NCBI GenBank assembly: GCA_019912425.1
Contig: JAIOIU010000162.1
Coordinates: 1 to 64,000 of the forward strand
Direction of reading: 5' to 3'
Length of the DNA: 64,000 nucleotides
Source: Candidatus Methylomirabilis tolerans
GTDB lineage: Bacteria; Methylomirabilota; Methylomirabilia; Methylomirabilales; Methylomirabilaceae
Part shown: positions 1 through 64,000 of the stretch, in pieces
Layout of the letters: every line of letters begins with the position of its first letter
Numbering within the stretch: position 1 is the stretch's first letter
The notes under the pieces: generated by a model
Told to the model about the DNA's origin: nothing
Database searches by the model: none
What the model saw: only the letters and a program-made list of their open reading frames with translations
Translations under genes and position numbers: made by a program

Positions 1-282
1 ATCCGGAAGCTTCTGGCTGATGCCCACACCCGAGTCGAGCAGACGCTTGCCAGTAGACGCGGCGAACTGGACGCATTGGCCAAACTGCTGCTGGAAAAGG
101 AGGTAGTTGATCGGGAGGCCCTGACGCAGTTGCTGGCGTCCAAAAGGGTCTCGGAGTGTGAGAATTCAGATTCAGAGAGCGGATGTGATGTCGGCTGGTT
201 TGAAATCCGTATAGGCCTGTCGTGCTCTGCCCTGTGCTGGCGTCGGGTCTCTACCCGACGCCAGCGGCTCGCGCTTTCCTGA
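1..282 (+). CDS. ftsH: ATP-dependent zinc metalloprotease FtsH, C-terminal end (partial)
   Basis: This is an open frame entering from the left edge, 93 residues to a TGA at 280-282. Residues 1-50 have the FtsH tail pattern: an amphipathic helix, then an ARxxL-like RRGELDALAKLLLEKEVVDREAL segment (split here: RRGELDAL, AKLLLEKEVV, DREALTQLL). FtsH is a membrane-anchored AAA+ protease that degrades damaged membrane proteins and short-lived regulators; its catalytic part lies outside the window. After residue 50 the tail is low-complexity and runs through a perfect 13-bp inverted repeat, so the last 40 or so residues look like read-through into former 3' UTR. The identity rests only on the tail helix pattern and is moderately secure. 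Confidence 0.6.
   Translation: MRKLLADAHTRVEQTLASRRGELDALAKLLLEKEVVDREALTQLLASKRVSECENSDSESGCDVGWFEIRIGLSCSALCWRRVSTRRQRLALS
236..265. repeat. Perfect 13-bp inverted repeat (hairpin)
   Basis: Arms 236-248 and 253-265 are perfectly complementary around a 4-base loop. There is no T-run on either side, so it is a hairpin rather than a typical intrinsic terminator. It lies inside the frame of the upstream FtsH tail and just before the convergent usp gene. Confidence 0.7.
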
Positions 283-288
283 AGATCT

Positions 289-795
289 CTAGGGCGTTAC
301 GAACTCATGCTCCGGGTTACGAACGGAAAGGACCGGACACGGGGCCCCGCGAACCACTCTCTCAGCGACACTGCCTATCGGGGGTTCCCATGGAAAATTC
401 TGCCCGATGTTAGGCCCTTCAGTGCTTCGGCCGTGCGTGCCCATCACAATGAGGTCAACCTCCTGCTCGGTGGCGTATTGTAGAATCTGCTGGACCGGAT
501 GACCCACCACCGTTGTCAGGTTCAGTTCAAGATCCTTTCGCTCCGCCTCCGAGAACAATTGCTTCATCTGTTCGTCGGCCCGCTCCTTCCACCGCTTTTC
601 CCGCTCCGCGCTCGACAGTCCCATGACCTCGGGTTCGACCCCGAACGCCCACGGCGTGACGGAGGCATCCGGCAATACATGCAAAACATGCACTGAGCCG
701 TGGTACGCGGAGGCGAAGTTCCGCGCATACTTGATCGCCACCTTCGAGGCCTCGCTGAAATCCGTCGGCACCAGCACCTTCTTGAGTGTAATCAT
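289..795 (-). CDS. Universal stress protein (UspA family)
   Basis: A 168-residue UspA-fold protein. It opens with KKVLVPTDFSEAS (the Usp beta-1/Walker-like start) and ends with GSVAERVVRGAPCPVLSV, the ATP-binding and dimerisation end of the family. The start at 795 is chosen because a GGGAGGT ribosome site lies just upstream and the family begins there; the longer frame to 864 adds an unrelated leader. The usual GxxGxxxxxxxxxG(S/T) ATP motif is stretched: about 16 residues including EGPNIGQNFPWEPP separate GTHGR from the final GS. ATP binding may therefore be altered. It is the first of five Usp genes in 30 kb. Confidence 0.9.
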   Translation of the reverse strand: MITLKKVLVPTDFSEASKVAIKYARNFASAYHGSVHVLHVLPDASVTPWAFGVEPEVMGLSSAEREKRWKERADEQMKQLFSEAERKDLELNLTTVVGHPVQQILQYATEQEVDLIVMGTHGRSTEGPNIGQNFPWEPPIGSVAERVVRGAPCPVLSVRNPEHEFVTP

Positions 796-895
796 TTGGG
801 ACCTCCCTGGAAGGAAATGCGTTGAGTGTTTTCTCCGAACCGTTGTAAGTGTGCTACATCGCACTCAGCTAGCCGCCCGTATTTGACTCCCCTTG

Positions 896-1488
896 ATGAT
901 TGATGAGGACCTATCATCTTGACGATGAGCGCCGCGAGATAGCCGCAACTCGGCTTGACCGGGAAACTTTTACTCGCACGGGCTCTTTCCCGGAAACACT
1001 ATACACGATTTCACCCTGTGATAGAAAGATAATCTTCTATCGTCTTGTCATCAAGACATAGTCCATAAAATAAACATTGGCGATGCTGAAGATTCGTTTT
1101 ACCATTTGTGAGATAGTAATCAATAGAACAACTTAGACGATTAGTACTCTGCTACCCGTTTCGATTGTCTCGTGCAGACGGGGCGCCGTCTCAGGTCCGG
1201 GATAGGGACCGCATTGGCCAAGCAAGAGCCATACTTCGACTTCTATTAATCGGATGTTTTTACGGCTGGGACATTCAGCTTCCTATTGGGGCAGAGATGT
1301 CACACATACCTTTTCACTTTATTTTCTGATAATTATCTTATCTCCATCGCTTTATGCTGGGGCAGCTCTTCCCCATCTGGTATAGGGGCGCTCGGGTATC
1401 TCTTTATACGCCAGAGAATCGTGCAGGGGAGGACCTGTTATTTCATGTAGTTAGGCAAAGCGCTGAAATCGCCCCATTGACGGGATAG
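896..1488. other. Long AT-richer intergenic region without a gene
   Basis: About 600 bases between the leftward usp gene and a rightward sigma-54 promoter. Base composition is visibly lower in GC than the flanks. I see only small palindromes (6-7 bp arms at about 1021-1042, 1043-1058 and 1172-1187) and no convincing reading frame or known RNA. It probably holds the usp promoter and regulator sites, but none is clear enough to call. Confidence 0.5.
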
Positions 1489-1505
1489 TTGGCACCGACA
1501 TTGCT
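1489..1505 (+). promoter_or_regulatory. Sigma-54 promoter (-24/-12)
   Basis: The sequence TTGGCACCGACATTGCT has the -24 GG at 1491-1492 and the -12 GC at 1503-1504, exactly ten bases between GG and GC. It agrees with the TGGCAC-N5-TTGC consensus at every core base. It reads toward the receiver-domain gene, with the MITE-like element 1541-1652 between them. An NtrC-type activator is encoded at 43321-44709. Confidence 0.7.
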
Positions 1506-1540
1506 TTTCTGTATAGCATCGTCAGGTTATAACAATGGAC

Positions 1541-1652
1541 GTCATTCTCGGAAAGTTGGTCCCGGCACGTTGTAAGCCGGGAGTGAGAATCCAGCAAGAC
1601 TCTGGATTCCCCCGTATCAAGTACGGGGCGGGCCTGTCAAGCCCGGAATGAC
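1541..1652. repeat. MITE-like palindromic repeat with GTCATTC/GAATGAC ends
   Basis: A 112-bp element bounded by GTCATTC (1541-1547) and GAATGAC (1646-1652). Its centre holds an internal palindrome, GAATCCAG ... CTGGATTC. This is the general form of small dispersed intergenic repeats seen in many bacterial genomes. Only one copy is in the window. Its right end supplies an in-frame ATG (1648) for the following gene. Confidence 0.6.
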
Positions 1653-1665
1653 AAACTACGAGACC

Positions 1666-2112
1666 ATGATGAGTGACCAGCGGAAGGTGTTGATTGTCGC
1701 GCGGGAATCATCGATTCGACAGCAGATCTTTAATCGCATCTCAGCCAATGGATACCAGGCCGTTACTGCCGAAAGAGGATATGATGCGCTCCTCACCGTT
1801 GTCGAGCAGAACGTCGGACTGGTCATTATCGACCTTTCGATCGACGAATCCGCCGGCGTAAAAACCGTTGAGATCCTCCGAAAGATTCGGCCTCGCTTAC
1901 CCCTGGTAGTCTTGTTCGGTGACCGGTCGCTCGAAGCGGGTCGCCAGGTTCTCCAATATGGTGTCTTCTATTATCTGCTCAAGCCTGTTGACCTTGAGGA
2001 GCTCGATCAGATTATCCGGATTGCTCTTACCTCCAACAGGCAAGAGACTACAGGAATGGAGCAGAAGGCTCAAGAATGGAGACCGGCAGGAGAGAGGGGA
2101 GGGGTGGCATGA
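1666..2112 (+). CDS. Response-regulator receiver-domain protein with degenerate acidic pocket
   Basis: About 148 residues with a CheY-like fold: beta-1 KVLIVARES, the phospho-acceptor Asp in VIIDLSID, a conserved Lys in LLKPVD, then a short charged tail with no DNA-binding domain. The usual acidic pair after beta-1 (DD/DE) is replaced by Ala-Arg, leaving only Glu, so Mg2+ binding and phosphorylation may be lost or changed. The start is uncertain: ATG 1648 lies inside the MITE-like element, and ATG 1666 or 1669 follows it; none has a strong ribosome site. The gene overlaps the next by ATGA, so the two are probably co-translated. Confidence 0.75.
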   Translation: MMSDQRKVLIVARESSIRQQIFNRISANGYQAVTAERGYDALLTVVEQNVGLVIIDLSIDESAGVKTVEILRKIRPRLPLVVLFGDRSLEAGRQVLQYGVFYYLLKPVDLEELDQIIRIALTSNRQETTGMEQKAQEWRPAGERGGVA

Positions 2113-3218
2113 CGGTAACCCGGCGTGTCGTGAACATCGGTATATTGACGATGGCATCGCTGCTGATCGTTCACTCGACTGCGCTTGCGCATGGGGCGGG
2201 TGTGCGCGGTACGCAGGCGCTCTATGTTGCGAATGAGGGCTCGGATACGGTCTCGGTTATGGATGTTGGGTCAATGAAGGTGATCGGCACCATTACTGTG
2301 GGCTCTGGCCCGCAGCATGTCGCAGTCAGCCCGGATCGTCGTTATGCCTTTGTTACGTGTGGCCGTTCGGCTGAGGTCTGGATTCTGGATTTGCCCACCC
2401 ACGCTGTTGCTGCCGTAGTGCCCAACACTACCGGCCCAGGGGGCCAGACGGTTTTTGGAGCCGGCGCGACCTATGCCTACGTTACCAATAGTCTCTACAG
2501 CCGAGTTACGGTGATTGAGGCTGCCACTGGAAAAAAGGTTGCGATGATCCCGGTGGGAGAAGCACCCACGAAGATCGGCATCTCCCCGGACGGCAGCCAC
2601 GCCTACGTTCCAAGTGAGCGATCCAACACGGTTGCCACGCTGAATCTTTCGCTGAATGTCGTCGCGGCGGAGCTGCCGGTCGGCGTGAGGCCCTATGCCG
2701 TCGAGGTCTCTCCCGATGGCAAGTACCTGCTGGTCTCCAGTACCGATTCAGGCACTGTCACCGTCATCGAGGCCGCAACCCGGAAGCCGTTACGCAGAAT
2801 CCCTGTCGGTGACGACCCGCATCACGTTGTGTTCGGCCCCGGTGGGGCCTTTGCGTACGTTCTGAATAGGGGTTCGGACAACCTGAGTGTTATCCAGATG
2901 GCGAATCATCAGGTGGTGGCGACTATCCCTGTGGGGAAGGAGCCAAGCGATGCCGACATCACTCCATCCGGCCACTACATCTATGTGACGAATACGGGAG
3001 GGGACGATGTGTCGATCATCTCAACGCGAACCAGCACCGTGGTAGGGACGATCCCTGTAGGAACCCGTCCCCACGATATCGTCATCTCCGGCGACGGGCG
3101 GTACGCCTTTGTGGCCAATACCGGATCGGATGATATCTCCGTGATCAACCTGCTGTCCCAGACAACGGTAGGGCGAGTGCCTGTCGGCAAGCGCCCCATT
3201 GGGATGGCCTTATGGTGA
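2109..3218 (+). CDS. YVTN-family beta-propeller repeat protein, exported
   Basis: 369 residues starting at the ATG overlapping the previous stop, preceded by a purine-rich ribosome site. The N-terminus (TRRVVNIGILTMASLLIVHS then ALAHG) is a Sec signal peptide. The rest is about eight blades of roughly 42 residues, each with YV(T/A)N, a VSVI-type strand, a VGTIPVG-type strand and (S/T)PDG turns. Such proteins sit in the periplasm or on the surface as binding scaffolds; some accompany c-type cytochromes. No CxxCH heme motif or catalytic residue is visible, so the ligand is unknown. Confidence 0.85.
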   Translation: MTVTRRVVNIGILTMASLLIVHSTALAHGAGVRGTQALYVANEGSDTVSVMDVGSMKVIGTITVGSGPQHVAVSPDRRYAFVTCGRSAEVWILDLPTHAVAAVVPNTTGPGGQTVFGAGATYAYVTNSLYSRVTVIEAATGKKVAMIPVGEAPTKIGISPDGSHAYVPSERSNTVATLNLSLNVVAAELPVGVRPYAVEVSPDGKYLLVSSTDSGTVTVIEAATRKPLRRIPVGDDPHHVVFGPGGAFAYVLNRGSDNLSVIQMANHQVVATIPVGKEPSDADITPSGHYIYVTNTGGDDVSIISTRTSTVVGTIPVGTRPHDIVISGDGRYAFVANTGSDDISVINLLSQTTVGRVPVGKRPIGMALW

Positions 3219-3282
3219 GTTGTGTTGGGAGCATGATCGAGACCGATCTTCTTGCGATATTGGTTCGAGAAGAGGAGACGTC

Positions 3283-5241
3283 ATGACCAGCGAGCAATTT
3301 CCCTTTCCAGGTATTCCAGCCACAGCAGATGGCTCGGCGGCGGTGGTCTGGGTAGACTCGCATATTACGCAGGGCGCTTGCGCCTATCCGATTACCCCCT
3401 CCACCAACATGGGGACCGGATACCAGGCGGAGGTCGCGAACGGCAAATGTAACCTTTGGGGTGAACCGCTCTTCTTCCTCGAGCCCGAGTCAGAGCATAG
3501 CTCTGCGTCCTCATGTGAGGGTTTCGCCCTGGCCGGGGGCCGAGTCTCGAACTTTACCTCCGGTCAAGGGCTGGTCCTGATGAAGGAGGTGCTCTACACC
3601 ATCGCCGGCAAGCGGCTCCCGGCGGTTTTCCATATCGGCGCCCGCGCGCTGACCTCCCAGGCGCTGAACGTCCACGCCGGCCACGACGATGTGATGGCGG
3701 TAGCCGATGTCGGCTGGGGGATGCTCTTTGCGAAGAACGCCCAGGATGCGGCTGATCTGGCGCTCATCGCCCGCCGCGCCGCCGAGGAGGGAGAGACCCC
3801 CTTCATGACGGTACAGGACGGCTTTCTCACTACCCACACGATCGAGAATCTCCTGCTTCCTGAGCCGGAGCTGATGAAGGAGTTCATTGGGGACCCGCAT
3901 GCCGGCACGCGCCTGCGCAATCTCATGAATCCCTTGAAGCCGATTATGAGCGGCGTTGTGCAGAATCAGGATAGTTACATGAAGGGAAAGATCGCCCAGC
4001 GGTTTTTCTACGATCGGCTGCCGACGATTGTCGAGCGGGCGATGGAACAGTTTTACTTCCTGACAGGCCGTCGGTATGGCCTGGTGGAGGCGTACCGGCT
4101 GGAGGATGCCGACTATGCCATCGTGGGGATGGGGGGACTGGTCGAAACCGCTATGGCTACCGTCGATTATCTCCGAGCCCATCGCGCAATTCGGGCCGGC
4201 GCACTGCACGTGACCAGCTTTCGTCCATTCCCAGGCCCGCAGATCGTCGAGGCAACGAAGCACCTGAAGGCCATGGCGATCATCGAGCGGATGGACAATC
4301 CCATCGCTCAATCAAACCCTCTTACCGTCGAGATCAAGGCGGCGTTCGCCGATGCGCTGACGGGCACTCCAGGGTACCCGGCGATAGGCCGTATGCCGAT
4401 TATCTATTCGGGTTCGGCCGGGCTGGGCAGTCGGGATATCCGCCCCGGAGACCTCGTGGCCACCATAGAGAATATGCGGCGCGACGATGGCGGGTCTCGC
4501 TACTTTGTCCTGGGAATCAAGCACGGCTTGGCGCTCGTGCCTTCCGACGATCCAAATATCCAACCGGCCGGCGCCTTCTCAATGCGTGGTCATTCGGTCG
4601 GTGGATTCGGGTCGGTGACGACCAACAAGGTGATTGCCACGATCGTCGGCGATCTCTTCGGTCTGAAGGTTCAGGCCTACCCGAAGTACGGCTCCGAGAA
4701 GAAAGGGCTGCCTACCACCTACTATCTGACCGTAGCCAAAGAGCGGATTCGTACTCACTGCGAGCTTACGCAGGTCGATTTCGTGCCCCTTAACGACATC
4801 AACGCCTTCAATCTTGGTAACCCGCTCGCGGGCTTGGTAGAGGGAGGCATGATTTTCATCCAGACCGACAAGACGACGCCTGAGGAGGTCTGGACGCAGA
4901 TCCCTGACTACGCGAAGAGGATCATTCGGGAGCGGTGCATCCGGGTTCTCGCTCTGGACACCGTGAAGATCGCGCGCGAGGTCGCCAGCTCTCCAGACCT
5001 GGAGCAACGGATGCAGGGGATTGTCCTCCTGGGGATTTTCCTCCGCTGCACGCCGTTTCTCCGCGAGCAGCGTCTCTCCAAGGAGCAGGTCTTCTCGGCG
5101 GTAGAGCGGTCGTTGCGGAAGTACTTTGGCAAGCGTGGTGAGCAGGTCGTTCGTGATAACCTGGAGGCGGTGAGACGAGGCTATACCGAGGTCTTTGATC
5201 TCCCGGTAGAAATAATGGCAGAGGCAGGACTGGCCGTATAG
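3283..5241 (+). CDS. porA: Pyruvate:ferredoxin oxidoreductase, fused alpha-gamma chain
   Basis: 652 residues. Residues about 1-400 are the alpha part, with the YPITPSTNMG pyrimidine-binding loop and SEHSSASSCEGFALAGGR. Residues about 430-640 are the gamma part, with GxGSVGxxxxNKV-type HSVGGFGSVTTNKV. The start at 3283 follows an AGGAGA ribosome site. With the next gene it forms a complete PFOR, which oxidises pyruvate (or a related 2-oxoacid) and CoA to acetyl-CoA, CO2 and reduced ferredoxin in the cytoplasm, or runs in reverse. The chain matches the first half of a NifJ-type single-chain enzyme. Substrate specificity cannot be proven from sequence. Confidence 0.88.
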   Translation: MTSEQFPFPGIPATADGSAAVVWVDSHITQGACAYPITPSTNMGTGYQAEVANGKCNLWGEPLFFLEPESEHSSASSCEGFALAGGRVSNFTSGQGLVLMKEVLYTIAGKRLPAVFHIGARALTSQALNVHAGHDDVMAVADVGWGMLFAKNAQDAADLALIARRAAEEGETPFMTVQDGFLTTHTIENLLLPEPELMKEFIGDPHAGTRLRNLMNPLKPIMSGVVQNQDSYMKGKIAQRFFYDRLPTIVERAMEQFYFLTGRRYGLVEAYRLEDADYAIVGMGGLVETAMATVDYLRAHRAIRAGALHVTSFRPFPGPQIVEATKHLKAMAIIERMDNPIAQSNPLTVEIKAAFADALTGTPGYPAIGRMPIIYSGSAGLGSRDIRPGDLVATIENMRRDDGGSRYFVLGIKHGLALVPSDDPNIQPAGAFSMRGHSVGGFGSVTTNKVIATIVGDLFGLKVQAYPKYGSEKKGLPTTYYLTVAKERIRTHCELTQVDFVPLNDINAFNLGNPLAGLVEGGMIFIQTDKTTPEEVWTQIPDYAKRIIRERCIRVLALDTVKIAREVASSPDLEQRMQGIVLLGIFLRCTPFLREQRLSKEQVFSAVERSLRKYFGKRGEQVVRDNLEAVRRGYTEVFDLPVEIMAEAGLAV

Positions 5242-5309
5242 GGTCCTCGTTTTGGGTAGTTCGTCTGTGTAGATCGGGTTCGCGAAGCGTAGCCCGACAT
5301 CCTCCTGTG

Positions 5310-5352
5310 AGCCGTCGGGTTACGGCATTGACGGCAACACCCGACCTACTCT
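5310..5352. repeat. GTCGGGTTACG...ACCCGACCTAC dispersed palindrome
   Basis: A palindromic block of the form GTCGGGTTACG ... ACCCGACCTAC between the two PFOR genes. A relative lies at about 39868-39903 (GTCGGATTACG ... ACCCGACCTACGG). It is a dispersed intergenic repeat rather than a site specific to this operon. Confidence 0.5.
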
Positions 5353-5373
5353 GTACGGAGGAAAGGTTCAGTC

Positions 5374-7059
5374 ATGGCAGATCAAGAGCGGGCATACAAT
5401 CATCCGGATGAAGAGCGCATCGAACAGGTCGCCGGGACCAAGCCTCGCGGGCTTGAAACGGAGATCCACGAGAGCGCCTTGCCACCGACCGGGCTCCTGG
5501 AACTGGATATCGAGCAGTATGTGAGCGACTTCAACGAGCGGATCATTGGAGCGTATGCAACCGGGACGGGAGAACAAAGCCTTTCGACTGATGTCGGGGT
5601 AGCCCGCAGCCTGATCCCGCCGGGGACCGGCGCCCTGCGCGACTTCAGTTACATCGCACCGGAGATCCCCCGGTTCGATCGAGAGCGGTGTGTCGGCTGC
5701 ATGGCCTGTGTGACGGAGTGTCCCGATACCGCCATCCTGGGCAAGGCGATCCCGAGATCGCGCCTGGAGGCCGAACTGAATACCATCACCGACGATCGGG
5801 AGCGGGAGGGGATCCGCGCCCAGTGGGCCGAGACGAAAAAATATTACGAGGTCTACGAAAAAAAGGGGGACGAGGGAGCCCTCTTCGGCATCTTCATCGA
5901 TCCCAACAAGTGCAAGGGGTGCGCCGAGTGCGTCGAGGTCTGCGGAACTCTCGGCTATCATGCCCTGACGATGGTGAAGAAGGACGAGACGACGCTTCCC
6001 CGTTATCGCAGCTACCTGAATTTCTTTCGGCAGGTCGGTCCGACCCCGCGTCAGTATATCAACGAGCGGGCGCTGGCGGACATGATGCTCCATGAGGAGG
6101 CGGCGCTCCTCTATGTCGGCGGCGCCGGCTCGTGCATGGGGTGTGGCGAGGCGACCGCGATCCGGATGATGCTTGCCGCGACCGGATTTGTCTACGGCGC
6201 GGAGGCGGTCGGGATCGTGGCGGCGACAGGGTGCAACACGGTCTACGGTTCGACCTATCCGTACAATCCATTCCTGGTTCCCTGGACCAACTCCCTGTTC
6301 GAGAACGCGCCGGCCATGGCGATGGGGGTCCGCGCCAAGTGGGACCAACGCGGATGGCAGGAGAAAAAGCTCTGGGTGATTGGAGGGGACGGGGCGATGT
6401 ACGACATCGGTTTCCAGTCGCTCTCGCGAATGTTGGCCTGCGGGATGGACATCAACGTGCTGATCCTGGATACGCAGGTCTACTCCAATACCGGGGGACA
6501 GGCCTCCACGGCGACCTATACCGGGCAGGATGCAAAGATGGCCACCTTCGGCAAGGCGGTGCCCGGCAAGCGGGAGCGGCGTAAAGAGCTGGCGCAAATT
6601 GCCATGATGCACCCGGATACCTTTGTTGCGCAGACCACGGCGGCCCACATCAACCATTTTTACCGAGCCATCATGGCGGCCAATGAGTACCACGGCCCGG
6701 CCGTGGTCACTGTCTACACGACCTGCCAACCTGAACACGGCGTGGCAGACGACCGATCTTCGCATCAGGCGAAGCTGGCGGTCGATTCCCGGGCCTTCCC
6801 GCTCTTTATGTACGACCCACGGAAGGGAGAAAGGATCAGGGAGCGACTCAGTCTGGTGGGTAATCCGGCGGTAAGCGAGGACTGGTATAGGATCCCTCAC
6901 ACAGGAGAGGTCATCGACTTTCTGGCTTTTGCCAGGACAGAGGGCCGGTTTGCGAAACAGTTCGATGCGGAGGGCCGCCCGTCTGAAACCCTTCTCTATA
7001 CCCAAGCCGAGCGACTTCAAAACTGGCGGCGCCTGCAAGAGTTGGCCGGAGTGCGATAG
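5374..7059 (+). CDS. porB: Pyruvate:ferredoxin oxidoreductase, fused delta-beta chain (2x[4Fe-4S] + TPP)
   Basis: 561 residues. After a 110-residue N-terminal region come two 4Fe-4S ferredoxin motifs, CVGCMACVTECP (near 109-120) and CKGCAECVEVCG (near 183-194). The TPP-binding beta domain follows, with GSCMGCGEA, then GDGAMYDIGF and later NTGGQ. The gene completes the PFOR begun at 3283: electrons pass from TPP through the two clusters to ferredoxin. The first cysteine motif of the beta part (SCMGCGE) likely ligates the proximal cluster. A GGAGG ribosome site precedes the ATG. The enzyme is thus a NifJ-like polypeptide cut into two genes separated by 132 bases. Confidence 0.9.
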   Translation: MADQERAYNHPDEERIEQVAGTKPRGLETEIHESALPPTGLLELDIEQYVSDFNERIIGAYATGTGEQSLSTDVGVARSLIPPGTGALRDFSYIAPEIPRFDRERCVGCMACVTECPDTAILGKAIPRSRLEAELNTITDDREREGIRAQWAETKKYYEVYEKKGDEGALFGIFIDPNKCKGCAECVEVCGTLGYHALTMVKKDETTLPRYRSYLNFFRQVGPTPRQYINERALADMMLHEEAALLYVGGAGSCMGCGEATAIRMMLAATGFVYGAEAVGIVAATGCNTVYGSTYPYNPFLVPWTNSLFENAPAMAMGVRAKWDQRGWQEKKLWVIGGDGAMYDIGFQSLSRMLACGMDINVLILDTQVYSNTGGQASTATYTGQDAKMATFGKAVPGKRERRKELAQIAMMHPDTFVAQTTAAHINHFYRAIMAANEYHGPAVVTVYTTCQPEHGVADDRSSHQAKLAVDSRAFPLFMYDPRKGERIRERLSLVGNPAVSEDWYRIPHTGEVIDFLAFARTEGRFAKQFDAEGRPSETLLYTQAERLQNWRRLQELAGVR

Positions 7060-7093
7060 AAGTCGTTGCCGAGTGTGCGCCCAAGATGGGCGT

Positions 7094-7180
7094 TCAGTGG
7101 TCAGTAATCAGCGTCGGTCAGGTGGTGAAAGCTGATAACTGATAGCTGATAGCTGAATGCTTACTGATATGCTATGCTTA
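7094..7180 (+). repeat. Heptameric (GCTGANN)n intergenic repeat, copy A
   Basis: A run of degenerate 7-base units such as AGCTGAT, AACTGAT, AGCTGAT, AGCTGAA, lying between the PFOR and radical SAM genes. It belongs to the dispersed family with further copies near 11.1, 18.9, 29.2, 39.95, 47.3, 57.95 and 63.2 kb. Confidence 0.65.
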
Positions 7181-7272
7181 GTCAAGTGATGCTGCCCTGC
7201 TGTGATTTCTCCTGACGGCACCGCAGGGCGTAGTTCACCGCGGGTCAGGTATCAATTGTCCGAGGGAGGGTT

Positions 7273-8382
7273 ATGTTACCTGTCATTACTGCATTTGATC
7301 ACTTAGTCTTTGCCGAGGCCCCGAAGCTGATCTATTGGGAGCTTACGCGGGCCTGCGATTTGGTGTGTACGCATTGTCGCGCCGAAGCCATCGCGCAGCG
7401 TGACCCATTGGAGCTCAGCACGGAGGAGGCAAAAGCCCTGCTCGCAGAACTCCGGACATTCGGGGACCCGCCTCCGCAACTGGTTATGACCGGCGGCGAC
7501 CCACTGAAACGTCCGGATTTCTTTGATCTGGTGCGACACGGCAGAAGCGTTGGGCTGCCGATATCCGTGGCTCCAAGCGGTACCCCACTGCTCACATCGG
7601 ATGCGATCACGGCTTTGGCGGATAACGGGGTTGTGAGTATGTCGCTCAGCATCGACGGCTCGACGGCCTCCAGTCACGATCGATTTCGCGGAGTCGCCGG
7701 TTGCTTCGATACCACCATGCGCGCCATCCACGCTGTCAGGGCGGCTGGTATCCCACTACAGATCAACACCCTGGTTACCCCCGAAACCATGACGGAGCTG
7801 CCCGGTGTGTTCCGGTTACTCCAGAACCTGGGGATTATGCGGTGGAGTCTCTTTTATCTGATCGCCACGGGGCGTGGCCGGACGCTGCGAGAGATCAGAC
7901 CCAGCGAGGCCGAAGCGCTTCATAACTGGTTGTACGACGTCGTCAAGACGGCCCCATTCGCGATCAAGGCGACGGAGGCCCCGCACTTTCGTCGCGTTGC
8001 CTACATGCGAATGCGGCTGGAAGGTCTGGACGATGCCGCAATTCGGCAGACGCCTATCGGACGCGGATTCGGTATCCGCGACGGGAACGGCATCATGTTC
8101 ATCTCGCATACCGGAGACGTCTATCCATCCGGGTTCCTGCCGGTAGTGGCCGGGAACGTGCGTCAGCAGAGCCCTGTATCGATATACCGTCATAGTGATA
8201 TATTTGCCCGAATTCGCAACGCCGATCAATATGCCGGCAAGTGCGGCCTCTGCGAGTTTCGCTGGATCTGCGGCGGGTCGCGAGCCCGCGCGTTTGCCGA
8301 GACCGGCGATGCCATGGGAAGCGATCCGCTGTGTGCCTATAGGCCGGAGGCCGCGATGGTAGGGATGACGGAGGGCGATTGA
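7273..8382 (+). CDS. Radical SAM/SPASM protein, heme-synthase (AhbD/NirJ)-like
   Basis: 369 residues. WELTRACDLVCTHCRAEA near residue 25 gives the CxxxCxxC [4Fe-4S]/SAM site, TGGDPL follows as the GGE-like SAM motif, and the C-terminus holds a SPASM-type cluster region (CGLCEFRWICGGSRARA ... GDPLC-like). The layout matches the AhbD/NirJ/mycofactocin-maturase-like branch, whose members decarboxylate heme precursors or modify peptides. No other heme gene or precursor peptide lies beside it. A strong GGGAGGG ribosome site precedes the ATG. The reaction is unproven; heme- or cofactor-related chemistry is the likeliest. Confidence 0.8.
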   Translation: MLPVITAFDHLVFAEAPKLIYWELTRACDLVCTHCRAEAIAQRDPLELSTEEAKALLAELRTFGDPPPQLVMTGGDPLKRPDFFDLVRHGRSVGLPISVAPSGTPLLTSDAITALADNGVVSMSLSIDGSTASSHDRFRGVAGCFDTTMRAIHAVRAAGIPLQINTLVTPETMTELPGVFRLLQNLGIMRWSLFYLIATGRGRTLREIRPSEAEALHNWLYDVVKTAPFAIKATEAPHFRRVAYMRMRLEGLDDAAIRQTPIGRGFGIRDGNGIMFISHTGDVYPSGFLPVVAGNVRQQSPVSIYRHSDIFARIRNADQYAGKCGLCEFRWICGGSRARAFAETGDAMGSDPLCAYRPEAAMVGMTEGD

Positions 8383-8612
8383 GGATGGGTGTCGACCGCC
8401 AAAGACCCTATCCATTCCTTCAATCCACCCATTTTAACATTCAGATGCTCTAGCCGATTGCTGGTATCCGACATACATTGTGTATAGAAGGCGTAGCGCT
8501 AAACACATAAGTAATGGATCGACAGTCGTGGGGAGCTTATGGCGCATTAGCAGGGGCGGAGGTTCAGTTATTGCAGCCGACCCGAAGGCGGCATAGCCGA
8601 TAGGAGGGGCGA

Positions 8613-9071
8613 ATGCAGATTTCACGGATCCTTTTCCCGACCGATTTCTCTCATGATGCCGAACACGCATTCCAGTATGCGTTGATCCTTGCCCGCAAGT
8701 TTGAGGCCGAACTCTACATTCTTCACGTCATCTACTTCCCCCCCCAGACTCCGGAATACGACATCGGACAGGTCATCGACAGCCTGGTCAAGAATGCTCA
8801 GGATAGCTTGAAAAAGCTGGTCGAGAGTGTCAACGATCCGAATCTGGTCCTTCATCTTGACGTGCAGGTCGGGGTGGAGCATGCCGAGATTACGAAATGT
8901 GCTGAGAAGGAAAAGATCGATCTTATCGTGATGGGGACCCGCGGACGAACCGGGCTGGCTCATGTCTTTCTGGGAAGTGTCGCCGAGCGGGTAGTTCGCC
9001 ACGCCTCCTGCCCTGTCCTGACGGTGAAGCTCCCGACAACGAAAGGTGCAGAGGCGGCGACGAAGGGGTGA
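8613..9071 (+). CDS. Universal stress protein (UspA family), ATP-binding type
   Basis: 152 residues beginning SRILFPTDFSHDAE, with VMGTRGRTGLAHVFLGSVAERVVRH-type ending (split: GTRGRTGLAHVFLGS, then VAERVVR). The G-2x-G-9x-G-S ATP motif is complete, so this should be an ATP-binding Usp acting as a homodimer. A GGAGGGG ribosome site supports the start. The stop overlaps the GTG start of the APH-like kinase, which suggests one transcript through to at least 11.1 kb. Confidence 0.93.
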   Translation: MQISRILFPTDFSHDAEHAFQYALILARKFEAELYILHVIYFPPQTPEYDIGQVIDSLVKNAQDSLKKLVESVNDPNLVLHLDVQVGVEHAEITKCAEKEKIDLIVMGTRGRTGLAHVFLGSVAERVVRHASCPVLTVKLPTTKGAEAATKG

Positions 9072-10195
9072 GTGCAGTGTCGATTCGGCACGAAGCGCTG
9101 ACTGCGTATCTCGAAGCCGTCCTTGGCGGCGTCGTACAGGTGCAGGCCCTGAGGCCGCTCACGGGTGATGGGCCTGTTGTTGCCGTGAGGGAGTCTTCGG
9201 TTCCGCAGGATCACGACCTGAAGGCGTTCGGCTATGGCCGGCCTATCCAGATTGACCTGCTTCTGGACGGGATGCCCCGTTCGTATGTCCTTTCTACGAT
9301 GCGAAGTGGCTCGGGCTTCGGCCACGATCACATGGCCGACAGGGCAGGTGCCTTGATTTGGGCGCATGACGCGTACGGGAAGCTTCAACGCCACGTCAGG
9401 AGCATTGATGTCGGCTTCTTCACGGGTGAGGGGCGGATGCAATCGGCCGGGTGCGCAGAAGAGTACTTTCTTTTCGTGGAGAAGGTCGAGGGGACTGCCT
9501 ATCGGGTCGATCTTGAACGGATTCGAATTGAAGGAAAGGCGACCGCTTCCGACTTCGACCGCGCCAGGGCGCTCTCAAGGTATCTGGCGAAGATTCACGC
9601 ACAAAAAGGTCAGGATATCCAATTGTACTTCCGCCGCATTCGGGATCTGATCGGTCATGGTGAGGGGATTATGGGGATTCTTGACGGGTACCCGGTCGAT
9701 TACTCCCTTCTCCCTCCTGAACAGCAGTACGTCATCGAGAGTGGATGCGCGGCCTGGCGACACTACCTGAAAGAAAAGGCCAGGCGTCTGAGTATCGTTC
9801 ACGGCGATTTCCACCCCTGGAACATCCTCTTTCGAGAGGGGACCGATTTCACACTGCTCGATCGAAGTCGTGGGGAATGGGGAGAGCCGGCCGATGATAT
9901 CGCAGCTCTGAGCATCAATTACTGTGTCTTTTCGCTCTTGCGGTCTGGGCACATGGAGGGGCCATTCCGGGAACTGTTTGATCTCTTTTATAGCGAGTAT
10001 CTTGAGCAGACCCGCGATCTGGAGCTGAACTCCGTTATCCCGCTTTTCTACGTCTTTCGGACTTTGGTGATTGCGAGCCCGCGCTGGTATCCTGACCTTC
10101 CGGAGCAGGTGCGCGTAAAACTGTTTCGGTTCGCCCAGGCGATGCTCCGGATCGAGCAGTTCGAGTATAAAGATCTCAACCAATACCTGATGTGA
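9068..10195 (+). CDS. Aminoglycoside phosphotransferase (APH)-fold kinase
   Basis: 375 residues from GTG 9068, which overlaps the previous stop; GTG 9077 is an alternative. The catalytic loop is IVHGDFHPWNILF, with Asp as base and Asn for Mg2+, and a DFG-equivalent follows (LLDRSRGEWGEPADDIAAL). This is the APH/choline-kinase fold, here in a branch paired with a small P-loop kinase. The next gene encodes exactly such a kinase, so the two correspond to the halves of the fused APH/ATP-binding proteins found in dormancy regulons (Rv2004c type). The substrate is unknown; the position beside Usp and Hsp20 genes argues against antibiotic resistance. Confidence 0.8.
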   Translation: MSAVSIRHEALTAYLEAVLGGVVQVQALRPLTGDGPVVAVRESSVPQDHDLKAFGYGRPIQIDLLLDGMPRSYVLSTMRSGSGFGHDHMADRAGALIWAHDAYGKLQRHVRSIDVGFFTGEGRMQSAGCAEEYFLFVEKVEGTAYRVDLERIRIEGKATASDFDRARALSRYLAKIHAQKGQDIQLYFRRIRDLIGHGEGIMGILDGYPVDYSLLPPEQQYVIESGCAAWRHYLKEKARRLSIVHGDFHPWNILFREGTDFTLLDRSRGEWGEPADDIAALSINYCVFSLLRSGHMEGPFRELFDLFYSEYLEQTRDLELNSVIPLFYVFRTLVIASPRWYPDLPEQVRVKLFRFAQAMLRIEQFEYKDLNQYLM

Positions 10196-10204
10196 GGAGA
10201 AGCA

Positions 10205-10786
10205 GTGACGTGGGTGGCGTGGCTCACAGGACTTCCCGGAAGCGGCAAGAGCAGTGTGGGACGCGAGGTCGCTGTGCGCCTGAAGGGGCGGGGAATGCGC
10301 GTACGGGTGCTGGAACTCGATGAGATCAGAAGGGTGGTGACCCCCTCACCGCGTTATACGGCTGAGGAACGCGAGGTTGTCTATCGTGCCCTCGTCTACA
10401 TGGCGTGGCTTCTCTATAACGAGGGGGTCAGCGTGATCATTGATGCGACTGCTCACAGGCGACAGTTTCGCGATGCGGCCCGGGCACTGATCCCCGCCTT
10501 TGCTGAGATCTTTCTCTGCGCGCCGCTTCCGACTTGTCGGGTAAGGGCGGGGGGTCGGCAGGGCAGCTACGCTCCTACGGATGTCTATGGGCAAGCGGGT
10601 CGCAAGGGATCGACCGTTCCAGGTGTCGATGAGGTGTATGAACCGCCGCTTCATCCTGAACTTGTGCTTGATACCGAGGAGCTTCACGTGACGCAAGCGG
10701 CAGATCAGGTAGTGGGGTTTCTTGAAGCGTTTCAGGCCGGCCAGGCGACTGCCTCGGTGACTACGAATTGCGAGGAGAAGCGCTGA
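10205..10786 (+). CDS. P-loop kinase, APS kinase / zeta-toxin-like (AAA_33 type)
   Basis: 193 residues from a GTG with GAGGAGA upstream. GLPGSGKSS at residues 9-17 is the Walker A. VLELDEIRR follows in the place of the DGDxxR motif of adenylylsulfate kinase, and then VIIDATAHRRQFRDAAR. It resembles CysC in its first 130 residues, but no sulfate assimilation gene is nearby. It is 9 bases behind the APH-like kinase, so a joint function with that protein is more likely than PAPS synthesis. Confidence 0.75.
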   Translation: MTWVAWLTGLPGSGKSSVGREVAVRLKGRGMRVRVLELDEIRRVVTPSPRYTAEEREVVYRALVYMAWLLYNEGVSVIIDATAHRRQFRDAARALIPAFAEIFLCAPLPTCRVRAGGRQGSYAPTDVYGQAGRKGSTVPGVDEVYEPPLHPELVLDTEELHVTQAADQVVGFLEAFQAGQATASVTTNCEEKR

Positions 10787-10802
10787 CCTCGGAGGGAGGG
10801 CG

Positions 10803-11075
10803 ATGAGTAGACTGCCGAACCTTCGGATATCGGACATTGCTGACGAGCACGGTGATCAAGGTCAGGCATGTCCTTATCTGCAACGGACTGCCCCGACTTG
10901 CCGGTATCCCATCGAGGGATACTGCTTGGCGCATCCCTATGGGAGGCTCCAGGTCGTTACCATTGCTGAGTTTCGCGAGCTATGTACAACGGTGGAGCAC
11001 GTTCAGTGCCAATTGTACCGCAGTCAGCGTAACCAAGCCCTGATTGAGGGGGATCCGGAACGCGCAGCAGCCTGA
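10803..11075 (+). CDS. Small cysteine-rich conserved-type hypothetical protein
   Basis: 90 residues with a GGAGGG ribosome site, 16 bases after the previous gene. It carries five cysteines (ACPYL, TCRYP, YCLAHPYGR, LCTTV, QCQLY) with His between, spaced as in a small zinc- or Fe-S-binding domain. I do not recognise the family. Its place in the kinase-Hsp20 operon suggests a stress-linked role. Confidence 0.7.
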   Translation: MSRLPNLRISDIADEHGDQGQACPYLQRTAPTCRYPIEGYCLAHPYGRLQVVTIAEFRELCTTVEHVQCQLYRSQRNQALIEGDPERAAA

Positions 11076-11108
11076 TCTGGGGGGGGTTCCCTTATGCCGT
11101 TTCGGAGG

Positions 11109-11140
11109 GGCTGAGCGCTGATTGCTGAACGTTATGTTCC
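11109..11140 (+). repeat. Heptameric (GCTGANN)n repeat, copy B
   Basis: Units GCTGAGC, GCTGATT, GCTGAAC, then a GTTATGTTCCAAGG tail that runs straight into the AGGAGG ribosome site of the Hsp20 gene. It is the shortest copy of the dispersed family. Confidence 0.6.
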
Positions 11141-11159
11141 AAGGAAAGGAGGCACGACA

Positions 11160-11603
11160 ATGGCGCTCGTAAAGTGGACACCATTCGGAGACTTGAGTAC
11201 GTTCAGACGAGAGATGGACCGGCTGTTCGATCGGTTTGTTGGCGAGATGCCTCGACTGGATTTGCCGGGGATGGGGTGGACTCCGCATCTGGATGTGACT
11301 GAAACCAAGGAATCTCTGGTGATTAAGGCCGAGCTTCCCGGTCTGGATGTCAAAGACCTGGATATCAGCATCGCCGGGAATCTGCTGACCCTGAAGGGGG
11401 AGAAACGGCAGGCGAAAGAGGAGAAGGACGAGCACCACCACCTGATTGAACGGTCCTATGGCGCCTTTACCAGGGCGGTCGAGCTCCCGGCGCCGGTTGC
11501 CGCCGATAAAGTTAAGGCCGCCTTTAAAAACGGGGTGCTAACCGTTACCCTGCCGAAGACAGAGGAGGCAAAGCGGAAGGCGATCTCCATTGAGGTTAGC
11601 TAA
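11160..11603 (+). CDS. Small heat shock protein Hsp20 (alpha-crystallin family)
   Basis: 147 residues. The alpha-crystallin domain runs from about residue 38 (TPHLDVTETKESLVIKAELPG) to 140, with GVLTVTLPK near the end, the hallmark of class A bacterial Hsp20. It is a holdase chaperone that binds unfolding proteins without ATP. AAGGAGG precedes the ATG. Confidence 0.95.
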   Translation: MALVKWTPFGDLSTFRREMDRLFDRFVGEMPRLDLPGMGWTPHLDVTETKESLVIKAELPGLDVKDLDISIAGNLLTLKGEKRQAKEEKDEHHHLIERSYGAFTRAVELPAPVAADKVKAAFKNGVLTVTLPKTEEAKRKAISIEVS

Positions 11604-11609
11604 GCTCCG

Positions 11610-11673
11610 GTTTCACGTTCCATGTTCCAGGTGCCACGTTCCGGGTTTCTGGAACCTGGAACATGGCACCTGG
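11610..11673. repeat. (GTTCNNN)n heptameric palindromic repeat
   Basis: Units GTTTCAC, GTTCCAT, GTTCCAG, GTGCCAC, GTTCCGG are followed by their complements (GAACCTG, GAACATG, GCACCTG). Arms 11620-11632 and 11654-11666 form a perfect 13-bp inverted repeat. It lies directly behind hsp20. Relatives occur at 53545-53653 and 56608-56645, inside or next to coding frames. Confidence 0.65.
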
Positions 11674-11689
11674 CTATAGGGAGAGTTCG

Positions 11690-12205
11690 ATGAAGACACC
11701 TGTAATAACACGCAAGCGGACCGCATCGTTCAGGAAGAAGGTAGACACCGAGACCGATTCGTACCTGGCCAAGGGCGCCCCCGGGAAAATGGTGGTGTGT
11801 CACGGGTGCCACGCTCTCTCGGTGGGAAGGCGATGGTATCAGGATGAGGAGGCCTATGCCAAGCTGCTCAAAACAGAAACGGTGAGAGAGGTGTTCTGTC
11901 CGGCGTGTGAGAAGATTCGTGACGGTTATCCGAGCGGGCAGGTGGTGCTTAAAGGGCCATTTCTGGCTGAGCATCGGGATGAGATCCTGCATATTATTAC
12001 CAACGAGGAGAAAAGGGCCAGGGGGCTTAACCCGCTTCATCGGATCATGAGCCTCCGCGAGGAGAATGAGCAGCTTGAGATTACGACAACCGATGAGAAG
12101 CTGGCCCAGCGGATCGGACGGGAGCTTCACAAGGCCTGCGGGGGGACCGTCGCGTACGGCTGGTCGCACAACAACAAATACCTCCGAGTGCAGTGGGAGC
12201 GCTGA
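11690..12205 (+). CDS. BCAM0308-family zinc-ribbon protein (NMD3-like)
   Basis: 171 residues. Two CxxC pairs (C37/C40 in VVCHGC and C70/C73 in FCPAC) form a probable zinc ribbon. A conserved core follows with YPSGQVVLKGPFL, RARGLNPLHRIMSL and a C-terminal TTTDEKLAQRIGRELHKA segment. I recognise this as the family named after Burkholderia cenocepacia BCAM0308, a gene of that species' low-oxygen-activated locus; the zinc part resembles archaeal/eukaryotic NMD3. Function is unknown, and ribosome association is a guess. GGGAGAG precedes the ATG. Confidence 0.8.
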   Translation: MKTPVITRKRTASFRKKVDTETDSYLAKGAPGKMVVCHGCHALSVGRRWYQDEEAYAKLLKTETVREVFCPACEKIRDGYPSGQVVLKGPFLAEHRDEILHIITNEEKRARGLNPLHRIMSLREENEQLEITTTDEKLAQRIGRELHKACGGTVAYGWSHNNKYLRVQWER

Positions 12206-12216
12206 AGGGAAGACCG

Positions 12217-13419
12217 ATGCCCCGGGTTCTTGTTCAGCGGTTAGTACAGCCGCCCATCGGCGAGCAGCGGATCGAGATTGTCGAGCGGAAAGGGTTGGGT
12301 CATCCGGACTCGATCTGCGATGCGGTGATGGAGGGGGTGGCGCGTGCCATCAATGCCGAGTATCAACAGCGCTTTGGCCGGGTCCTCCACAACAATATCG
12401 ATAAGGGGCTCCTGGTGGCAGGGCGAGTGCGCCGGCGGCTCGGCGAGGGATGTATGCTCCGACCGATGGAGCTGGTAATAGGCGATCGCGCCACCTTCCG
12501 TGTCGGCAAGGTAAGGGTTCCGATCAAGGAGATCGCGGTAGAAGCAGCAAGGGAGTGGTTTCGCAAGTCGTTGCGTCACGTGGACCCGAGTCGGCACCTA
12601 CGCTACCGGGTTGTCCTTTCGGAAGGCTCGAACGAGTTGGCCGATATCTTCCGGCGAGAGGGAGTGCGGGAAGCCAATGACACCTCAGCGGCCGTCGGTT
12701 ACGCTCCCTTAAGCGAGACTGAACAGATGGTCCTCTGGGTAGAGCGACATCTGAATTCCCCTGGCTTTAAGACGGCATTTCCTGAGACGGGAGAGGATGT
12801 GAAGGTCATGGGGGTTCGCGCAGATCGGGAGCTTACGCTGACGATTGCTATGCCGCTCTTATGCGAGGCGATCGTATCCGAAGAGGCCTATTTCTGCAAG
12901 AAAGCGGAGATTGCGCAGGCCTTGCGCCGGGAACTCCCAGACTCTCCTGGCTTGGACCGCGTCAACGTGGTCTTCAACCAACTTGATCGAGAGGGTCGCG
13001 GACTGGGTGGTATGTACCTCTCGCTGCTCGGAACATCAGCGGAGGATGCCGATTCCGGGCAGGTGGGAAGGGGGAATCGAGTCAATGGGCTAATCCCGCT
13101 GAACCGACCGGTCAGCGGTGAGGCGGCAGCCGGGAAAAACCCGGTCAGCCACATCGGCAAGATTTATAATGTCCTATCGCACCGGATGGCCGATCAGATA
13201 TACCAGCGGGTCGGCGGGGTGCGGGAGGTGTACGTCTGGCTTGTGGGCCAGATCGGCCGACCGATCGATCAGCCCTGGGTGGCGATCCAACTGATCCAGA
13301 CGTCTGATGCGGAGTCTGAGCGGATCAGACAAGAGTCCGAGCTGGTGATTGATCGGGAGTTAAATCGTTTGACGGATTTTTGCATTGAGTTGACCGAGGG
13401 TAAATATCCCGTTTGCTGA
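12217..13419 (+). CDS. mat: S-adenosylmethionine synthetase, archaeal type
   Basis: 400 residues, the length usual for the archaeal-type family and unrelated in sequence to bacterial MetK. Recognisable stretches are VERKGLGHPDSICDAV near the N-terminus, DKGLLVAGR, SEGSNELADIF, ANDTSAAVGYAPLS and NPVSHIGKIYNVL. It makes S-adenosylmethionine from methionine and ATP. ATG 12217 is preferred over 12193 because a GAAGGGAAG ribosome site precedes it and the homology starts there. It sits between a BCAM0308 gene and a CBS-ACT gene in the stress block, so it may supply SAM under special conditions beside a normal MetK elsewhere. Confidence 0.92.
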   Translation: MPRVLVQRLVQPPIGEQRIEIVERKGLGHPDSICDAVMEGVARAINAEYQQRFGRVLHNNIDKGLLVAGRVRRRLGEGCMLRPMELVIGDRATFRVGKVRVPIKEIAVEAAREWFRKSLRHVDPSRHLRYRVVLSEGSNELADIFRREGVREANDTSAAVGYAPLSETEQMVLWVERHLNSPGFKTAFPETGEDVKVMGVRADRELTLTIAMPLLCEAIVSEEAYFCKKAEIAQALRRELPDSPGLDRVNVVFNQLDREGRGLGGMYLSLLGTSAEDADSGQVGRGNRVNGLIPLNRPVSGEAAAGKNPVSHIGKIYNVLSHRMADQIYQRVGGVREVYVWLVGQIGRPIDQPWVAIQLIQTSDAESERIRQESELVIDRELNRLTDFCIELTEGKYPVC

Positions 13420-13440
13420 GACAAAGGAAAGGAGTCGACG

Positions 13441-14085
13441 ATGCGAGTTAAAGATCGAATGAGGCGCTCGCTGATCAGTGTCGCACAGTCCGACACGCTG
13501 GATCATGCGCTGATGACGTTAAAGCGGTTCAATATCCGCCATCTCCCGGTGGTAAAAGGGGATCGTGTGGTGGGGATTATCTCGGACCGAGACGTGAAGA
13601 AGGCTACCCCCTCCCCTTTTGACTATCCGACCGCGGAGGAGTTCCGAGCCTTCACATCTGCCGTAATCGTCAAGGATATCATGACGAAGGAGGTGATTAC
13701 GGTCTCTCCTCTTACCCCCATCGAGGAGGCCGCCTGCTTAATGAGCCAGAAGCGGATCGGCGCGCTCCCGGTTGTTCAGGAGGGGAGGCTGGTCGGGATG
13801 CTCACCGAGACCGATGTCCTTGGCGTCATAACAGAGATGATGGGGGCCACACAAACCGCGTCTCGCATTGAGATCGAAATCCCGGCAAGTCCGGGCGTGC
13901 TCACCGAGGTCATCCAGATTGTCGAGAGGCAGCAGACAGAGATTGCCAGCCTCGTGACTCTGCCGACTTGTGAAGGAGCGAGACGTCTTTTGATCTTGAG
14001 GCTTCGGACCATCAATCCGGACCCTGTCGTCAAAGCCCTAACAGAGCGCGGTTATCCGCAGGCTGTCGGTGAGTTTGTGCACTAG
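13441..14085 (+). CDS. CBS-CBS-ACT domain protein (AcuB-like)
   Basis: 214 residues. A CBS pair (RVKDRMRRSLISV ... GIISDRDVKKA, then VKDIMTKEVITV ... GMLTETDVLGV) is followed by an ACT-like domain from about residue 140 (IEIEIPASPGVLTEVIQIV). CBS pairs usually bind adenine nucleotides and ACT domains amino acids, so this is a cytoplasmic energy or metabolite sensor. AAAGGAG precedes the ATG. It is followed after 7 bases by a tandem Usp gene. Confidence 0.9.
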   Translation: MRVKDRMRRSLISVAQSDTLDHALMTLKRFNIRHLPVVKGDRVVGIISDRDVKKATPSPFDYPTAEEFRAFTSAVIVKDIMTKEVITVSPLTPIEEAACLMSQKRIGALPVVQEGRLVGMLTETDVLGVITEMMGATQTASRIEIEIPASPGVLTEVIQIVERQQTEIASLVTLPTCEGARRLLILRLRTINPDPVVKALTERGYPQAVGEFVH

Positions 14086-14092
14086 CACGGTC

Positions 14093-14905
14093 ATGCAGAA
14101 GATCCTGATGATGGTCGACGGTTCGTTCGCCGCAGAAGCGGCGGCGCGATACGCCCTTGCTCTGGCCAAGGCCTGCGGGGCGGAGGTCGAGTTGCTGTGT
14201 GTCGCGGTGGATCAATCTGCCGGCGCGATGAAGCGCGCTGAGGAGTCGTTGCTGCGCCTTTTCCGACAGGCGCATGCCCTTGGCCTGAATGTGCGGAGCG
14301 TCACAGAGATGGGCGATCCGGTTCGGGTCATGCGGGACTATGTGGCGCGCGAAGGGATTACGCTGGCTATGGCGTCCGTAACCGGACCGGAGGTTGCGCG
14401 TCGCCTCCTCCGCGAGGTCCCCTGTGCCATGCTGCTGGTGCGGGTGGTCCATCCCGGACGGATGGCGTCGCCCCACGAGATTCTGGTTCCGATCTACGGC
14501 GGTGAGTTTGAAGGCGGCGGCCTCGATGCGGCGGCTGACCTCCTGGCTCATCTTGGCGAGTTCTGGCATGCCCGTGTCATCCTCTTCCGGTTGAGGCAGC
14601 CGCTGACGCGGCTGTTTGATCGCCGGCGTGTCGGCGAGGAGACGCCGGAACAGGCGGAACGAGCGCTGCATCCGTTCATTGCCGCGCTCTCCCGCCGGGG
14701 TCTGGCACCGGGGACGCGTGTCTCGTGGGGCCGTCGCCACGGCCCTGGTATTACGGCTGAGGCAGCGGCCAGGCGACATGATCTCATCTTTGTGGGTACC
14801 AAGGGGCCGAAGAGCTTCCTGCGATGGTTAGGTGCTGGTACTGTGGACCATTTGGTGCGGAAGAGCCCTTGCGATCTGATGCTCTTCCGGCCGGTAGCCG
14901 CCTGA
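14093..14905 (+). CDS. Tandem universal stress protein (two Usp domains)
   Basis: 270 residues with two Usp-like halves. Residues 1-120 (KILMMVDGSFAAEAAARYAL ...) lack the ATP-binding glycines. Residues 135-268 end in FVGTKGPKSFLRWLGAGTVDHLVRKSPC, keeping most of the G-2x-G-9x-G(T) motif. The start at 14093 is chosen by homology; GTG 14069 in the same frame would overlap the CBS gene. The gene immediately precedes the P-type ATPase, and partner Usp genes beside cation ATPases often have a regulatory role. Confidence 0.85.
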   Translation: MQKILMMVDGSFAAEAAARYALALAKACGAEVELLCVAVDQSAGAMKRAEESLLRLFRQAHALGLNVRSVTEMGDPVRVMRDYVAREGITLAMASVTGPEVARRLLREVPCAMLLVRVVHPGRMASPHEILVPIYGGEFEGGGLDAAADLLAHLGEFWHARVILFRLRQPLTRLFDRRRVGEETPEQAERALHPFIAALSRRGLAPGTRVSWGRRHGPGITAEAAARRHDLIFVGTKGPKSFLRWLGAGTVDHLVRKSPCDLMLFRPVAA

Positions 14906-14927
14906 GACATGCGGGCCGTGAGCGAAA

Positions 14928-17684
14928 ATGCAAATTCACCGTCTGGCACCAGAAGAGGCGCTGAAGGCCCTTGGAACTACTGCCCAAGGGTTGAGCGAGG
15001 CCGAGGCAGAGAGACGACTGGGCGAATTCGGCCTCAACGAACTTCAGACCGCGGAAAGGATACCGGTGCTTGCCATGCTGGGGAGGCAGTGCACCCATTT
15101 CCTGGCCATTCTCCTCTGGGCTGCCGCGGCGCTGGCGTTTGTAGCGGATTGGATGAAGCCCGGGGAAGGGATGGATCTGCTCGGCTGGGCCATCATCGGG
15201 GTGATCGGGGTGAACGCCCTCTTCTCCTTCGTGCAGGAGTATAAGGCGGAGCGAGCGATCATCGCCTTGAGGCGCCTCCTGCCTATGCGCGTGAAGGTTG
15301 TTCGAGCTGGCGAGATCAGGGAGGTGCCAGCGTCCATACTGACGCCGGGAGATGTCGCGGTCCTGGCAGAGGGAGATCGAGTGCCTGCCGATGGGCGGGT
15401 GATTGCTGCGGTCCAGTTCCGGGTCGATAACGCGCCATTGACGGGCGAATCGGTCCCCAAGACCCGTACGGTCGAGGCCGCGATGGAGGGGCCTCTCGTC
15501 GAGAGCGCGAACGTCGTCTTTGCCGGCACGACCATCCTCTCGGGGACGGCGAGGGTGGTTGTCTTTGCGACGGGGATGAACACGGAGTTCGGCAAAATTG
15601 CCCACCTGACGGCGGGCGTTGAGGCCGAAATGAGCCCGCTGCAGCAGGAGATCCGAAAGGTCACTCGACTGATTGCTGCGATCTCCGCCGGCATCGGCCT
15701 TGCGTTCTTTGGGCTCGGGGTCCTGAGCGGTCGGAGTTTTTGGGAGAATTTTATCTTTGCGGTGGGACTCCTGGTGGCCAACGTTCCGGAAGGCCTCCTC
15801 CCGACGGTAACCCTCGCATTGGCTGTGGGTGGGCAGCGGATGGCCAAACGAAAGGCACTCATCAAGAACCTGGTGGCGGTAGAGACGCTGGGATGCGCGA
15901 CGGTCATCTGCACGGATAAGACCGGGACCCTCACGGAAAATCGAATGGCTGTCACACGCATCTACAGCGACGGCCGCGAGATTCGGGTTTCGGATGGTTC
16001 AGTGACTACGGAGGCAGGAGAGCCCCTGACCCCCGATCTCCTGAGGCAGTGGGGGCCACTCTTTGCGATAGCCGTCGGGTGCAATGACGCCAGTCGCCGC
16101 AATGGTCTGAATGGAGCAGCGTCAACGTTCCTCGGTGATCCGACGGAGATCGCTCTACTGGAGTGTGCGGCTGCTGTGCTCCCTGACGGGCCTGAGGTGT
16201 TGCCTCGAGTTGGGGAATTCCCGTTCGATGCCGATCGGAAGCGGATGACCACCATTCATGCGAGGGCGTCTGCGAGCAGAGTGGCCTATGTGAAAGGCGC
16301 TCCCGAGACGGTACTGCCGATCTGCCGTTCCACCTTTCGTGATGGGCGAGCACTCCCGCTTGGAGAGATCGAGCGTCAAGCGATCGTGGACCGGCTAAAT
16401 GCGTTTGCCGGATCGGCCTTGCGGGTATTGGCTTTGGCGTATCGCGAGTTGCCGGAGGTCGCCAAGCTCCCGTTGATAGAAGAGACGGAGCGGGATCTGA
16501 CCTTCGTCGGCCTGATCGCCATGTACGATCCGCCAAGACCGGAGGTCCCCGATGCGGTAGCCCGCTGCAGAAGGGCCGGGATCAAGCCGATTATGATCAC
16601 CGGAGATAACAGTCACACGGCGCTGGCCATCGGACGGGCTATCGGGATGATCCAGGGGAATGAGGCTCTGGTTCTTGAGGGTAGCCATGTCGAACGGATG
16701 CGGGACGAGGAGCTCAAGACTGCCCTCACCAGCCCGGAGATCCTTTTTGCCAGGATGGCCCCTGCCCAGAAGATGCGAGTTGTGACGCTCCTGAAGGAGA
16801 TGGGGGAGGTGGTCGCTGTTACGGGCGACGGGGTCAATGATGCCCCGGCCTTGAAGAAGGCCGACATTGGAGTGGCCATGGGGATCGCCGGGACCGATGT
16901 TGCCAAGGAGGCTGCCGATATTGTCCTGCTCGACGACAACTTCGCCACCATCGTCGGCGCCGTCGAAGAGGGGCGGGCGGTCTATGAGAACATCCGGAAG
17001 TTCGTCACCTACATCCTTGCGAGCAATATTCCGGAGATCGTCCCCTATCTGGCTTCGGTGATATTTCGGATCCCCCTCCTGCTCACGATTGTTCAGATCC
17101 TGGCTGTCGACTTGGGTACTGATATGCTGCCGGCCCTGGGTCTTGGGGCCGAGCCGCCGGATGCGAACACGATGGATCGCCCGCCGAGATCCAGAAAGGA
17201 GCGTCTGTTGAATTTCCCGTTACTGGCCAGATCGTACCTGTTTCTGGGACCGATCGAGGCGGCTGCGGCCATGAGCGCCGGACTGTGGTATCTCACCAAC
17301 GGTGGATGGGAGTGGGGTATCGACCTGCCGGCGGCGAACCCGCTCTACAAGCAGGCGACGACGGTGGCGTTCGCTGCGATCGTCATCTGTCAGGTAGCGA
17401 ACGTGTACGTCTGCCGGAGCTCGAGGACATCGATCCTCTCCATGGGTCTTTTCACGAATCGATTTATCGTCTGGGGTATTGCGGTTGAGATCGCGATGTT
17501 GGGCCTGATCGTCTACAGCCAAATCGGACACCGGATCTTCGGGACTGCCGCCTTTGAGGGAGGGTTCTGGTGGTTTCTGCTTGTTTTCGGGGCGCTGTTG
17601 CTTCTTGCGGAAGAGGCGAGGAAGGGAATCGTTCGACGCCTCGATTCGGGGAGAGGACTTCGTTATCAGGAGGGGACCGCATGA
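14928..17684 (+). CDS. P-type cation ATPase, Na+/K+-ATPase-like (P2C) subgroup
   Basis: 918 residues. The A-domain TGES, the phosphorylation site CTDKTGTLT (D330), the N-domain KGAPE and the hinge TGDGVNDAPALK are all present. The transport segments match the Na,K-ATPase branch rather than SERCA: M4 has VPEGLL (P287-L290), M5 has SNIPEIVPYL (E703) and M6 has DLGTDMLPALGLG (D728, D732), equivalent to residues that bind Na+ and K+ in the animal pump. No beta subunit is seen. It is an inner-membrane ATP-driven cation pump, with Na+ or K+ the likeliest ions. The stop overlaps the next start (ATGA). Confidence 0.88.
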   Translation: MQIHRLAPEEALKALGTTAQGLSEAEAERRLGEFGLNELQTAERIPVLAMLGRQCTHFLAILLWAAAALAFVADWMKPGEGMDLLGWAIIGVIGVNALFSFVQEYKAERAIIALRRLLPMRVKVVRAGEIREVPASILTPGDVAVLAEGDRVPADGRVIAAVQFRVDNAPLTGESVPKTRTVEAAMEGPLVESANVVFAGTTILSGTARVVVFATGMNTEFGKIAHLTAGVEAEMSPLQQEIRKVTRLIAAISAGIGLAFFGLGVLSGRSFWENFIFAVGLLVANVPEGLLPTVTLALAVGGQRMAKRKALIKNLVAVETLGCATVICTDKTGTLTENRMAVTRIYSDGREIRVSDGSVTTEAGEPLTPDLLRQWGPLFAIAVGCNDASRRNGLNGAASTFLGDPTEIALLECAAAVLPDGPEVLPRVGEFPFDADRKRMTTIHARASASRVAYVKGAPETVLPICRSTFRDGRALPLGEIERQAIVDRLNAFAGSALRVLALAYRELPEVAKLPLIEETERDLTFVGLIAMYDPPRPEVPDAVARCRRAGIKPIMITGDNSHTALAIGRAIGMIQGNEALVLEGSHVERMRDEELKTALTSPEILFARMAPAQKMRVVTLLKEMGEVVAVTGDGVNDAPALKKADIGVAMGIAGTDVAKEAADIVLLDDNFATIVGAVEEGRAVYENIRKFVTYILASNIPEIVPYLASVIFRIPLLLTIVQILAVDLGTDMLPALGLGAEPPDANTMDRPPRSRKERLLNFPLLARSYLFLGPIEAAAAMSAGLWYLTNGGWEWGIDLPAANPLYKQATTVAFAAIVICQVANVYVCRSSRTSILSMGLFTNRFIVWGIAVEIAMLGLIVYSQIGHRIFGTAAFEGGFWWFLLVFGALLLLAEEARKGIVRRLDSGRGLRYQEGTA

Positions 17685-18025
17685 GACCAAGGGTTGCGCT
17701 ATCTCGTAAGCGGTGGACGAAATCGACAGAGGTTGAACCTTCGAGGGATTACGGAGCGGAAATCGAGAGACCGCTCGATGCTGAAGATGTGGCCCTATCC
17801 TTGCTTGATGCAAAGGTGCGAGCAGAAGAGGCGCGGGCGGACCTCAGTTCCACAGAGCCGCACGCCGGCTTGAGCGTGCGTCTTTCTCGCGCTATGATCT
17901 TGCAACTGCAGACAGAAGCAGCCAAGCGCCACATCACCCCGTCAGAGCTGATCAAGCGAGCTCTTATGCAGTATCGGCCTCTGAGGCAGGCCGGGCGCCT
18001 GTCTGCTCGCCAGGCAGGTAAGTGA
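17681..18025 (+). CDS. Small protein with ribbon-helix-helix-like C-terminus
   Basis: 114 residues, ATGA-coupled to the ATPase and preceded by AGGAGGGG. The N-terminal half is charged and low in pattern. Residues about 65-100 (LSVRLSRAMILQLQTEA, then HITPSELIKRALMQY) fit a CopG/Arc ribbon-helix-helix fold, a small DNA-binding dimer. It may regulate the operon. I do not recognise a named family. Confidence 0.6.
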   Translation: MRPRVALSRKRWTKSTEVEPSRDYGAEIERPLDAEDVALSLLDAKVRAEEARADLSSTEPHAGLSVRLSRAMILQLQTEAAKRHITPSELIKRALMQYRPLRQAGRLSARQAGK

Positions 18026-18094
18026 TGACGCACACACAGATACAGGTACAGACTACGACGGACAATAGGCCCTTACAATAAAGGAGGCTTTCTC

Positions 18095-18658
18095 ATGCTA
18101 GCCGGGTTTCCAAAGCAGGTCACACTTAGGACCGGAACGAGCGTTACGATTCGCCCGATAGTCAAAGAGGATGCGGAAAGGCTCCATGCTTTCTTCTGCA
18201 AGATACCGCGGGAGGATCGCCTTTTTCTGCGGGACGATGTCTCCCTTCGGGAGGTGATCGATTCGTGGATGGATGATCTTGATTACGGGAAGGTCCTGCC
18301 GCTTGTGGCTGAGGTGGACGACGCCATTGTGGCCGACGCCACCTTACATCGCCGAAGATTCGGCTGGACCAGCCACGTAGGAAAGGTACGTCTGGTCGTC
18401 GATAGAGACTATCGGGGGAAGGGCCTCGGGACGCTCATGATCGAGGAGCTGATCAATATTGCCAAGAGGGCAGGCCTTGAAATTCTTGTTGCCGAGATCA
18501 TGGGGGGTCAGACGGTTGCGCTGAGCATCCTCAAGCGGTTGGGATTCGAACGAGAGGCAGTCTTCTACAACTATGTCAAAGACCAAACAGGAGAGGAACA
18601 CGACCTCGTCGTCATGATGAAGAACCTGCAGATTGAGCCGGCCATGGTTCCCTTTTGA
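18095..18658 (+). CDS. GNAT-family N-acetyltransferase
   Basis: 187 residues with the GNAT fold: TIRPIVKEDAERLHAFF at the start and VRLVVDRDYRGKGLGTLMI as motif A, where RGKGLG binds the acetyl-CoA pyrophosphate. ALSILKRLGFEREAVF is motif B. The type resembles protein-lysine or stress-associated acetyltransferases found beside Usp genes. The substrate cannot be told. AAAGGAGG lies before the ATG. Confidence 0.88.
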   Translation: MLAGFPKQVTLRTGTSVTIRPIVKEDAERLHAFFCKIPREDRLFLRDDVSLREVIDSWMDDLDYGKVLPLVAEVDDAIVADATLHRRRFGWTSHVGKVRLVVDRDYRGKGLGTLMIEELINIAKRAGLEILVAEIMGGQTVALSILKRLGFEREAVFYNYVKDQTGEEHDLVVMMKNLQIEPAMVPF

Positions 18659-18680
18659 TCTGAGCCGTGAGGCATGACCT

Positions 18681-18827
18681 ATGAAGCTGGTGATCAGGCT
18701 GAAACCACCTAAGAGACGGGCTCCCCATCGGCCGACAAAGGTGGAGCCACAGAGGGTTCGCTACGATCGGAAGAGGGCCAAGCGATCGGTTCGGGAGGAA
18801 GTGAAGGCGGAGGGCAAGGCCGGCTGA
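18681..18827 (+). CDS. Small basic protein, 48 residues
   Basis: A frame MKLVIRLKPPKRRAP... of 48 residues ending in TGA at 18825-18827, rich in Arg/Lys with a KRAKRSVREE end. A weak GTGAGG lies eight bases upstream. It starts 22 bases behind the GNAT gene. Small basic proteins with an MK(L/I)V(I/V)RL(K/R)PP start occur in similar settings in proteobacteria, to my recollection. Function unknown, perhaps nucleic-acid binding. Confidence 0.5.
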   Translation: MKLVIRLKPPKRRAPHRPTKVEPQRVRYDRKRAKRSVREEVKAEGKAG

Positions 18828-18848
18828 TGCATCATTAAAACCGTCAGA

Positions 18849-18977
18849 GATCAGCTTTCAGCACTGGGTGGAAGAAACTGAAGGCAGATTAGACTGAAGA
18901 GTTTTAGGTAGTTTCCTTTCAGTCTAAATCCCTAGCCGCTGAGCGCTGATGGCTGAACGCTATTTTCTGAGGAATCG
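18849..18977 (+). repeat. Composite heptameric repeat with hairpin, copy C
   Basis: A hairpin block (AGACTGAA 18891-18898 with TTCAGTCT 18918-18925) is followed by heptamers GCTGAGC, GCTGATG, GCTGAAC (18938-18959) and a GCTATTTTCTGAGG tail. The tail leads directly to the ribosome site of the Lon-like gene. The same order (hairpin, heptamers, GCTATTTT, G-rich) recurs near 29.1, 47.3 and 57.9 kb. Confidence 0.7.
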
Positions 18978-18991
18978 ATAATGGAGAGACA

Positions 18992-21433
18992 ATGGTCAGT
19001 CCGTTAAAGCCTGATGCGCTCCGTAAGATTTGCCTGCCGGAAAGCCTCCCCTTCGAAGGGACTGATGATCTCAAGCCCCTGGAGGAGGTTGTGGCCCAGG
19101 ATCGCGCCGTCGAGGCCATCGCCTTCGGTGTCGGTATACGCAGTGAAGGGTTTAACCTCTTTGTCCTCGGGCCTACCGGAACAGGCAAGACTGCGGCGAT
19201 CAAACGCTTTCTGGCTCATGCAGCGGCCAAGCTCCCTACCCCCCCTGATTGGTGTTATGTCAATAACTTCGCTGACCCGCAACGCCCCCGCGCGCTCTGC
19301 CTTCCGCCAGGCCGTGCCCGCCTCTTCCAGGTCGACTGTGAACGGCTCCTGACGGAGTTGAAGACCGGCGTTCCCAGGGCCTTCGAGTCCGAAGCCTATG
19401 AACAGAACCGTCACACAATTCTGGACGAGTTGCAGCAACAGACAAGCGACGAGCTGGAGGCCTTGCGAAAGCGCGCGGAGACGCTTGGGTTCGGACTTGC
19501 CAAGACGGCCAGCGGCTTCATGATCATCCCCATATTTAAAGGGAAGCCGCTGAAACCGGAAGGGTTTGAAGGTCTCGATGAGGAGACCAAGCGGCAGGTC
19601 AACCTGAGAAGCGAAGAGGTGCAGAAGGATCTGGCCGCGACGCGCCGCCGAATCCGCGACCTGGAGCGGGAGGCGAAGAATCGTCTCGACGGGATGGACC
19701 GGGAGGTCGCAACCTCTGCGGTTGATCACCTGGTCGAAGAAGTCAAAGAGCGTTACGCAGATCACGCCATGGTACAGGCGCACCTCGAGGCGATACGCGA
19801 GGATGTTATTGCCAATGTAGATCTGTTTCGTCGGGATCAGAGTGTGGCGCAAGGCCAACCGGAACTGACGGCCATGCTGCGACAGGGGCTGGACCCCTTC
19901 GACCGGTATCGGGTCAATGTCCTGATCGAACATGGGGAAAACGGTGGCGCGCCGGTCGTCGTCGAACCTCACCCAACCTGTCAAAACCTGGTTGGACGGA
20001 TCGAACATCAGGTCAATATGGGCGCGCTCTACACCAACTTCCTGATGGCCAAGGGGGGCGCCTTGCACCTGGCCAATGGGGGGTTCCTGGTCGTGGAGGC
20101 CATGGAGTTGCTCAAGCAATTCTTTGCGTGGGATCAACTGAAGCGGACACTCAAGAACCGCCGGATCAGGATCGAAGAGCCGGGGGAACAGTTTCGTCTC
20201 TACAGCACGGTGACGCTCGAGCCCGAGCCGATCCCCCTCAACGTGAAGGTGGTGCTTATCGGCAGCCCATGGCTCTACTATCTGTTGCACGCCCTCGATC
20301 CGGAGTTTCTGGAGCTGTTTAAGGTTCAGGCAGAGTTCAGCGATCGCGTGGCTCGGACGCCTGAAACAATCCTGACCTTTGCCCGCCTGCTGTCCACCTG
20401 TTGCACGGCCGAGGGACTTAGGGCGTTCGATCGGGGCGCCGTGGCGAAACTGGTGGAGCACAGCTCTCGCCTGGTGGAGGACCAAGAAAAGCTTGCTACG
20501 ACGTTCAGCCACCTGTTGGATGTGGCCCGAGAGGCCAGCTTCCTGGCCGAGCAGAATGGACACTGCCGGGTCATGGCGGAAGACGTGCGGAGGGCTATCG
20601 ACGCGAAGATCAAGCGGGCCAATCGACTGGAGGAGCGGTTGCAGGAACTGGTACTTGATCGGACCTTACTTGTTGATACTGAGGGCGCCGTTGTCGGTCA
20701 GGTGAATGGGATTGCGGTGATCCAACTTGGAGAATATCACTTCGGGAAGCCGAGTCGCATTACGGCGCGAACCTTTCTCGGGCGCGGCGGCATCATCGAC
20801 ATCGAACGCGAAGCCCGGATGGGCGGCCGCCTTCACAGCAAGGGCGTGCTGATCCTTTCAGGCTATCTCGGTGGCCGTTACGTACAACAGGTGCCCCTTG
20901 CCTTGTCGGCAAGCCTCGCCTTCGAACAAGTCTATGAAGAGGTGGAAGGCGACAGCGCCTCCTCATCGGAATTGTACGCGATCCTCTCAAGCCTGTCAGG
21001 ACTGCCGATCAAGCAGGGATTTGCGGTGACAGGGTCGGTCAATCAGCAAGGAGAGGTCCAGGCTATTGGGGCCGTCAACGCCAAGATCGAGGGGTTTTTT
21101 GATGTCTGCCGCGCGAGGGGACTGACGGGAGAACAGGGGGTCCTGATCCCGGCGAGCAATGTCCGGCACCTCATGCTCAGAGAGGATGTCGTGGAGGCGG
21201 TCGCCGCGGGGCAATTTCAGATTATTCCCGTTCACATTATCGATGAGGGGATTGCCTTGCTTACCGGGCGGGAAGCGGGTGAGCGCGGTCCGGATGGGAC
21301 CTTTCCCGAGGGATGCGTGAACGCGCTGGTGCAGGGGCGGCTGCGCGAGATGGCGGAGCAGGCGAGGGCCTACGGAACTGAGAGCCAGGTGTCGTCCAGC
21401 TCAGACCAGAATGACGAGCAGTCCGATGGATGA
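18992..21433 (+). CDS. Lon-like ATP-dependent protease (AAA_32/S16 family)
   Basis: 813 residues. Walker A is GPTGTGKT at 60-67. A long coiled-coil insertion spans about 150-290 (charged, LRSEEVQKDLAATRRRIRDLE). The C-terminal S16 protease domain has the catalytic dyad Ser655 (GDSASSSE) and Lys698 (NAKIEG), 43 residues apart, as in classical Lon. It belongs to the LonB/LonC-like branch lacking the Lon N-terminal substrate domain. Presumed role is cytoplasmic degradation of damaged proteins. GGAGAGACA precedes the ATG. It overlaps ppsA by 23 bases. Confidence 0.92.
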   Translation: MVSPLKPDALRKICLPESLPFEGTDDLKPLEEVVAQDRAVEAIAFGVGIRSEGFNLFVLGPTGTGKTAAIKRFLAHAAAKLPTPPDWCYVNNFADPQRPRALCLPPGRARLFQVDCERLLTELKTGVPRAFESEAYEQNRHTILDELQQQTSDELEALRKRAETLGFGLAKTASGFMIIPIFKGKPLKPEGFEGLDEETKRQVNLRSEEVQKDLAATRRRIRDLEREAKNRLDGMDREVATSAVDHLVEEVKERYADHAMVQAHLEAIREDVIANVDLFRRDQSVAQGQPELTAMLRQGLDPFDRYRVNVLIEHGENGGAPVVVEPHPTCQNLVGRIEHQVNMGALYTNFLMAKGGALHLANGGFLVVEAMELLKQFFAWDQLKRTLKNRRIRIEEPGEQFRLYSTVTLEPEPIPLNVKVVLIGSPWLYYLLHALDPEFLELFKVQAEFSDRVARTPETILTFARLLSTCCTAEGLRAFDRGAVAKLVEHSSRLVEDQEKLATTFSHLLDVAREASFLAEQNGHCRVMAEDVRRAIDAKIKRANRLEERLQELVLDRTLLVDTEGAVVGQVNGIAVIQLGEYHFGKPSRITARTFLGRGGIIDIEREARMGGRLHSKGVLILSGYLGGRYVQQVPLALSASLAFEQVYEEVEGDSASSSELYAILSSLSGLPIKQGFAVTGSVNQQGEVQAIGAVNAKIEGFFDVCRARGLTGEQGVLIPASNVRHLMLREDVVEAVAAGQFQIIPVHIIDEGIALLTGREAGERGPDGTFPEGCVNALVQGRLREMAEQARAYGTESQVSSSSDQNDEQSDG

Positions 21434-23852
21434 CTTCGTGCGTTGGTTTGATGAGATTGATCTTACGGACATCCCGCTGGTGGGCGGCAAGAATGCGTCG
21501 CTCGGCGAGATGTATCAAAACCTCAAGGCTCATGGCGTGCAGGTCCCCTACGGGTTTGCCATCACGGCCGCAGCCTACCGACGCTTCATCAGAGAGAGTG
21601 GTTGCGAGGCGAAGGTCAGGGAGCAACTGAAAGGGCTGAACACCGCTGACATCCTGGATCTACGCTCCCGGGGCAAGGCCATCCGGACGATCATCCTCGA
21701 TGCCCCCTTACCGCTTGCACTTCAGAAGGAGATCGCAGTCGCCTACGAACGGCTGTGCCGCGAGTATGGACCAAACACCGACGTGGCAGTGCGCAGTAGC
21801 GCTACCGCCGAAGACCTGCCCGATGCGAGCTTTGCCGGCCAGCTAGAGACCTATCTGAATGTCCACGGGGTCGCCGGCTTATTGGAGGCCTGTCGGAAGT
21901 GTTTCGCTTCGCTCTTTACCGACCGAGCGATCTCCTACCGTGAGGACAAAGGCTTTGACCACCTGAGCGTGGCACTTTCCATCGGGGTGCAGAAAATGGT
22001 TCGCTCAGACGTCGGCGCCGCGGGCGTCATGTTCACCATCGACACGGAAAGCGGATTTCGCGATTGCATCCTCATCAATTCGGCCTACGGCTTGGGTGAG
22101 AATGTGGTCCAGGGATCTGTGACGCCGGATGAGATCTATGTGTTCAAACCCACGCTGCTCAAGGGCTTCCGCCCCATCCTCCAGCGGACCATGGGGAGCA
22201 AGGAATGGAAGCTCGTGTACGACGAGGAGGGAAGCAAACAGACCAAGAATGTCCCTGTCGCTTGTGACGATCGTCAGCGTTTCGCCATTGAAGGCGACGA
22301 CATCCTGCAACTGGCACGCTGGGGATGCGCCATCGAGGAACATTACACCCGGAGGAGCGGCAGGTACACCCCGATGGACATCGAGTGGGCCAAGGACGGC
22401 AAGAGCGGCGAGCTGTTCATTCTTCAGGCGCGTCCCGAGACGGTGCAATCAGTCAAACGCATGGACCTGCTGCGGGTCTACCGACTGGAAGAGGCGGCAG
22501 AGCCACTCCTCGCAGGGAAGAGTGTGGGAGAGATGATCGGGCAGGGAAGGGCTCGCATTATCGCGGACCCGCGCCACATGGAACAGTTCCACAATGGCGA
22601 GGTTCTGGTGACCGATAAGACCGACCCGGATTGGGAACCGATCATGAAGAAGGCGGCTGCCATCGTCACCAATCGCGGTGGGCGGACCTCGCACGCAGCC
22701 ATCGTCAGCCGCGAGTTGGGGATCCCGGCGGTGGTCGGAACTGAGCAGGGAACAGAAGTGATCGCTGACGGGGAGGCGATCACCGTCTCGTGTGCAGAGG
22801 GCGATGCCGGGTATATCTACCGGGGTCTTCTCAGGTTCACCGTTCGGGAGATCGACCTGGGCACACTTGGCCGACCCAGGACCAAGATCATGCTGAATGT
22901 TGCTAACCCGAGGGAGGTATTCAGCTTGGCGGCCATCCCAAACGACGGAGTTGGCCTGGCGAGGGTAGAGCTTATCATCGGCCATACCATCCGGATCCAT
23001 CCCATGGCGTTGGTCCGCTATGACACTCTCACCGATCAGGCGGCCAGGGCCGAGATCGCTCTGCTGACCGGTGGCTATGACGACAAGCCACAATACTTTG
23101 TGGATAAGCTAGCGGAGGGGGTAGGGATGATTGCTGCCGCCTTCTACCCCAAGGACGTGATCGTCCGCCTGAGCGACTTCAAGACGAACGAATACGCCAA
23201 CCTGGTTGGCGGCAAGGAGTTCGAGCCGACGGAGGAGAACCCTATGCTGGGTTTTCGTGGCGCCTCCCGCTATTACAACGACCGGTACCGGGAGGGGTTT
23301 GCCCTGGAATGCCGCGCCCTGTGGAAGGTCAGAGAGGAGATGGGCTTCACCAATGTGAAGCTGATGGTTCCCTTCGTCCGAACGGTGGCGGAGGGCGAGA
23401 AGGTGCTGGCGGAGATGGCCCGGCACGGACTCACACGTGGAGAGAACAGTCTCGAGGTGTATGTGATGTGCGAGATCCCCAGCAACGTTCTGCTTGCCGA
23501 GGAGTTTGCGGAAATCTTCGATGGGTTTTCTATCGGGTCAAACGATCTGACACAGTTGACGCTGGGGGTCGACAGGGATTCAGAGTTGGTCGCCAAGATC
23601 TTCGACGAGCGGAATCAGGCAGTCAAGAAGCTTGTCACATCGGTGATCACGACCGCACGGACGCAGGGCAGAAAGATCGGCATTTGCGGCCAGGCGCCAA
23701 GCGACTACCCGGAATTCGCGCAGTTCCTGGTCGAAGAAGGGATTGACAGCATCTCATTGAATCCGGATGCTGTCATGAAGATGACGGCGAAGGTGTTGGA
23801 GATTGAGCAGCGGATGGCAGTCAAGCAGATGGAGTTATCGATTGTCCGATGA
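21411..23852 (+). CDS. ppsA: Phosphoenolpyruvate synthase
   Basis: 813 residues, typical PpsA length. The N-terminal ATP-grasp part starts RWFDEIDLTDIPLVGGKNASLGE. The swivelling phospho-His domain has TNRGGRTSHAAIVSRELGIPAVVG with His428, and the C-terminal PEP barrel has EIPSNVLLAEEFAE and ICGQAPSDYPEF. It converts pyruvate, ATP and water to PEP, AMP and phosphate. Together with the PFOR at 3.3-7.1 kb it would link acetyl-CoA to gluconeogenesis. ATG 21411 lies inside the Lon-like gene; ATG 21426 is an alternative. The overlap implies translational coupling. Confidence 0.95.
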   Translation: MTSSPMDDFVRWFDEIDLTDIPLVGGKNASLGEMYQNLKAHGVQVPYGFAITAAAYRRFIRESGCEAKVREQLKGLNTADILDLRSRGKAIRTIILDAPLPLALQKEIAVAYERLCREYGPNTDVAVRSSATAEDLPDASFAGQLETYLNVHGVAGLLEACRKCFASLFTDRAISYREDKGFDHLSVALSIGVQKMVRSDVGAAGVMFTIDTESGFRDCILINSAYGLGENVVQGSVTPDEIYVFKPTLLKGFRPILQRTMGSKEWKLVYDEEGSKQTKNVPVACDDRQRFAIEGDDILQLARWGCAIEEHYTRRSGRYTPMDIEWAKDGKSGELFILQARPETVQSVKRMDLLRVYRLEEAAEPLLAGKSVGEMIGQGRARIIADPRHMEQFHNGEVLVTDKTDPDWEPIMKKAAAIVTNRGGRTSHAAIVSRELGIPAVVGTEQGTEVIADGEAITVSCAEGDAGYIYRGLLRFTVREIDLGTLGRPRTKIMLNVANPREVFSLAAIPNDGVGLARVELIIGHTIRIHPMALVRYDTLTDQAARAEIALLTGGYDDKPQYFVDKLAEGVGMIAAAFYPKDVIVRLSDFKTNEYANLVGGKEFEPTEENPMLGFRGASRYYNDRYREGFALECRALWKVREEMGFTNVKLMVPFVRTVAEGEKVLAEMARHGLTRGENSLEVYVMCEIPSNVLLAEEFAEIFDGFSIGSNDLTQLTLGVDRDSELVAKIFDERNQAVKKLVTSVITTARTQGRKIGICGQAPSDYPEFAQFLVEEGIDSISLNPDAVMKMTAKVLEIEQRMAVKQMELSIVR

Positions 23853-23919
23853 TGGTTTGGCGGCACAGATTCCCGCAGTCGATGTAGGCGACGGGACATG
23901 GTTCGCAAGGAGGAGAGGC

Positions 23920-24420
23920 ATGGCGGGTCGTAAGGTTCCTGTCAAATCGGTGAAGAAGGTTGGTTCACTGCTCAGTGAGTTGTTAGAGATTGAGCGACAG
24001 GTGTCGGAGCGCGCCCATGAGCTTTTTAGGGAGCATGGTTGGCAAGCCGGCCACGAAGGTGAGTACTGGCTGCAGGCTGAAAAGGAGCTTCTGTGGCGAC
24101 CCTGTGCAGAGCTGGTTGAGACCGATGGAGAGCTTCGAGCAAGCTTTGCCATGGCCGGCCTTACCGCCAAGGAGATCGAGGTGCTGGCTGAACCCAACCA
24201 CCTGACGGTGCGAGCGATCACAAGGCACGAAGACAGGCAGGAGGAAGGGACCTGCCACTTCTGCGAGTTCCATCGTGGGGAGCTCTACCGATCAATGGCC
24301 TTGCCGAGTACCGTTATCCCGGAGAAGGCTCAGGCGGAGATGAAAGAGGGGATGCTCACGGTTATCCTTCCCAAGGGGAAAGAGCCTGCCGGTAAAACAA
24401 TCCGGATGAAAAAAGCGTGA
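23920..24420 (+). CDS. DUF2934-Hsp20 fusion protein
   Basis: 166 residues. Residues about 27-60 (VSERAHELFREHGWQAGHEGEYW then LQAEKELLW) match the DUF2934 pattern. From about 65 an Hsp20/alpha-crystallin domain follows (AELVETDGELRASFAMAGL ... EGMLTVILPK). Its sequence is far from the other Hsp20 at 11.2 kb, and CHFCE adds a CxxC. It is probably a holdase with a targeting module. AAGGAGGAG precedes ATG 23920, which is why the longer frame from 23803 is rejected. Confidence 0.82.
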   Translation: MAGRKVPVKSVKKVGSLLSELLEIERQVSERAHELFREHGWQAGHEGEYWLQAEKELLWRPCAELVETDGELRASFAMAGLTAKEIEVLAEPNHLTVRAITRHEDRQEEGTCHFCEFHRGELYRSMALPSTVIPEKAQAEMKEGMLTVILPKGKEPAGKTIRMKKA

Positions 24421-24555
24421 GGGAGGTCTTACGACTGGTCCTGAAGCAAGAAAACAGCGGTTCCGGTGGGCGAATGGAGCGGTGAGGGGAGGAGAAGCTG
24501 AAAGGCGTGCAGGGGCCTTGGCCAAGAAGCTAAAACACCTGCGAGGAGGTGCGTC

Positions 24556-25041
24556 ATGACAATTCCAGCACGGGTGCGCGAGTGGTTGGATCAACAGCAG
24601 GTGCGGTATGAGGTGATCCCTCACCGGGAGGTGTACACGGCTCAGGAGGTAGCCGGCGCCACCCACATTCCCGGTCGGGCTTATGCCAAGGTAGTTATTC
24701 TAAAAGGGCGGCAAGGCCTGATGATGGCGGTTCTGCCGGCCAAGTGTCGGCTGGATGTCGTTCGGATGCGGCAAGTCGTAAATGACAGCACGGCGAGCCT
24801 GGACCCGGAGGCGGACTTCGCGAAGATATTCACCGGCTGCGAGCCTGGGGCCATGCCCGCCTTTGGTAATCTTTACGGGGTCCCGATCTACTGTGATCAG
24901 CACCTGACACATGAGGCGACGATCGCCTTTCCTGCGGGAAGTCACCATGAGGTGATCCGAATCGCGTCCAGCGACTTCCTCCGATTGACAGGCGCTCAGG
25001 TGCAGGAGATCTGCACAAGCGCGCAAGAACAAGCCGCGTGA
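24556..25041 (+). CDS. YbaK/ProX-type aminoacyl-tRNA deacylase domain protein
   Basis: 161 residues of the YbaK/aa-tRNA-synthetase-associated fold: VREWLDQQQVRYEVIPH at the start, a conserved Lys in YAKVVILK, and GCEPGAMPAFGNLYGVPIY typical of the family. Members hydrolyse mischarged aminoacyl-tRNA in trans. Stress-block members of this family are often stand-alone like this one. GCGAGGAGG precedes the ATG, and a hairpin follows the stop. Confidence 0.88.
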   Translation: MTIPARVREWLDQQQVRYEVIPHREVYTAQEVAGATHIPGRAYAKVVILKGRQGLMMAVLPAKCRLDVVRMRQVVNDSTASLDPEADFAKIFTGCEPGAMPAFGNLYGVPIYCDQHLTHEATIAFPAGSHHEVIRIASSDFLRLTGAQVQEICTSAQEQAA

Positions 25042-25060
25042 ATTGATCTCAACAAGGCTC

Positions 25061-25109
25061 AGGCAGAAGGCTCCTGGACGGCGTGAGCCGAGGGGGCCTT
25101 CTGCCTTTA
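25061..25109. terminator. Intrinsic terminator between convergent genes
   Basis: Arms 25061-25071 and 25096-25106 form an 11-bp perfect stem (AGGCAGAAGGC / GCCTTCTGCCT) with a 24-base loop and a short TTT run on the right. It separates the rightward YbaK-type gene from the leftward adenosine-specific kinase gene and overlaps the end of the latter. Confidence 0.6.
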
Positions 25110-25595
25110 CAGTTTATAGCCGAACTGGCGGAGCAGCGCCTTACGCGCGGCGATGTCGGATTCCTGCTCGACCCCTTTTGGTGACAGTCCATCTACGACC
25201 CCTACGATACCCCGCCCGTTGGGCGTTTCAGCCAGAATCACCTCCACCTGGTTGGCAGTCGCGCAGTAGATGCCACACACCTCGGGCACCTGACGAATGG
25301 CCGAAAGGACATTGATCGGAAAGCAGTTCCGCAAGAAGATCAGGAAGCTGTGGCCGGCCCCGATAGCCTGGGCGTTGCCCCGCGCCAGCTCCGTCAGCTC
25401 CTGGTCGGTTCCGCTCCATCGCACCAGGCACGGTCCAGAGGACTCGCAGAATGCGAGCCCAAAGGCAATACCAGGCACAGCCGTCACAAGGGCCTCGTGC
25501 AGGTCCTCAACGGTCTTGATGAAGTGCGCCTGCCCCAAGACCAGGTTGACCGAGTCAGGTTTGTGGATGGTCACTGAGATGAAATTTACCGCCAT
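25107..25595 (-). CDS. Adenosine-specific kinase (PF04008 type)
   Basis: 162 residues, the normal length of this small family. Recognisable are FCESSGPCLVRWSGTDQELTELA, GAGHSFLIFLRNCFPINVL and CGIYCATANQVEVI. The family is mostly archaeal; the crystal-structure member is annotated as an adenosine-specific kinase that phosphorylates adenosine to AMP. Biochemistry in bacteria is thin. GGAGGGAGGAG precedes the ATG. It is 63 bases downstream of the CDC48 gene on the same strand, so probably one transcript. Confidence 0.88.
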   Translation of the reverse strand: MAVNFISVTIHKPDSVNLVLGQAHFIKTVEDLHEALVTAVPGIAFGLAFCESSGPCLVRWSGTDQELTELARGNAQAIGAGHSFLIFLRNCFPINVLSAIRQVPEVCGIYCATANQVEVILAETPNGRGIVGVVDGLSPKGVEQESDIAARKALLRQFGYKL

Positions 25596-25658
25596 GGCTC
25601 CTCCCTCCGTAGTTTCGCCGAGTCGATGACTGAACAGGAGATGTCGCGGTAATCCCCG

Positions 25659-27944
25659 CTACAGATAGTGGCCGCCGGGGGGGTGGTCGGGTTGCGGGGC
25701 GCCCTGGCGCAGGCGTTTGCCGACCTCGGCGTACTCCCGCTCCATACCCTCGGTGACAGACGGGAGTGTCTCGGAAAGGGCGGCCAGGAAGTCGGCGTGG
25801 GTGACCGCCTTGGCCTCCAGGTCCTTGCGCAGGGCAAGCTGGGCGGCACGCATGCAGATCAAGGCCAGGTCAGCCCCGGTAAACCGGTCGGTCCTGCGGA
25901 CAAGGTCCTTCAGGTCCACGTCGTCGGTGAGGGCCATGTGACGGGTATGAACAATGAGGATCTCGTGGCGGGCGGCGGCGTCCGGGACCGGCACGTAGAC
26001 CAGCGCATCGAAGCGCCCGGGGCGCAGCAGCGCCGGATCGATGAGGTCTGGCCGATTGGTCGCTCCCAGAATGACGACGCCGCGCAGCTCCTCCAGGCCG
26101 TCCAGCTCGGAAAGAAGCTGGTTCACGATCCGCTCGGTCACATGCGGTTCGCCTGCCGCCGTGCCGCGTCGCGGCACAAGGGCATCCACCTCGTCGAAAA
26201 ATACGATGGCCGGAGCCACTTGGCGAGCTTTGGCGAAGAACTCTCGAATCCGTTGCTCCGACTCGCCGTACCACTTGGAGAGCAGATCGCTCCCTTTGGC
26301 CAGCATGAAGTTGGCCTTCGCCTCGTTGGCGACGGCCTTGGCCAGGAGGGTCTTCCCGGTCCCCGGCGGACCGTAGAGCAGGACCCCTTTGGGTGGCTTG
26401 ATGCCGAGGCGCTCGAAGGCCTGAGGATGGGTCAGGGGCAGCTCCACAGACTCCCGAAGGGCCCTTTTCACGTCGGCCAGGCCGCCGACATCGCTCCAGG
26501 TGACCCGAGGGACCTCGATGAACAGCTCCCGAAGGGCAGAAGGACGGATCCGCCGCAAGGCCTGGTTGAAGTCCTCATGGGTGACGACCAGGCGCTCCAA
26601 GACCTCGGCCGGGAACGTCTCAAGCCTCAAATCCAGATCCGGGAGGACGCGCCGTAGCGCATTCAGAGCGGCCTCACGGCAGAGAGCGGCCAGGTCTGAC
26701 CCGACGCATCCATGCGTAAGGTCTGCCACCCAATCCAGATTTACGTCTGGCGCAAGGGGCATGGCTCGCGTGTGGATCGTGAGGATCTGGCGCCGCCCAT
26801 TGCGGTCCGGCACGCGCAGTTCAATCTCTCGATCAAAGCGGCCTGGGCGGCGCAATGCCAGATCGATCGCGCCGACGCGGTTCGTAGCCCCGATGACAAT
26901 CACGTTGCCGCGTGGCATGAGGCCATCCATTAATGTCAGAAGTTGGGCCACGACCCGCCGTTCCACCTCACCCATCACCGCCTCGCGCTTGGGGGCGATG
27001 GAATCCAACTCGTCGATGAAGATGATGGCGGGTGGGTTGTCTTGCCCTTCCTGAAAGATGGCTCGCAGCCGTTCCTCTGATTCGCCATAGAAGCGCCCCA
27101 TGATCTCTGGTCCATTGATGGTGGCGAAGTGGGCTTTGGCCTCATTGGCCAGGGCCTGGGCCAGAAGGGTCTTGCCGGTCCCTGGAGGGCCGTGAAGGAG
27201 CACACCCTTGGGCGGTGCGATCCCAAGCCGATCGAACAGCTCCGGATGCTTGAGCGGCAGCTCGACAACCTCCCGGATTTCACTGATTACCTCGCCTAGC
27301 CCGCCGATGTCATCGTAGGTGATATCCGGGAGGCGGGTCTCCTTGGTCTCCACGTACTCCGGCAGGAGCTCCACCTCGGTTTGGGGATTGATGCGCACAA
27401 TGCCGGACGGGACGGTGCCGGCGACGACCAGGCGCACCTCGCCAAGCCCTATCGCCAGGGAGCCCAGCAATCCTCTGAAAAGTTCCTCCGGATACATCCC
27501 GGGCGGGACAATCTCCTTTGAGCGTGAGGCGGTCCCGACTGAGATCAGGTCGCCACGAACCACAGGACGGTAGAGGAGCGCCTGGCGAAGAACCTCGCCG
27601 GGGGCGACGGCACGCAAGCCTTTGCGGGCGGGAGCCAGCGTCACCTTCTGCGCATCCCGCCAGGGAGCCTTTCGCACCTGCACGTAATCCCCTATGCTGG
27701 CATGGGCATTGGTGCGAATCACGCCGTCGACCCTGATCACATCCAGGCCTTGATCGGCCGAGCGGGCCGCTGCCACCAGGGCAGCCGTTTCCCGTTCTCC
27801 GATAATGGAAAGGATTTCGCCTCGCTCCAACTCCAGGGCGGCAAAGGCCGCATCGCTGACACGGACGATCCCGCGGCCGACGTCCTCCTGACCCGCCTCG
27901 GCCACCTTCAGACGAATACCTTCCGCCGTTTGAGCCTGTTGCAT
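25659..27944 (-). CDS. CDC48/VAT-type double AAA+ ATPase
   Basis: 761 residues with archaeal VAT layout. An N-terminal double-psi-barrel substrate domain covers about 8-190. The D1 AAA domain has Walker A GPPGTGKT 252-259, Walker B IIFIDELDSIAPKR and ATN. The D2 AAA domain has a second GPPGTGKT 525-532, FFDEVDALVPRRG and GATNRPD. Both domains keep arginine fingers (RRPGRFDR, LRPGRFD). It unfolds proteins for degradation or recycling, presumably with FtsH- or Lon-type proteases since bacteria usually lack a proteasome. AAGGGAG lies upstream of the ATG. It is archaeal in type but fits local codon use. Confidence 0.93.
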   Translation of the reverse strand: MQQAQTAEGIRLKVAEAGQEDVGRGIVRVSDAAFAALELERGEILSIIGERETAALVAAARSADQGLDVIRVDGVIRTNAHASIGDYVQVRKAPWRDAQKVTLAPARKGLRAVAPGEVLRQALLYRPVVRGDLISVGTASRSKEIVPPGMYPEELFRGLLGSLAIGLGEVRLVVAGTVPSGIVRINPQTEVELLPEYVETKETRLPDITYDDIGGLGEVISEIREVVELPLKHPELFDRLGIAPPKGVLLHGPPGTGKTLLAQALANEAKAHFATINGPEIMGRFYGESEERLRAIFQEGQDNPPAIIFIDELDSIAPKREAVMGEVERRVVAQLLTLMDGLMPRGNVIVIGATNRVGAIDLALRRPGRFDREIELRVPDRNGRRQILTIHTRAMPLAPDVNLDWVADLTHGCVGSDLAALCREAALNALRRVLPDLDLRLETFPAEVLERLVVTHEDFNQALRRIRPSALRELFIEVPRVTWSDVGGLADVKRALRESVELPLTHPQAFERLGIKPPKGVLLYGPPGTGKTLLAKAVANEAKANFMLAKGSDLLSKWYGESEQRIREFFAKARQVAPAIVFFDEVDALVPRRGTAAGEPHVTERIVNQLLSELDGLEELRGVVILGATNRPDLIDPALLRPGRFDALVYVPVPDAAARHEILIVHTRHMALTDDVDLKDLVRRTDRFTGADLALICMRAAQLALRKDLEAKAVTHADFLAALSETLPSVTEGMEREYAEVGKRLRQGAPQPDHPPGGHYL

Positions 27945-28476
27945 CTGCCGTATGCTCCCTTGTCCTGCAAACTCATCTGATGCTCACCGATGTCTTACGC
28001 GCGAACTCTACCAAGGGTGGTAGGCGCCGTCAAGGCCAGAGTGTAGAAAAGAGATCGTATGCGCCGCCTTTTCCTTGTTAGATTTGCTGCGGGCGCATTA
28101 TCGAGCAGCCAATCGCGGGGCGGGAAACAACCGGCGGGAGCCTGAAAAAAGCAAAAGCCACAAGGCGTCAGCAGTTACATCACCTCCGGGCAGAAGCCCG
28201 ACACCTTATGGCTCTCTCGAGGAAGCCTCGTTCGAGCGGGTTCCGGTCCGGGGCTAAGCCCTCTTGCTCTGCAAGCACATCTTACTTCAAGCTTGCTCGC
28301 GGCTCTTTCAGCCATTGCCCGCTCACTAGGGCTTCCTCACTATTAATATAGAGCGAGGCCCGATTATTTTCAAGGCCGATTTCCTGTCCGGTTGGCTGAG
28401 AAGCCGGACTCAGGTTATACTTGGGAACGCTTGCGGATGGCAGTCTAACCTGTTTGACGGAAGGAGCCGACCTACT
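27945..28476. other. Intergenic region between divergent CDC48 and usp genes
   Basis: About 530 bases holding the divergent promoters. I see a 6-bp palindrome near 28387-28410 (GTCCGG ... CCGGAC) and a TTATAC at 28414-28419 that could be a -10 box for the usp gene, but no clear -35. A 60-residue open frame at 28075 has no ribosome site or recognisable motif and is not called. Confidence 0.4.
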
Positions 28477-28950
28477 ATGATACCGAGGTATCGAAAACTG
28501 CTGGTGCCTACGGATTTCTCGCCCCTCGGGAACACCGCCATCTCCCACGCATATGCTATTCTGGCGGAACAGGGCGGGACCGTCATCCTCTGCCACGTGA
28601 CTGAAGTACACGGACCGCCGAGCCCGCTCTACGCTCACTACTCACCATGGGGCGCACTTTCCGGGCAGGAGCGGACGGAACTCCGGCAGACACTGCTCAA
28701 CTCGCTTGAATCACTTGTGCCTGCGGAAGCCAGCGCAGAGGGGTTGGTGACAACGGAAGTGCGGGTGGTAGAGACCCCTTTGTTGGTCCACGAGGCGATC
28801 TGCCAGGAGGCCACGACTCTGGATGTAGACCTCATCGTGATGGCATCTCATGGCCATTCCGGGGTGACTCGCCTGCTCCTTGGCTCAGTAGCAGAACACG
28901 TATTACGGTTAGTCGATCGCCCCGTCCTTATTGTTCGCAGCCGGGAGTGA
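28477..28950 (+). CDS. Universal stress protein (UspA family)
   Basis: 157 residues: RKLLVPTDFSPLGNTAISHAY at the start and MASHGHSGVTRLLLGSVAEHVLR (split: ASHGHSGVTRLLLGS, VAEHVLR) at the end. The first Gly of the G-2x-G-9x-G-S motif is Ala here, so ATP binding may be weak. GGAAGGAG stands 11-12 bases before the ATG, slightly far. It stands alone, divergent from the CDC48 operon. Confidence 0.9.
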   Translation: MIPRYRKLLVPTDFSPLGNTAISHAYAILAEQGGTVILCHVTEVHGPPSPLYAHYSPWGALSGQERTELRQTLLNSLESLVPAEASAEGLVTTEVRVVETPLLVHEAICQEATTLDVDLIVMASHGHSGVTRLLLGSVAEHVLRLVDRPVLIVRSRE

Positions 28951-29059
28951 GGCTTCTTTTGCCGGTGAAGGCGTAGCGTCATCGTGCGCGCCACGTTGAC
29001 ATCACGCTTGCGTCAGGTCTTGGTAGGAATCTATAATGCGTTATCGAGCAGGAACCCGT

Positions 29060-29205
29060 GCAGTACTGTCGCACCACGGCGCAAAGAAAAAGGCAGGTTG
29101 ATAGGCTGAAAACCGAAGGAAGCGCTGCCTAAAAACCTTCAGCCTTCAGCCCAAGTTCCTTACCGCTGACGGCTGAGCACTGACTGCTGCACGCTATTTT
29201 CCGGG
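29060..29205 (+). repeat. Composite heptameric repeat, copy D
   Basis: It begins with a GCAGTACTGTCGCACCACGG block (29060-29079, then CGCAAAGAAAA) that recurs in altered form at 39812-39842. A CTGAA/TTCAG hairpin region follows. The heptamers CGCTGAC, GGCTGAG, CACTGAC, TGCTGCA and a GCTATTTTCCGGGG tail end 25 bases before the rhodanese start. Confidence 0.65.
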
Positions 29206-29229
29206 GACACCTGGGACAGGGGGGAATGG

Positions 29230-30117
29230 ATGAAGCGGATGATGATGGCAGTCATGACAGCGATAACGCTGATTGCGGCGGCTCCAGGATTAGTTCTGGC
29301 TGCCGGTTACGGTAACCCGCAGTTTCTGGTAGACACCGACTGGCTGGTCTCGCACCTTAATGACCGGGATCTGCGGATCATCGATATGCGCAACAGCCCG
29401 GAGGAGTACGCGGCCGGACACATTCCTGGCGCGGTCCACCTTCCTGTTAATCAAGTTCGTCTGGCCTTGAAAGAGTCAGGTTTCGCGCTGCCTCCAGATT
29501 ATGAAATCGAGGAGCGACTGGGGCAGCTAGGGATCACCAAAGAGACGATGGTGGTGGTGTACGACGACCAGGGAGGGTTCAACGCCTCACGCCTGTTCTT
29601 TACTCTCGAATATGCCGGCCACAAAAAGGTCGCACTGTTGAACGGAGGCATCACGAAATGGGTAGCCGAAAAGCGGGCCCTCTCGAACGCGCTGCAGCAG
29701 GTGAGCAAGACGGTCTATCAGATCCATACCGAGACGCAACGCGTGGCGCCGGCGAGCTGGATCGTTGCAAATCTGGGAAAGCCGAATCTCGCCCTGGTGG
29801 ATTCCCGGTCGCCTGCTGAATTTCGCGGTGAGGATATTCGGGCCAAGCGGGGAGGCCACATCCCAGGGGCTGTGAACATCGAGTGGACGCAAAATTTGAC
29901 CGGCGACAAGACATTCAAGTCAGCCGATGAACTCCTGGCCCTCTATAGCCAGGCAGGGGTGACGAAAGATAAGACGATCGTAAGCTATTGCCAGACCATG
30001 CATCGTGGAGCCGTTACCTACTTCACGCTTCGACTCCTGGGATATCCGGACGTTCGGGGGTACGATCGTTCCTGGAGCGAGTGGGGCAATGATCCTACGC
30101 TGCCGGCAAAGTGGTGA
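29230..30117 (+). CDS. Periplasmic tandem rhodanese (thiosulfate/3-mercaptopyruvate sulfurtransferase)
   Basis: 295 residues. A signal peptide (KRMMMAVMTAITLIAAAPGL then VLAA) precedes two rhodanese domains. The first (about 32-145) has DMRNSPEEYAAGHIPGAVHLP but no catalytic Cys. The second (about 170-290) has the active-site loop SYCQTMHRGA with Cys, preceded by DSRSPAEFRG. It moves sulfane sulfur from thiosulfate or mercaptopyruvate to an acceptor such as cyanide or a thiol. Export implies a role in periplasmic sulfur chemistry. Confidence 0.9.
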   Translation: MKRMMMAVMTAITLIAAAPGLVLAAGYGNPQFLVDTDWLVSHLNDRDLRIIDMRNSPEEYAAGHIPGAVHLPVNQVRLALKESGFALPPDYEIEERLGQLGITKETMVVVYDDQGGFNASRLFFTLEYAGHKKVALLNGGITKWVAEKRALSNALQQVSKTVYQIHTETQRVAPASWIVANLGKPNLALVDSRSPAEFRGEDIRAKRGGHIPGAVNIEWTQNLTGDKTFKSADELLALYSQAGVTKDKTIVSYCQTMHRGAVTYFTLRLLGYPDVRGYDRSWSEWGNDPTLPAKW

Positions 30118-30219
30118 GTGGGTGGTAGAGATCAAAGATGCTCCACGGCAGACGGCTGGACGTGCGGTAGACCTTGGCGACGACAGACTGCAACCTTATG
30201 CGACGGCTTGAGGAGAGAC

Positions 30220-31218
30220 ATGGGTGAGTTGCGGCGTGATCCGGTAGCAAATCGCTGGGTGATCATTGACCCGGAACGGCCGGATCGAGAGGCGGGCCTG
30301 AAAGTGGAAGCGCAGCCGCCTCCACCGCTTTCCGGCCCATGTCCGCTTTGTCCGGGTAATGAGGCGATGACTCCGCCAGAGATCGCCGCATTTGGCGAGC
30401 CCTCGCGTCAGCCGAATCAGGCCGGCTGGTGGGTGCGAGTCACCCCTGACCTGCAGCCCCTGTGCCGGATTGAGGGTGATTTCGATCGACGGCCGGAGGG
30501 ACCCTTCGACGTGATGAACGCCATAGGGGCCCATGAGATCGTCATAGAGAGTCCAGAGCACCATTTGACATGGGCGGAACTCCCGGAGCAACAGTTGGAG
30601 CGGGTCCTGCGCATCTACAAGCTGCGGAGCCTTGACCTCCGCATGGATGAGCGGTTCCGATCGCTGATTGTGGTAAAGAACCATGCAGACGCGGCGAGCA
30701 TCCTTAGTCATCCCCATTCCCACGTACTGGCTTTGCCGTTCGTCCCGTTCGGACTTGAAGAGGAGTTGCGCGGCTGTCGAGAGTTCTATGCAAGAAAGGA
30801 TCGCTGTGCCTTCTGTGATATTATACTCCATGAGCGGGTCTCCCGCGTCAGAAGGGTGGTAGAGACCGACCACTTCGTGGTGCTGGCACCCTTTGCCTCT
30901 CGGTTTCCTTTCGAGACGTGGCTGCTGCCCCTTCGTCACGCCTCCGATTTCGCGCGGATCGGTGATAGAGAGCTGATCGATCTCGCCGGCCTTCTGAAGC
31001 GGATGATGCAGATGATCGGGAAGGTTCTCGGCAACCAGGCCTGCACCATAGTCCTCCACACCACCCCATTTGACGAATCGCATACGCATGATTATCACTG
31101 GCATCTCGAGATACTGCCGAAAACCGCACCCGTAGTAGGATTCGGGTGGGGTGCGCGGCTCTTTGTGAACCCGGTTCCACCTGAGGAGGCGGCCGCTTTA
31201 ATGGGGCAAGCGATGTAG
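30220..31218 (+). CDS. galT: Galactose-1-phosphate uridylyltransferase-like protein (HIT superfamily)
   Basis: 332 residues from ATG 30220 behind GAGGAGA. Zinc-type CPLC (C41, C44) and CAFC pairs and a HWHLEILPK end are those of GalT. The nucleotidyl-transfer triad reads H164-P-H166-S-H168; GalT normally has Gln in the third place and HIT hydrolases have His. GalT exchanges UMP between UDP-glucose and galactose-1-phosphate. With His168, and no galK or galE nearby, the true reaction could be a nucleotide-sugar phosphorylase or hydrolase instead. Confidence 0.8.
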   Translation: MGELRRDPVANRWVIIDPERPDREAGLKVEAQPPPPLSGPCPLCPGNEAMTPPEIAAFGEPSRQPNQAGWWVRVTPDLQPLCRIEGDFDRRPEGPFDVMNAIGAHEIVIESPEHHLTWAELPEQQLERVLRIYKLRSLDLRMDERFRSLIVVKNHADAASILSHPHSHVLALPFVPFGLEEELRGCREFYARKDRCAFCDIILHERVSRVRRVVETDHFVVLAPFASRFPFETWLLPLRHASDFARIGDRELIDLAGLLKRMMQMIGKVLGNQACTIVLHTTPFDESHTHDYHWHLEILPKTAPVVGFGWGARLFVNPVPPEEAAALMGQAM

Positions 31219-31228
31219 GGGTGACCCG

Positions 31229-31834
31229 ATGTGTCTACCGGGACATCAGAAGCTCACCCTGACCCAGGGTGACGCCCTGATCGTTGTAGATGTCCAGAAC
31301 GATTTCCTGCCTAGCGGTAGCTTGGCGGTCCCGCAGGGCGATGAAGTAGTTCCGGCGCTCAATCGCTATCTGACCGCTTTTATACGCAGAGGATTACCGA
31401 TCATCGTCACCCGAGATTGGCATCCGCCCAACCACTGCTCCTTTCAGCCCTATGGCGGACCGTGGCCCCCTCACTGTGTGGCGGGATCAGAAGGCGCGGC
31501 ATTTGCCCCTGCCCTCGAACTCCCCGTTTCCAGTATCCTTATCACCCTCAAGGGTACGCAGCCTGAGCAGGACGCCTATTCCGCATTTGACGGGACGGAG
31601 CTGGATGCACGCTTGCGCGCGCAGGGCGTAGGGCGTCTCTTCGTCGGCGGCTTGGCTACCGACTACTGCGTGTTGTGCACCGTGAAGGACGGCCTGAAGG
31701 CCGGGTACGCGGTCGTCCTTTTGCAGGATGCGATCCGGGCCGTTAATGTGCGCCCCGGTGACGGGGAGCGGGCGGAGGCGGAGATGATCCGACAGGGGGC
31801 CATACCGATCCGACTGGAGATGCTGGCTGCATGA
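31229..31834 (+). CDS. pncA: Nicotinamidase
   Basis: 201 residues of the isochorismatase-like fold. The catalytic triad is visible: Asp in VVDVQNDFLPSGSL, Lys in TLKGTQ, Cys in ATDYCVLCT. The metal-binding D-x-H-x-x-x-H stretch (DWHPPNHCSF) is also present. It hydrolyses nicotinamide to nicotinate and ammonia for NAD salvage. It overlaps pncB by ATGA, so the two salvage steps are co-translated. Confidence 0.95.
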   Translation: MCLPGHQKLTLTQGDALIVVDVQNDFLPSGSLAVPQGDEVVPALNRYLTAFIRRGLPIIVTRDWHPPNHCSFQPYGGPWPPHCVAGSEGAAFAPALELPVSSILITLKGTQPEQDAYSAFDGTELDARLRAQGVGRLFVGGLATDYCVLCTVKDGLKAGYAVVLLQDAIRAVNVRPGDGERAEAEMIRQGAIPIRLEMLAA

Positions 31835-33168
31835 ATCTTCCATCGAGCCTGCTGTTGACTGACCTCTATCAGCTCACCATGCTGCAAGGGTATGTCGAGC
31901 AGGGGATGGAGGAGCAAGCGACCTTCGAGTTCTTTGTACGCAAGCTGCCGCCGGTGCGTAATTTCTTGCTGGCGGCGGGACTTGAACAGACATTAGACTT
32001 CCTCGAAAACCTGTGCGTTACACCGGAGGAGCTGGAGTGGCTGAGGACCTGCGGCCATTTTCGGCCGACCCTCGTAGATTACCTGGAAACGCTGCGTTTC
32101 ACCGGCGACGTACACGCGATGCCTGAAGGGACGGTCTTCTTCCCTGATGAGCCGATTGTGCGGATTACCGCCCCGCTCCCACAAGCCCAGCTCGTGGAGA
32201 CACGCCTGATCAACCTGGTGCACTTCCAGACCCTGATCGCTTCTAAGGCGGTACGTTCGGTGCTCGTGGCCCCTGGGAAGCTCCTGGTCGATTTCGGTCT
32301 GCGGCGGGCCCACGGGGCTGAGGCCGGGTTGCTGGCGGCGCGTGCCAGTTACCTGGCGGGGTTCTCTGGAACTTCCGCAGTTGCTGCGGCGCCACAGTTT
32401 GGGATACCGATCTACGGGACGATGGCACACTCCTTTATTCAAGCTCACGAGGATGAGACGGCAGCCTTTGAGCGCTTCGCATATGCCAACCCGGACAACG
32501 TCGTCCTACTCATCGACACCTATGACACCGAGGCGGCTGCGGCGAAGGTCGTCTCTCTGGCACCCACGTTGCGACAGAAAGGCATCGCCATCCAGGGGGT
32601 ACGCCTGGATAGCGGTGATCTCGCGGAACATGCCCGCAAGGTGCGGAGGATTCTTGATGAGGGCGGGTTGTCCGACGCCGTGATCTTCGCCAGCGGGAAC
32701 CTGGACGAGTCCAGCGTGGAGCAGTTGCTCGCCGCACAAGCCCCGATTGATGGCTTTGGCATCGGTACGCGCATGGATACCTCCGCCGATGCCCCCTATC
32801 TGGATTGTGCCTATAAGCTGGAGGAGTACGCTGGACGGGCACGTCGCAAGCGTTCTGAGGGGAAGGCGACATGGCCTGGCCGTAAGCAGGTCTATCGCCG
32901 GTATGACGTTGACGGTCGCATGTCCGGTGATATCCTGACGCTGGAGGATGATCCACAGGAAGGCGAGCCATTGATCCAGCCGGTGATGCGTGCCGGCAAG
33001 CGCCTCGCCGACGCTACCCCCCTTACGGCGCTTCGTGAGCGCGCACGCAGCCAACTCGCGCGCTTGCCGCATCGGCTGCGGACACTTGAGAAAGGACCGG
33101 ACTACCCCGTCCAGGTCTCTCCTGCGTTGCGCGACCTGGCCAAGGCCGTGGACGAACACCGGGCCTGA
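31831..33168 (+). CDS. pncB: Nicotinate phosphoribosyltransferase
   Basis: 445 residues. LLTDLYQLTMLQGY opens the protein, as in the family, followed by RRAHGAEAGLLAARASYLAGFSGTS (split: RRAHGAEAGL, AARASYLAGF) and GVRLDSGDLAEHARKVR, the PRPP-binding phosphoribosyltransferase core. It joins nicotinate and PRPP to nicotinate mononucleotide, using the product of pncA. It ends 60 bases before a tRNA gene that has its own promoter. Confidence 0.95.
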   Translation: MNLPSSLLLTDLYQLTMLQGYVEQGMEEQATFEFFVRKLPPVRNFLLAAGLEQTLDFLENLCVTPEELEWLRTCGHFRPTLVDYLETLRFTGDVHAMPEGTVFFPDEPIVRITAPLPQAQLVETRLINLVHFQTLIASKAVRSVLVAPGKLLVDFGLRRAHGAEAGLLAARASYLAGFSGTSAVAAAPQFGIPIYGTMAHSFIQAHEDETAAFERFAYANPDNVVLLIDTYDTEAAAAKVVSLAPTLRQKGIAIQGVRLDSGDLAEHARKVRRILDEGGLSDAVIFASGNLDESSVEQLLAAQAPIDGFGIGTRMDTSADAPYLDCAYKLEEYAGRARRKRSEGKATWPGRKQVYRRYDVDGRMSGDILTLEDDPQEGEPLIQPVMRAGKRLADATPLTALRERARSQLARLPHRLRTLEKGPDYPVQVSPALRDLAKAVDEHRA

Positions 33169-33173
33169 ATGGC

Positions 33174-33202
33174 TTGACCGCTCTCGGCTGTCATGCTACA
33201 GT
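33174..33202 (+). promoter_or_regulatory. Sigma-70 promoter for tRNA-Arg
   Basis: TTGACC (33174-33179), a 17-base spacer and TACAGT (33197-33202) with an extended -10 TGC directly in front. Initiation would fall about 20 bases before the tRNA. Confidence 0.6.
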
Positions 33203-33228
33203 CGGCCCATTCTTTCTGCAGATGCTTT

Positions 33229-33306
33229 GCGCCCGTAGCTCAGCCCGGATAGAGCGTTTGCCTGCGGAGCAAAAGGCCGGCAGTTCAAATCTGCCCGGGC
33301 GCACCA
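33229..33306 (+). tRNA. tRNA-Arg, anticodon GCG
   Basis: A complete cloverleaf: acceptor GCGCCCG pairs fully with CGGGCGC, D stem GCTC/GAGC, anticodon stem TTTGC/GCAAA around the loop CTGCGGA (anticodon GCG), T stem GGCAG/CTGCC with loop TTCAAAT, discriminator A and an encoded CCA. Most bacteria read CGU/CGC with an ACG tRNA whose A34 is deaminated to inosine. Here G34 is encoded, so it should read CGC and CGU without modification by TadA. Confidence 0.93.
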
Positions 33307-33768
33307 ATAAAATCCCCCGCTGGTTATATTTTCTCTCGCCGTCCTACCGGGGCGCTGCGTTCCGACTCCTGTTTTGCCACCAAAAAGGCTTGACTGTCTC
33401 CCAGGTGTGGAGTATGGCTCGTAGTCGAGCTTTCCCCTTGAAACGGGAGAACGGCATGGGACATCCCACTGGACGGTGGCCATCCAACCCCGCTGGCATC
33501 AGCGTGCTGCCGGGTGGACACCTGCCGTCCTTACCCCGCCGATGGTACCTCCCGCGAAGCCCAAGCTCCTTGAAGAGGTGCGGAAGGCTTGGCTTCATCG
33601 GCATAAACACAGGCGCAGGAGAGTGCGGCAAGCAGCAACACAGGCGGTCTAAGCATGCTGAAGTCCTACGGAAGGTGTTTTGATAAGCTGAAACGTAACA
33701 TATGGGCATCATTGTTTTCCTGTCTTGCCCATTGCTTTATAATCGTTCCAAGTCACGGAAAATAATTC
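33307..33768 (+). other. Non-coding stretch behind tRNA-Arg, probably decayed accessory DNA
   Basis: 460 bases with no convincing intact gene. An open frame of about 170 codons crosses the tRNA and is rejected. A short integrase-like fragment is annotated separately at 33542-33652. No direct repeat of the tRNA 3' end was found within the next 3 kb, so classic tRNA-targeted integration is not shown. Confidence 0.4.
33542..33652 (+). pseudogene. Possible N-terminal remnant of a tyrosine integrase (IntI-like)
   Basis: A 36-residue frame reading PPAKPKLLEEVRKAWLHRHK and ending at a TAA. The P(K/R)LL(D/E)xVRxxxxxxHxSxRTE pattern opens many integron and phage-type tyrosine integrases. Only the first part agrees, the RTE box is missing and no catalytic region follows. 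Its position between a tRNA gene and foreign-looking genes makes the idea plausible, but the match is short. Confidence 0.25.
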
Positions 33769-34776
33769 ATGCGCATCGGCCCTCACCAGCTCAAAAACAA
33801 TCTGATTGTCGCCCCCATGGCTGGCGTGACGGATCGGCCTTTCCGCATGTTGTGCAGGAGTATGGGCGCAGGCATGGCGGTTAGCGAAATGGTGGCCTCC
33901 AACTCGCTGCTGTATGGTTCGGAGAAAACCAAAAGGCGCGCTAATCACGAGGGCGAAACCGATCCGATCTCGGTGCAACTCCTCGGCGCCGATCCGAAAA
34001 TGCTGGCACAGGCCGCCCGTTACAACGTGGATGCGGGCGCGCAAATCATAGACATCAATATGGGCTGCCCGGCGAAAAAAATCTGCAATGTGATGGCCGG
34101 TTCCGCGCTGTTGCAGAATGAGACGCTGGTGGCGCAAATACTTGAAACGGTGGTGGCGGCGGTGAGCGTACCGGTCACCTTGAAAATCCGCACCGGATGG
34201 GATACGCAAAACCGCAATGCGGCGCGTATCGCGCAGATCGCCGAAATCAGCGGTATCCAGGCGCTTGCCATTCATGGCCGCACGCGCGCCTGCGCCTACA
34301 CCGGCGAGGCGGAATATGACACCATCGCGGCAGTGAAAGCCAGTGTGAAGATTCCCATCATCGCCAACGGCGACATCACCACCCCGGAAAAAGCCCACTA
34401 TGCGTTGGAGTACACCGGTGCGGATGCCGTGATGATAGGCCGCGCCGCGCAGGGCCGTCCGTGGCTGTTCCGCGAGATCGCACATTTTCTCGATACCGGT
34501 CTACACCTGCCCGCGCCACAAGTGGATGAAATCCAGCGCGTGCTACTCTATCATCTGCACGGCCTGTACGATTTGTATGGCGAACATACCGGATTGCGTA
34601 TGGCGCGCAAACATATCTCCTGGTATACCAAAGGGCTGGCCGGTTCGGCGCAGTTCCGCCGCTGCATGAATCAACTGGAAAGCATTGCGGAACAATTGAT
34701 AGCAGTAAATGATTTTTTCGATAGTCAGTTACAGCGAGGGGAACGCCTCCACTATGCCGAGGAACAGGCCGCATAA
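33769..34776 (+). CDS. dusB: tRNA-dihydrouridine synthase B
   Basis: 335 residues of the TIM-barrel Dus family: VAPMAGVTDRPFRMLCR at the start, the catalytic Cys in INMGCPAKKICN, and NGDITTPEKA and MIGRAAQGRPWLF for FMN binding. It reduces specific uridines in tRNA with NADPH. The protein text (VAPMAGVTDRP, AGSALLQNE) and its codon choice (frequent GCG, CGC, AAA, AAC) look beta- or gamma-proteobacterial and unlike the neighbours. Acquisition by transfer is likely. No strong ribosome site precedes the ATG. Confidence 0.95.
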   Translation: MRIGPHQLKNNLIVAPMAGVTDRPFRMLCRSMGAGMAVSEMVASNSLLYGSEKTKRRANHEGETDPISVQLLGADPKMLAQAARYNVDAGAQIIDINMGCPAKKICNVMAGSALLQNETLVAQILETVVAAVSVPVTLKIRTGWDTQNRNAARIAQIAEISGIQALAIHGRTRACAYTGEAEYDTIAAVKASVKIPIIANGDITTPEKAHYALEYTGADAVMIGRAAQGRPWLFREIAHFLDTGLHLPAPQVDEIQRVLLYHLHGLYDLYGEHTGLRMARKHISWYTKGLAGSAQFRRCMNQLESIAEQLIAVNDFFDSQLQRGERLHYAEEQAA

Positions 34777-34796
34777 AATGGTTCTTCCGAAATTAG

Positions 34797-35085
34797 CGTG
34801 GGGAGAGATCGAGCCCTCCACAGTGAAAGTAGATGGCCGTTTTGAAGTGATCCTTGTCCGGAAGCCATAGGCCATCTGCTTGATCGTCTGGATTTTGGAG
34901 TTGAGCCCCTCGCTCACTGAGGCTGATCGGGTGTTGCTTGAGGGTGTTGGCGATGAACACGAGCCGTTTCTTGAACCGGACCGTCCCGGTGGGCGCAGCT
35001 TACGCAGGGCGTTGAGGCTGTAGAAACCCCCTCGCGAAGCGTACTCACGATAGGACGCGATATGAGTAACGATCGTCAGAAATCT
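34797..35085 (-). pseudogene. ISL3-type transposase remnant with frameshifts
   Basis: Read on the minus strand, three successive frames spell pieces of an ISL3-family (DDE_Tnp_ISL3) transposase end: FKKRLVFIANTLKQHPI, then SEGLNSKIQTIKQMAYGFR, then KDHFKTAIYFHCGGLDLSPR. Each change of frame marks a small indel; the second is a missing base in what would be GGGACAAGGATCAC. No terminal repeats could be fixed. It is inactive, a scar of an insertion sequence. Confidence 0.65.
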
Positions 35086-35094
35086 GACGTCTTT

Positions 35095-35235
35095 GCCCAA
35101 CGTCGGTACGATCGTGGCCTTTCGCGGCTCAGAGAGGGCTGCAGGCTCGGAACCATTAGGCCGCAAGAAAACTCGTGGCCTGTTCGAGGTCTCGCAACTC
35201 GCGTTTTTCTGGGTTTTTCTACAGCCTCGTTAGGC
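35095..35235. repeat. attC-like segment (GCCCAAC ... GTTAGGC), tentative
   Basis: A GCCCAAC at 35095-35101 and a GTTAGGC at 35229-35235 fit the R'' (RYYYAAC) and R' (GTTRRRY) cores of an integron attC site, 141 bp apart. The next gene starts 13 bases after the GTTAGGC, as gene cassettes do. The intervening sequence shows only partial symmetry. The stretch 35211-35228 (GGGTTTTTCTACAGCCTC) also has an inverted near-copy at 35014-35028. Low confidence. Confidence 0.25.
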
Positions 35236-35248
35236 GTGAAAGAGGGGT

Positions 35249-35599
35249 ATGTGGCAATACGCAGTGAAGGTGTTGGTCACGGCAGCAGTGGTCGTCGCAG
35301 TTGCTGAGCTTGGGAAGCGCAGTTCGTTCTGGGGCGCGCTGCTCGCGTCGCTGCCCCTCACGTCTCTTCTCGCCTTTATCTGGCTCTATATTGGCACGGG
35401 CAGCACGGAGTCCGTCGCAATGCTGTCGCAGAGCATATTTTGGCTGGTACTGGCTTCGCTTCCACTGTTCCTGATCCTGCCGTTTCTCCTTCGCTCCGGT
35501 ATCGCGTTTTGGCCTGGTTTCGGCGTTGCCTGTGCGCTGACCGTCGGCGCATACGTCGGGCTTATGTGGGTCTTGGAACGTTTTGGTGTGACCCTGTAG
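35249..35599 (+). CDS. DUF3147 family membrane protein
   Basis: 116 residues with four predicted membrane helices (starting YAVKVLVTAAVVVAVAEL, WGALLASLPLTSLLAFIWLY, IFWLVLASLPLFLILPFLL, GFGVACALTVGAYVGL). It matches the pattern of DUF3147, a small inner-membrane family of unknown function. AAAGAGGGG precedes the ATG. It is a lone gene on the accessory patch and may be a mobile cassette. Confidence 0.8.
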   Translation: MWQYAVKVLVTAAVVVAVAELGKRSSFWGALLASLPLTSLLAFIWLYIGTGSTESVAMLSQSIFWLVLASLPLFLILPFLLRSGIAFWPGFGVACALTVGAYVGLMWVLERFGVTL

Positions 35600-35605
35600 G
35601 TTCAC

Positions 35606-35727
35606 ACCCAACCAGTGTCTAGCGGGGGCTGCCGCTTTGCGTGGGCCAGAAAGCGACCGCAGCGGACGGTCGTCCACACATGCACGCTCGTGCGTCCGCC
35701 TGCCGTTGATCCGCAACGCCGTTGGGC
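35606..35727. repeat. attC-like segment (ACCCAAC ... GTTGGGC), tentative
   Basis: ACCCAAC (35606-35612) and GTTGGGC (35721-35727) are complementary core-like ends 122 bp apart. Inside, GCAGCGGACG and CGTCCGCCTGC pair with a single bulged base, a feature attC sites show. It begins seven bases after the DUF3147 stop and ends 40 bases before the DUF488 gene. Suggestive, not proven. Confidence 0.3.
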
Positions 35728-35766
35728 GGCCGTAGCGGTCCGATAAGACTGAGGGGGACAAATCGA

Positions 35767-36153
35767 ATGGCGATCAGGGTTGTTCGGCTCGGCACTCCAC
35801 GAACTTGTGGCGAGGGTCTGCGCCTCGGCACTGTTCGCCGTCCACCACGGGGGGTGCCCAAGGCTGAGTACGGCTCACGAGACTTCTACGACATCTGGTT
35901 GCCGGAACTGGCGCCTTCTGAGGGACTCGTCAAGATGGCTCTTGGCGCTAGGGATGCGCGAGCGTGGCAGACCTTCGTCACACGCTACCGAGCCGAGATG
36001 AAGCGCCCTCCTGCAGCAAGACTACTCAGTCTATTGGCGGCCCTCTCGCACACCACAGCCTTCTCAGTGGGATGCTACTGCCAGGATGAGAACAGGTGTC
36101 ACCGCTCAGTTCTCAAGGCACTGCTTCTTGAACACGGAGCGTGTTGTGAGTAG
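35767..36153 (+). CDS. DUF488 family protein
   Basis: 128 residues. VRLGTPR near the start, YGSRDFYDIWLPELAPS, WQTFVTRYRAEM and a closing SVGCYCQDENRCHRSVLKALL are the DUF488 landmarks; the final CxCxxxxxCHR is the conserved cysteine-histidine site. Function is unknown, and nucleotide- or redox-related roles have been guessed for the family. GAGGGGG precedes ATG 35767. It is the last gene of the accessory patch. Confidence 0.85.
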   Translation: MAIRVVRLGTPRTCGEGLRLGTVRRPPRGVPKAEYGSRDFYDIWLPELAPSEGLVKMALGARDARAWQTFVTRYRAEMKRPPAARLLSLLAALSHTTAFSVGCYCQDENRCHRSVLKALLLEHGACCE

Positions 36154-36235
36154 TGCGAAGCGGGCATGCTCGAAGAAAATATACCCGGGGGTGCCTAGTG
36201 ATCGTCATGCTGCCTAGCGTGTGTGCGGTCAAAGG

Positions 36236-37108
36236 TCAGATCAGGCGGTGTCGGAGGGAGGCGCTGAGAGCATCGACGACCGCAACGATCAGATAGATCG
36301 CAATGATGAGGGTGAGCAACCGGTGTTCCAGGAATAGGCTGATCGCGATTTGGATCTGCTGGCCGAGACCGCCGGCTCCGACGTAGCCCAGGATGATCGC
36401 CTCTCGAATGTTCACCTCCCACCGGTATAACGTGTAGGCGACACACTCCGGCAGGACCTGGGGAAGGATGCCATAACACAGGATCTGCAACCGACTGGCG
36501 CCGGTCGCCTGCAGCGCTTCGATCGGTTGGATCGCGACGTTCTCCATCACCTCCCCAAACAGCCTGCCCAAGACTCCGCCTGTGTGTATCCCCAGAGCGA
36601 GCATCCCCGGGAACGGGCCGAGGCCGACCGCAAAGACCAGGATCAGCGCCCAGACCAGATGAGGGACGGTTCGGAGGAGGTTAAGGACGGCCTTGGCGCC
36701 GAGATACAGGGCGGTGCGGAGTACTCGAACCCACGGGCGGCTTCGTTCCATTTCAAACATCAGCCCGGTGAACATCAGGGTGCGGCTGGAGAGGAAGACG
36801 AGGGAAAAGGCGATCAGTACAGCCAGGATCGTCCCGAGAAACGACATGGCAAAGGTCTCGAGGATCCAGTAGCCGGTCTTGAGTAGGAAGTCGTTGGAGA
36901 GATCAGGCGGAAAAAGCTTCTTGACGTAGGTCAGGATCTGGGCCGCGCTCTCCCCGCCGAGCAGTCCGTGTAGCGAGAACTCCGTTCCCACATAGCTCCA
37001 GGCCATCAACGCAAGGAAGCCCACCAGGATCATCAGGTTGGAGGGAGAGAGGACACCCCGCCCTTGCGCTGAAGCGAGTCTCGTCGTCTGCGCAGAGGGC
37101 TTGGTCAT
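36236..37108 (-). CDS. phnE: ABC transporter permease, PhnE family (second permease)
   Basis: 290 residues with about six membrane helices and the permease EAA loop (EALQATGASRLQILCYGILPQ) that docks the ATPase. Starting MTKPSAQ, its first base pair overlaps the stop of the first permease (ATGA), so the two are co-translated. Together they form a heterodimeric channel for PhnC and PhnD. It is the last gene of the leftward operon. Confidence 0.9.
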   Translation of the reverse strand: MTKPSAQTTRLASAQGRGVLSPSNLMILVGFLALMAWSYVGTEFSLHGLLGGESAAQILTYVKKLFPPDLSNDFLLKTGYWILETFAMSFLGTILAVLIAFSLVFLSSRTLMFTGLMFEMERSRPWVRVLRTALYLGAKAVLNLLRTVPHLVWALILVFAVGLGPFPGMLALGIHTGGVLGRLFGEVMENVAIQPIEALQATGASRLQILCYGILPQVLPECVAYTLYRWEVNIREAIILGYVGAGGLGQQIQIAISLFLEHRLLTLIIAIYLIVAVVDALSASLRHRLI

Positions 37109-38061
37109 CAGAGACTCGACCGACCCAGGATGGCGCTTCTCACCCTGACGCTCAAGGCATCAACCCCGGCTACCATCACGAACAGGATTGCGACCAGGGT
37201 CGTGACCTGATTGAAATTAAACATTCGCATCGAGATCTCGATCTGCTGGCCGAGCCCGCCCGCGCCCACGAAACCTAGAATCGCCGATGCCCGAATCGCG
37301 CACTCCCAGCGATACAGTGTGTAGGAGGCGAGGTTTGGCAGGGCCTGCGGCATCAAACCGTACAGGAGGATGGTAGGCCGCGAGGCGCCAGTCGCTTGGA
37401 GCGCCTCTAACGGCCCCTGATCCACATGGTCCAGGATCTCCGAGTACACCTTACCCAACATCCCCGCGTAGGAGATCCCGATTGCCAGAACCCCGGGGAA
37501 CGGTCCCAATCCGACAGCTCGGACGAACATGAAGGCCCAGACGAATTCAGGGAGGGTGCGAAACAGGTTGAGGATCGCTCTCGCTAACAGATAGGATACC
37601 CGGCGAAGCCGGGCTTGAAAAGGAGAACCGATCCTGTCGTGTTCGTTCATGATCCCCCTGAACGTCAGCGAGCTGGTAGCTACAAGCCCCAAGGGCAGCC
37701 CTATGGCTACAGCCATCACGATTCCCATCAGGGAGATCTGAACGGTTTCCAGGATCGGGCCGCCCAGGAGACTGAGGAAGTTCCAGGACAGGTCGGGAGG
37801 AAACATGCCGGAGATAAACTTCCAGATGTTCCGGCGTCCTTCCGGATCGAAGAGCGCCAGAGGCTTCACCTGAGCAAGATGATAGCTTTCCAGGAATGTG
37901 AGGATGAATAGGACAACAAAGACAATCTGGAAGGTGGAAAAGCGCTTAGCTGGTAAGGTGAGGCTGGCAGGACCAGGCGGAACGGTGCTCTGCACGGTTG
38001 AGCGCCTCCTCTTCAATTGTCTCGGTTCGGCCTCCGGAATAGAGGGCTGTGAGATGTTCAT
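37108..38061 (-). CDS. phnE: ABC transporter permease, PhnE family (first permease)
   Basis: 317 residues with the same PhnE fold and EAA loop (EALQATGASRPTILLYGLMPQ). The N-terminal 43 residues are charged and outside the first helix (FQIVFVVLFILTFL). As called, the gene overlaps the end of phnC by 116 bases. A later start is possible, but no Met occurs until after the first helix. Confidence 0.88.
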   Translation of the reverse strand: MNISQPSIPEAEPRQLKRRRSTVQSTVPPGPASLTLPAKRFSTFQIVFVVLFILTFLESYHLAQVKPLALFDPEGRRNIWKFISGMFPPDLSWNFLSLLGGPILETVQISLMGIVMAVAIGLPLGLVATSSLTFRGIMNEHDRIGSPFQARLRRVSYLLARAILNLFRTLPEFVWAFMFVRAVGLGPFPGVLAIGISYAGMLGKVYSEILDHVDQGPLEALQATGASRPTILLYGLMPQALPNLASYTLYRWECAIRASAILGFVGAGGLGQQIEISMRMFNFNQVTTLVAILFVMVAGVDALSVRVRSAILGRSSL

Positions 38062-38764
38062 CGGTTACCTCTGCGGCCGGCAGGTCAAACGAGACCTTCC
38101 CATCCTTGAGCCCGATCACTCGTGGAAAGTGGGCCAGGGCCAGGTCAACGCTGTGAAGGTTCATCAACAGGGTCTTGAGGTAGGTTGTGCTGAGGTCGAG
38201 CAGCAGTTTTACGATACCGGCCGCCAGCGCCGGATCGACTGAAGAGACCGGCTCATCGGCCAGGATCACCTCCGGATTTTGCGCCAGCATTCTGGCGATC
38301 GCAACGCGCTGCTGCTGCCCACCGGACAATGACTCGGTCCGCTCGTACAGTTTGTCGGAGATACCGACCTGCGCGAGCGCCTCACAGGCAAGATTGAGTT
38401 CAGTCGGATGGATCAGGGAGCACATGGCCTGCCAGATAGACCAGGAGCCAAGCTTACCTGAAAGGACATTATGGACGACCGGCAGACGTGGGACCAGGTT
38501 ATGCTGCTGGTAGACCGTTCCAATTCTTCGTCGGACCTCTCGCAGCCGTCGCCCGTGGAGGTGGCTGACATCCTGCCCGTCGAATACCAGGGTGCCTGAG
38601 GTTGGGGGGATCGTCAGGTTCAACATCCGAAACAGTGTCGTCTTGCCGGCCCCACTTGGACCGATGAGCGCTACCTTTTCGCCTCGGCGCACCTTCAGGT
38701 TGAGAGCGTCCAGCGCGACGATTCGACCATCGAAGATCTTGGAGATGTGACTGAGCTGATACAT
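37946..38764 (-). CDS. phnC: ABC transporter ATP-binding protein, PhnC type
   Basis: 272 residues. Walker A is GPSGAGKT (35-42), the signature LSGGQQQR, Walker B VILADEPVSSVDP and the switch His in NLHSVDLAL. The C-terminal 35 residues (after YSGGRTETIEEE) overlap the permease gene and look unconstrained. The highest similarity in pattern is to phosphonate importers (PhnC). It powers uptake of the ligand carried by the PhnD-like protein encoded 14 bases upstream. Confidence 0.92.
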   Translation of the reverse strand: MYQLSHISKIFDGRIVALDALNLKVRRGEKVALIGPSGAGKTTLFRMLNLTIPPTSGTLVFDGQDVSHLHGRRLREVRRRIGTVYQQHNLVPRLPVVHNVLSGKLGSWSIWQAMCSLIHPTELNLACEALAQVGISDKLYERTESLSGGQQQRVAIARMLAQNPEVILADEPVSSVDPALAAGIVKLLLDLSTTYLKTLLMNLHSVDLALAHFPRVIGLKDGKVSFDLPAAEVTDEHLTALYSGGRTETIEEEALNRAEHRSAWSCQPHLTS

Positions 38765-38778
38765 CGGCGTCGGTTACG

Positions 38779-39654
38779 CTATTTCAGTAATCCGGCCGCG
38801 CCGGCCGCTTCTTCAACCGATTTGAACTGATCCGGCTTGACCCGGACATACCGCTTGGTCCGCTGGAGGTTCATAAGCGCTTTATCCGCCGGGTTACCGT
38901 AGTTCAGCTTCGTAAATGCGGCGGCAATCTTTTCGACGAGGGCGCTGTCCAGATCGCCTCGCACTGTCCAGACATAGTCGACATAGGGGGGTGTTGTCCA
39001 GAATGCCTGCACTTTATTGGGATCGATTTTCCTGGCCTGAACGAGCTTGTCCCAGACTGCCTCGTTCAGAGCTCCAGCGTCAACCTTTCCGCTCTCGACC
39101 CAGAGGGCGGTGGCATCGTGAGCCCCGCTGAAGCTGAATGTCGCGAAGTCTCGTTCCGGGTCAATCCCGTTTTGCAGAAGGAAATAGCGCGGCATGAGGT
39201 GGCCTGATGTCGAGCTGACACTCCCGAATGAGAAGCTCTTCCCCTTCAAGTCGGCCAGGGTCTTGATGCCGGTTTCCGGTCTGGTAATGAATTTGCTGTG
39301 GAAGCGAAGGTCCTCCTCCCGGCTGACCAGCGGAATTGCGTTGCCTGTCCGTTTTCGGGCCTGGACAAAGGTAAATCCACCGTACCAGACCATATCGAGT
39401 TTCTTGGCTGCCAGGGCTTCGACGGTTGCGGCGTAGTCCACCACGTTGAAATATCTGACGGGAATGCCCAGCTCTTTGCTCAGATACTCAGCGAAAGGTG
39501 TATAGATCCGCATCAACTCAGTAGGGTTCTCATCCGGGATAGCCGAAACTCGCAGCTCCTTCGGCATTTCGGACCAGGCATGGCTGAGCAATCCGAAGCT
39601 CGCCACAATAGCTACTACACTTGACAACCAGATAGAGGTCCGCCGATGGTGCAT
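38779..39654 (-). CDS. phnD: PhnD-like periplasmic oxyanion-binding protein
   Basis: 291 residues. A signal peptide (WLSSVVAIVASFGLLSHAWS) is followed by a PhnD fold: AIPDENPTELMRIYTPF, DMVWYGGFTFVQARKRTGN, SSTSGHLMPRYFLLQNG and FSFSGAHDATALWVESGKVD. The branch with the GNAIPLVSREED and SSTSGHLMPRYF motifs is often labelled a putative selenate or phosphonate binder. The operon has no C-P lyase or phosphite dehydrogenase gene, so the ligand could be phosphonate, phosphite or another oxyanion. CAGGAGGG precedes the ATG. Confidence 0.9.
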   Translation of the reverse strand: MHHRRTSIWLSSVVAIVASFGLLSHAWSEMPKELRVSAIPDENPTELMRIYTPFAEYLSKELGIPVRYFNVVDYAATVEALAAKKLDMVWYGGFTFVQARKRTGNAIPLVSREEDLRFHSKFITRPETGIKTLADLKGKSFSFGSVSSTSGHLMPRYFLLQNGIDPERDFATFSFSGAHDATALWVESGKVDAGALNEAVWDKLVQARKIDPNKVQAFWTTPPYVDYVWTVRGDLDSALVEKIAAAFTKLNYGNPADKALMNLQRTKRYVRVKPDQFKSVEEAAGAAGLLK

Positions 39655-40005
39655 AGAAACCCTCCTGAGAGGTAAATCGACTCTTTCCTACTTATTAAAC
39701 GAGGTGCAAATCCTGTCCTAGGCTATCGGCTTAGATCCAATAAGTCAAATTGGAAAATCCTATTGCCTCAACCCAGCTCATCGGTCCATCTTCTTTGGAG
39801 TAACGGCCCATGCGGTACTGCTGCATCGCGGCGCACGAAAATACCATTCTGAGGGGCCGGTCAGCCGAGTGGTGTCGGATTACGCTACGCTAACCCGACC
39901 TACGGCTGATACGCGCCTCTATTGAATCTGAAGCTGACGGCTGAGCGTTGACTGCTGTAAGCTATGCTCTAACGAAAAACAGGGGAGATGTGGGGGAAAG
40001 GGAAA
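39655..40005. other. Intergenic region with stacked dispersed repeats
   Basis: Upstream of phnD lies an AT-rich stretch (39655-39780) likely to hold its promoter. Behind it come three repeat blocks in order: the GCGGTACTGCTGCATCGCGG block (39812-39842), the GTCGGATTACG ... CCGACCTACGG palindrome (39868-39905) and heptamers GCTGACG, GCTGAGC, GTTGACT, GCTGTAA (39933-39964; copy E of the GCTGANN family). No gene is seen. Confidence 0.55.
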
Positions 40006-40052
40006 AAGGGCGGCCTCTCCGACGCGAGAGGGGGGTCGAATCGGAGAGGCCG
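40006..40052 (-). terminator. Terminator of the leftward glycine-zipper lipoprotein gene
   Basis: A 12-bp perfect stem (40011-40022 with 40041-40052, CGGCCTCTCCGA / TCGGAGAGGCCG) with a G-rich loop. On the minus strand it is followed by CCCTTTTTCCC. It sits 45 bases beyond the stop of the 40097-40336 gene. Confidence 0.65.
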
Positions 40053-40096
40053 AAAAAACCGAACGAACGGGGGGTGGCGGGGTTAGGACCTGATAT

Positions 40097-40336
40097 TCAT
40101 TTCAGCGATTTCTTGATATCCTCCCACAGGGCGCCTGTAGCCGTCCCGACCGCGCCGCCCACGATGGCACCTGTCGTTGGACTGCCGGCCATTGCGCCAA
40201 TCGCTGCGCCGCCGGCTGCGCCGATGGCGCCTCCGCTCAAGGTGCGTTGCTGGCGCGTCGACATTCCGGCGCACCCAGTGGTCAGTCCGAGTACAAGCAC
40301 CCCTAACGCGATCCATCTAGACATGGCTTTACTCAT
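40097..40336 (-). CDS. Glycine-zipper lipoprotein
   Basis: 79 residues. The lipobox LTTGC gives a lipoprotein signal peptide (WIALGVLVLGLTTGC). Two glycine-zipper helices (GGAIGAAGGAAIGAMAG and GAIVGGAVGTATGAL) follow. Such outer-membrane lipoproteins stabilise the envelope or insert as small oligomers. AAAGGGAGA precedes the ATG. It is probably expressed alone, with its own terminator. Confidence 0.85.
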   Translation of the reverse strand: MSKAMSRWIALGVLVLGLTTGCAGMSTRQQRTLSGGAIGAAGGAAIGAMAGSPTTGAIVGGAVGTATGALWEDIKKSLK

Positions 40337-40389
40337 CCAGCTTGTCTCCCTTTGTCGAGTTGTCGAGCCACTGAACCAACGCGTACCTT

Positions 40390-40770
40390 TTATTTCTCAA
40401 TTAAACACTTATTCAATAGCTCATTGAACCTCAGAGGCTTCGGCAGGACCCGGGTAATCCCAGCCTGTGCCACGACCTCAGGATCGAGCGCAGAGGAGTC
40501 GCCGGTGATGAGAATAATAGGGGTAATCGTATCGGACCTCCGGATACAGGCCGCCATCTCGAGGCCGGTCATGGCCGGCATGTGGTAGTCCGTCAGGATG
40601 AGATCGAAGTGGGACTCGGCTAAGGCGTGCAGCCCGGCGCGACCGTCCGTCGCGGTGTGCACATCGAAGCCCACACGCCCGAGATAGTCCGTCAACAGCT
40701 CCCGCAAGGCGGGATCGTCATCCACGACCAGGACCTTCTGTCGTGTATTCTGTAACTGTTGAATGTTCAC
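40390..40770 (-). CDS. Stand-alone response regulator (CheY-like receiver)
   Basis: 126 residues from GTG 40770, chosen because AAGGAGGGAGGAATA lies directly in front; the longer frame to 40929 crosses the promoter. All receiver residues are present: VVDDD near the N-terminus, the phospho-Asp in LILTDYHMP, Thr in ITGD and Lys in LPKPL. There is no output domain, so it acts through protein contacts or a phosphorelay. The sigma-54 promoter just upstream links it to the NtrC-type regulator 3 kb away. Confidence 0.9.
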   Translation of the reverse strand: MNIQQLQNTRQKVLVVDDDPALRELLTDYLGRVGFDVHTATDGRAGLHALAESHFDLILTDYHMPAMTGLEMAACIRRSDTITPIILITGDSSALDPEVVAQAGITRVLPKPLRFNELLNKCLIEK

Positions 40771-40803
40771 TATTCCTCCCTCCTTTCTTTGAGAAGAGGA
40801 GGG

Positions 40804-40818
40804 GCAAGTACCATGCCA
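40804..40818 (-). promoter_or_regulatory. Sigma-54 promoter of the receiver gene
   Basis: On the minus strand the sequence is TGGCATGGTACTTGC, with GG and GC separated by exactly ten bases and only one or two departures from TGGCACG-N4-TTGC. The expected start of transcription near 40793 leaves a leader of about 20 bases before the ribosome site and GTG 40770. Confidence 0.75.
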
Positions 40819-41056
40819 TGAGTTTTGGCGTAATCCTTGAAGCCATGAACTCCTGTGAAAATAGTGAGTTACGCCTTGAAGTACAATATTCGCTGATCGT
40901 AACCGTTTCTTGTAGGAGGTCCGAACCATCGGGTTGGCTTGTAAATTTTTCTCGAATGATTAGGCAGAAACAACTTGAATCAACTGAATTCTAAAGGATC
41001 GCATGGCGAAAATGGATCCTGATGAGGTCACTAGGAGGGAGGGTAGTTTTTACTCG

Positions 41057-41485
41057 TTAGCGAACGACGTTGGAAAGTTCGTCGGAAAGGACGTGCGCCT
41101 TTTGGGCTAAGTTTATCGCCTGTTGGAAGTCCTTGGTGGTTAGCGCCTCTTTGGCCTGTGTGAGGAAGCTATTGATGGTTTGATAGGTCTCCCATTGGTC
41201 GGCCGTCAGCTTCAGGCGATCGATCGACAGCAAAGTCCGCTCAACGCCCCGAATCAGGGCATTGATTTCCTCCGTTAGGTGCGTCTCACGATCAGAGCTT
41301 ACTAGTGGGGATAAGCGTGGCGTTGGCGGCTCCTGGCGCATTGACCGCACGGGAGCGGAGGGCGGCTCTGGGCGCGTCTGGCGTACGGGAGGCGAAGGAG
41401 TCGGCTTGAATACCCCCCTAAACTGAGCGCAACCAGCGACCAGCAAGAGGCACAGCAATGTAATGATCGTTCGTGGAGCTGTCAC
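41057..41485 (-). CDS. Lipoprotein with proline-rich linker and helical C-terminus
   Basis: 142 residues. The signal TIITLLCLLLVAGC has the lipobox VAGC. A Pro/Arg-rich linker (about 27-60) follows and then an amphipathic helical part (EEINALIRGVERTLLSIDRLKL ends before LTADQWETYQ, then AKEALTTKDFQQAINLAQKA). It lies 23 bases behind the sensor kinase gene on the same strand, so it may be a periplasmic accessory of that sensor. The family is not recognised. Confidence 0.75.
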   Translation of the reverse strand: MTAPRTIITLLCLLLVAGCAQFRGVFKPTPSPPVRQTRPEPPSAPVRSMRQEPPTPRLSPLVSSDRETHLTEEINALIRGVERTLLSIDRLKLTADQWETYQTINSFLTQAKEALTTKDFQQAINLAQKAHVLSDELSNVVR

Positions 41486-41508
41486 TAAAGTGTCTTCTTC
41501 ATCCTGGA

Positions 41509-43320
41509 TTAGGTTGTGGGAAATGTCACCGTCATTGTTGTTCCTTGTCCTACCATCGAATCAACCTCGATGCTGCCTCCATGCATCTGGACGATTCGGT
41601 AGACCAGTGAAAGCCCGATCCCGTTTCCATCAGGCTTGGTAGTGTAGTAGAGACGGAATATCTTGTCCAGGTCTCCGGCCGGGATCCCTCCCCCGTGGTC
41701 GATGACGCGCGCCTGGACCATGCCTCCGGCAGTCCGGTCCGTCTCGATGATCACCGCGCCGCCATCAGGCATCGCTTGGCAAGCATTGAGAACCAGGTTA
41801 AGAAACGCCTGCTGAAGCAGCTCCGGATCGCCATTGATGGATGGGAAGCCGCCATCGAGGTGAAAGGTGAACGTAATCTGATCGGCCGCCCCTTGTACGT
41901 TAGCCGTCCGAGCAACGTTCTGTAGCAGCGTGTTCAGGTCCAGAGGCTTCAGTTGGAGCGTCTGAGGACGGACAAAACGGAGAAATCCCTGCACGACACG
42001 ATCGAGGCGATGAATCTCTCCTCCCAGGAACTCCAGGCTCTGGACCACTGCTTCAGGGGGATCATTCAGTTTCTGTTTCAACAGTTCCAGATGGATAATC
42101 ATGGCGTTCAGCGGATTCTTGACTTCGTGGGCAACACCCGAGGTAAGCTTCCCAAGGTCGGCCAGTTTTCGAGAGTAGTCCACAAGCGACTGGATCTGCC
42201 GGAGCGGCTCGGTATTTTTCAAGAGAATCATTCCTCCGACTATGCCGTTCTTATCCAGGATTGGGTAGGCGGATGCCAGGACATCAAGGGGTGCGCCGCG
42301 GTCGTCCGGTACCGTCAGCGCAAGATTTCTCATCGGCTGTTGGCGCAGGAAGACCTCGCCTACCGCCTCTGCCAGGGGATGATTGGCTTCCAGGATGTGC
42401 CGTAACGATTGGCCGGCAGCGTTGACCAACGGGTGAGCCAGCAGGGCCTCAGCCGCCGGATTGGCGAAGATGATCGCCTGGTCTCTGTTCAGCAGAATGA
42501 TGGCATCCTCAAAATGGTGAACGATCCCTTCCAGCCTGGTCTTCTCGCTGATCAGGGAGGATCGGTCCTCCTGGATCTGGCGCCACAAGAGGTTGAGCTT
42601 TGCCGCAATCTGTCCTACTTCGTCGTCGCGGTCGGACGCAAAGGCCGTATCAAACTCGCCACGCGTCATCCGATCGACCCCTTGAGCGATGTGCCGCAAC
42701 GGCACTACCACCAGGTTCGAGAGGACAAAGGCGACGACCCAGGCGAGCGGGAACGCGAGTACCGCCAACAGCAGACTGCGCTGAACAGTGGCCGAGAGTT
42801 CGCGCCAGAGGAGGCCTCCGGCCAGTCCGAGCCGGACTGCTCCGAAAGGCCGGTCGTTGAGGCTGAGCGACAAGGTAGTCTCAAATACCTGATGCCGGCC
42901 GGCCAGCACTACGAGCTGTCGCAGAGAATTCAGCGTCAGCAACTGCTCGATCTGCGGACGTGAGGGGGCTTGTTGACCTTCGCGGGAGCGCTGGCTGTGC
43001 ACCAGAATCAGGTTCGATTGATCGGTGATCATGGCGTAGACCAGGTGTGGGGAATAGCCGATGCTCGATTCGAGTAAAGCGCGGAGCTCACGGTCACGGC
43101 GCAGGGCGTTCTTGGGGTGGCTTCCCCGTGCTCGGGCCACAGCCCGAGTGCTGCCGGAAAATATCTGTTGAGCCTGGAAGGTTCCCTTTTCTGAGGCATC
43201 CTTGAGCAGCAGACGGGTTGTCGTGGAGAGGTGAACGACGATCGCAACCGAGACGATCAGGAGGACCAGGAGGCTGATGCCGAGGATTTCCTTGCCTCGG
43301 ATGCCGAGCGCAATGCGCAC
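41509..43320 (-). CDS. Membrane sensor histidine kinase (HAMP-PAS-HisKA-HATPase)
   Basis: 603 residues from a GTG placed directly after the regulator's TAA, with AGGAA upstream. A first TM helix (about 12-30), a periplasmic sensor region (31-180), a second TM helix (LLLAVLAFPLAWVVAFVL), HAMP, PAS (about 270-385), HisKA with the phospho-His in SGVAHEVKNPLNAM, and HATPase with NLVLNACQAM, DHGGGIP and GNGIGLSLV. The kinase family is that of NtrB/AtoS-like partners of sigma-54 activators. It likely phosphorylates the protein at 43321-44709. Confidence 0.93.
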   Translation of the reverse strand: MRIALGIRGKEILGISLLVLLIVSVAIVVHLSTTTRLLLKDASEKGTFQAQQIFSGSTRAVARARGSHPKNALRRDRELRALLESSIGYSPHLVYAMITDQSNLILVHSQRSREGQQAPSRPQIEQLLTLNSLRQLVVLAGRHQVFETTLSLSLNDRPFGAVRLGLAGGLLWRELSATVQRSLLLAVLAFPLAWVVAFVLSNLVVVPLRHIAQGVDRMTRGEFDTAFASDRDDEVGQIAAKLNLLWRQIQEDRSSLISEKTRLEGIVHHFEDAIILLNRDQAIIFANPAAEALLAHPLVNAAGQSLRHILEANHPLAEAVGEVFLRQQPMRNLALTVPDDRGAPLDVLASAYPILDKNGIVGGMILLKNTEPLRQIQSLVDYSRKLADLGKLTSGVAHEVKNPLNAMIIHLELLKQKLNDPPEAVVQSLEFLGGEIHRLDRVVQGFLRFVRPQTLQLKPLDLNTLLQNVARTANVQGAADQITFTFHLDGGFPSINGDPELLQQAFLNLVLNACQAMPDGGAVIIETDRTAGGMVQARVIDHGGGIPAGDLDKIFRLYYTTKPDGNGIGLSLVYRIVQMHGGSIEVDSMVGQGTTMTVTFPTT

Positions 43321-44709
43321 TTATTCGTGTTCCTGTGAGACCGCCGAGGAAGAGGCCTCTTCCCGATAGCGGGCCAACTTATTGTGCAGTGTCTTGAGGC
43401 TGATCCCAAGGATCTCCGCGGCTCGGGTCTTATTCTGGTTTGTGCGTTCCAGCGTTGTGAGGATCAAGGCCTTTTCTGCCGCATCGATGGTGATCCCGAC
43501 AGGGATGTTGAGTTCTGATGTCGGCCCATGACGCTGGCTTGGGAAGTTCGGGGGTAAATCGACCGGAGCAATTATGTTGCCCTGAGCCACTAGGGTGGCC
43601 CGCTCCAGCACATTCCGCAGCTCTCGAATATTGCCTGGCCACTCATGATCGGTCAGGAGTGCGAGCGCCCGCGCATCCACGCTTCTGACGGCTTTGCCGT
43701 ATTTGTCATTAAACTCTTCGAGGAGCGATCGGATGAGGAGTGGGAGATCCTCCCGCCGCTCCCGAAGAGATGGGAGGTGAATACTGAATACGTTCAACCG
43801 GTAGTAAAGGTCCTTTCGGAGAAGACCATCATGGACCGCTTGCGCGGGATCCTTATTCGTTGCGGCGACCACTCGGACATCCACGCGGATTTCCTTGGCT
43901 CCGCCCAATCGGCGAAAGGCTCCCTCCTGGAGGATCCTGAGGAACTTGGCCTGGGTAGAGATCTTCATCTCAGCGACCTCATCGAGAAAGATGGTTCCGC
44001 CGTCAGCCAGTTCGAAGCATCCCATCCGCCGCTCTGTAGCGCCGGTGAAGGCCCCTTTCTCATGGCCGAAGATCTCGCTTTCCAGCAAGGTCTCCGGAAT
44101 GGCAGCGCAGTTGATCGGGACGAAGGGACCCTGCTTCCGTGAGGAGAGATTGTGACTTGTCCGAGCAGCCAGCTCCTTTCCGGTCCCGCTCTCTCCCCAG
44201 ATAAAAATCGGCGCAGTGCTTGGCGCCGCCAATTCGAGCAGCCGATAGACCTCCTGCATAGCTCGCGTATTGCCGACTAATTGGCCGAATCGACCCAGAT
44301 GACGGACTTGGTGGCGCAGCAGTCTCACCTCCTGCAGTGCTGCCCCGCGCTCGAGGGCCTTTTCCACAAGAACTCGGAGCCGACCGATATCGACCGGTTT
44401 GGTGAGGTAGTCGTAGGCCCCTTCTTGCATCGCTTCTACCGCAGTCTCGATGGTTCCCTGACCGGTCAGGATAATCAGGGAAGGGAGAGTGCCATCGGCC
44501 TTAAGGGTTCGCAGGAGGGTAAGGCCATCCATCTTCGGCATCACGAGATCAGCGATGATGAGAGACGGCTGAAGCCCGGTCGCCTTGTCCAGGGCCTCCT
44601 GACCGTCAGCGGCGACAGTGGTCTCGTATCCCCATCCCGCAAGAAGCTCCTGGAGTCCGGTCCTGGAGGCAGGTTCGTCCTCTGCAATTAAGATCTTTAC
44701 TTTTGCCAT
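43321..44709 (-). CDS. Sigma-54-dependent response regulator (NtrC/AtoC type)
   Basis: 462 residues. The receiver domain (EDEP, phospho-Asp in IIADLVMP, Lys in LTKPVD) is followed by the AAA+ domain with Walker A GESGTGKE, the sigma-54-contacting GAFTGA loop and GTIFLDEV. A Fis-type helix-turn-helix (TRAAEILGISLKTLHNKLARY) closes the protein. It activates sigma-54 promoters; two good candidates lie in this window (1489-1505 and 40804-40818). The sensor kinase gene follows immediately. Confidence 0.95.
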   Translation of the reverse strand: MAKVKILIAEDEPASRTGLQELLAGWGYETTVAADGQEALDKATGLQPSLIIADLVMPKMDGLTLLRTLKADGTLPSLIILTGQGTIETAVEAMQEGAYDYLTKPVDIGRLRVLVEKALERGAALQEVRLLRHQVRHLGRFGQLVGNTRAMQEVYRLLELAAPSTAPIFIWGESGTGKELAARTSHNLSSRKQGPFVPINCAAIPETLLESEIFGHEKGAFTGATERRMGCFELADGGTIFLDEVAEMKISTQAKFLRILQEGAFRRLGGAKEIRVDVRVVAATNKDPAQAVHDGLLRKDLYYRLNVFSIHLPSLRERREDLPLLIRSLLEEFNDKYGKAVRSVDARALALLTDHEWPGNIRELRNVLERATLVAQGNIIAPVDLPPNFPSQRHGPTSELNIPVGITIDAAEKALILTTLERTNQNKTRAAEILGISLKTLHNKLARYREEASSSAVSQEHE

Positions 44710-44839
44710 TGTGATTCCGGGGAAGAAAAGTCCTCAACGCACTTTTATTATCATAGGAGTTTTCCTCAACTTTGTGAAGTATCGTTCGTCAAACACGCTT
44801 GAAAACCCTTATAACCCTGTGGTAATGTGCGATATCACA

Positions 44840-45268
44840 ATGCGACACGCAGAAAAACTCAAGATCAGTTACTTCGCGCAACGATTCCGGATCTGGCCGT
44901 TAGCATTTTCTGTCATGGTCCTGACGGGCTGTGCCATGCTCTTCCCTGAGACCACCCCTCCCGCCGGGGCTCCTGCCGAAGCGAAGCGACTATCCTTCAC
45001 GGTGATCGCCCGCGGCTACCGCTGTGAGCCAGCCGTTATCGCGGTGGACCGGGAAGGAAGGTCGGCGTTGGTCAAGGTGACTATCCGGAGCGATGGCGCC
45101 AGACACATTTTCTCTATTCCCGATCTGGAGATCAGACGCTATCTCGAACCGGATCAGGAAATAACCGTTGAGTTCCTGGCAGAGCGGTCCGGAGTCTTCG
45201 ATTTCGGCTGTACCCGGTTTCCGCTGATTACCCCGTTCGACCACAAAGGGAAACTCGCAATCAAGTAG
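44840..45268 (+). CDS. Lipoprotein with cupredoxin-like domain
   Basis: About 142 residues. The signal ends in the lipobox VLTGC. Residues about 45-142 form a cupredoxin-like beta sandwich (SFTVIARGYRCEPAVI ... ARHIFSIPDL ... FDFGCTRFP ... DHKGKLAIK), with His, Cys and His placed as in blue-copper or CuA-type sites but no clear Met. It may be a periplasmic copper-binding or electron-transfer protein. The start (44825 or 44840) is uncertain because no ribosome site is clear. It is divergent from the NtrC operon. Confidence 0.65.
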   Translation: MRHAEKLKISYFAQRFRIWPLAFSVMVLTGCAMLFPETTPPAGAPAEAKRLSFTVIARGYRCEPAVIAVDREGRSALVKVTIRSDGARHIFSIPDLEIRRYLEPDQEITVEFLAERSGVFDFGCTRFPLITPFDHKGKLAIK

Positions 45269-45588
45269 TATAGACTACTTTTGTGATCGTGAGGCGGAAG
45301 GCGTGAGATCGTCACACCTGACGCCTCACGGATGGGCACAAGGCCGCCCCCACACCTCACTTCTTCACGCCTGACGGGTGAGCGCAAGACCTACCTGCTG
45401 GTCCGGCTTTCCCTCTCACTCCGCCATCTCTTTACCAGGATGACAGCATGTGCGTGCTCTGCTTGGCAGCGTTCGTGAAATCTGCTTGCGGAGTGAGAAT
45501 CGCTTTGATAGCCTCGCCCTAGTACGTATCCACGAGTTGCGGGGTTGCCCGCTGCACCGTGTGGACTGGGGCGAGAAGGAGGTACGCG
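45269..45588. other. Intergenic region with a CGTGAGG-type heptamer hairpin
   Basis: 320 bases without a gene. Near 45289-45331 a hairpin (CGTGAGGCG with CGCCTCACG) is built of 7-base units GTGAGGC, GGAAGGC, GTGAGAT, CCTGACG, CCTCACG; a weaker copy lies at about 45365-45385. It is a third heptameric family beside the GCTGA and GTTCC types and probably also ends transcription of the lipoprotein gene. Confidence 0.5.
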
Positions 45589-46176
45589 ATGGCGGCAAAG
45601 AAGATTCTGATGCTTGTTGGGGATTTCGTCGAGGACTACGAGGCGATGGTCCCCTTTCAGATGTTGACCATGATCGGACATACGGTTCACGCGGTCTGCC
45701 CCGGCAAGAAGGCCGGCGATACGGTACGGACAGCCGTCCACGACTTCGAGGGAGATCAGACGTATAGCGAGAAGCGGGGTCACGCCTTCGCCCTCAACGC
45801 TACGTTTGCCAAGATCAGACCTAAGAATTACGACGCTCTGGTGATTCCAGGAGGGCGCTCACCGGAATACCTTCGTCTGAACGAGAAGGCGCTCGACATC
45901 GTCCGCCACTTTGCAAAGGCGAACAAGCCGATCGCCTCCATTTGTCATGGACAGCAACTGTTGACGGCGGCCGGCGTCGTGGAGGGCAGGCGCTGCACCT
46001 CCTATCCGGCTGTGAGGCCCGAGCTGATCCTGGCCGGCGCCAAGTGGGAAGAGGTGAACGCCACCTTCTCCAATGCGTATGTGGATGGCAATCTGGTCAC
46101 GGCTGCAGCCTGGCCGGGTCATCCTGAGTGGATGCGCAAGTTTTTGAACTTGCTAGGTTCCAAGATCGAGCCCTAA
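45589..46176 (+). CDS. DJ-1/PfpI family protein
   Basis: 195 residues. [20 protein letters not shown] at the start, the nucleophile elbow SICHGQQLL with Cys, and the acidic residue in the first loop (VED) fit DJ-1/PfpI glyoxalase, deglycase or amidotransferase-like enzymes. Members protect against carbonyl or redox damage; some are proteases. GAAGGAGG precedes ATG 45589. Confidence 0.9.
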
Positions 46177-46207
46177 ATATCATCTTGGTGATAGAGGAGC
46201 AACACCT

Positions 46208-47206
46208 TTGGCAAGGCTCGGGGTTGCTGGGCTGTTTCTTGCGGCGGTCGTGATCATAGGGATCGCGGGGTATCACTTCCTTGAGGAGTACACGTGGCTC
46301 GAAGCCTTCTATATGACGATTATCACCATCTCAACGGTGGGGTTTCGCGAAATAAGACCCTTGAGTTCGGCCGGCATGATCTTCACGATCGGGCTCCTGT
46401 TTGCCGGTCTGGGAGTGGTTCTCTATACGGCAGTAACCGTCACCGCAAAAATCGTAGAGGGGGAGTTTCAGCAGTTCTTCGGGAGGAAGAGAATGGAGAA
46501 GCAAATCGGCGCCCTGACAGACCACTATCTCGTGTGTGGTTATGGTCGCATCGGGGAGGTGGTCTGCCGCGAGTTAGCCTCTAAGCCGGTCCCGTTCGTG
46601 GTCATTGAACGGAAGGAAGAGCGGGTCCGTAGGGTGGAGGAGGCTGGCTACCTGTACCTCGTGGGGGATGCCACCAATGAGAAGGTCCTCCTGGCGGCCG
46701 GGGTAATGAAGGCCAAGGGTCTCTGTGCCACGCTGCCGGTCGATGCGGACAATGTCTTTGTGATCCTTACGGCCAAGGATCTTCACCCCCCCCTCCTTGT
46801 CGTGGCCAGGGCCGAGACGGAGCGGAGTGAAAGGACCCTCGCCCACGCTGGAGCCGATAAGGTCATCTCGCCCTATGCAATGGGAGGGCACCGCATGGCT
46901 CAGGCGGCACTGCGCCCCGCCGTGGTGGATATCATTGAACTGGCCACGCACTATCAAAGCCTGGAGTTGCAACTTGAGGAGATCGTCATGCCGCCTGGCT
47001 CTCCCTGCGAGGGGGTTACGCTGCGCGACTCCGGACTGTATCAGGAGCCAGGGGTGATTGTGGTGGCGATCAAACGGGCGGCGGGCGGCATGATCTTTAA
47101 CCCCTCCACAGATGAAAAGATTGAGGCAGGGGACCACCTTGTCGCCTTGGGAGAGGCTATCCGTCTGAGGGGATTGGAGCAACGAGTGAAACTAACCTCT
47201 TTGTGA
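46208..47206 (+). CDS. Ion channel with RCK (TrkA-N/TrkA-C) domain, K+ channel type
   Basis: 332 residues from a TTG with AGAGGAG upstream. Two membrane helices flank a pore loop with the filter TISTVGF, a variant of TVGYG. The RCK N-domain follows (VCGYGRIGEVVCREL, then GDATNEKVL) for nucleotide binding, and a TrkA-C domain near 250-325. It resembles MthK-like gated K+ channels of the inner membrane. Together with the Na,K-type ATPase it suggests managed K+ homeostasis. Confidence 0.9.
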   Translation: MARLGVAGLFLAAVVIIGIAGYHFLEEYTWLEAFYMTIITISTVGFREIRPLSSAGMIFTIGLLFAGLGVVLYTAVTVTAKIVEGEFQQFFGRKRMEKQIGALTDHYLVCGYGRIGEVVCRELASKPVPFVVIERKEERVRRVEEAGYLYLVGDATNEKVLLAAGVMKAKGLCATLPVDADNVFVILTAKDLHPPLLVVARAETERSERTLAHAGADKVISPYAMGGHRMAQAALRPAVVDIIELATHYQSLELQLEEIVMPPGSPCEGVTLRDSGLYQEPGVIVVAIKRAAGGMIFNPSTDEKIEAGDHLVALGEAIRLRGLEQRVKLTSL

Positions 47207-47237
47207 TAAAAGATACGCCAGAGGTCAGCTCTATCCG

Positions 47238-47336
47238 AGGCTGAAGGCTGTTAGACTGCTTCAGCCTCCGGTCTTCAGTCTAAATACCTAGGCTGACGGC
47301 TGAACGCTGACTGCTGGCAGTTATTTTCTGGGGAAG
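47238..47336 (+). repeat. Composite heptameric repeat, copy F
   Basis: A CTGAAGG/CTTCAG hairpin region (47240-47281) precedes heptamers GGCTGAC, GGCTGAA, CGCTGAC, TGCTGGC (47291-47318) and GTTATTTTCTGGGG, ending in the GGGGAAGGG ribosome site of the SHOCT gene. Same order of parts as copies C, D and G. Confidence 0.7.
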
Positions 47337-47342
47337 GGTCAT

Positions 47343-47600
47343 ATGATGCGGTGGGAAGAGATGACACCTGAGCCCTGGTTCTGGGGATGGGGGATTCTCT
47401 GGATGATCATGATTACGGCCTTTTGGTTTCTCATCTTGCTGGTGCTGGCGCTCACGGTCCGCTGGCTCTGGCGGGCCGGTTCCGGGATCCGGTCTGTTCA
47501 GCGGTCGGAAGAGTCGGCCATAGAGATCCTCAAGAAGCGATATGCGCGCGGCGAGATTGAGAAGGAAGAGTTCGAGGCCAAGAAGCGCGATCTGGTGTGA
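47343..47600 (+). CDS. Small membrane protein with SHOCT domain
   Basis: 85 residues. One membrane helix (ILWMIMITAFWFLILLVL) is followed by a C-terminal SHOCT motif (SAIEILKKRYARGEIEKEEF). SHOCT helices mediate oligomer or protein contacts. Function is unknown. ATG 47346 is an alternative start. Confidence 0.85.
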   Translation: MMRWEEMTPEPWFWGWGILWMIMITAFWFLILLVLALTVRWLWRAGSGIRSVQRSEESAIEILKKRYARGEIEKEEFEAKKRDLV

Positions 47601-47618
47601 GGGGAGGGGACAGACAGA

Positions 47619-48284
47619 ATGATGCCACGGTTACAGGTTGACTCGAAGTCCTCCGGATCTCTCGCCCGATCGGTCGATGGAAAGGTGCTGGGTTATGCTG
47701 CCGCGTTGTTCGTCGTGTTGCCTTTCCTGGTGTGGTACATAGACGGTCCGGTGGAGAGCTTCATCCCGTCGGTGCAAAGCGATTGGGGGCGGCGTGTGGC
47801 GACTGCGATCACTGCAATGGGATACGGCCTCGCGGATGCCGCGATTGCTGCTACCATTTTGGCCATCGGCCTGAAGGCTGGAAGGCATCGAGAGGTGGTC
47901 GCGGGCAAACTCGGATTGCTTGCGGTGATCGTCGGCAGCCTTTCTGTCCAGACCCTAAAAAACCTGTTTTGCCGGTCCCGTCCCTTTACCGAAATGTCGG
48001 GCCAGTTTTTCGTGAATTTTCCTTGCCTGGGGAAGGGTGCCGGCTTCATTTCTTTCCCATCCGGCCATTCTGTAACCGCCTTCGCCCTCGCATTTGTGCT
48101 CGCCCGTACCTATCCCAGGTATGCGTGTCTCTTCTATGGACTGGCCGTCCTGGTCGCCCTCTCCAGAGTCTATCTCGCCAAGCATTTCCCTTCTGATGTA
48201 GTGGCCGGAGCCGCTATCGGGCTTTTGGCGGGTTGGATTACCTGTCGATTTTCGATTTTTTCCCCCGTGCATGGGCGCACCTGA
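47619..48284 (+). CDS. PAP2-family membrane phosphatase
   Basis: 221 residues with about six membrane helices and the three PAP2 motifs: KNLFCRSRP, PSGHS and SRVYLAKHFPSDV. Such enzymes dephosphorylate undecaprenyl diphosphate or lipid phosphates on the outer face of the inner membrane. The next gene, a GT39-type transferase using polyprenyl-phosphate sugars, overlaps its end by 14 bases, which fits carrier recycling or lipid A modification. Confidence 0.92.
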   Translation: MMPRLQVDSKSSGSLARSVDGKVLGYAAALFVVLPFLVWYIDGPVESFIPSVQSDWGRRVATAITAMGYGLADAAIAATILAIGLKAGRHREVVAGKLGLLAVIVGSLSVQTLKNLFCRSRPFTEMSGQFFVNFPCLGKGAGFISFPSGHSVTAFALAFVLARTYPRYACLFYGLAVLVALSRVYLAKHFPSDVVAGAAIGLLAGWITCRFSIFSPVHGRT

Positions 48285-49971
48285 GAAAGCGATACCTGCG
48301 GCAACCGGTTCCCGCCGTCGGGTTCGAGAAATTGCTGTGGGGAGCCTTCTCTTCAGTGTGTGTCTTCTCCTCTTTTTCTATCGTCTCGACTCGCTCTCAC
48401 TGTTTGACGCAGACGAGCCGGCCTACGCTGAGGCGGCACGGGAGATGCTGATCTCGGGAGACTGGATCACGCCTCACTTCAATTTTCAGCCCCGCTTTGA
48501 TAAACCGATCTTATTTTACTGGTTGATCGCGCTGGCCTACAAAGGATTCGGGATCGGCGAGTATGCCGCTCGCTTCTGGTCTGCGATCTTTGCGACCGGC
48601 CTGACGCTGTCAATTTACCAGTTCGGACGACAACTGCTGGGTCAACGGGGCGCATGTATTGCCGCTCTGGCCTTTGCCACGAATGTCGGGACCGTGGTTC
48701 TCGCGCGGGCGGCGGTCACCGATATGACGCTCGCCTTTTGTATGACCTGGGTACTCTTCAGTTTTTTCGATGTCTATCTGACGACGGACAAGACGCGCGA
48801 GCGTCTCCTCTTTGTTGGGTATCTTGCGATGGCGCTCGCCGTTCTCACGAAGGGCCCGATCGGCCTTCTACTCCCCGGACTGATTATCGGCCTGTTTCTG
48901 GTCATTCGAAGAAAGGCCCGGACGACTCTTTCCAGGCTCCGCCTGCTTCCCGGTATTGGCCTGTTTGCCGTGATCGCGCTACCTTGGTACCTTTTGGTCC
49001 TGCGGGAGAATGGATGGGCGTTTATTCAAGGATTCTTTGTGCAGCACCACCTGAACCGCTATCTGGGTGTTGTGTCAAGCCATGTCGGAAGCCCTTTGTA
49101 TTTCCTGCCCGTGGTCGTTCTCGGCTTTCTCCCATGGAGTGCGACGCTGCCCAATGCCTTTGGCCGGCTCTGGACTATCCGAAGCCGACTACGCGTTGAG
49201 CTGACCGAACGGCAGGAGCTGCTGCTCTTTTTGTGGCTCTGGTGCGGTGTTGTCGTGCTCTTTTTCTCGTTCTCCCGCACGAAACTCCCCTCCTACATTT
49301 TTCCTGCTGTTCCTGCGCTTGCGCTGTTGGCAGGGGCTGCGGGAGAAGCTGTTCTCGACGAACGACAACAAGAGGGGAGATGGGCGAAGGTAGGTGACTG
49401 GTTCATGGGTGGGATGGTTTGTTCACTGGTCCTTATCCTTCTGTTGCTGCCGTCCATTGTCGATCGCATTCGTCTTCGCGAGGCGCCGGACATCCCGCCA
49501 TTTGACTTCGGGTTTACGCCTTATGTGCTGGCCGTCCTGTTTCTGGTTGGGCTGACCTTCGCAATAGCAGCCAGACGAAGAGGGCAGGGGAATATGGCAG
49601 CGACCGCGATGGCGGGCACGATGATCCTGAGCATCGTACTGGCCGTCCGTCAGGTTGCGCCGGCTGTTCAGGAAAGTATGCAGAAGTCTCTCCGTGATAT
49701 CGCTCTTATGGCCAGGCAGGAGCTTCGCTCCGTCGACCTTGTGGTGACCTACGACCTGAATGCGCCCAGCCTTGTATTTTACTCAGAAAGACCGGTTGCG
49801 ATCATCAGGAAGGGCGAGGAATCTGAGTTTCAGCGTCTTGCCGCGACTCATGAGCGACTCTTCATTGTCGCGAAGGCCGCCGCCGAGACACGCTTGCGAA
49901 AGATTCCGGACATTTTCCCCTTGGACAGGCGAGGGGGGTATGTCCTATACTCTAACCATTATGGTCCGTAA
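48271..49971 (+). CDS. GT39/ArnT-type glycosyltransferase, polytopic membrane protein
   Basis: 566 residues with about 12 membrane helices. The first loop carries the acidic pair DADEPAYAEAAREM, the metal/acceptor site of the PMT/ArnT (GT83/GT39) fold, followed by FDKPILFYWL. The enzyme moves a sugar from a polyprenyl-phosphate donor to a lipid or protein in the periplasm. It overlaps the PAP2 gene. Which sugar and acceptor are used cannot be told. Confidence 0.88.
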   Translation: MGAPEKAIPAATGSRRRVREIAVGSLLFSVCLLLFFYRLDSLSLFDADEPAYAEAAREMLISGDWITPHFNFQPRFDKPILFYWLIALAYKGFGIGEYAARFWSAIFATGLTLSIYQFGRQLLGQRGACIAALAFATNVGTVVLARAAVTDMTLAFCMTWVLFSFFDVYLTTDKTRERLLFVGYLAMALAVLTKGPIGLLLPGLIIGLFLVIRRKARTTLSRLRLLPGIGLFAVIALPWYLLVLRENGWAFIQGFFVQHHLNRYLGVVSSHVGSPLYFLPVVVLGFLPWSATLPNAFGRLWTIRSRLRVELTERQELLLFLWLWCGVVVLFFSFSRTKLPSYIFPAVPALALLAGAAGEAVLDERQQEGRWAKVGDWFMGGMVCSLVLILLLLPSIVDRIRLREAPDIPPFDFGFTPYVLAVLFLVGLTFAIAARRRGQGNMAATAMAGTMILSIVLAVRQVAPAVQESMQKSLRDIALMARQELRSVDLVVTYDLNAPSLVFYSERPVAIIRKGEESEFQRLAATHERLFIVAKAAAETRLRKIPDIFPLDRRGGYVLYSNHYGP

Positions 49972-50001
49972 GACAGGTCTGATTGACGTAGAGGCACGCA
50001 C

Positions 50002-50979
50002 ATGATTGCTGAGACGATTCTCTCCCCTGTAGCTCCTGAACTCGCCTTAGTCGAAGAGCGGCTGCTCCAAGACATCAGCGGCGATGTGGAGTTGATCTCC
50101 GAGATTATCCGGTACGTGCTGAAGAGCGGAGGGAAACGGGTGCGACCTGCGCTGCTGTTACTTTCGGCCAAGCTCTGTGGCTACGGCGGCGGTTCACGCA
50201 ATGTCGATCTGGCGGCGGTGGCCGAGTATATGCACGCGGCTACGCTCATCCATGATGATATTATCGATCGTGCCGATAAGCGCCGCGGGCTGCCGTCGGC
50301 GAATAGCACCTGGGGTTCTCAGATCTCTGTGCTGGCCGGCGACTTCTTGTATGCCAGATCGCTTCAGATGCTGGTGATCGATGGTGACCTGGCTGTCATG
50401 CGAGCCTTTGCCGACGCGACGGTTCGGATGATTGAAGGTCAGGTGCGCGAGGTTCAGATGGCCGGAAACCTCGACCTCACCGATAACGAGTATCTGGGCA
50501 TCATCACATCAAAGACCGCTGCCCTGATCTCCGTCGCTTGCAGGACCGGCGCCCTGATCGCCGGCAGGCCGGCGGCGGAGGTGGCCGCATTAACCGAGTT
50601 CGGCCTGAATCTGGGAATCGGGTTTCAGTTGGTCGATGACGCGCTGGACTTCGTTGCCGAGGAGTACCGGCTGGGTAAGCCTGTGGGGAACGATTTTAAA
50701 GAGGGGAAGATGACGTTTCCAGTGCTCCATGTGATGCGGACAGGCTCGGAGTCCGATCAGGGCAGGATCAGAGAGTTAGCTGCGCAGGAGACCATCGGAG
50801 AGGCCGACATGGCAGAGGTCAAGACGATCGTGGAACGGCATGGCGCCGTTGCGGCCACGATGGATCTTGTTCGCATCTATCTTCAGAAAGCGAAGGTATC
50901 CCTTAGTATCTTTCCTGACTCGGCTGCCAAGCGTTCGCTTACCCTGATGGTTGATTTTGTCGGAGATCGAGACTGGTGA
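50002..50979 (+). CDS. ispB: Trans-polyprenyl diphosphate synthase
   Basis: 325 residues with both Asp-rich motifs: LIHDDIIDRAD (first) and QLVDDALDF (second), and GGKRVRPAL near the N-terminus. It extends farnesyl diphosphate with IPP to a long polyprenyl chain, probably the quinone side chain. The product length cannot be told from sequence alone. GTAGAGGCACGCAC stands before the ATG. Confidence 0.92.
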   Translation: MIAETILSPVAPELALVEERLLQDISGDVELISEIIRYVLKSGGKRVRPALLLLSAKLCGYGGGSRNVDLAAVAEYMHAATLIHDDIIDRADKRRGLPSANSTWGSQISVLAGDFLYARSLQMLVIDGDLAVMRAFADATVRMIEGQVREVQMAGNLDLTDNEYLGIITSKTAALISVACRTGALIAGRPAAEVAALTEFGLNLGIGFQLVDDALDFVAEEYRLGKPVGNDFKEGKMTFPVLHVMRTGSESDQGRIRELAAQETIGEADMAEVKTIVERHGAVAATMDLVRIYLQKAKVSLSIFPDSAAKRSLTLMVDFVGDRDW

Positions 50980-51085
50980 TCGCCGGCCTATTTCCCCTGA
51001 AGGTACTTTTACCGCGCCTTCCTCCTTCCGAGTTGTTCGATGGTATGCAATCATCGTTCTTACTGAACACTGAACACTTACACTT

Positions 51086-52900
51086 ATGAGTATGGCGATC
51101 AACCTGCTTCAGATCCGAAACTTTTCTATCATTGCGCACATCGATCATGGAAAATCGACCCTAGCTGATCGGATTCTGGAGGCTACCGGGGCGCTCGCGC
51201 CCCGTGAGATGGAGGCTCAGGTTCTGGACCGCATGGACCTCGAGCGGGAACGAGGCATTACCATCAAGGCCAAGGCCGTTCGCCTTCACTACAAGCGGCA
51301 GGGCGGACAAGAGCATATTCTGAACCTGATCGATACGCCGGGCCATGTGGACTTTAGCTATGAGGTCTCGCGGAGCCTCTCTGCGTGCGAGGGTGCGTTG
51401 CTCGTGATCGATGCCGTCCAGGGAGTAGAGGCGCAGACGCTCGCCAATGTTCATCTTGCCATGGATCATGACCTGGCCATCATCCCGGTTATTAATAAGA
51501 TCGACCTGCCGAATGCCGATATTGCAAGGGTGAAGGCACAGATCGAGGAAACCCTGGCCATCGATGCCTCTGAGGCGATCCTCTGTAGCGCCAAACAGGG
51601 GATCGGAACTGAAGAGGTGATCGAGGCGATCATCAAGCGGATTCCGCCTCCCCAAGGGTCTCCGCAGGCTCCCCTGAAAGCGCTGATCTTTGATTCTTCA
51701 TTCGACCCGTACCAAGGCGTCATCGTGTATGTCCGGCTGTATGAGGGACAGGTACGCCCGGGGATGCGGATACTCCTGATGTCCACCGGCGTTGCGTTCG
51801 AGGTGTTACAGGTCGGTGTCTTTACCCCTCAGATGCGTCCAGCAGATCTCCTGTCAGCCGGAGAGGTCGGATACATCATTGCCGGGATTAAGGACGTGCG
51901 TCAGACCAGAGTAGGGGATACCATTACTGCCGAAGACAGACCTGCAACCGGGCCCCTACCCGGTTTCAAAGAGGTCCGGCCTATGGTGTTTGCCGGTCTG
52001 TACCCGACCGAGAGCGAACAGTACCTGGAGATGAAGGAGGCGTTGGAGAAGCTCCGCCTTAACGATTTTTCCTTTAGCTTTGAGCCGGAGACCTCGCTCG
52101 CCCTCGGCTTTGGCTTCCGGTGTGGTTTCCTTGGCTTACTCCACATGGAGATCATCCAGGAGCGGCTGGAGCGCGAGTTCGGCCTGACGCTGATTACGAC
52201 CGCTCCGACCGTGGTATACCGAGTGGTCAAGAAGGACGGATCCGTTGTTGAGGTGGACAACCCCAGCGACCTTCCCCTTACGCAGCAGATCGAACGAGTT
52301 GAGGAGCCATACATCAAGGCCTCCATCATGGCGCCTGGCGAGTATATTGGGCCAATCTTTGGGCTCTGTCAGGAGAAGCGTGGGATTCAGCGCGGCATCG
52401 AGTACATGGAAGGCGGTCGAATCCTCATTACCTATGACCTCCCGCTCAACGAGATCGTCATGGATTTCTACGACCGGCTGAAGTCTGCAACCCGTGGTTA
52501 CGCCTCACTGGACTACGAATTCCTTGATTATCGGGAGGGCCACCTGGCAAAGCTTGATATCCTGGTTAACGATGAGCCGGTTGACGCGCTTTCCTGCATC
52601 GTCCCGAAGGAGCAGGCCTATCTGAGGGGCCGGATGCTGGTGGAGCGGATGCGAGAGCTGATTCCCAGGCAACTCTTCGAGGTCGTGATTCAGGCTGCTC
52701 TTGGTGGTAAGGTCATCGCGCGCGAGAGCGTGCGCCCCCTGCGCAAAAACGTAACGGCCAAATGCTATGGTGGAGACATCACCCGCAAGCGAAAGCTGCT
52801 TGAGCGCCAGAAGGAGGGGAAGCGCAGGATGAAGCAGGTTGGGAGAGTCGAGATTCCGCAGGAAGCCTTCATGGCGGTGCTGAAGGTGAAAAGTCCATGA
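51086..52900 (+). CDS. lepA: Elongation factor 4 (LepA)
   Basis: 604 residues, standard length. G1 is [10 protein letters not shown]3 DTPGHVDF and G4 [11 protein letters not shown]-like domains II, III and V and the LepA-specific C-terminal domain ([21 protein letters not shown]) follow. A membrane- and ribosome-associated GTPase that helps back-translocation and initiation under stress. ATG 51092 is an alternative start. It overlaps lepB by ATGA, the conserved lepA-lepB pair. Confidence 0.97.
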
Positions 52901-53535
52901 GGCGACGGATGACGGATGAGACGATAAAGGAGGGCCGGGAGCAGGTGCCGCCGCCAGGCGCAAAATCGGAAAAGTCGGTTGTTCGCCAGTATGCTGAAGC
53001 CGTCATCATTGCCGTTATCCTGGCGTTGGTGATCAGGAGCTTCGTCATCCAGGCCTTTAAAATCCCATCCGGGTCGATGCTCCAGACACTACAAATCGGT
53101 GACCACATTCTGGTGAATAAGTTCCTGTATTGGTTCACCGGGGTGCAGCAGGGTGACATTATTGTATTTAAGTTCCCCCAGGATGAGGGGAGAGACTTTA
53201 TTAAGCGAGTCGTCGCCCTGCCTGGTGAGAAGGTAGAGGTTCGGGGCAAACAGGTCTACGTTAACGATAACCCTCTTACTGAGCCATACACGGTTCATCT
53301 GGATCCTGTCCTCCTCGATAATCCAGGTTCGTCTCGGGACAACTTCGGTCCGGTCATGGTTCCGCCTGGCCAACTGTTCATGATGGGCGACAACCGGGAC
53401 TACAGTATGGATAGCCGGTTCTGGGGCTTTCTTGACATGAAGAAGATCAAGGGGAAAGCCTTTATTATCTATTGGTCATGGGATCACGAGCGCTTCAGGC
53501 CCCGATGGGATCGCATTGGAATGTTGGTGCGATGA
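52897..53535 (+). CDS. lepB: Signal peptidase I
   Basis: 212 residues. One membrane helix ([17 protein letters not shown]) is followed by box B with the nucleophile Ser in [14 protein letters not shown], the general-base Lys in [12 protein letters not shown], and the signature [11 protein letters not shown]. It removes signal peptides on the outer face of the membrane. It starts within the lepA stop; ATG 52909 is an alternative. Confidence 0.96.
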
Positions 53536-53544
53536 ATACAGTGC

Positions 53545-53653
53545 AAAGTTCCAGGTTCAACGTTCCACGTTCAGAATCCGGAGCACGGAACTTGGAACCC
53601 GGAACGATGAAGCCCAGCTTAGAACCTAAAATCTTGAACCTTGAACCCCTTGG
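53545..53653. repeat. (GTTCNNN)n heptameric repeat at the lepB-hemW junction
   Basis: Units GTTCCAG, GTTCAAC, GTTCCAC, GTTCAGA are followed by complementary units (GGAACTT, GGAACCC, GGAACGA and CTTGAAC, CTTGAAC). The element lies between lepB and the conserved part of hemW. Translated in the hemW frame it reads VQSSRFNVPRSE, nearly the same as the grpE tail from the copy at 56608. Confidence 0.7.
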
Positions 53654-54776
53654 TCTATACATCCATATCCCCTACTGCCTGTCACGCTGTCATTACTGCG
53701 ACTTCAACACCTATCGCGTCGATACTGCTGCCGTGCAGCAGTATCTGGATGGGTTGGCGCAAGAGATAACACTTCGCGCCACCGCTATGGCAATTCGAGA
53801 TCGGCGGATCTGTTCTGTTTTTTTCGGTGGCGGGACACCCTCAATCCTTCAAGCATCACAACTTATCGACGTCCTCGATCACTGCCGAGCCGCCTTCACC
53901 TTCGAGGACGACGTAGAGATCAGCCTCGAGGCCAACCCGGGGACGGTGGACCTTCCGAAGCTTCGTGCACTGTGGGAGGCCGGGGTGACCCGTCTAAGCG
54001 TAGGGGTACAGGCTGTTCAAGACCGACTCCTCCGGCGGATTGGTCGCGTCCATACCGCGTCCGAGGCTGAACAGGCCTTCAGGCTGATGCGTGAGGCCGG
54101 TTTCGATAACATCAACCTGGACTTGATGTTCGGCCTGCCAGGCCAGAGCATGGGTGACTGGGTGGAGACTCTTGACTGGGCCATCGGTGTCGGTCCTGAG
54201 CACATCTCCGCTTACGGGCTGATCCTCGAAGAGGGCACGCCTCTCTATCAGGAGCATCGAGAAGGGGAGATCGGGCTACCCGACGAAGAGACGGAAGCGA
54301 TGATGTACCAGATGGCCGTGGACCGGCTGCGTGATGCCGGCTTCGAGCAGTACGAAATCTCAAACTTTGCGTGCCCAGGCTTTCGTTGTCGCCATAATCT
54401 GGTCTACTGGCAACACCAGGAGTACTTCGGTTTCGGCGCGGGAGCGCACTCATTTCTTGCCGGACGGAGGTTGTATAACGAGTTACTGCCCGCACGCTAC
54501 GTGTGCGCCATTGCCGAGCATGGAACAGCCGTGGCCGGCAGCGAAGAGCTTTCGGCCGAGATGCTGCGGTCCGAGCGCCTGATGTTGGGCCTTCGGCTCC
54601 GGACCGGGTTGGACGTGCAGGTATTCAAGGATATACTCGGCGTTGAAGATCTCTCTGCGTCTGATCGGGTTGCGCGTCTCTTGGACGATGGGTTTCTTTG
54701 TGTGGAGGAGGGACGGGTGCAGATCACGGAGCGTGGGCTCCTGGTGGCCAATGAACTGATTGTCCAACTCCTCTGA
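53607..54776 (+). CDS. hemW: Heme chaperone HemW (radical SAM, HemN-like)
   Basis: 389 residues from ATG 53607. The family homology begins at LGLYIHIPYC; the [4Fe-4S]/SAM motif is YCLSRCHYCDF. GGGTPS, the VSxGVQ-like RLSVGVQAVQD and HLxxYxLxxEEGT-like ISAYGLILEEGTP follow. HemW-type proteins insert heme into respiratory enzymes; they lack the extra residues of true HemN oxidases. The start is uncertain: ATG 53532 (overlapping the lepB stop) gives a 25-residue repeat-encoded extension. Either start leaves some repeat-derived sequence in the N-terminus. Confidence 0.88.
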   Translation: MKPSLEPKILNLEPLGLYIHIPYCLSRCHYCDFNTYRVDTAAVQQYLDGLAQEITLRATAMAIRDRRICSVFFGGGTPSILQASQLIDVLDHCRAAFTFEDDVEISLEANPGTVDLPKLRALWEAGVTRLSVGVQAVQDRLLRRIGRVHTASEAEQAFRLMREAGFDNINLDLMFGLPGQSMGDWVETLDWAIGVGPEHISAYGLILEEGTPLYQEHREGEIGLPDEETEAMMYQMAVDRLRDAGFEQYEISNFACPGFRCRHNLVYWQHQEYFGFGAGAHSFLAGRRLYNELLPARYVCAIAEHGTAVAGSEELSAEMLRSERLMLGLRLRTGLDVQVFKDILGVEDLSASDRVARLLDDGFLCVEEGRVQITERGLLVANELIVQLL

Positions 54777-54819
54777 TTCCAGGGCTGACTCTCCAACTCA
54801 CGACCAACGGCCAATCCGC

Positions 54820-54848
54820 TTGACAATGGTGGTTGTTTTTCTTAGGAT
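54820..54848 (+). promoter_or_regulatory. Sigma-70 promoter of hrcA
   Basis: TTGACA (54820-54825), a 17-base spacer and TAGGAT (54843-54848). Transcription would start near 54855, directly in front of the CIRCE-like palindrome. Confidence 0.65.
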
Positions 54849-54859
54849 TTTTTAGGAAC

Positions 54860-54886
54860 TCGGCATTCTTCGTTGCGGAGTGCTAC
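54860..54886 (+). promoter_or_regulatory. CIRCE-like HrcA operator
   Basis: TCGGCATTC, nine bases, then GAGTGCTAC. Against the CIRCE consensus TTAGCACTC-N9-GAGTGCTAA the right arm matches 8 of 9 and the left arm 6 of 9, with the exact nine-base spacing. It lies just downstream of the promoter's start point, so HrcA bound here would repress its own operon. Confidence 0.65.
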
Positions 54887-54925
54887 GTGTTGAAAGAAGG
54901 GTTAGGAAAAGGAATCGAGGGACTG

Positions 54926-55966
54926 ATGTGGACGCATGAACTTACTCCGAGGGAGCGTGAGATCCTGAGGGTCATTATCCATGACTATATCACCTCCGGG
55001 GAGCCTGTAGGATCCAGAAGTATCGCCAGACGCCATTTAGGACATCTCAGCCCTGCCACCATCCGTAATGTGATGGCGGACTTGGAAGAGGTGGGCTACC
55101 TCTCTCAGCCGCACGCTTCAGCCGGCAGGGTTCCAACCGATTCCGGCTACCGCTTCTATGTTGATAGCCTCATGCAGCGCCCTAAATTGTCGAAGGTAGA
55201 GGAAAGCCGGATCGAGCAAGGGATCCGTCCAAGCCATGGTGAGGCCGAGGAGTTAGTGCAGGGGGTCAGCCGAATCCTCTCCGATCTGTCGCGATATGCT
55301 TCCGTCGTTCTTGCGCCGAAGTTTGCTCAGAACACTTGGCGACGCATGAACTTTGTCCACCTTAATCGGGAACGGATCCTGGTGGTCCTGATGGCTGATT
55401 CCGGGCTTGTGCAGCAGAAGGTGATTGCTATTGATGAGTTGATCGAGCAGCCGGAGTTGGATCGGATTTCCAACTATCTGAACAGTGTATTAGGAGGGGT
55501 GACCCTTCACGAGGTGAGAAAGAGGATCATTTCCCGGATGGCCGAGGAGCGCGATGAGTTCAATCGCCTGATGCGACGCGCGCTGGATCTCAGCACCAAG
55601 ACGCTGGAGGGTGAGGAGGAGCACGTCTATGTCGGAGGGGCGGCTAACATCGCTCACCAGCCGGAGTTCGCCGATATAAAGAAGATGAAGAATATCTTCG
55701 CAGCCTTCGAGGAAAAGTCAAAGTTAGTAAAAATCCTTGATTACTGCCTGACCCAGGAGGGATTAAAGATTATCATCGGCCGCGAGAGTGAGATGAGAGA
55801 GATGCGTGATCTCAGCCTGATCGTCTCCCCGTACAAGAGTGGGGATCATGTTGTCGGCGTGCTCGGAATCGTGGGACCGAAACGGATCGCCTACGACCGG
55901 ATGGCAGCCCTCGTTGATTGTACGGCCAAGCTCGTCAGCAAGCTCCTCACAGAGGCCGATGTGTAG
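54926..55966 (+). CDS. hrcA: Heat-inducible transcription repressor HrcA
   Basis: 346 residues, the usual length. The winged-helix part (ELTPREREILRVIIHDYITSG ends before EPVGSRSIARR; then LSPATIRNVMADLEEVGYL) is followed by the GAF-like domain and the closing VGVLGIVGPKRIAYDRM. HrcA represses chaperone operons at CIRCE operators. ATG 54926 is chosen over longer GTG/TTG starts because it fits family length and keeps the operator in the leader. Confidence 0.95.
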   Translation: MWTHELTPREREILRVIIHDYITSGEPVGSRSIARRHLGHLSPATIRNVMADLEEVGYLSQPHASAGRVPTDSGYRFYVDSLMQRPKLSKVEESRIEQGIRPSHGEAEELVQGVSRILSDLSRYASVVLAPKFAQNTWRRMNFVHLNRERILVVLMADSGLVQQKVIAIDELIEQPELDRISNYLNSVLGGVTLHEVRKRIISRMAEERDEFNRLMRRALDLSTKTLEGEEEHVYVGGAANIAHQPEFADIKKMKNIFAAFEEKSKLVKILDYCLTQEGLKIIIGRESEMREMRDLSLIVSPYKSGDHVVGVLGIVGPKRIAYDRMAALVDCTAKLVSKLLTEADV

Positions 55967-56050
55967 CGTGTTCTCAAGAGCGATGGTGGGCCGTGGAGCC
56001 CGACGGACTACTCTACTGAATCTGTGGATGGATCAATAGGGATCGATTGA

Positions 56051-56695
56051 ATGATGGATCAAGAAAGCGAAGAAGCCAAAGCACCAACAGGCGATAACGT
56101 CCAGGAGGGTTCTGTCGTCACTACGACTGAGTTGGAGTCGACGATCAGCACGCTGCAAGCCGGCATTAAGGAAAGAATTGCCGAGGTGGAATCGCTGAAC
56201 GACCGCCTCCTTCGTCTGCATGCGGAGTTTGAGAATTACAAGAAGCGAGCGGCCCGCGAGCGAGGTGAGTTCGCGAGGTTCGCGAACGAAGGGCTACTTT
56301 TAGAACTGCTGCCTGTCGTAGACAGTCTGGAGCATGCTGTCGCTACGACCAGGCTGGGAATAGACGCTCAAGGTATCGCCGATGGCCTCAATGTCATTCA
56401 TCGACTTTTTCAGGCAACGTTGGAGAAGACCGGGGTAAAGCCCATCGAGGCGTTGGGGCATGAGTTCGATCCGAACTTCCATCAGGCTGTCACTCAGGTA
56501 GAGACGACTGATGGCCGGGACAACATCGTGGTCGAGGAAGTGCGAAAAGGATACCTCCTGGAAGGGCGTTTGCTGCGGCCGGCGATGGTAAAGGTATCGA
56601 AAGCGAGGGTTCAAAGTTCAGGGTTCGAGGTTCCAGGGTCCGAAGCAGGAGGACCTGACACACGAGACGTTGAATCTGGCCCATGTGAGCCATGA
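56051..56695 (+). CDS. grpE: GrpE nucleotide-exchange factor
   Basis: 214 residues. A long N-terminal coiled coil (SLNDRLLRLHAEFENYKKRA) precedes the beta wing with ALGHEFDPNFHQAV and GYLLEGRLLRPAMVKVSK, the standard C-terminus. GrpE releases ADP from DnaK. The family ends about at VSKA; the extra 25-odd residues (VQSSGFEVPGSEAGGP...) are encoded by a heptameric repeat. The stop overlaps dnaJ by ATGA. Confidence 0.95.
   Translation: MMDQESEEAKAPTGDNVQEGSVVTTTELESTISTLQAGIKERIAEVESLNDRLLRLHAEFENYKKRAARERGEFARFANEGLLLELLPVVDSLEHAVATTRLGIDAQGIADGLNVIHRLFQATLEKTGVKPIEALGHEFDPNFHQAVTQVETTDGRDNIVVEEVRKGYLLEGRLLRPAMVKVSKARVQSSGFEVPGSEAGGPDTRDVESGPCEP
56608..56645. repeat. (GTTCNNN)n repeat inside the grpE 3' end
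   Basis: Units GTTCAAA, GTTCAGG, GTTCGAG, GTTCCAG lie in the last part of grpE and are translated (VQSSGFEVPGSE). The amino-acid text matches the repeat-encoded leader upstream of hemW (VQSSRFNVPRSE), showing that both are copies of one element read in the same phase. Confidence 0.7.
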
Positions 56696-57783
56696 GCAAG
56701 CGCGACTACTACCAGGTGCTTGGGGTCGATCGGGAAGCTTCTCCCGATGAGGTTAAGCGAGCCTACCGTCGGCTGGCCCATAAGTATCACCCGGACAAGA
56801 ATGCTGGTGATAAGGCGTCGGAAGAGCAGTTCAAGGAGGCTACGGAGGCCTATGAGACCCTGAACAATCCCGAGAAGCGGGCGGCCTATGACCGGTTCGG
56901 GGTTACCGGAGAAAGGGCGGGTTTCGGGGGATTTGGTGAGGCCGGGTTTGGATCTGTCTTTGAGGATCTCTTTGAGGGGTTCTTCGGAGGGTCGACTCGG
57001 CGGGCTGCCTCCCGTGGCGCCGATCTTCGCTACAACCTTGAGATCAGTCTTGAGGAAGCGATTCTTGGGGTAGAGAAAGAGATTATCATCCCCAGGCTGG
57101 AACCATGTGACGTCTGTAAGGGGAGTGGAGCGAAGCCCGGGACATCCCCGACTGCCTGTCGTTCCTGCCGCGGCAGCGGCCAGGTCCGATACTCGCAAGG
57201 CTTTCTTACGATTAGCCAAACCTGCTCGGCCTGTCGAGGCGAGGGGCGCGTCATTGAGCAGCGATGCCGCGACTGTCGAGGATCGGGACGGTCTCGGTCC
57301 GATCGGTCCTTGACGGTGAAGATTCCTGCCGGCGTGGAAACGGGGATGCGCTTGAAGCTCCAAGGCGAGGGCGAGGCCGGTCCCCATTGGGGGGAGCGGG
57401 GCGATCTGTATGTCGTTATCACCGTAAAGGAGCACCCGCTTTTCTCACGTCACGGCGACGATCTCTGCTGTGAGGTCCCCGTCAGCTTTGTCCAGGCAAT
57501 CTTGGGGGCCGAGTTGGAAATCCCGAGCTTTTTCGGGATGACGAAGCTCAGGATCCCCACTGGGACTCAGCCCGGCGCCGAGTTCCGCATTCGTGGTAAG
57601 GGTGTACCGCGCTTGCGTGGTCATGATCAAGGAGATTTGGTGGTCAGGATCGTGATCGAGATACCCAAGCGGCTGACCACGAAGCAGCGCGAGTTGCTGG
57701 AAGCATACGCTGCCCTGGAAGATGGCGATGGAAGTCCGCTGACCCAGAGCTTCTTTGAGAAGGTGAAGAGCCTTTTCGGTTGA
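56692..57783 (+). CDS. dnaJ: Chaperone protein DnaJ
   Basis: 363 residues. The J domain has the HPD triad (HKYHPDKN), a short Gly/Phe-rich linker (FGGFGEAGFGSVF), the zinc domain with four CxxCxGxG-like repeats (CDVCKGSG, CRSCRGSG, CSACRGEG, CRDCRGSG) and the two C-terminal substrate domains. It delivers substrates to DnaK and stimulates its ATPase. dnaK itself is absent here, although it normally lies between grpE and dnaJ. Confidence 0.97.
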   Translation: MSKRDYYQVLGVDREASPDEVKRAYRRLAHKYHPDKNAGDKASEEQFKEATEAYETLNNPEKRAAYDRFGVTGERAGFGGFGEAGFGSVFEDLFEGFFGGSTRRAASRGADLRYNLEISLEEAILGVEKEIIIPRLEPCDVCKGSGAKPGTSPTACRSCRGSGQVRYSQGFLTISQTCSACRGEGRVIEQRCRDCRGSGRSRSDRSLTVKIPAGVETGMRLKLQGEGEAGPHWGERGDLYVVITVKEHPLFSRHGDDLCCEVPVSFVQAILGAELEIPSFFGMTKLRIPTGTQPGAEFRIRGKGVPRLRGHDQGDLVVRIVIEIPKRLTTKQRELLEAYAALEDGDGSPLTQSFFEKVKSLFG

Positions 57784-57850
57784 TCTGCCCTGCTGCATGC
57801 TGCTCTCCGATTCCACATCCTGCGATTGATGCCAGGCAGAGGTAGAGAAG

Positions 57851-57990
57851 CTGTCAGCTTTCAGCGGTCAGCTCTCAGCACCAGGCATAAGAGGCTGAAG
57901 GTAGATAGACTGAAGGTTTTGAGGATTCTTCAGCCTTCAGTCTAAACATCTGCTTTTAGTGCTGACCGCTGACGGCTATTTACTCAAGGT
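57851..57990 (+). repeat. Composite heptameric repeat with 10-bp hairpin, copy G
   Basis: AGACTGAAGG (57907-57916) pairs perfectly with CCTTCAGTCT (57934-57943). Heptamers on both sides (AGCTGTC, AGCTTTC, AGCGGTC, AGCTCTC; GCTGACC, GCTGACG) and a GGCTATTTACTC tail lead to the polA start. It is the clearest example of the hairpin block. Confidence 0.7.
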
Positions 57991-57999
57991 AGCTAGCCA

Positions 58000-60621
58000 A
58001 TGACAGGCAGATCGCTATATCTTATCGACGGGAGTTCCTACCTGTTTCGAGCCTACCATGCGCTTCCACCCCTGACTAATAGCGAGGGGATTCCGACCGG
58101 AGCCGTATACGGTTTCACCAATATGCTTTTAAAAATTATCCGGGACGAGCGTCCGGAGGCTCTGGTCGTGGTCTTCGATTCTGCAGGACCGACCGAGCGA
58201 CATGCGCGATACGCTGACTATAAGGCGAATCGCGTGCAGATGCCGGACGATCTGAGCCGTCAGATTCCTTACATCCATCGAGTGGTTGAGGCGATGCGCA
58301 TTCCGCTCCTGATGCAACAGGGGCAAGAGGCGGACGACCTGATCGGTTCGCTGGCAAAGCAAGCCGAGGCACGGGACTTTTACGTCACCATTGTCACGGG
58401 CGATAAGGACATGCTCCAACTCATCGGGCGCGGGATTCGGGTCTATGATTCGATGAAGGAGACAGTCTACGGCGAATCGGAGGTCCTGAAGCGCTTCGGC
58501 GTACCCCCCGGTCAGGTGGTGGAGGTGATGGGGCTGATGGGCGATCCGATTGATAATATCCCCGGTGTGCGCGGAATCGGAGAGAAGACTGCCAGGAGCC
58601 TCGTCCAGCAGTTCGGGAGCATCGACGAGGTGATCGCTCGCCTGCATGAGATCAAATCCGCAAAGGTCCGACAGATTCTAAGAGATCAGGTTGAGCAGGC
58701 CCGGCTCAGCCGGGATCTGGCTCGCCTCAGGACGGACCTCCAGGTGAGTGTAGACCTTGGACAGGTGACGTTGCGCGAGCCGGACTATGCTGCTCTGCAG
58801 GCCCTTTTTCGGGAGCTGGGCTTTGCAGGGCTCCAGCGGACGTTCACCCCTGTGGCTTCGCACAGCTCGCTCCGTATGGTCGTTATCGATCGCGAGGAAG
58901 AGATTGGTGAGATCGCCAGGAAACTCCTGGACTCCGACAGCGTGGCCATCGCCGTCGCGCTGCGTGGCGACGGGACGGCTGATGAAGAGTTCTGCGGCCT
59001 TGCCTTCTGTAGAGAGCCTGATGTTGCCCTCTGCCTATCGCCCATCTTCATGACCGGCTCTTGTCCTGAGCGTCTGCGCCCTATCCTGACAGGGGAGCAA
59101 CCCGCGAAGATCGGCCACGACCTCAAGCGGATCATGACCGCCCTCAGAACAAAGGACGTTGTCTTGAGAGGACTCTCCTTTGACACCATGGTGGCGTCCT
59201 ATCTTCTGAACTCCAACCGATCGGATCACTCTCTTGCGGCTTTGGCGCTTGAGCTATTGGGTGTGAAGTATGAGCAGGAGCCTGGAGCCAAGGGCGGAGA
59301 TGACAGACAGGAGACGGCCATGAGGCGGGCAGCCGAAGAGGCCCACCTCGCATGGCAACTGAAAGAGATGTTGTTGCCGAGGCTTCAGCAGTTTGGGCTG
59401 CTGCCGCTATTTGACACGATCGAGATGCCGCTGATCGATGTCTTGGCCTCGATGGAAGAAGTCGGATTTAGAGTTGATGTCGAACAGCTCAGCGAATTGG
59501 GCAAGGAGTTGGAGGGCCAACTCGGCCGGCTCGAGTCGAGGATCTTCGTTCTGGCTGGCGAGCGCTTCAATATCAATTCGCCGAAGCAGCTCTCGGATGT
59601 GTTGTTTCAGCGGCTAAAGCTGCAGCCGCTGAAGCGGACTAAGACCGGCTATTCCACCAATATGGAGGTGCTTCAGCGGTTGGCCATGACTCACGAACTC
59701 CCCGCGGAGGTCCTGAATTATCGGAGCCTCACAAAACTCAAATCGACCTATATCGATGTGCTGCTCCGACTTGCTGATCCTGTCACCGGCCGAATCCATA
59801 CATCGTTCAATCAGACGGTGGCTGCGACAGGACGCCTGAGTTCCAGCGAGCCGAATCTCCAGAATATTCCGGTTCGCACTGAGGTTGGGCGGCGGATCCG
59901 ACAGGCGTTCATTGCCTCAGAGGATCATCGGCTCCTGTCGGCCGACTATTCCCAGATCGAGTTGCGGATTCTGGCGCACCTTTCCCAGGACCAGGCGCTC
60001 ATCGCTGCCTTCACGACAGGGGTTGATGTGCACCGTGCTACGGCTTCCGAGATCTTCGGTGTACAGTCGGATGGGGTGACGGCGGAGATGAGACGACGGG
60101 CAAAGGTGATCAACTTTGGCATCATCTACGGGATGAGTCCCTTTGGTCTGGCCTCGGAACTCGACATGTCACAGGAAGAGGCCGGTCTGTACATCGACCG
60201 TTATTTCCAAATTTATCATGGGGTCAAGGCATTTATCGATCGGATGGTTGTAGAGGCCAGGGAGCGTGGCTTCGTGAGTACGCTCTGGGGACGTCGCCGG
60301 GCGATTCCGGAGTTGAAGAGTTCCGACCAGACGGTTCGACAACTTGGGGAGCGGTTGGCAGTGAATACGCCGATTCAGGGGTCGGCCGCAGACCTGATCA
60401 AGGTTGCGATGATCGCTATCTTCCGACGCCTGACGTTAGAACAATTGGGGACCAGGATGATTCTCCAGATCCACGATGAGCTGCTGTTCGAGGTGCCCGA
60501 AGCCGAGTTGGACGTCGCCAAGCGGATAGCTACCGAAGAGATGGAACAGGCGGCCACGCTCCGTGTTCCCCTGAAGGTAGACCTCGGGATTGGCGTGAAC
60601 TGGGTTGAGGCTCATGCTTAG
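58000..60621 (+). CDS. polA: DNA polymerase I
   Basis: 873 residues. The 5'-nuclease domain (1-290) has YLIDGSSYLFRAYHAL and GDKDMLQLI. A middle exonuclease-like domain (about 300-470) and the polymerase domain (LLSADYSQIELRILAHLS motif A, RRRAKVINFGIIYGM motif B, QIHDEL motif C) follow. The exo I DxE of proofreading enzymes is replaced (VAIAVALRGDG), so 3'-5' proofreading is probably lost, as in several other bacterial Pol I. It repairs gaps and removes RNA primers. Confidence 0.96.
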   Translation: MTGRSLYLIDGSSYLFRAYHALPPLTNSEGIPTGAVYGFTNMLLKIIRDERPEALVVVFDSAGPTERHARYADYKANRVQMPDDLSRQIPYIHRVVEAMRIPLLMQQGQEADDLIGSLAKQAEARDFYVTIVTGDKDMLQLIGRGIRVYDSMKETVYGESEVLKRFGVPPGQVVEVMGLMGDPIDNIPGVRGIGEKTARSLVQQFGSIDEVIARLHEIKSAKVRQILRDQVEQARLSRDLARLRTDLQVSVDLGQVTLREPDYAALQALFRELGFAGLQRTFTPVASHSSLRMVVIDREEEIGEIARKLLDSDSVAIAVALRGDGTADEEFCGLAFCREPDVALCLSPIFMTGSCPERLRPILTGEQPAKIGHDLKRIMTALRTKDVVLRGLSFDTMVASYLLNSNRSDHSLAALALELLGVKYEQEPGAKGGDDRQETAMRRAAEEAHLAWQLKEMLLPRLQQFGLLPLFDTIEMPLIDVLASMEEVGFRVDVEQLSELGKELEGQLGRLESRIFVLAGERFNINSPKQLSDVLFQRLKLQPLKRTKTGYSTNMEVLQRLAMTHELPAEVLNYRSLTKLKSTYIDVLLRLADPVTGRIHTSFNQTVAATGRLSSSEPNLQNIPVRTEVGRRIRQAFIASEDHRLLSADYSQIELRILAHLSQDQALIAAFTTGVDVHRATASEIFGVQSDGVTAEMRRRAKVINFGIIYGMSPFGLASELDMSQEEAGLYIDRYFQIYHGVKAFIDRMVVEARERGFVSTLWGRRRAIPELKSSDQTVRQLGERLAVNTPIQGSAADLIKVAMIAIFRRLTLEQLGTRMILQIHDELLFEVPEAELDVAKRIATEEMEQAATLRVPLKVDLGIGVNWVEAHA

Positions 60622-60663
60622 TAATTTGTCATGGCCCCAAGGCAACCCATGCGTCGTGAAAAT

Positions 60664-60698
60664 CCCCCCCTTTGGCAAAGGGGGGGATGGGGGGTTTT
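60664..60698 (+). terminator. C-tract/G-tract palindrome, probable polA terminator
   Basis: CCCCCCCTTTG and CAAAGGGGGGG stand almost back to back (60664-60686), followed by ATGGGGGGTTTT. This is the widespread AATCCCCC...GGGGGTTT repeat of many bacterial genomes. Here it can act as a terminator 43 bases after polA. A longer coaE frame would read through it. Confidence 0.55.
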
Positions 60699-60738
60699 AG
60701 CCGTGGGCGATTTTCTGAGCAAGCAGGACACTAGGCGA

Positions 60739-61344
60739 ATGGTGGTGGTGGGTCTGACCGGAGGGATCTGCTCGGGCAAGAGCACGGTGGCGGCACTGTT
60801 CAAGAACTTAGGTGCAATCGTCATCGATGCAGATCAGGTCGCGCATGAGGTAGTGGAACCTGATCGGCCTCTGTTCGAGGTCGTTGCGTCGACGTTCGGC
60901 CGCGAGGTAATCGGGGCGGATGGTCGCATCGATCGTGGACGATTGGGCGCGATCGTGTTTGCCGACCCTAAGGCCCGCAGACGGCTGGAAGAGCTGTTGC
61001 ATCCGGCCATTATCCAGGAATGTGAACGGCGTATCCGGCTGGCTGAGGTCTCTGGGGTCGCTGTCTGTCTTGTCGATGCCGCGTTGCTGATTGAGAGCGG
61101 GTGGTACACTCGCTTTAACGCAGTGATCCTGGTTGAGGCGAGCGAAACGGTGCAACTCGACCGCCTGGTAGGGTCCAGGGGCCTCAGTCGGGATGACGCA
61201 ATGCTGCGCATCCGATCACAGATGTCGCAGGAAGAGAAGCGTCGCCACGCTCACTACGTCATCGAGAATGAAGGACTGCTTGACGAGACGGAGCGCCAGG
61301 TCAACGTGGTATGGGAACGGTTGTGCGCCACGGCTTCATCGTAG
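60739..61344 (+). CDS. coaE: Dephospho-CoA kinase
   Basis: 201 residues from ATG 60739. Walker A is GLTGGICSGKST, then VIDADQVAHEVVEP (family DADxxxH), and LHPAI and VDAALLIESGW follow. It performs the last step of coenzyme A synthesis. Starts at 60631 or 60703 are rejected because homology begins at VVVGLTGG and the longest version translates the C-tract repeat. Confidence 0.94.
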   Translation: MVVVGLTGGICSGKSTVAALFKNLGAIVIDADQVAHEVVEPDRPLFEVVASTFGREVIGADGRIDRGRLGAIVFADPKARRRLEELLHPAIIQECERRIRLAEVSGVAVCLVDAALLIESGWYTRFNAVILVEASETVQLDRLVGSRGLSRDDAMLRIRSQMSQEEKRRHAHYVIENEGLLDETERQVNVVWERLCATASS

Positions 61345-61438
61345 GCGCGTGCCTGCGGCTTCGGTAGCCCGCGATGAACGTTGTTGCGTTAAACCCATAC
61401 TGAGTCGGATCTGCTATTGAGAGGCTTCGAAAAAAGGC

Positions 61439-61467
61439 TTGACAAAGGGTATCGGCTCCACTAGATT
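61439..61467 (+). promoter_or_regulatory. Sigma-70 promoter upstream of rho
   Basis: TTGACA (61439-61444), a 17-base spacer and TAGATT (61462-61467). It would give a leader of about 290 bases before rho. Confidence 0.55.
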
Positions 61468-61474
61468 TAAGTCG

Positions 61475-61765
61475 TAAATCTCGCTGAGGGTATGACTTCT
61501 CCAGAGTGTCGTTTGTCGGTCGGCCCTGAAACGCGATAACTGAGGGCAAGGCAGACCGACGCTGCCCAAGATCCAACTCATCTTGCTTTCCGATTTAGAC
61601 CGTTGTGTCCCATATGTTCGGCAGGGGCCTTATTCCTGGTGACCGCTTCACATGTTTATATACATCGTACTGTAGGCTGGTCACAGGGAGAGGCGAGTAC
61701 CGGGTTAAGGTCGCGAAGTAGATTCATCGTCAACAGTCTTACTTAAGGAAGAGGAGTTCGCGTAG
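61475..61765 (+). other. Long rho leader
   Basis: About 290 bases between the likely start of transcription and rho. I see small palindromes (for example GTGACC near 61639 and GGTCAC near 61679) but no recognisable RNA family and no convincing leader peptide. In other bacteria rho controls itself by attenuation in a long leader, so this stretch is a candidate for that. Confidence 0.4.
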
Positions 61766-63100
61766 ATGGCCTTATCAGTGTCTGAATCGACCAGACGGTC
61801 CAGTGTGTCAGAGGTGAAGGAGATTGCGGCGGCGCTTCCCAGGGGTGGCTCGATGAACATCGTAGAATTGAAAGAGAAGACGATCTCTGAGCTGAGCTCC
61901 ATTGCCAGGACCCTGAACGTGGTGGGTGCCAGTGGCCTCCGCAAGCAAGAGCTCATCTTTAAGATCCTTGAGGCGCAAACCGAGAAGAGCGGGCTGATCT
62001 TCGCGGAGGGCGTACTTGAGGTTCTGCCCGATGGGTTCGGCTTCCTTCGAGCGCCGGACTACAATTACCTGCCTGGGCCCGACGACATTTATGTCTCGCC
62101 GTCGCAGATTCGGCGCTTTGACCTGAGGACCGGTGACACCGTTTCGGGACAGGTGAGACCCCCCAAGGAAGGAGAGCGCTACTTCGCCCTCCTGAAGGTC
62201 GAGGCGGTAAACTTCGAAAACCCGGAGCTGATCAAGGACAAGATCCTCTTTGATAACCTGACCCCTCTCTTTCCGAACCAGCGAATCCGGCTGGAAACCA
62301 CGCAGGATGAGCTGAACATGCGGGTGATGGACCTTCTCACGCCAATCGGTAAGGGGCAGCGTGGACTGATCGTTGCCCCGCCGAGAACGGGTAAGACCAT
62401 TCTCCTGCAAAAGATTGCCAACAGCATCACCAAGAACCACCCTGAGGTGATCCTGATCGTTCTCCTGATTGATGAGAGGCCGGAGGAGGTGACGGACTTC
62501 CAGCGCTCTGTGAAGGCAGAGGTGGTCAGTTCGACCTTCGATGAGCCGGCTACGCGTCACGTCCAGGTAGCCGAGATGGTGATCGAGAAGGCCAAGCGGT
62601 TGGTGGAGCACAAGCGGGATGTGGTGATTTTGCTGGACTCTATCACTCGATTGGGAAGGGCTTACAATACCATCGTCCCGCCGAGCGGCAAGGTGCTCTC
62701 CGGCGGCGTGGACAGCAACGCGTTGCAGCGTCCTAAACGGTTCTTCGGGGCGGCGCGGAATATCGAAGAGGGCGGCAGCCTGACGATTATAGCTACGGCC
62801 CTTATCGACACCGGCAGCCGGATGGACGACGTCATCTTCGAGGAGTTCAAAGGGACCGGCAACTGCGAACTTGTCCTCGATCGACGGTTGGTAGATAAGC
62901 GGGTCTTTCCGGCCATCGATATCTTCAGGTCAGGCACGCGGAAAGAGGAACTCCTGCTCACCCAGGAGGAGCTTAACCGGATGTGGATTCTCCGCAAGGT
63001 CCTCCAGACTATGGGCGTGGTGGAGGCGATGGAACTGCTTCTTGAGAAGTTGAAGCAAGCCAAATCGAACGAGGATTTTATGCGGGCAATGAATTCGTAG
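61766..63100 (+). CDS. rho: Transcription termination factor Rho
   Basis: 444 residues. The N-terminal Rho-N domain ([20 protein letters not shown]) is followed by the cold-shock-like RNA-binding domain ([20 protein letters not shown], then [19 protein letters not shown]). The ATPase core has Walker [21 protein letters not shown] and the Q-loop/R-loop ([21 protein letters not shown] split here: [20 protein letters not shown]). A hexameric RNA helicase that ends transcription. AAGAGGAG precedes ATG 61766, which is preferred over ATG 61853. Confidence 0.97.
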
Positions 63101-63128
63101 GTGATTTTCCTGAAATCGATGCTACCCA

Positions 63129-63159
63129 ACAGCCCGTCCTCCGACGGGCTGTATTTTTT
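63129..63159 (+). terminator. Intrinsic terminator after rho
   Basis: A 10-bp perfect stem ACAGCCCGTC / GACGGGCTGT with loop CTCC, followed by A and six T. It lies 29 bases behind the rho stop, a textbook Rho-independent terminator. Confidence 0.9.
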
Positions 63160-63164
63160 GCTAA

Positions 63165-63250
63165 GGTTCAGCCTTTAGCCATCAGTAACGAGCTATCAGC
63201 TCTCTGCTTTTGCTGGTTGCTGACGACTGAAAGCTGAACACGTATTTCAT
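63165..63250 (+). repeat. Heptameric (GCTGANN)n repeat, copy H
   Basis: Degenerate 7-base units (AGCTATC, AGCTCTC; TGCTGAC, GACTGAA, AGCTGAA) lie between the rho terminator and the rpmE promoter. The copy is weaker than C, D, F and G. Confidence 0.5.
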
Positions 63251-63251
63251 G

Positions 63252-63281
63252 TTGAGAGCGCTTAGTGTTTAGACGTATAAT
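63252..63281 (+). promoter_or_regulatory. Sigma-70 promoter of rpmE
   Basis: TTGAGA (63252-63257), an 18-base spacer and a perfect TATAAT (63276-63281). Confidence 0.7.
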
Positions 63282-63332
63282 GAAGCGTATTTAACTTACT
63301 GAAAAATTAGCTGTTTTCAAGGAGGGACAATT

Positions 63333-63611
63333 ATGAAGCCGGGCATTCACCCTGACTATCAACTGACAACGATTACGTGCGCGTGTGGCGAGGTGATCCA
63401 CACTCGATCTACCGTGTCCGCTCTCCGGGTAGAGATCTGCTCCAAGTGCCACCCGCTCTTTACCGGACGTCAGAAGCTAATCGACACCGAAGGGCGAGTC
63501 GATCGGTTCCGAAGGAAGTATTCCAAGAAGCCGAAGGCGGCCGAATCAGCCAAAGAGACTGCCCCGGTGGAGCTTCCTACAACAGCACCAGAGGAAGTGG
63601 TAGCCCCCTAA
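63333..63611 (+). CDS. rpmE: 50S ribosomal protein L31
   Basis: 92 residues. [10 protein letters not shown] opens the protein; TCACG and [13 protein letters not shown] give the zinc-binding cysteines of the C+ form, which needs zinc. The C-terminal 25 residues ([15 protein letters not shown]...) are a charged tail beyond the normal 66-70 residues. AAGGAGGG precedes the ATG. The rho-rpmE-prfA order is common in bacteria. Confidence 0.96.
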
Positions 63612-63643
63612 TCGGGAGACCGTTCGTTTAAAGGGTGACGTCG

Positions 63644-64000
63644 ATGCTGCAGTTGCTTGAACGCCTGAATGCCATCGAGCAGCGATCTACTGAAGTCCTG
63701 CTGCAGATGAGTGATCCGGCTGTTATTAGTGATCAGACCCGCTTCCAGCGGCTGGCCAAAGTGTATGCGGAACTGGAACCGGTGGTGGAGGTATACCAAC
63801 GGTACCGTAAGCTCCTGCGCGGCGTGGAGGAGACAAAGGCGCTCCTGCACGATGGGGCCGAGGACGACGTACGCGAACTGGCGGAGGCGGAGCTTGAGGA
63901 ATTAGCAATCAAGCGGGAAAAGCTTGAAGAGGAGATCACGCTTCTGTTGCTTCCGCGTGACCCGGCCGATGAGAAAAATATCATTCTGGAGGTCCGGGCC
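63644..64000 (+). CDS. prfA: Peptide chain release factor 1 (partial, runs off the window)
   Basis: The first 119 residues of RF1. The N-terminal helical domain (LQLLERLNAIEQRSTEV, VYAELEPVVEVYQRYRKLL) and PRDPADEKNIILEVRA mark the family just before the codon-recognition domain. The decoding motif and GGQ lie outside the window. AAGGGTGA precedes the ATG, 32 bases after rpmE. Confidence 0.94.
   Translation, partial: MLQLLERLNAIEQRSTEVLLQMSDPAVISDQTRFQRLAKVYAELEPVVEVYQRYRKLLRGVEETKALLHDGAEDDVRELAEAELEELAIKREKLEEEITLLLLPRDPADEKNIILEVRA

Follow-up and report, generated by a model that had tools for sequence, protein, structure and literature searches.

Stress, protein-repair and energy genes in a conserved block

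A block of about 33 kb in Candidatus Methylomirabilis (NC10), a genus of methane oxidisers that use nitrite, brings together stress, protein-repair and energy genes and is, in our judgement, probably a genus-conserved maintenance island of the lxa type that would serve cells limited for energy or for electron acceptors. Within the window, the 64,000-nucleotide stretch of DNA analysed here, the gene order running from the response regulator (RR) and YncE genes to the nicotinate phosphoribosyltransferase (NAPRTase) gene (~1.6-33.2 kb, ~27 genes) is the same in 8/8 other genomes of the genus compared, and the identity of the encoded proteins across the genus is mostly ~75-97%. In contrast, 24 genes at 34-64 kb, lepA, polA and rho among them, lack a syntenic counterpart within ~48 kb in three of these genomes, G005, G006 and G011. 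The right end of the syntenic block is the NAPRTase gene (ending at 33168), and the putative nicotinamidase and NAPRTase genes beyond position 31218 still belong to it. The features of the block are as follows.

1..165 (+): 3' end of ftsH (Pfam M41, E 1.8e-6), belonging to an exact 322-bp duplication
289..864 (-): UspA, single-domain universal stress protein (PF00582, 1.2e-29)
1490..1505 (+): sigma-54 -24/-12 promoter-like site, TGGCACCGACATTGCT
1648..2112 (+): receiver-only RR (PF00072, 2.7e-16), closest to NtrC/AtoC-type receivers; best NCBIfam match GlrR/AtoC
2136..3218 (+): YncE/YVTN beta-propeller protein (PF21783, TIGR02276)
3283..5241 (+): 2-oxoacid:ferredoxin oxidoreductase (PFOR), alpha and gamma domains (PF01855, 1.4e-56; PF01558)
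5374..7059 (+): PFOR, ferredoxin and TPP (beta) domains (PF02775, Fer4)
7273..8382 (+): radical SAM/SPASM protein, TIGR04053 family (465.8 bits, cut-off 395)
8613..9071 (+): UspB (PF00582, 2.4e-34)
9068..10195 (+): APH-like kinase (PF01636, 1e-9), kept across the genus
10205..10786 (+): APS-kinase-like P-loop kinase, paired with the APH-like gene (PF01583, 6.7e-22; under the NCBIfam APS-kinase cut-offs)
10803..11075 (+): small four-cysteine protein, no Pfam or NCBIfam match; CPYL..YC..LCTT..C.LY conserved in the genus
11160..11603 (+): Hsp20 holdase (PF00011, 1.4e-24)
11663..12205 (+): BCAM0308-family zinc protein, NMD3-like by profile (NF040826, PF04981)
12217..13419 (+): archaeal-type S-adenosylmethionine synthetase, MAT (PF01941, 1.1e-147)
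13441..14085 (+): CBS-CBS(-ACT), AcuB-like sensor (PF00571, 4.8e-32); best plasmid match an AcuB-family protein
14096..14905 (+): UspC, tandem Usp (PF00582 in two stretches)
14928..17684 (+): class II cation P-type ATPase (PF00122, PF00689; TIGR01106 645 bits, under the cut-off of 946)
17681..18025 (+): ribbon-helix-helix protein, possible regulator (PF01402, 20.6 bits, cut-off 20.5)
18095..18658 (+): GNAT acetyltransferase (PF00583, 2.7e-12)
18992..21433 (+): LonB/LonC-like AAA protease (PF13654, 2.5e-52; PF20436, PF20437)
21426..23852 (+): phosphoenolpyruvate (PEP) synthase, PpsA (TIGR01418, 1168 bits)
23935..24420 (+): second Hsp20, with N-terminal DUF2934 (PF00011, 4.8e-12; PF11154)
24556..25041 (+): YbaK-type aminoacyl-tRNA deacylase (PF04073, 7.1e-22)
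25107..25595 (-): adenosine-specific kinase (PF04008, 9.5e-75)
25659..27944 (-): CDC48 AAA unfoldase (TIGR01243, 987 bits, cut-off 803)
28477..28950 (+): UspD (PF00582, 8e-30)
29230..30117 (+): double-rhodanese sulfurtransferase (PF00581, 5.3e-42)
30208..31218 (+): GalT-like nucleotidylyltransferase (PF01087, 3.3e-8)
31229..31834 (+): isochorismatase-family protein (PF00857, 8.5e-33)
31831..33168 (+): NAPRTase (PF17767, 1.3e-37)
33229..33306 (+): tRNA-Arg(GCG), bordering the block on the right

Every kind of gene named in a preliminary description of this DNA was recovered in its place with Pfam and NCBIfam, with some corrections. The five Usp genes counted there are four genes carrying five Usp domains, UspC being a tandem; the CBS pair of the supposed CBS-ACT protein was confirmed, but Pfam gave no match to ACT; and the FtsH tail is indeed the 3' end of ftsH, but as a duplicated copy. 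Its reading as a broken gene was rejected, being better explained by the 322-bp duplication, with an intact ftsH lying ~3.7 kb farther to the left in G014, a genome of the same species, and off the present contig; in the genus genomes, ftsH forms the left end of the block. A homologue of UspA lies between the PFORb and radical SAM genes in G011, G013 and REEB33, and two bacterial-type MATs are encoded elsewhere in the same genome. The isochorismatase-family protein is a probable nicotinamidase, since the NAPRTase gene adjoins its own. A structure model of the small cysteine protein was too poor for use (pLDDT 43). PFOR, PEP synthase and NAPRTase serve ordinary metabolism as well, a point that counts against a maintenance island.

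The Usp genes are clustered beyond chance, four of the six in the 2.65-Mb genome falling within 31 kb (p ~9e-5 by simulation); two of the three Hsp20 genes also lie in the block, which alone is not significant (p ~0.07 by simulation). The PEP synthase gene has been lost in four genomes of the genus (G005, G011, G001 and G002), and Hsp20a, BCAM0308 and most of MAT have been lost in place in G002, so that parts of the block are dispensable. An Rfam search of the whole window, riboswitches included, returned nothing except the tRNA-Arg, and the literature yielded nothing usable on expression of the block genes in Methylomirabilis.

A conserved sigma-54 promoter-like site

The only conserved regulatory element found for the block is the sigma-54 -24/-12 site, which precedes the RR gene in 6/6 genus genomes having RR, is absent where RR is absent, and covers one end of the block only. 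The genome contains rpoN, and to judge from the site the RR/propeller/PFOR end probably depends on sigma-54 RNA polymerase for its transcription. The RR itself is receiver-only, with no match to an HTH family in Pfam.

The BCAM0308-family protein resembles NMD3

NMD3 is a large-subunit factor of archaea and eukaryotes. By sequence and predicted fold, the BCAM0308-family protein of the block is NMD3-like, a resemblance that is new here. The protein scores 138.8 bits against NF040826 (curated cut-off 100), and its likely start is 11690, not 11663, M10 being kept in aligned relatives. It matches the NMD3 profile PF04981 around positions 128-218, with 29.2 bits (gathering score 24.9), and 14 of 17 family members match this profile with E no higher than 0.1 (the best at 1.9e-10), one of them, L042, reaching 41.2 bits and some others falling under the cut-off. 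In a Foldseek search of the PDB with a moderate structure model (mean pLDDT 70.5), NMD3 chains or NMD3-bearing pre-60S entries made up six of the nine best matches, headed by 5t62_V (probability 1.00, with a modest E of 4.5e-3). A profile search of PDB sequences gave no match to NMD3, Foldseek against a viral library gave weak matches, none of them NMD3, and a PF04981 search of the protein's own genome raised no match. The resemblance extends to both profile and predicted fold, but the protein is bacterial and covers only part of NMD3, ~170-180 residues.

In Burkholderia, BCAM0308 transcripts of one B. contaminans isolate exceed those of another 12-90 fold (PMC4981469), and the B. cenocepacia protein is ~8-fold higher late in infection (PMC6127331). 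We tentatively suggest, as a possibility and not as our leading expectation, that the BCAM0308 family consists of bacterial relatives of NMD3 that bind ribosomes and, in concert with HPF and Hsp20, serve a ribosome-hibernation branch of lxa-type survival loci across bacterial phyla, the Methylomirabilis module being governed by sigma-54.

Related clusters in other bacteria

The gene set recurs, differently arranged, in other phyla, and is also found in a distant NC10 genome. In the latter (CSP1-5/G022, cluster L021), a PAS/GAF histidine kinase, an NtrC-type sigma-54 activator and a sigma-54 site stand at the front, followed by GNAT, Usps, CBS, Usps, GNAT, Hsp20, a QPRTase-type gene and BCAM0308. 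This cluster thus shares Usp, CBS, GNAT, Hsp20, BCAM0308 and the sigma-54 site with the block, but differs in its complete kinase and activator and its QPRTase-type gene; PFOR, MAT, CDC48 and PEP synthase had no match in the 20 kb examined.

Azospirillum and Cupriavidus carry relatives of the block on megaplasmids, with varying subsets of Hsp20, BCAM0308, NAPRTase, PpsA, Usp, FtsH-like and MAT genes in another order, and with HPF, PRPP synthetase, PhaC and Crp/Fnr in place of PFOR and CDC48. The Azospirillum clusters comprise Hsp20-BCAM0308-NAPRTase with Usps, a histidine kinase and Crp/Fnr nearby, those of TSH58, 2020WEIHUA_K and A. oryzae also containing ppsA; close by in the last two lies a gene for the ribosome-hibernation factor HPF, a new observation. 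In C. oxalaticus, matches to MAT, BCAM0308, FtsH-like, NAPRTase, Usp and PpsA fall within 48 kb, with FixJ-like matches beside them. The APH-like protein had no match in the plasmids searched. Around the BCAM0308 homologues of G015-G017, G019 and G034 no comparable stress cluster was present in the DNA examined, and beside a B. stagnalis copy an FtsH-like gene was the sole neighbour of a block kind seen. The preliminary description had staked its anoxia or starvation module in part on co-occurrence outside this genome; that part of the claim survives, because such absence was not seen, and the interpretation as a whole is partly supported.

Proposed function and alternative explanations

From these data we infer the function and trigger of the block, ribosome binding, and co-regulation of the whole. 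In Methylomirabilis cells short of energy or electron acceptors, damaged proteins would be held and dismantled by the two Hsp20s, FtsH, the LonB/C-like protease and CDC48; the Usps, the AcuB-like CBS protein and GNAT would sense adenylates and tune metabolism; the P-type ATPase, nicotinamidase and NAPRTase, PFOR and PEP synthase would maintain ion, NAD and PEP/acetyl supply; and the BCAM0308 protein could bind the large subunit and protect or park ribosomes. Quality control of proteins, the sensing of adenylates and possibly the storage of ribosomes would then meet in one conserved cassette, and the hitherto uncharacterised lxa marker protein gains a testable role as a bacterial NMD3 relative that may bind ribosomes when cells starve or run short of oxygen.

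The gene kinds in common with lxa, together with the Crp/Fnr genes by the Azospirillum clusters and the FixJ-like matches in C. oxalaticus, would also suit a low-oxygen regulon, in which falling oxygen acts through an Fnr/Crp- or FixLJ-type sensor to turn on the island for anoxic persistence, as is thought for Burkholderia lxa. We consider this unlikely: a scan of the window gave no match to FNR-, CRP- or DosR-type consensus palindromes, neither a Crp/Fnr nor a FixJ gene was recognised among those of the block, the conserved element is of the sigma-54 type, and B. contaminans lxa is expressed aerobically as well. Moreover, the Methylomirabilis group lives without external oxygen and makes its own from NO, so that low external oxygen is the normal state of the genus.

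A conserved neighbourhood, in which slow rearrangement preserves the order of housekeeping and stress genes that are for the most part independent and share neither regulation nor function, would account for the mixed content (GalT, rhodanese, YbaK) and for the separate losses of PEP synthase, RR and MAT/BCAM0308, but appears improbable given that synteny ends at the block edges, where flanking core genes are rearranged, and that the set is found again in other phyla. Least probable of all, in our view, is spread mainly by horizontal transfer of a hitch-hiking gene pool with no single physiological role; archaeal-type genes, megaplasmid relatives, the tRNA-Arg adjoining the right end and the duplicated ftsH end at the left speak for it, whereas conservation within the genus looks vertical and no integrase or transposase family was found among the block proteins searched (Pfam, NCBIfam).

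Comparison with the DosR regulon and the lxa locus

The DosR dormancy regulon of mycobacteria has Usp, Hsp20, CBS and P-type ATPase kinds in common with the block. The kinship proposed in the preliminary description is not supported: a pattern scan of the window matched no DosR box, and DosR and DosS are not among the families found in the block. The APH-like and P-loop kinases of the block are also encoded by two distinct genes.

The resemblance to lxa, the low-oxygen-activated locus of Burkholderia cenocepacia and B. contaminans (BCAM0275A-BCAM0323 and extensions; PMC4981469), was borne out, as the published lxa table contains the same gene kinds (PMC4981469). This likeness in gene content comprises BCAM0308 (NF040826) together with four Usp genes and two Hsp20 genes, PpsA, NAPRTase, a P-type ATPase beside a Usp, a response regulator and an FtsH-like protease. 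The last is represented by the ftsH gene that marks the left edge of the block in genus genomes and is not adjacent to BCAM0308, whereas in lxa the FtsH-like BCAM0309 adjoins BCAM0308 (PMC4981469). PHB synthesis, Pta/AckA and Crp-type regulators, all lxa features, were absent among the block proteins scanned (Pfam, NCBIfam), and no BON-domain protein was identified in the block. Conversely, PFOR, the TIGR04053 radical SAM protein, archaeal-type MAT, the LonB/C-like protease, CDC48, PF04008, the APH/APS-kinase-like pair and the sigma-54 site are additions of the Methylomirabilis block, which takes the lxa-type set of survival genes beyond Burkholderia and into another phylum, that of these uncultured methane oxidisers.

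Gene content and clustering of the block

The block extends from a response regulator (RR) and a YncE-like propeller gene to a nicotinate phosphoribosyltransferase (NAPRTase) gene, at about 1.6 to 33.2 kb. Pfam and NCBIfam scans recovered the gene kinds listed in the preliminary description, with two corrections: the five Usp genes claimed are four genes carrying five domains, and the FtsH tail at 1-165 is the last part of an exact 322-bp repeat that duplicates the 3' terminus of an intact ftsH. In a same-species genome (G014) the intact gene lies 3.7 kb to the left, and the direct repeat is exact (locus L037, 3537-3858 and 7269-7590, with about 3.4 kb of other sequence between); the window contig starts within it. 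The PF04008 gene and CDC48 are on the minus strand. The source genome (2.65 Mb, 167 contigs) contains six Usp-domain genes, four of them within 31 kb here, a concentration expected within any 31-kb stretch by random placement with p of about 9e-5. Two of its three Hsp20 genes are also here (p about 0.07, alone not significant).

Short GCTGA-type repeats are scattered between genes (7060-7272, 11076-11159, 18659-18991 and 28951-29229). A small four-cysteine protein at 10803-11075 (CPYL..YC..LCTT..C.LY), matching no known family, is kept across the genus with the P-loop kinase on one side and Hsp20 on the other.

Conservation within the genus

Searches with the BCAM0308 protein of the window (11663-12205, plus strand) retrieved loci of Candidatus Methylomirabilis and other NC10 bacteria, one of them 99% identical. 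Translated searches of regions from eight genomes (G014, G005, G011, G006, G013, G001, G009 and G002) revealed the same gene order in all from the YncE-like propeller to the second Hsp20, with CDC48, UspD, rhodanese, GalT and NAPRTase also in order wherever the compared region extends that far. The conserved order ends on the right with NAPRTase and tRNA-Arg. For the 24 genes tested immediately beyond this point, including lepA, polA and rho, G005, G006 and G011 show no syntenic counterpart within about 48 kb.

Within this order, some genomes carry additional CBS, GNAT and other genes. PEP synthase is absent from G005, G011, G001 and G002, with remnants in place in the first three, and translated search did not find Hsp20a, the Hsp20 preceding BCAM0308, at its usual place in G009. 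In G002 (contig C15, L063), Hsp20a, BCAM0308 and most of the archaeal-type S-adenosylmethionine synthetase (MAT) are deleted in place between sORF and CBS, leaving a 34-residue MAT remnant, a loss that fits with the two bacterial-type MATs elsewhere in the window's own genome.

Relationship of BCAM0308 to NMD3

The constants of the BCAM0308 family are two CxxC pairs and a C-terminal alpha/beta part. With an E cut-off of 0.1, Pfam NMD3 matched 14 of 17 members (best 1.9e-10). The register was constant (profile about 128-218) in all members whose best-matching stretch falls in that part of the protein; in the L078 member, a short match to the zinc region scores best instead. Across 14 control genomes, PF04981 matched in four archaea only. 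The AlphaFold model is of moderate quality, with a pLDDT of 70.5 and values below 50 over the first 41 residues. Its top PDB hit is NMD3 within a 60S complex, and NMD3 or pre-60S entries account for six of its nine best matches (E from 4.5e-3 up). The evidence supports a relationship to NMD3, albeit a remote one, because profile searching of PDB sequences recovered no NMD3 and the genome-wide PF04981 search did not score the window's BCAM0308 gene. NMD3 exports the large subunit in eukaryotes, which cannot be the job of BCAM0308 here; its role may be ribosome-associated.

BCAM0308 clusters outside the genus

The predicted co-occurrence beyond this genome was recovered, with counter-examples, in a comparison covering plasmid records, one paper's table and NC10. 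In the more distant NC10 bacterium CSP1-5 (L021), the order is GNAT, Usp, Usp, CBS, Usp, Usp, GNAT, Hsp20, a QPRTase-type gene and BCAM0308, and L020 is arranged identically up to its contig end. Ahead of these genes, L021 has a PAS/GAF histidine kinase, then a sigma-54 activator of NtrC type and a sigma-54 site. Azospirillum megaplasmids have adjoining Hsp20, BCAM0308 and NAPRTase, plus PRPP synthetase and Usps, the three being close together but rearranged in A. oryzae; annotated records also include a histidine kinase and a Crp/Fnr gene. The clusters of TSH58, A. brasilense 2020WEIHUA_K and A. oryzae include ppsA. HPF/RaiA (record annotation) lies about 5 kb before BCAM0308 in 2020WEIHUA_K, and HPF, 76% identical, directly after it in A. 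oryzae. In C. oxalaticus, 48 kb holds matches to MAT, BCAM0308, FtsH-like, NAPRTase, Usp, PpsA and FixJ-like proteins.

Five NC10 genomes (G015-G017, G019 and G034) have BCAM0308 with no such cluster in the surrounding DNA compared, and in B. stagnalis the sole neighbor matched by tblastn is FtsH-like. BCAM0308 relatives at L068, L070 and L076 are not in a stress cluster; by eye only, their neighbors resemble Rrf2-type regulator, cysteine synthase, ThiF-like and TldD-like genes.

Regulation and proposed function

All six genus genomes with RR have a conserved sigma-54 promoter-like site of the TGGCAC-N5-TTGC type some 140 bp ahead of that gene, and rpoN is present in the window's own genome. 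A pattern scan found no FNR-, CRP- or DosR-type palindromes. A histidine kinase and an NtrC-type sigma-54 activator (41509-44709) lie some 8 kb beyond the right end of the block; G005 showed no syntenic copy of the pair.

Beyond the observed content, order and fold, we infer every function assigned to the block. The Hsp20s, FtsH, LonB/C-like protein and CDC48 would hold and dispose of proteins, Usp, CBS and GNAT would exert control by adenylate sensing, other genes would supply ion, NAD and PEP, and BCAM0308 would protect ribosomes, the whole being used when energy or electron acceptor is short.

Comparison with known systems

Of the two systems to which the block had been likened, kinship to the DosR regulon is not borne out by the pattern scan. 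The likeness to lxa is supported at the level of gene kinds, which recur in the published lxa table (PMC4981469). Transcripts in B. contaminans are higher in isolate MF16_B than in 467_S (PMC4981469), and the BCAM0308 protein of B. cenocepacia is about 8-fold more abundant in late than in early isolates (PMC6127331).

Follow-up and report, generated by a model that had tools for sequence, protein, structure and literature searches.

The pump gene and its ion-site residues

What does a P-type ATPase with the ion-site letters of the animal Na,K-ATPase (NKA) do in a bacterium? The question is raised by an open reading frame (ORF) of Candidatus Methylomirabilis tolerans, whose genus oxidises methane with nitrite, found in the window, by which we mean the whole stretch of 64,000 nucleotides analysed here (from contig 162 of a genome of 2.65 Mb, 99.96% complete). 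As the first-pass annotation had described it, the ORF (14928-17684, forward strand, 918 aa) is intact, beginning with ATG and running without internal stops. It is not a chance ORF, because orthologues with 75-89% identity are found in nearly every genome of the genus. The features discussed below are the following, with the residues of the pump matched to those of NKA by alignment:

13441..14085, +, two-CBS-domain protein, overlapping the Usp gene (Pfam CBS; syntenic in the genus)
14069..14905, +, two-domain universal stress protein (Usp), directly upstream of the pump gene with a 22 nt gap (Pfam Usp, two stretches)
14928..17684, +, P2C-type P-type ATPase, catalytic subunit, 918 aa (ORF, NCBIfam, Pfam, PDB, trees, AlphaFold model)
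15774..15803, +, M4 VANVPEGLLP with E288 (NKA E327)
15915..15929, +, DKTGT phosphorylation motif with D330 (invariant in alignments)
17010..17036, +, M5 with Y695, S699, N700 and E703 (NKA Y771, S775, N776 and E779)
17109..17123, +, M6 DLGTD with D728, T731 and D732 (NKA D804, T807 and D808)
17391..17402, +, M8 from Q822 to N825 (Q822 is NKA Q923; N825 replaces NKA D926)
17487..17489, +, M9 E854 (NKA E954, Na+ site III)
17681..18025, +, small RHH-like protein (ORF listed from GTG at 17570; RHH_1 20.6 bits, cut-off 20.5)

The protein is a P-type ATPase of the P2 kind: the DKTGT, TGES and TGDGVND motifs are present, and invariant across the alignments of the family, and the P2 domain set is full, with Pfam E1-E2_ATPase, Hydrolase, Cation_ATPase_N and Cation_ATPase_C all above cut-off. 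Against the PDB (phmmer) the Na,K-ATPase scored 570 bits, LMCA1 458 and SERCA 454. The top NCBIfam model was TIGR01106 (Na,K/H,K alpha) with 645 bits, compared with 591 for the PMR1-type and 532 for the SERCA-type model, and with 420 (cut-off 645) for the P2D (ENA) model TIGR01523. The curated cut-off of TIGR01106, 946 bits, was not reached by the pump and was passed in none of 72 bacterial genome searches. This model appears to be tuned to animal alpha subunits, so that the shortfall weighs against an "animal-type" pump more than against membership in the wider P2C clade.

The first-pass annotation had pointed to VPEGLL, SNIPEIVPYL and DLGTDMLPALGLG as NKA-like strings. All three are present, and E703, D728 and D732 were correctly numbered and align with NKA E779, D804 and D808. 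Over the positions compared (V283, A284, V286, E288, Y695, A698, S699, N700, E703, D728, T731, D732, Q822, N825 and E854 in the pump) the only differences from NKA are T774A (A698) and D926N (N825), with E327, Y771, S775, N776, E779, D804, T807, D808, Q923 and E954 all retained. By alignment, the ligands of sites I and II are kept, and Na+ site III, to which D926 of NKA belongs, is partial, A698, N825 and E854 standing where Na,K-ATPase proper has the complete set of T774, D926 and E954. As D926N and T774A alter ligands of this site, a 3Na+:2K+ stoichiometry is uncertain.

Only a part of the likeness noted at first is diagnostic. Bacterial P2A pumps have S/T/C775, N776, E779, T807 and D808 in common with the window pump, and PEG in M4 is likewise common in many of them, but they carry N804, and E954 is missing from nearly all. 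Because the other letters are shared in this way, the signal is carried by D804 and, less cleanly, by E954, not by the whole motif strings; the residues expected of P2C (D/E at 804, E at 954) are found in the pump as D728 and E854. Raw similarity of the TM segments was dropped as evidence, a Bacillus P2A pump being as similar there (49% identity) as NKA (48%).

Placement among the P2 subfamilies

The tree had 66 rows and was anchored by shark NKA (the sole animal P2C), human SPCA1, Listeria LMCA1 and plant ACA8, by PMCA-like pumps from viral-collection contigs and by P2-type paralogues of the same genomes, with E. coli MgtA as the outgroup; the PacL-like and viral-contig pumps served as anchors only, and ENA pumps were absent from the anchors. 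The bacterial family and shark NKA formed one clade (SH-aLRT 100). P2B (ACA8 and the bacterial PMCA-like pumps) formed a clade of its own, and the P2A rows (LMCA1/SPCA1) lay outside that of NKA. When the site segments of M4, M5, M6, M8 and M9 were removed the clade of NKA and the bacterial family still stood at 100/99, and forcing NKA outside the family, P2A and P2B was rejected (p-AU 0.0023). Nesting of NKA in the bacterial family and a sister position to it were not separated (AU p 0.30). Judging from these trees, the pump belongs to the P2C branch (Na,K-/H,K-ATPase). The first-pass annotation had proposed such a phylogeny, naming a position within the Ca2+ groups as the outcome that would count against it; the pump grouped with the Na,K-ATPase.

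Placements in P2A and in P2B were both ruled out by the trees with and without the ion-site columns, and the pump has neither the N804 of the former nor the A779 and N804 of the latter. This bears on the alternative of a P2A-type efflux pump for Ca2+ (or another divalent ion) whose motif letters would be convergent. The many letters held in common with bacterial P2A pumps speak for it. The bacterial Ca2+ pumps of P2A type, LMCA1 among them, resemble the window pump in the core catalytic machinery, in the membrane plan and presumably in having no beta subunit. They differ in N804, in the lack of E954 and in lying outside the P2C clade, a placement that holds without the motif segments. Besides, the genome already has two further P2-type pumps (L104 and L105), both with N804. 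We consider a Ca2+ pump very unlikely. One of these two paralogues (L105, 1456-4569) has an N-terminal extension of ca. 100 aa ahead of the ATPase and reads TNASE in M5.

Predicted structure and the beta subunit

The AlphaFold2 model of the pump, built on 32 homologues, had a pLDDT of 80 and a pTM of 0.68. Foldseek ranks 1-36 for this model were all Na,K- or H,K-ATPases, the top one in the E1.3Na+ state (TM 0.81, 34% identity), and SERCA came at rank 37 (TM 0.77). The predicted fold alone leaves the ion unfixed. The animal Na,K-ATPase alpha (shark 2zxe, pig/human) is the best PDB match of the window pump both by sequence and by fold, and they share the clade, the ligands of sites I and II, Y771, Q923, E954 and S775. 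They differ in that the window pump is only ca. 40% identical, carries D926N and T774A, has a shorter N-terminus and is one for which no beta/FXYD partner was found. The beta subunit domain (PF00287) was matched in none of 60 genomes of the phylum and the control likewise matched nowhere; the absence of the subunit is only suggested.

A widespread bacterial family and its natural variants

The pump is not an isolated finding, as the family is widespread in bacteria. Matches with 44-58% identity to it were found at no fewer than 80 loci (at least) across many bacterial phyla, those among the matches listed including Nitrospirota, Pseudomonadota, Desulfuromonadales-type lineages, Chloroflexota, Bacillota, Actinomycetota, Cyanobacteriota and others. 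Plasmids also bear family members, and the usual annotation is that of a cation-transporting P-type ATPase. One P2C pump with DLGTDMLPALGLG (L166, 1072-3864) lies on a 16.5 kb contig that was classed as viral and is possibly bacterial sequence.

According to a 2023 review (PMC10654040), methanogens among the archaea have uncharacterised P2C ATPases in which every residue of the Na+ and K+ sites is conserved, and the review asks "P2C ATPases: what do they do in archaea?". By that description the archaeal pumps, likewise prokaryotic P2C, keep all the site residues, whereas the window pump has D926N and T774A. The role of prokaryotic P2C is listed there as an open problem, to which the bacterial branch adds a K+ gene context. 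Many hosts that can be grown in culture carry it (Pseudomonas, Bacillus, Thermoanaerobacterium, Flexilinea), and S775H and D808E occur in it naturally, so that how the Na,K and H,K types came to part and whether a beta subunit is needed can be tested directly.

These variants came from a survey of 116 sequences selected for having D804. Q923 was present in all 116 and E954 in 109, and D926 was replaced by N in 100. Two pumps with D804 (L233 and L234) carry E954G. Ser775 had become His in 22 of the 116 (about 11 changes when mapped on the tree), and D808E was found in several, with 6 changes, sometimes alongside S775H. At S775/N776 of M5, HT stands in place of SN in two species (L009, L010) of the window's genus. 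The H,K-ATPase has Lys791 at the position of NKA 775 (PDB titles among the structure matches name K791S), and, since His arose there repeatedly, a basic or protonatable residue at 775 is a recurrent event. In Flexilinea (L089 598-10104, and L095) there is a tandem pair of P2C-like pumps; in the first of them M4 is divergent and E954 is missing.

The His775 variants at the Lys791 position, together with the change of Asp808 to Glu and the HT of L009 and L010, favour another reading, that of a P2C pump exchanging H+ and not Na+ for K+ as the gastric H,K-ATPase does, or of a counter-ion that varies among relatives. The gastric enzyme has the P2C fold and the K+ site in common with the window pump. 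However, the latter has the Na,K-type S775, N776 and D804 and not the K791/E820 of the H,K-ATPase, and we regard this reading as unlikely.

K+ transport genes next to related pumps

A Usp gene lies directly upstream of the pump across Nitrospirota, Methylomirabilota and some Desulfuromonadales. Among the upstream ORFs tested, 18 of 24 (the window's own counted) were Usp; at one locus (L013) no Usp adjoins the pump. A different subclade has a pair of trkA genes (PF02254, PF02080) directly after the pump. We counted this arrangement in sampled genomes of Chloroflexota and Bacillota, taking flanks of equal size and classing the pumps by residue 804, and trkA was directly downstream at 13 of 15 P2C (D804) loci versus none of 34 P2A (N804) loci (Fisher p 4e-10, uncorrected for kinship). 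The trkA-linked pumps are confined to one part of the tree, so that the link has few independent origins. Three Nitrospirota loci (L029, L039 and L042) have kimA, the gene of a K+ importer, downstream of the pump, its product 44-45% identical to the KimA of the window's own genus, and in Flexilinea a KimA-like gene stands upstream of two P2C pumps, after which comes the trkA pair. In Thermoanaerobacterium (L058, 10329-12461) a gene for a membrane-bound pyrophosphatase (H_PPase) comes right after the P2C-TrkA-TrkA genes.

Within the window's genus neither kimA nor trkA adjoins the pump. The genome has KimA followed by two TrkA genes on contig 86 (L227, 8043-11480), away from the pump. There is no TrkH match in this genome (control matches in 11 of 14), and the TrkA pair apparently serves KimA.

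The TrkA/KimA context of the relatives favours K+ handling and disfavours a role in Ca2+ export. The ion, which the first-pass annotation had inferred, we still infer, and this context now supports K+. It involves K+ alone, and Na+ site III is partly altered, both of which would suit an electrogenic P2C pump for only K+ or only Na+, without counter-transport. Yet every residue of sites I and II that serves both K+ and Na+ in NKA is retained, and we hold this to be the least probable of the readings. No paper on a bacterial P2C operon with TrkA or KimA was found in the literature searched, which takes in few of the subscription journals; this operon association and the His775 variants are the new elements here. 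Tentatively, bacteria may hold a broad beta-free Na,K-type branch that forms a functional unit with K+ regulators (a TrkA pair) or with KimA, and in which the repeated S775H could be an independent parallel to the lysine switch of the H,K-ATPase, changing the counter-ion or the electrogenicity.

The stress-type cluster and the probable role of the pump

In the window the CBS, Usp, ATPase and RHH genes are consecutive, separated by 22 nt gaps or overlapping, with the ATG of the RHH-like gene at 17681 overlapping the ATPase stop codon. The tandem Usp of the first-pass annotation proved to be two Usp domains at 14069-14905, and the small RHH-like protein is there, although its RHH domain is marginal. 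Their pairing with the pump had been called unusual, but Usp is a clade-wide upstream neighbour; the RHH-like gene was seen in this genus only (its product 50-71% identical across it). The order Usp, kinases, Hsp20, SAM synthetase, CBS, Usp, ATPase, RHH, GNAT, LonC-like and PPS is syntenic in the genus; the pump-adjacent Usp is missing from one genome (G007) and only a Usp fragment was detected in another (G002).

The co-directional stress-type cluster at 8613-23852 comprises two Usp, APH-like and APS-kinase-like kinases, Hsp20, CBS, GNAT, LonC-like and PPS genes, a content that we take to resemble the DosR dormancy regulon of M. tuberculosis. CtpF of that species is likewise a P-type pump whose gene belongs to a stress/dormancy set, with presumably similar Usp and Hsp20 company, and is likened to the window pump by gene set, not by sequence. 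It is DosR-regulated and a reported Ca2+ pump (PMC9180918, PMC3573892), which is a further point for the Ca2+ reading, and has been classed as P2A (PMC7525011).

Weighing the sequence comparisons as a whole, we think that the window pump is probably a beta-less bacterial P2C relative of the NKA alpha subunit, exchanging Na+ (or H+) for K+ and contributing to K+ homeostasis within a stress cluster. In an ATP-driven P-type cycle D330 would be phosphorylated and the pump would switch between E1 and E2, exporting cytoplasmic Na+ (possibly H+) and importing K+ across the cytoplasmic membrane, presumably without a beta subunit. Together with systems of the KimA/TrkA type it would serve K+ homeostasis, and it might come into play under stress, when the cell has to retain K+. 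Its gene lies in a stress cluster with those for Usp, CBS, Hsp20 and a Lon-like protease; Usp, CBS or TrkA may regulate it. A bacterial P-type Na+ pump has been reported before, the Na+-ATPase of Exiguobacterium aurantiacum, according to a citation in PMC2928168; we liken it to the window pump by description and not by comparison of sequences.

A search of the whole window for an FNR-type box gave one match with one mismatch (1.3 expected by chance), away from the pump gene. The cluster also includes an archaeal-type methionine adenosyltransferase (12193-13419; NCBIfam NF003363 above cut-off) and a small protein that matches the NMD3 family weakly (11663-12205; 29 bits), which is syntenic in the genus.
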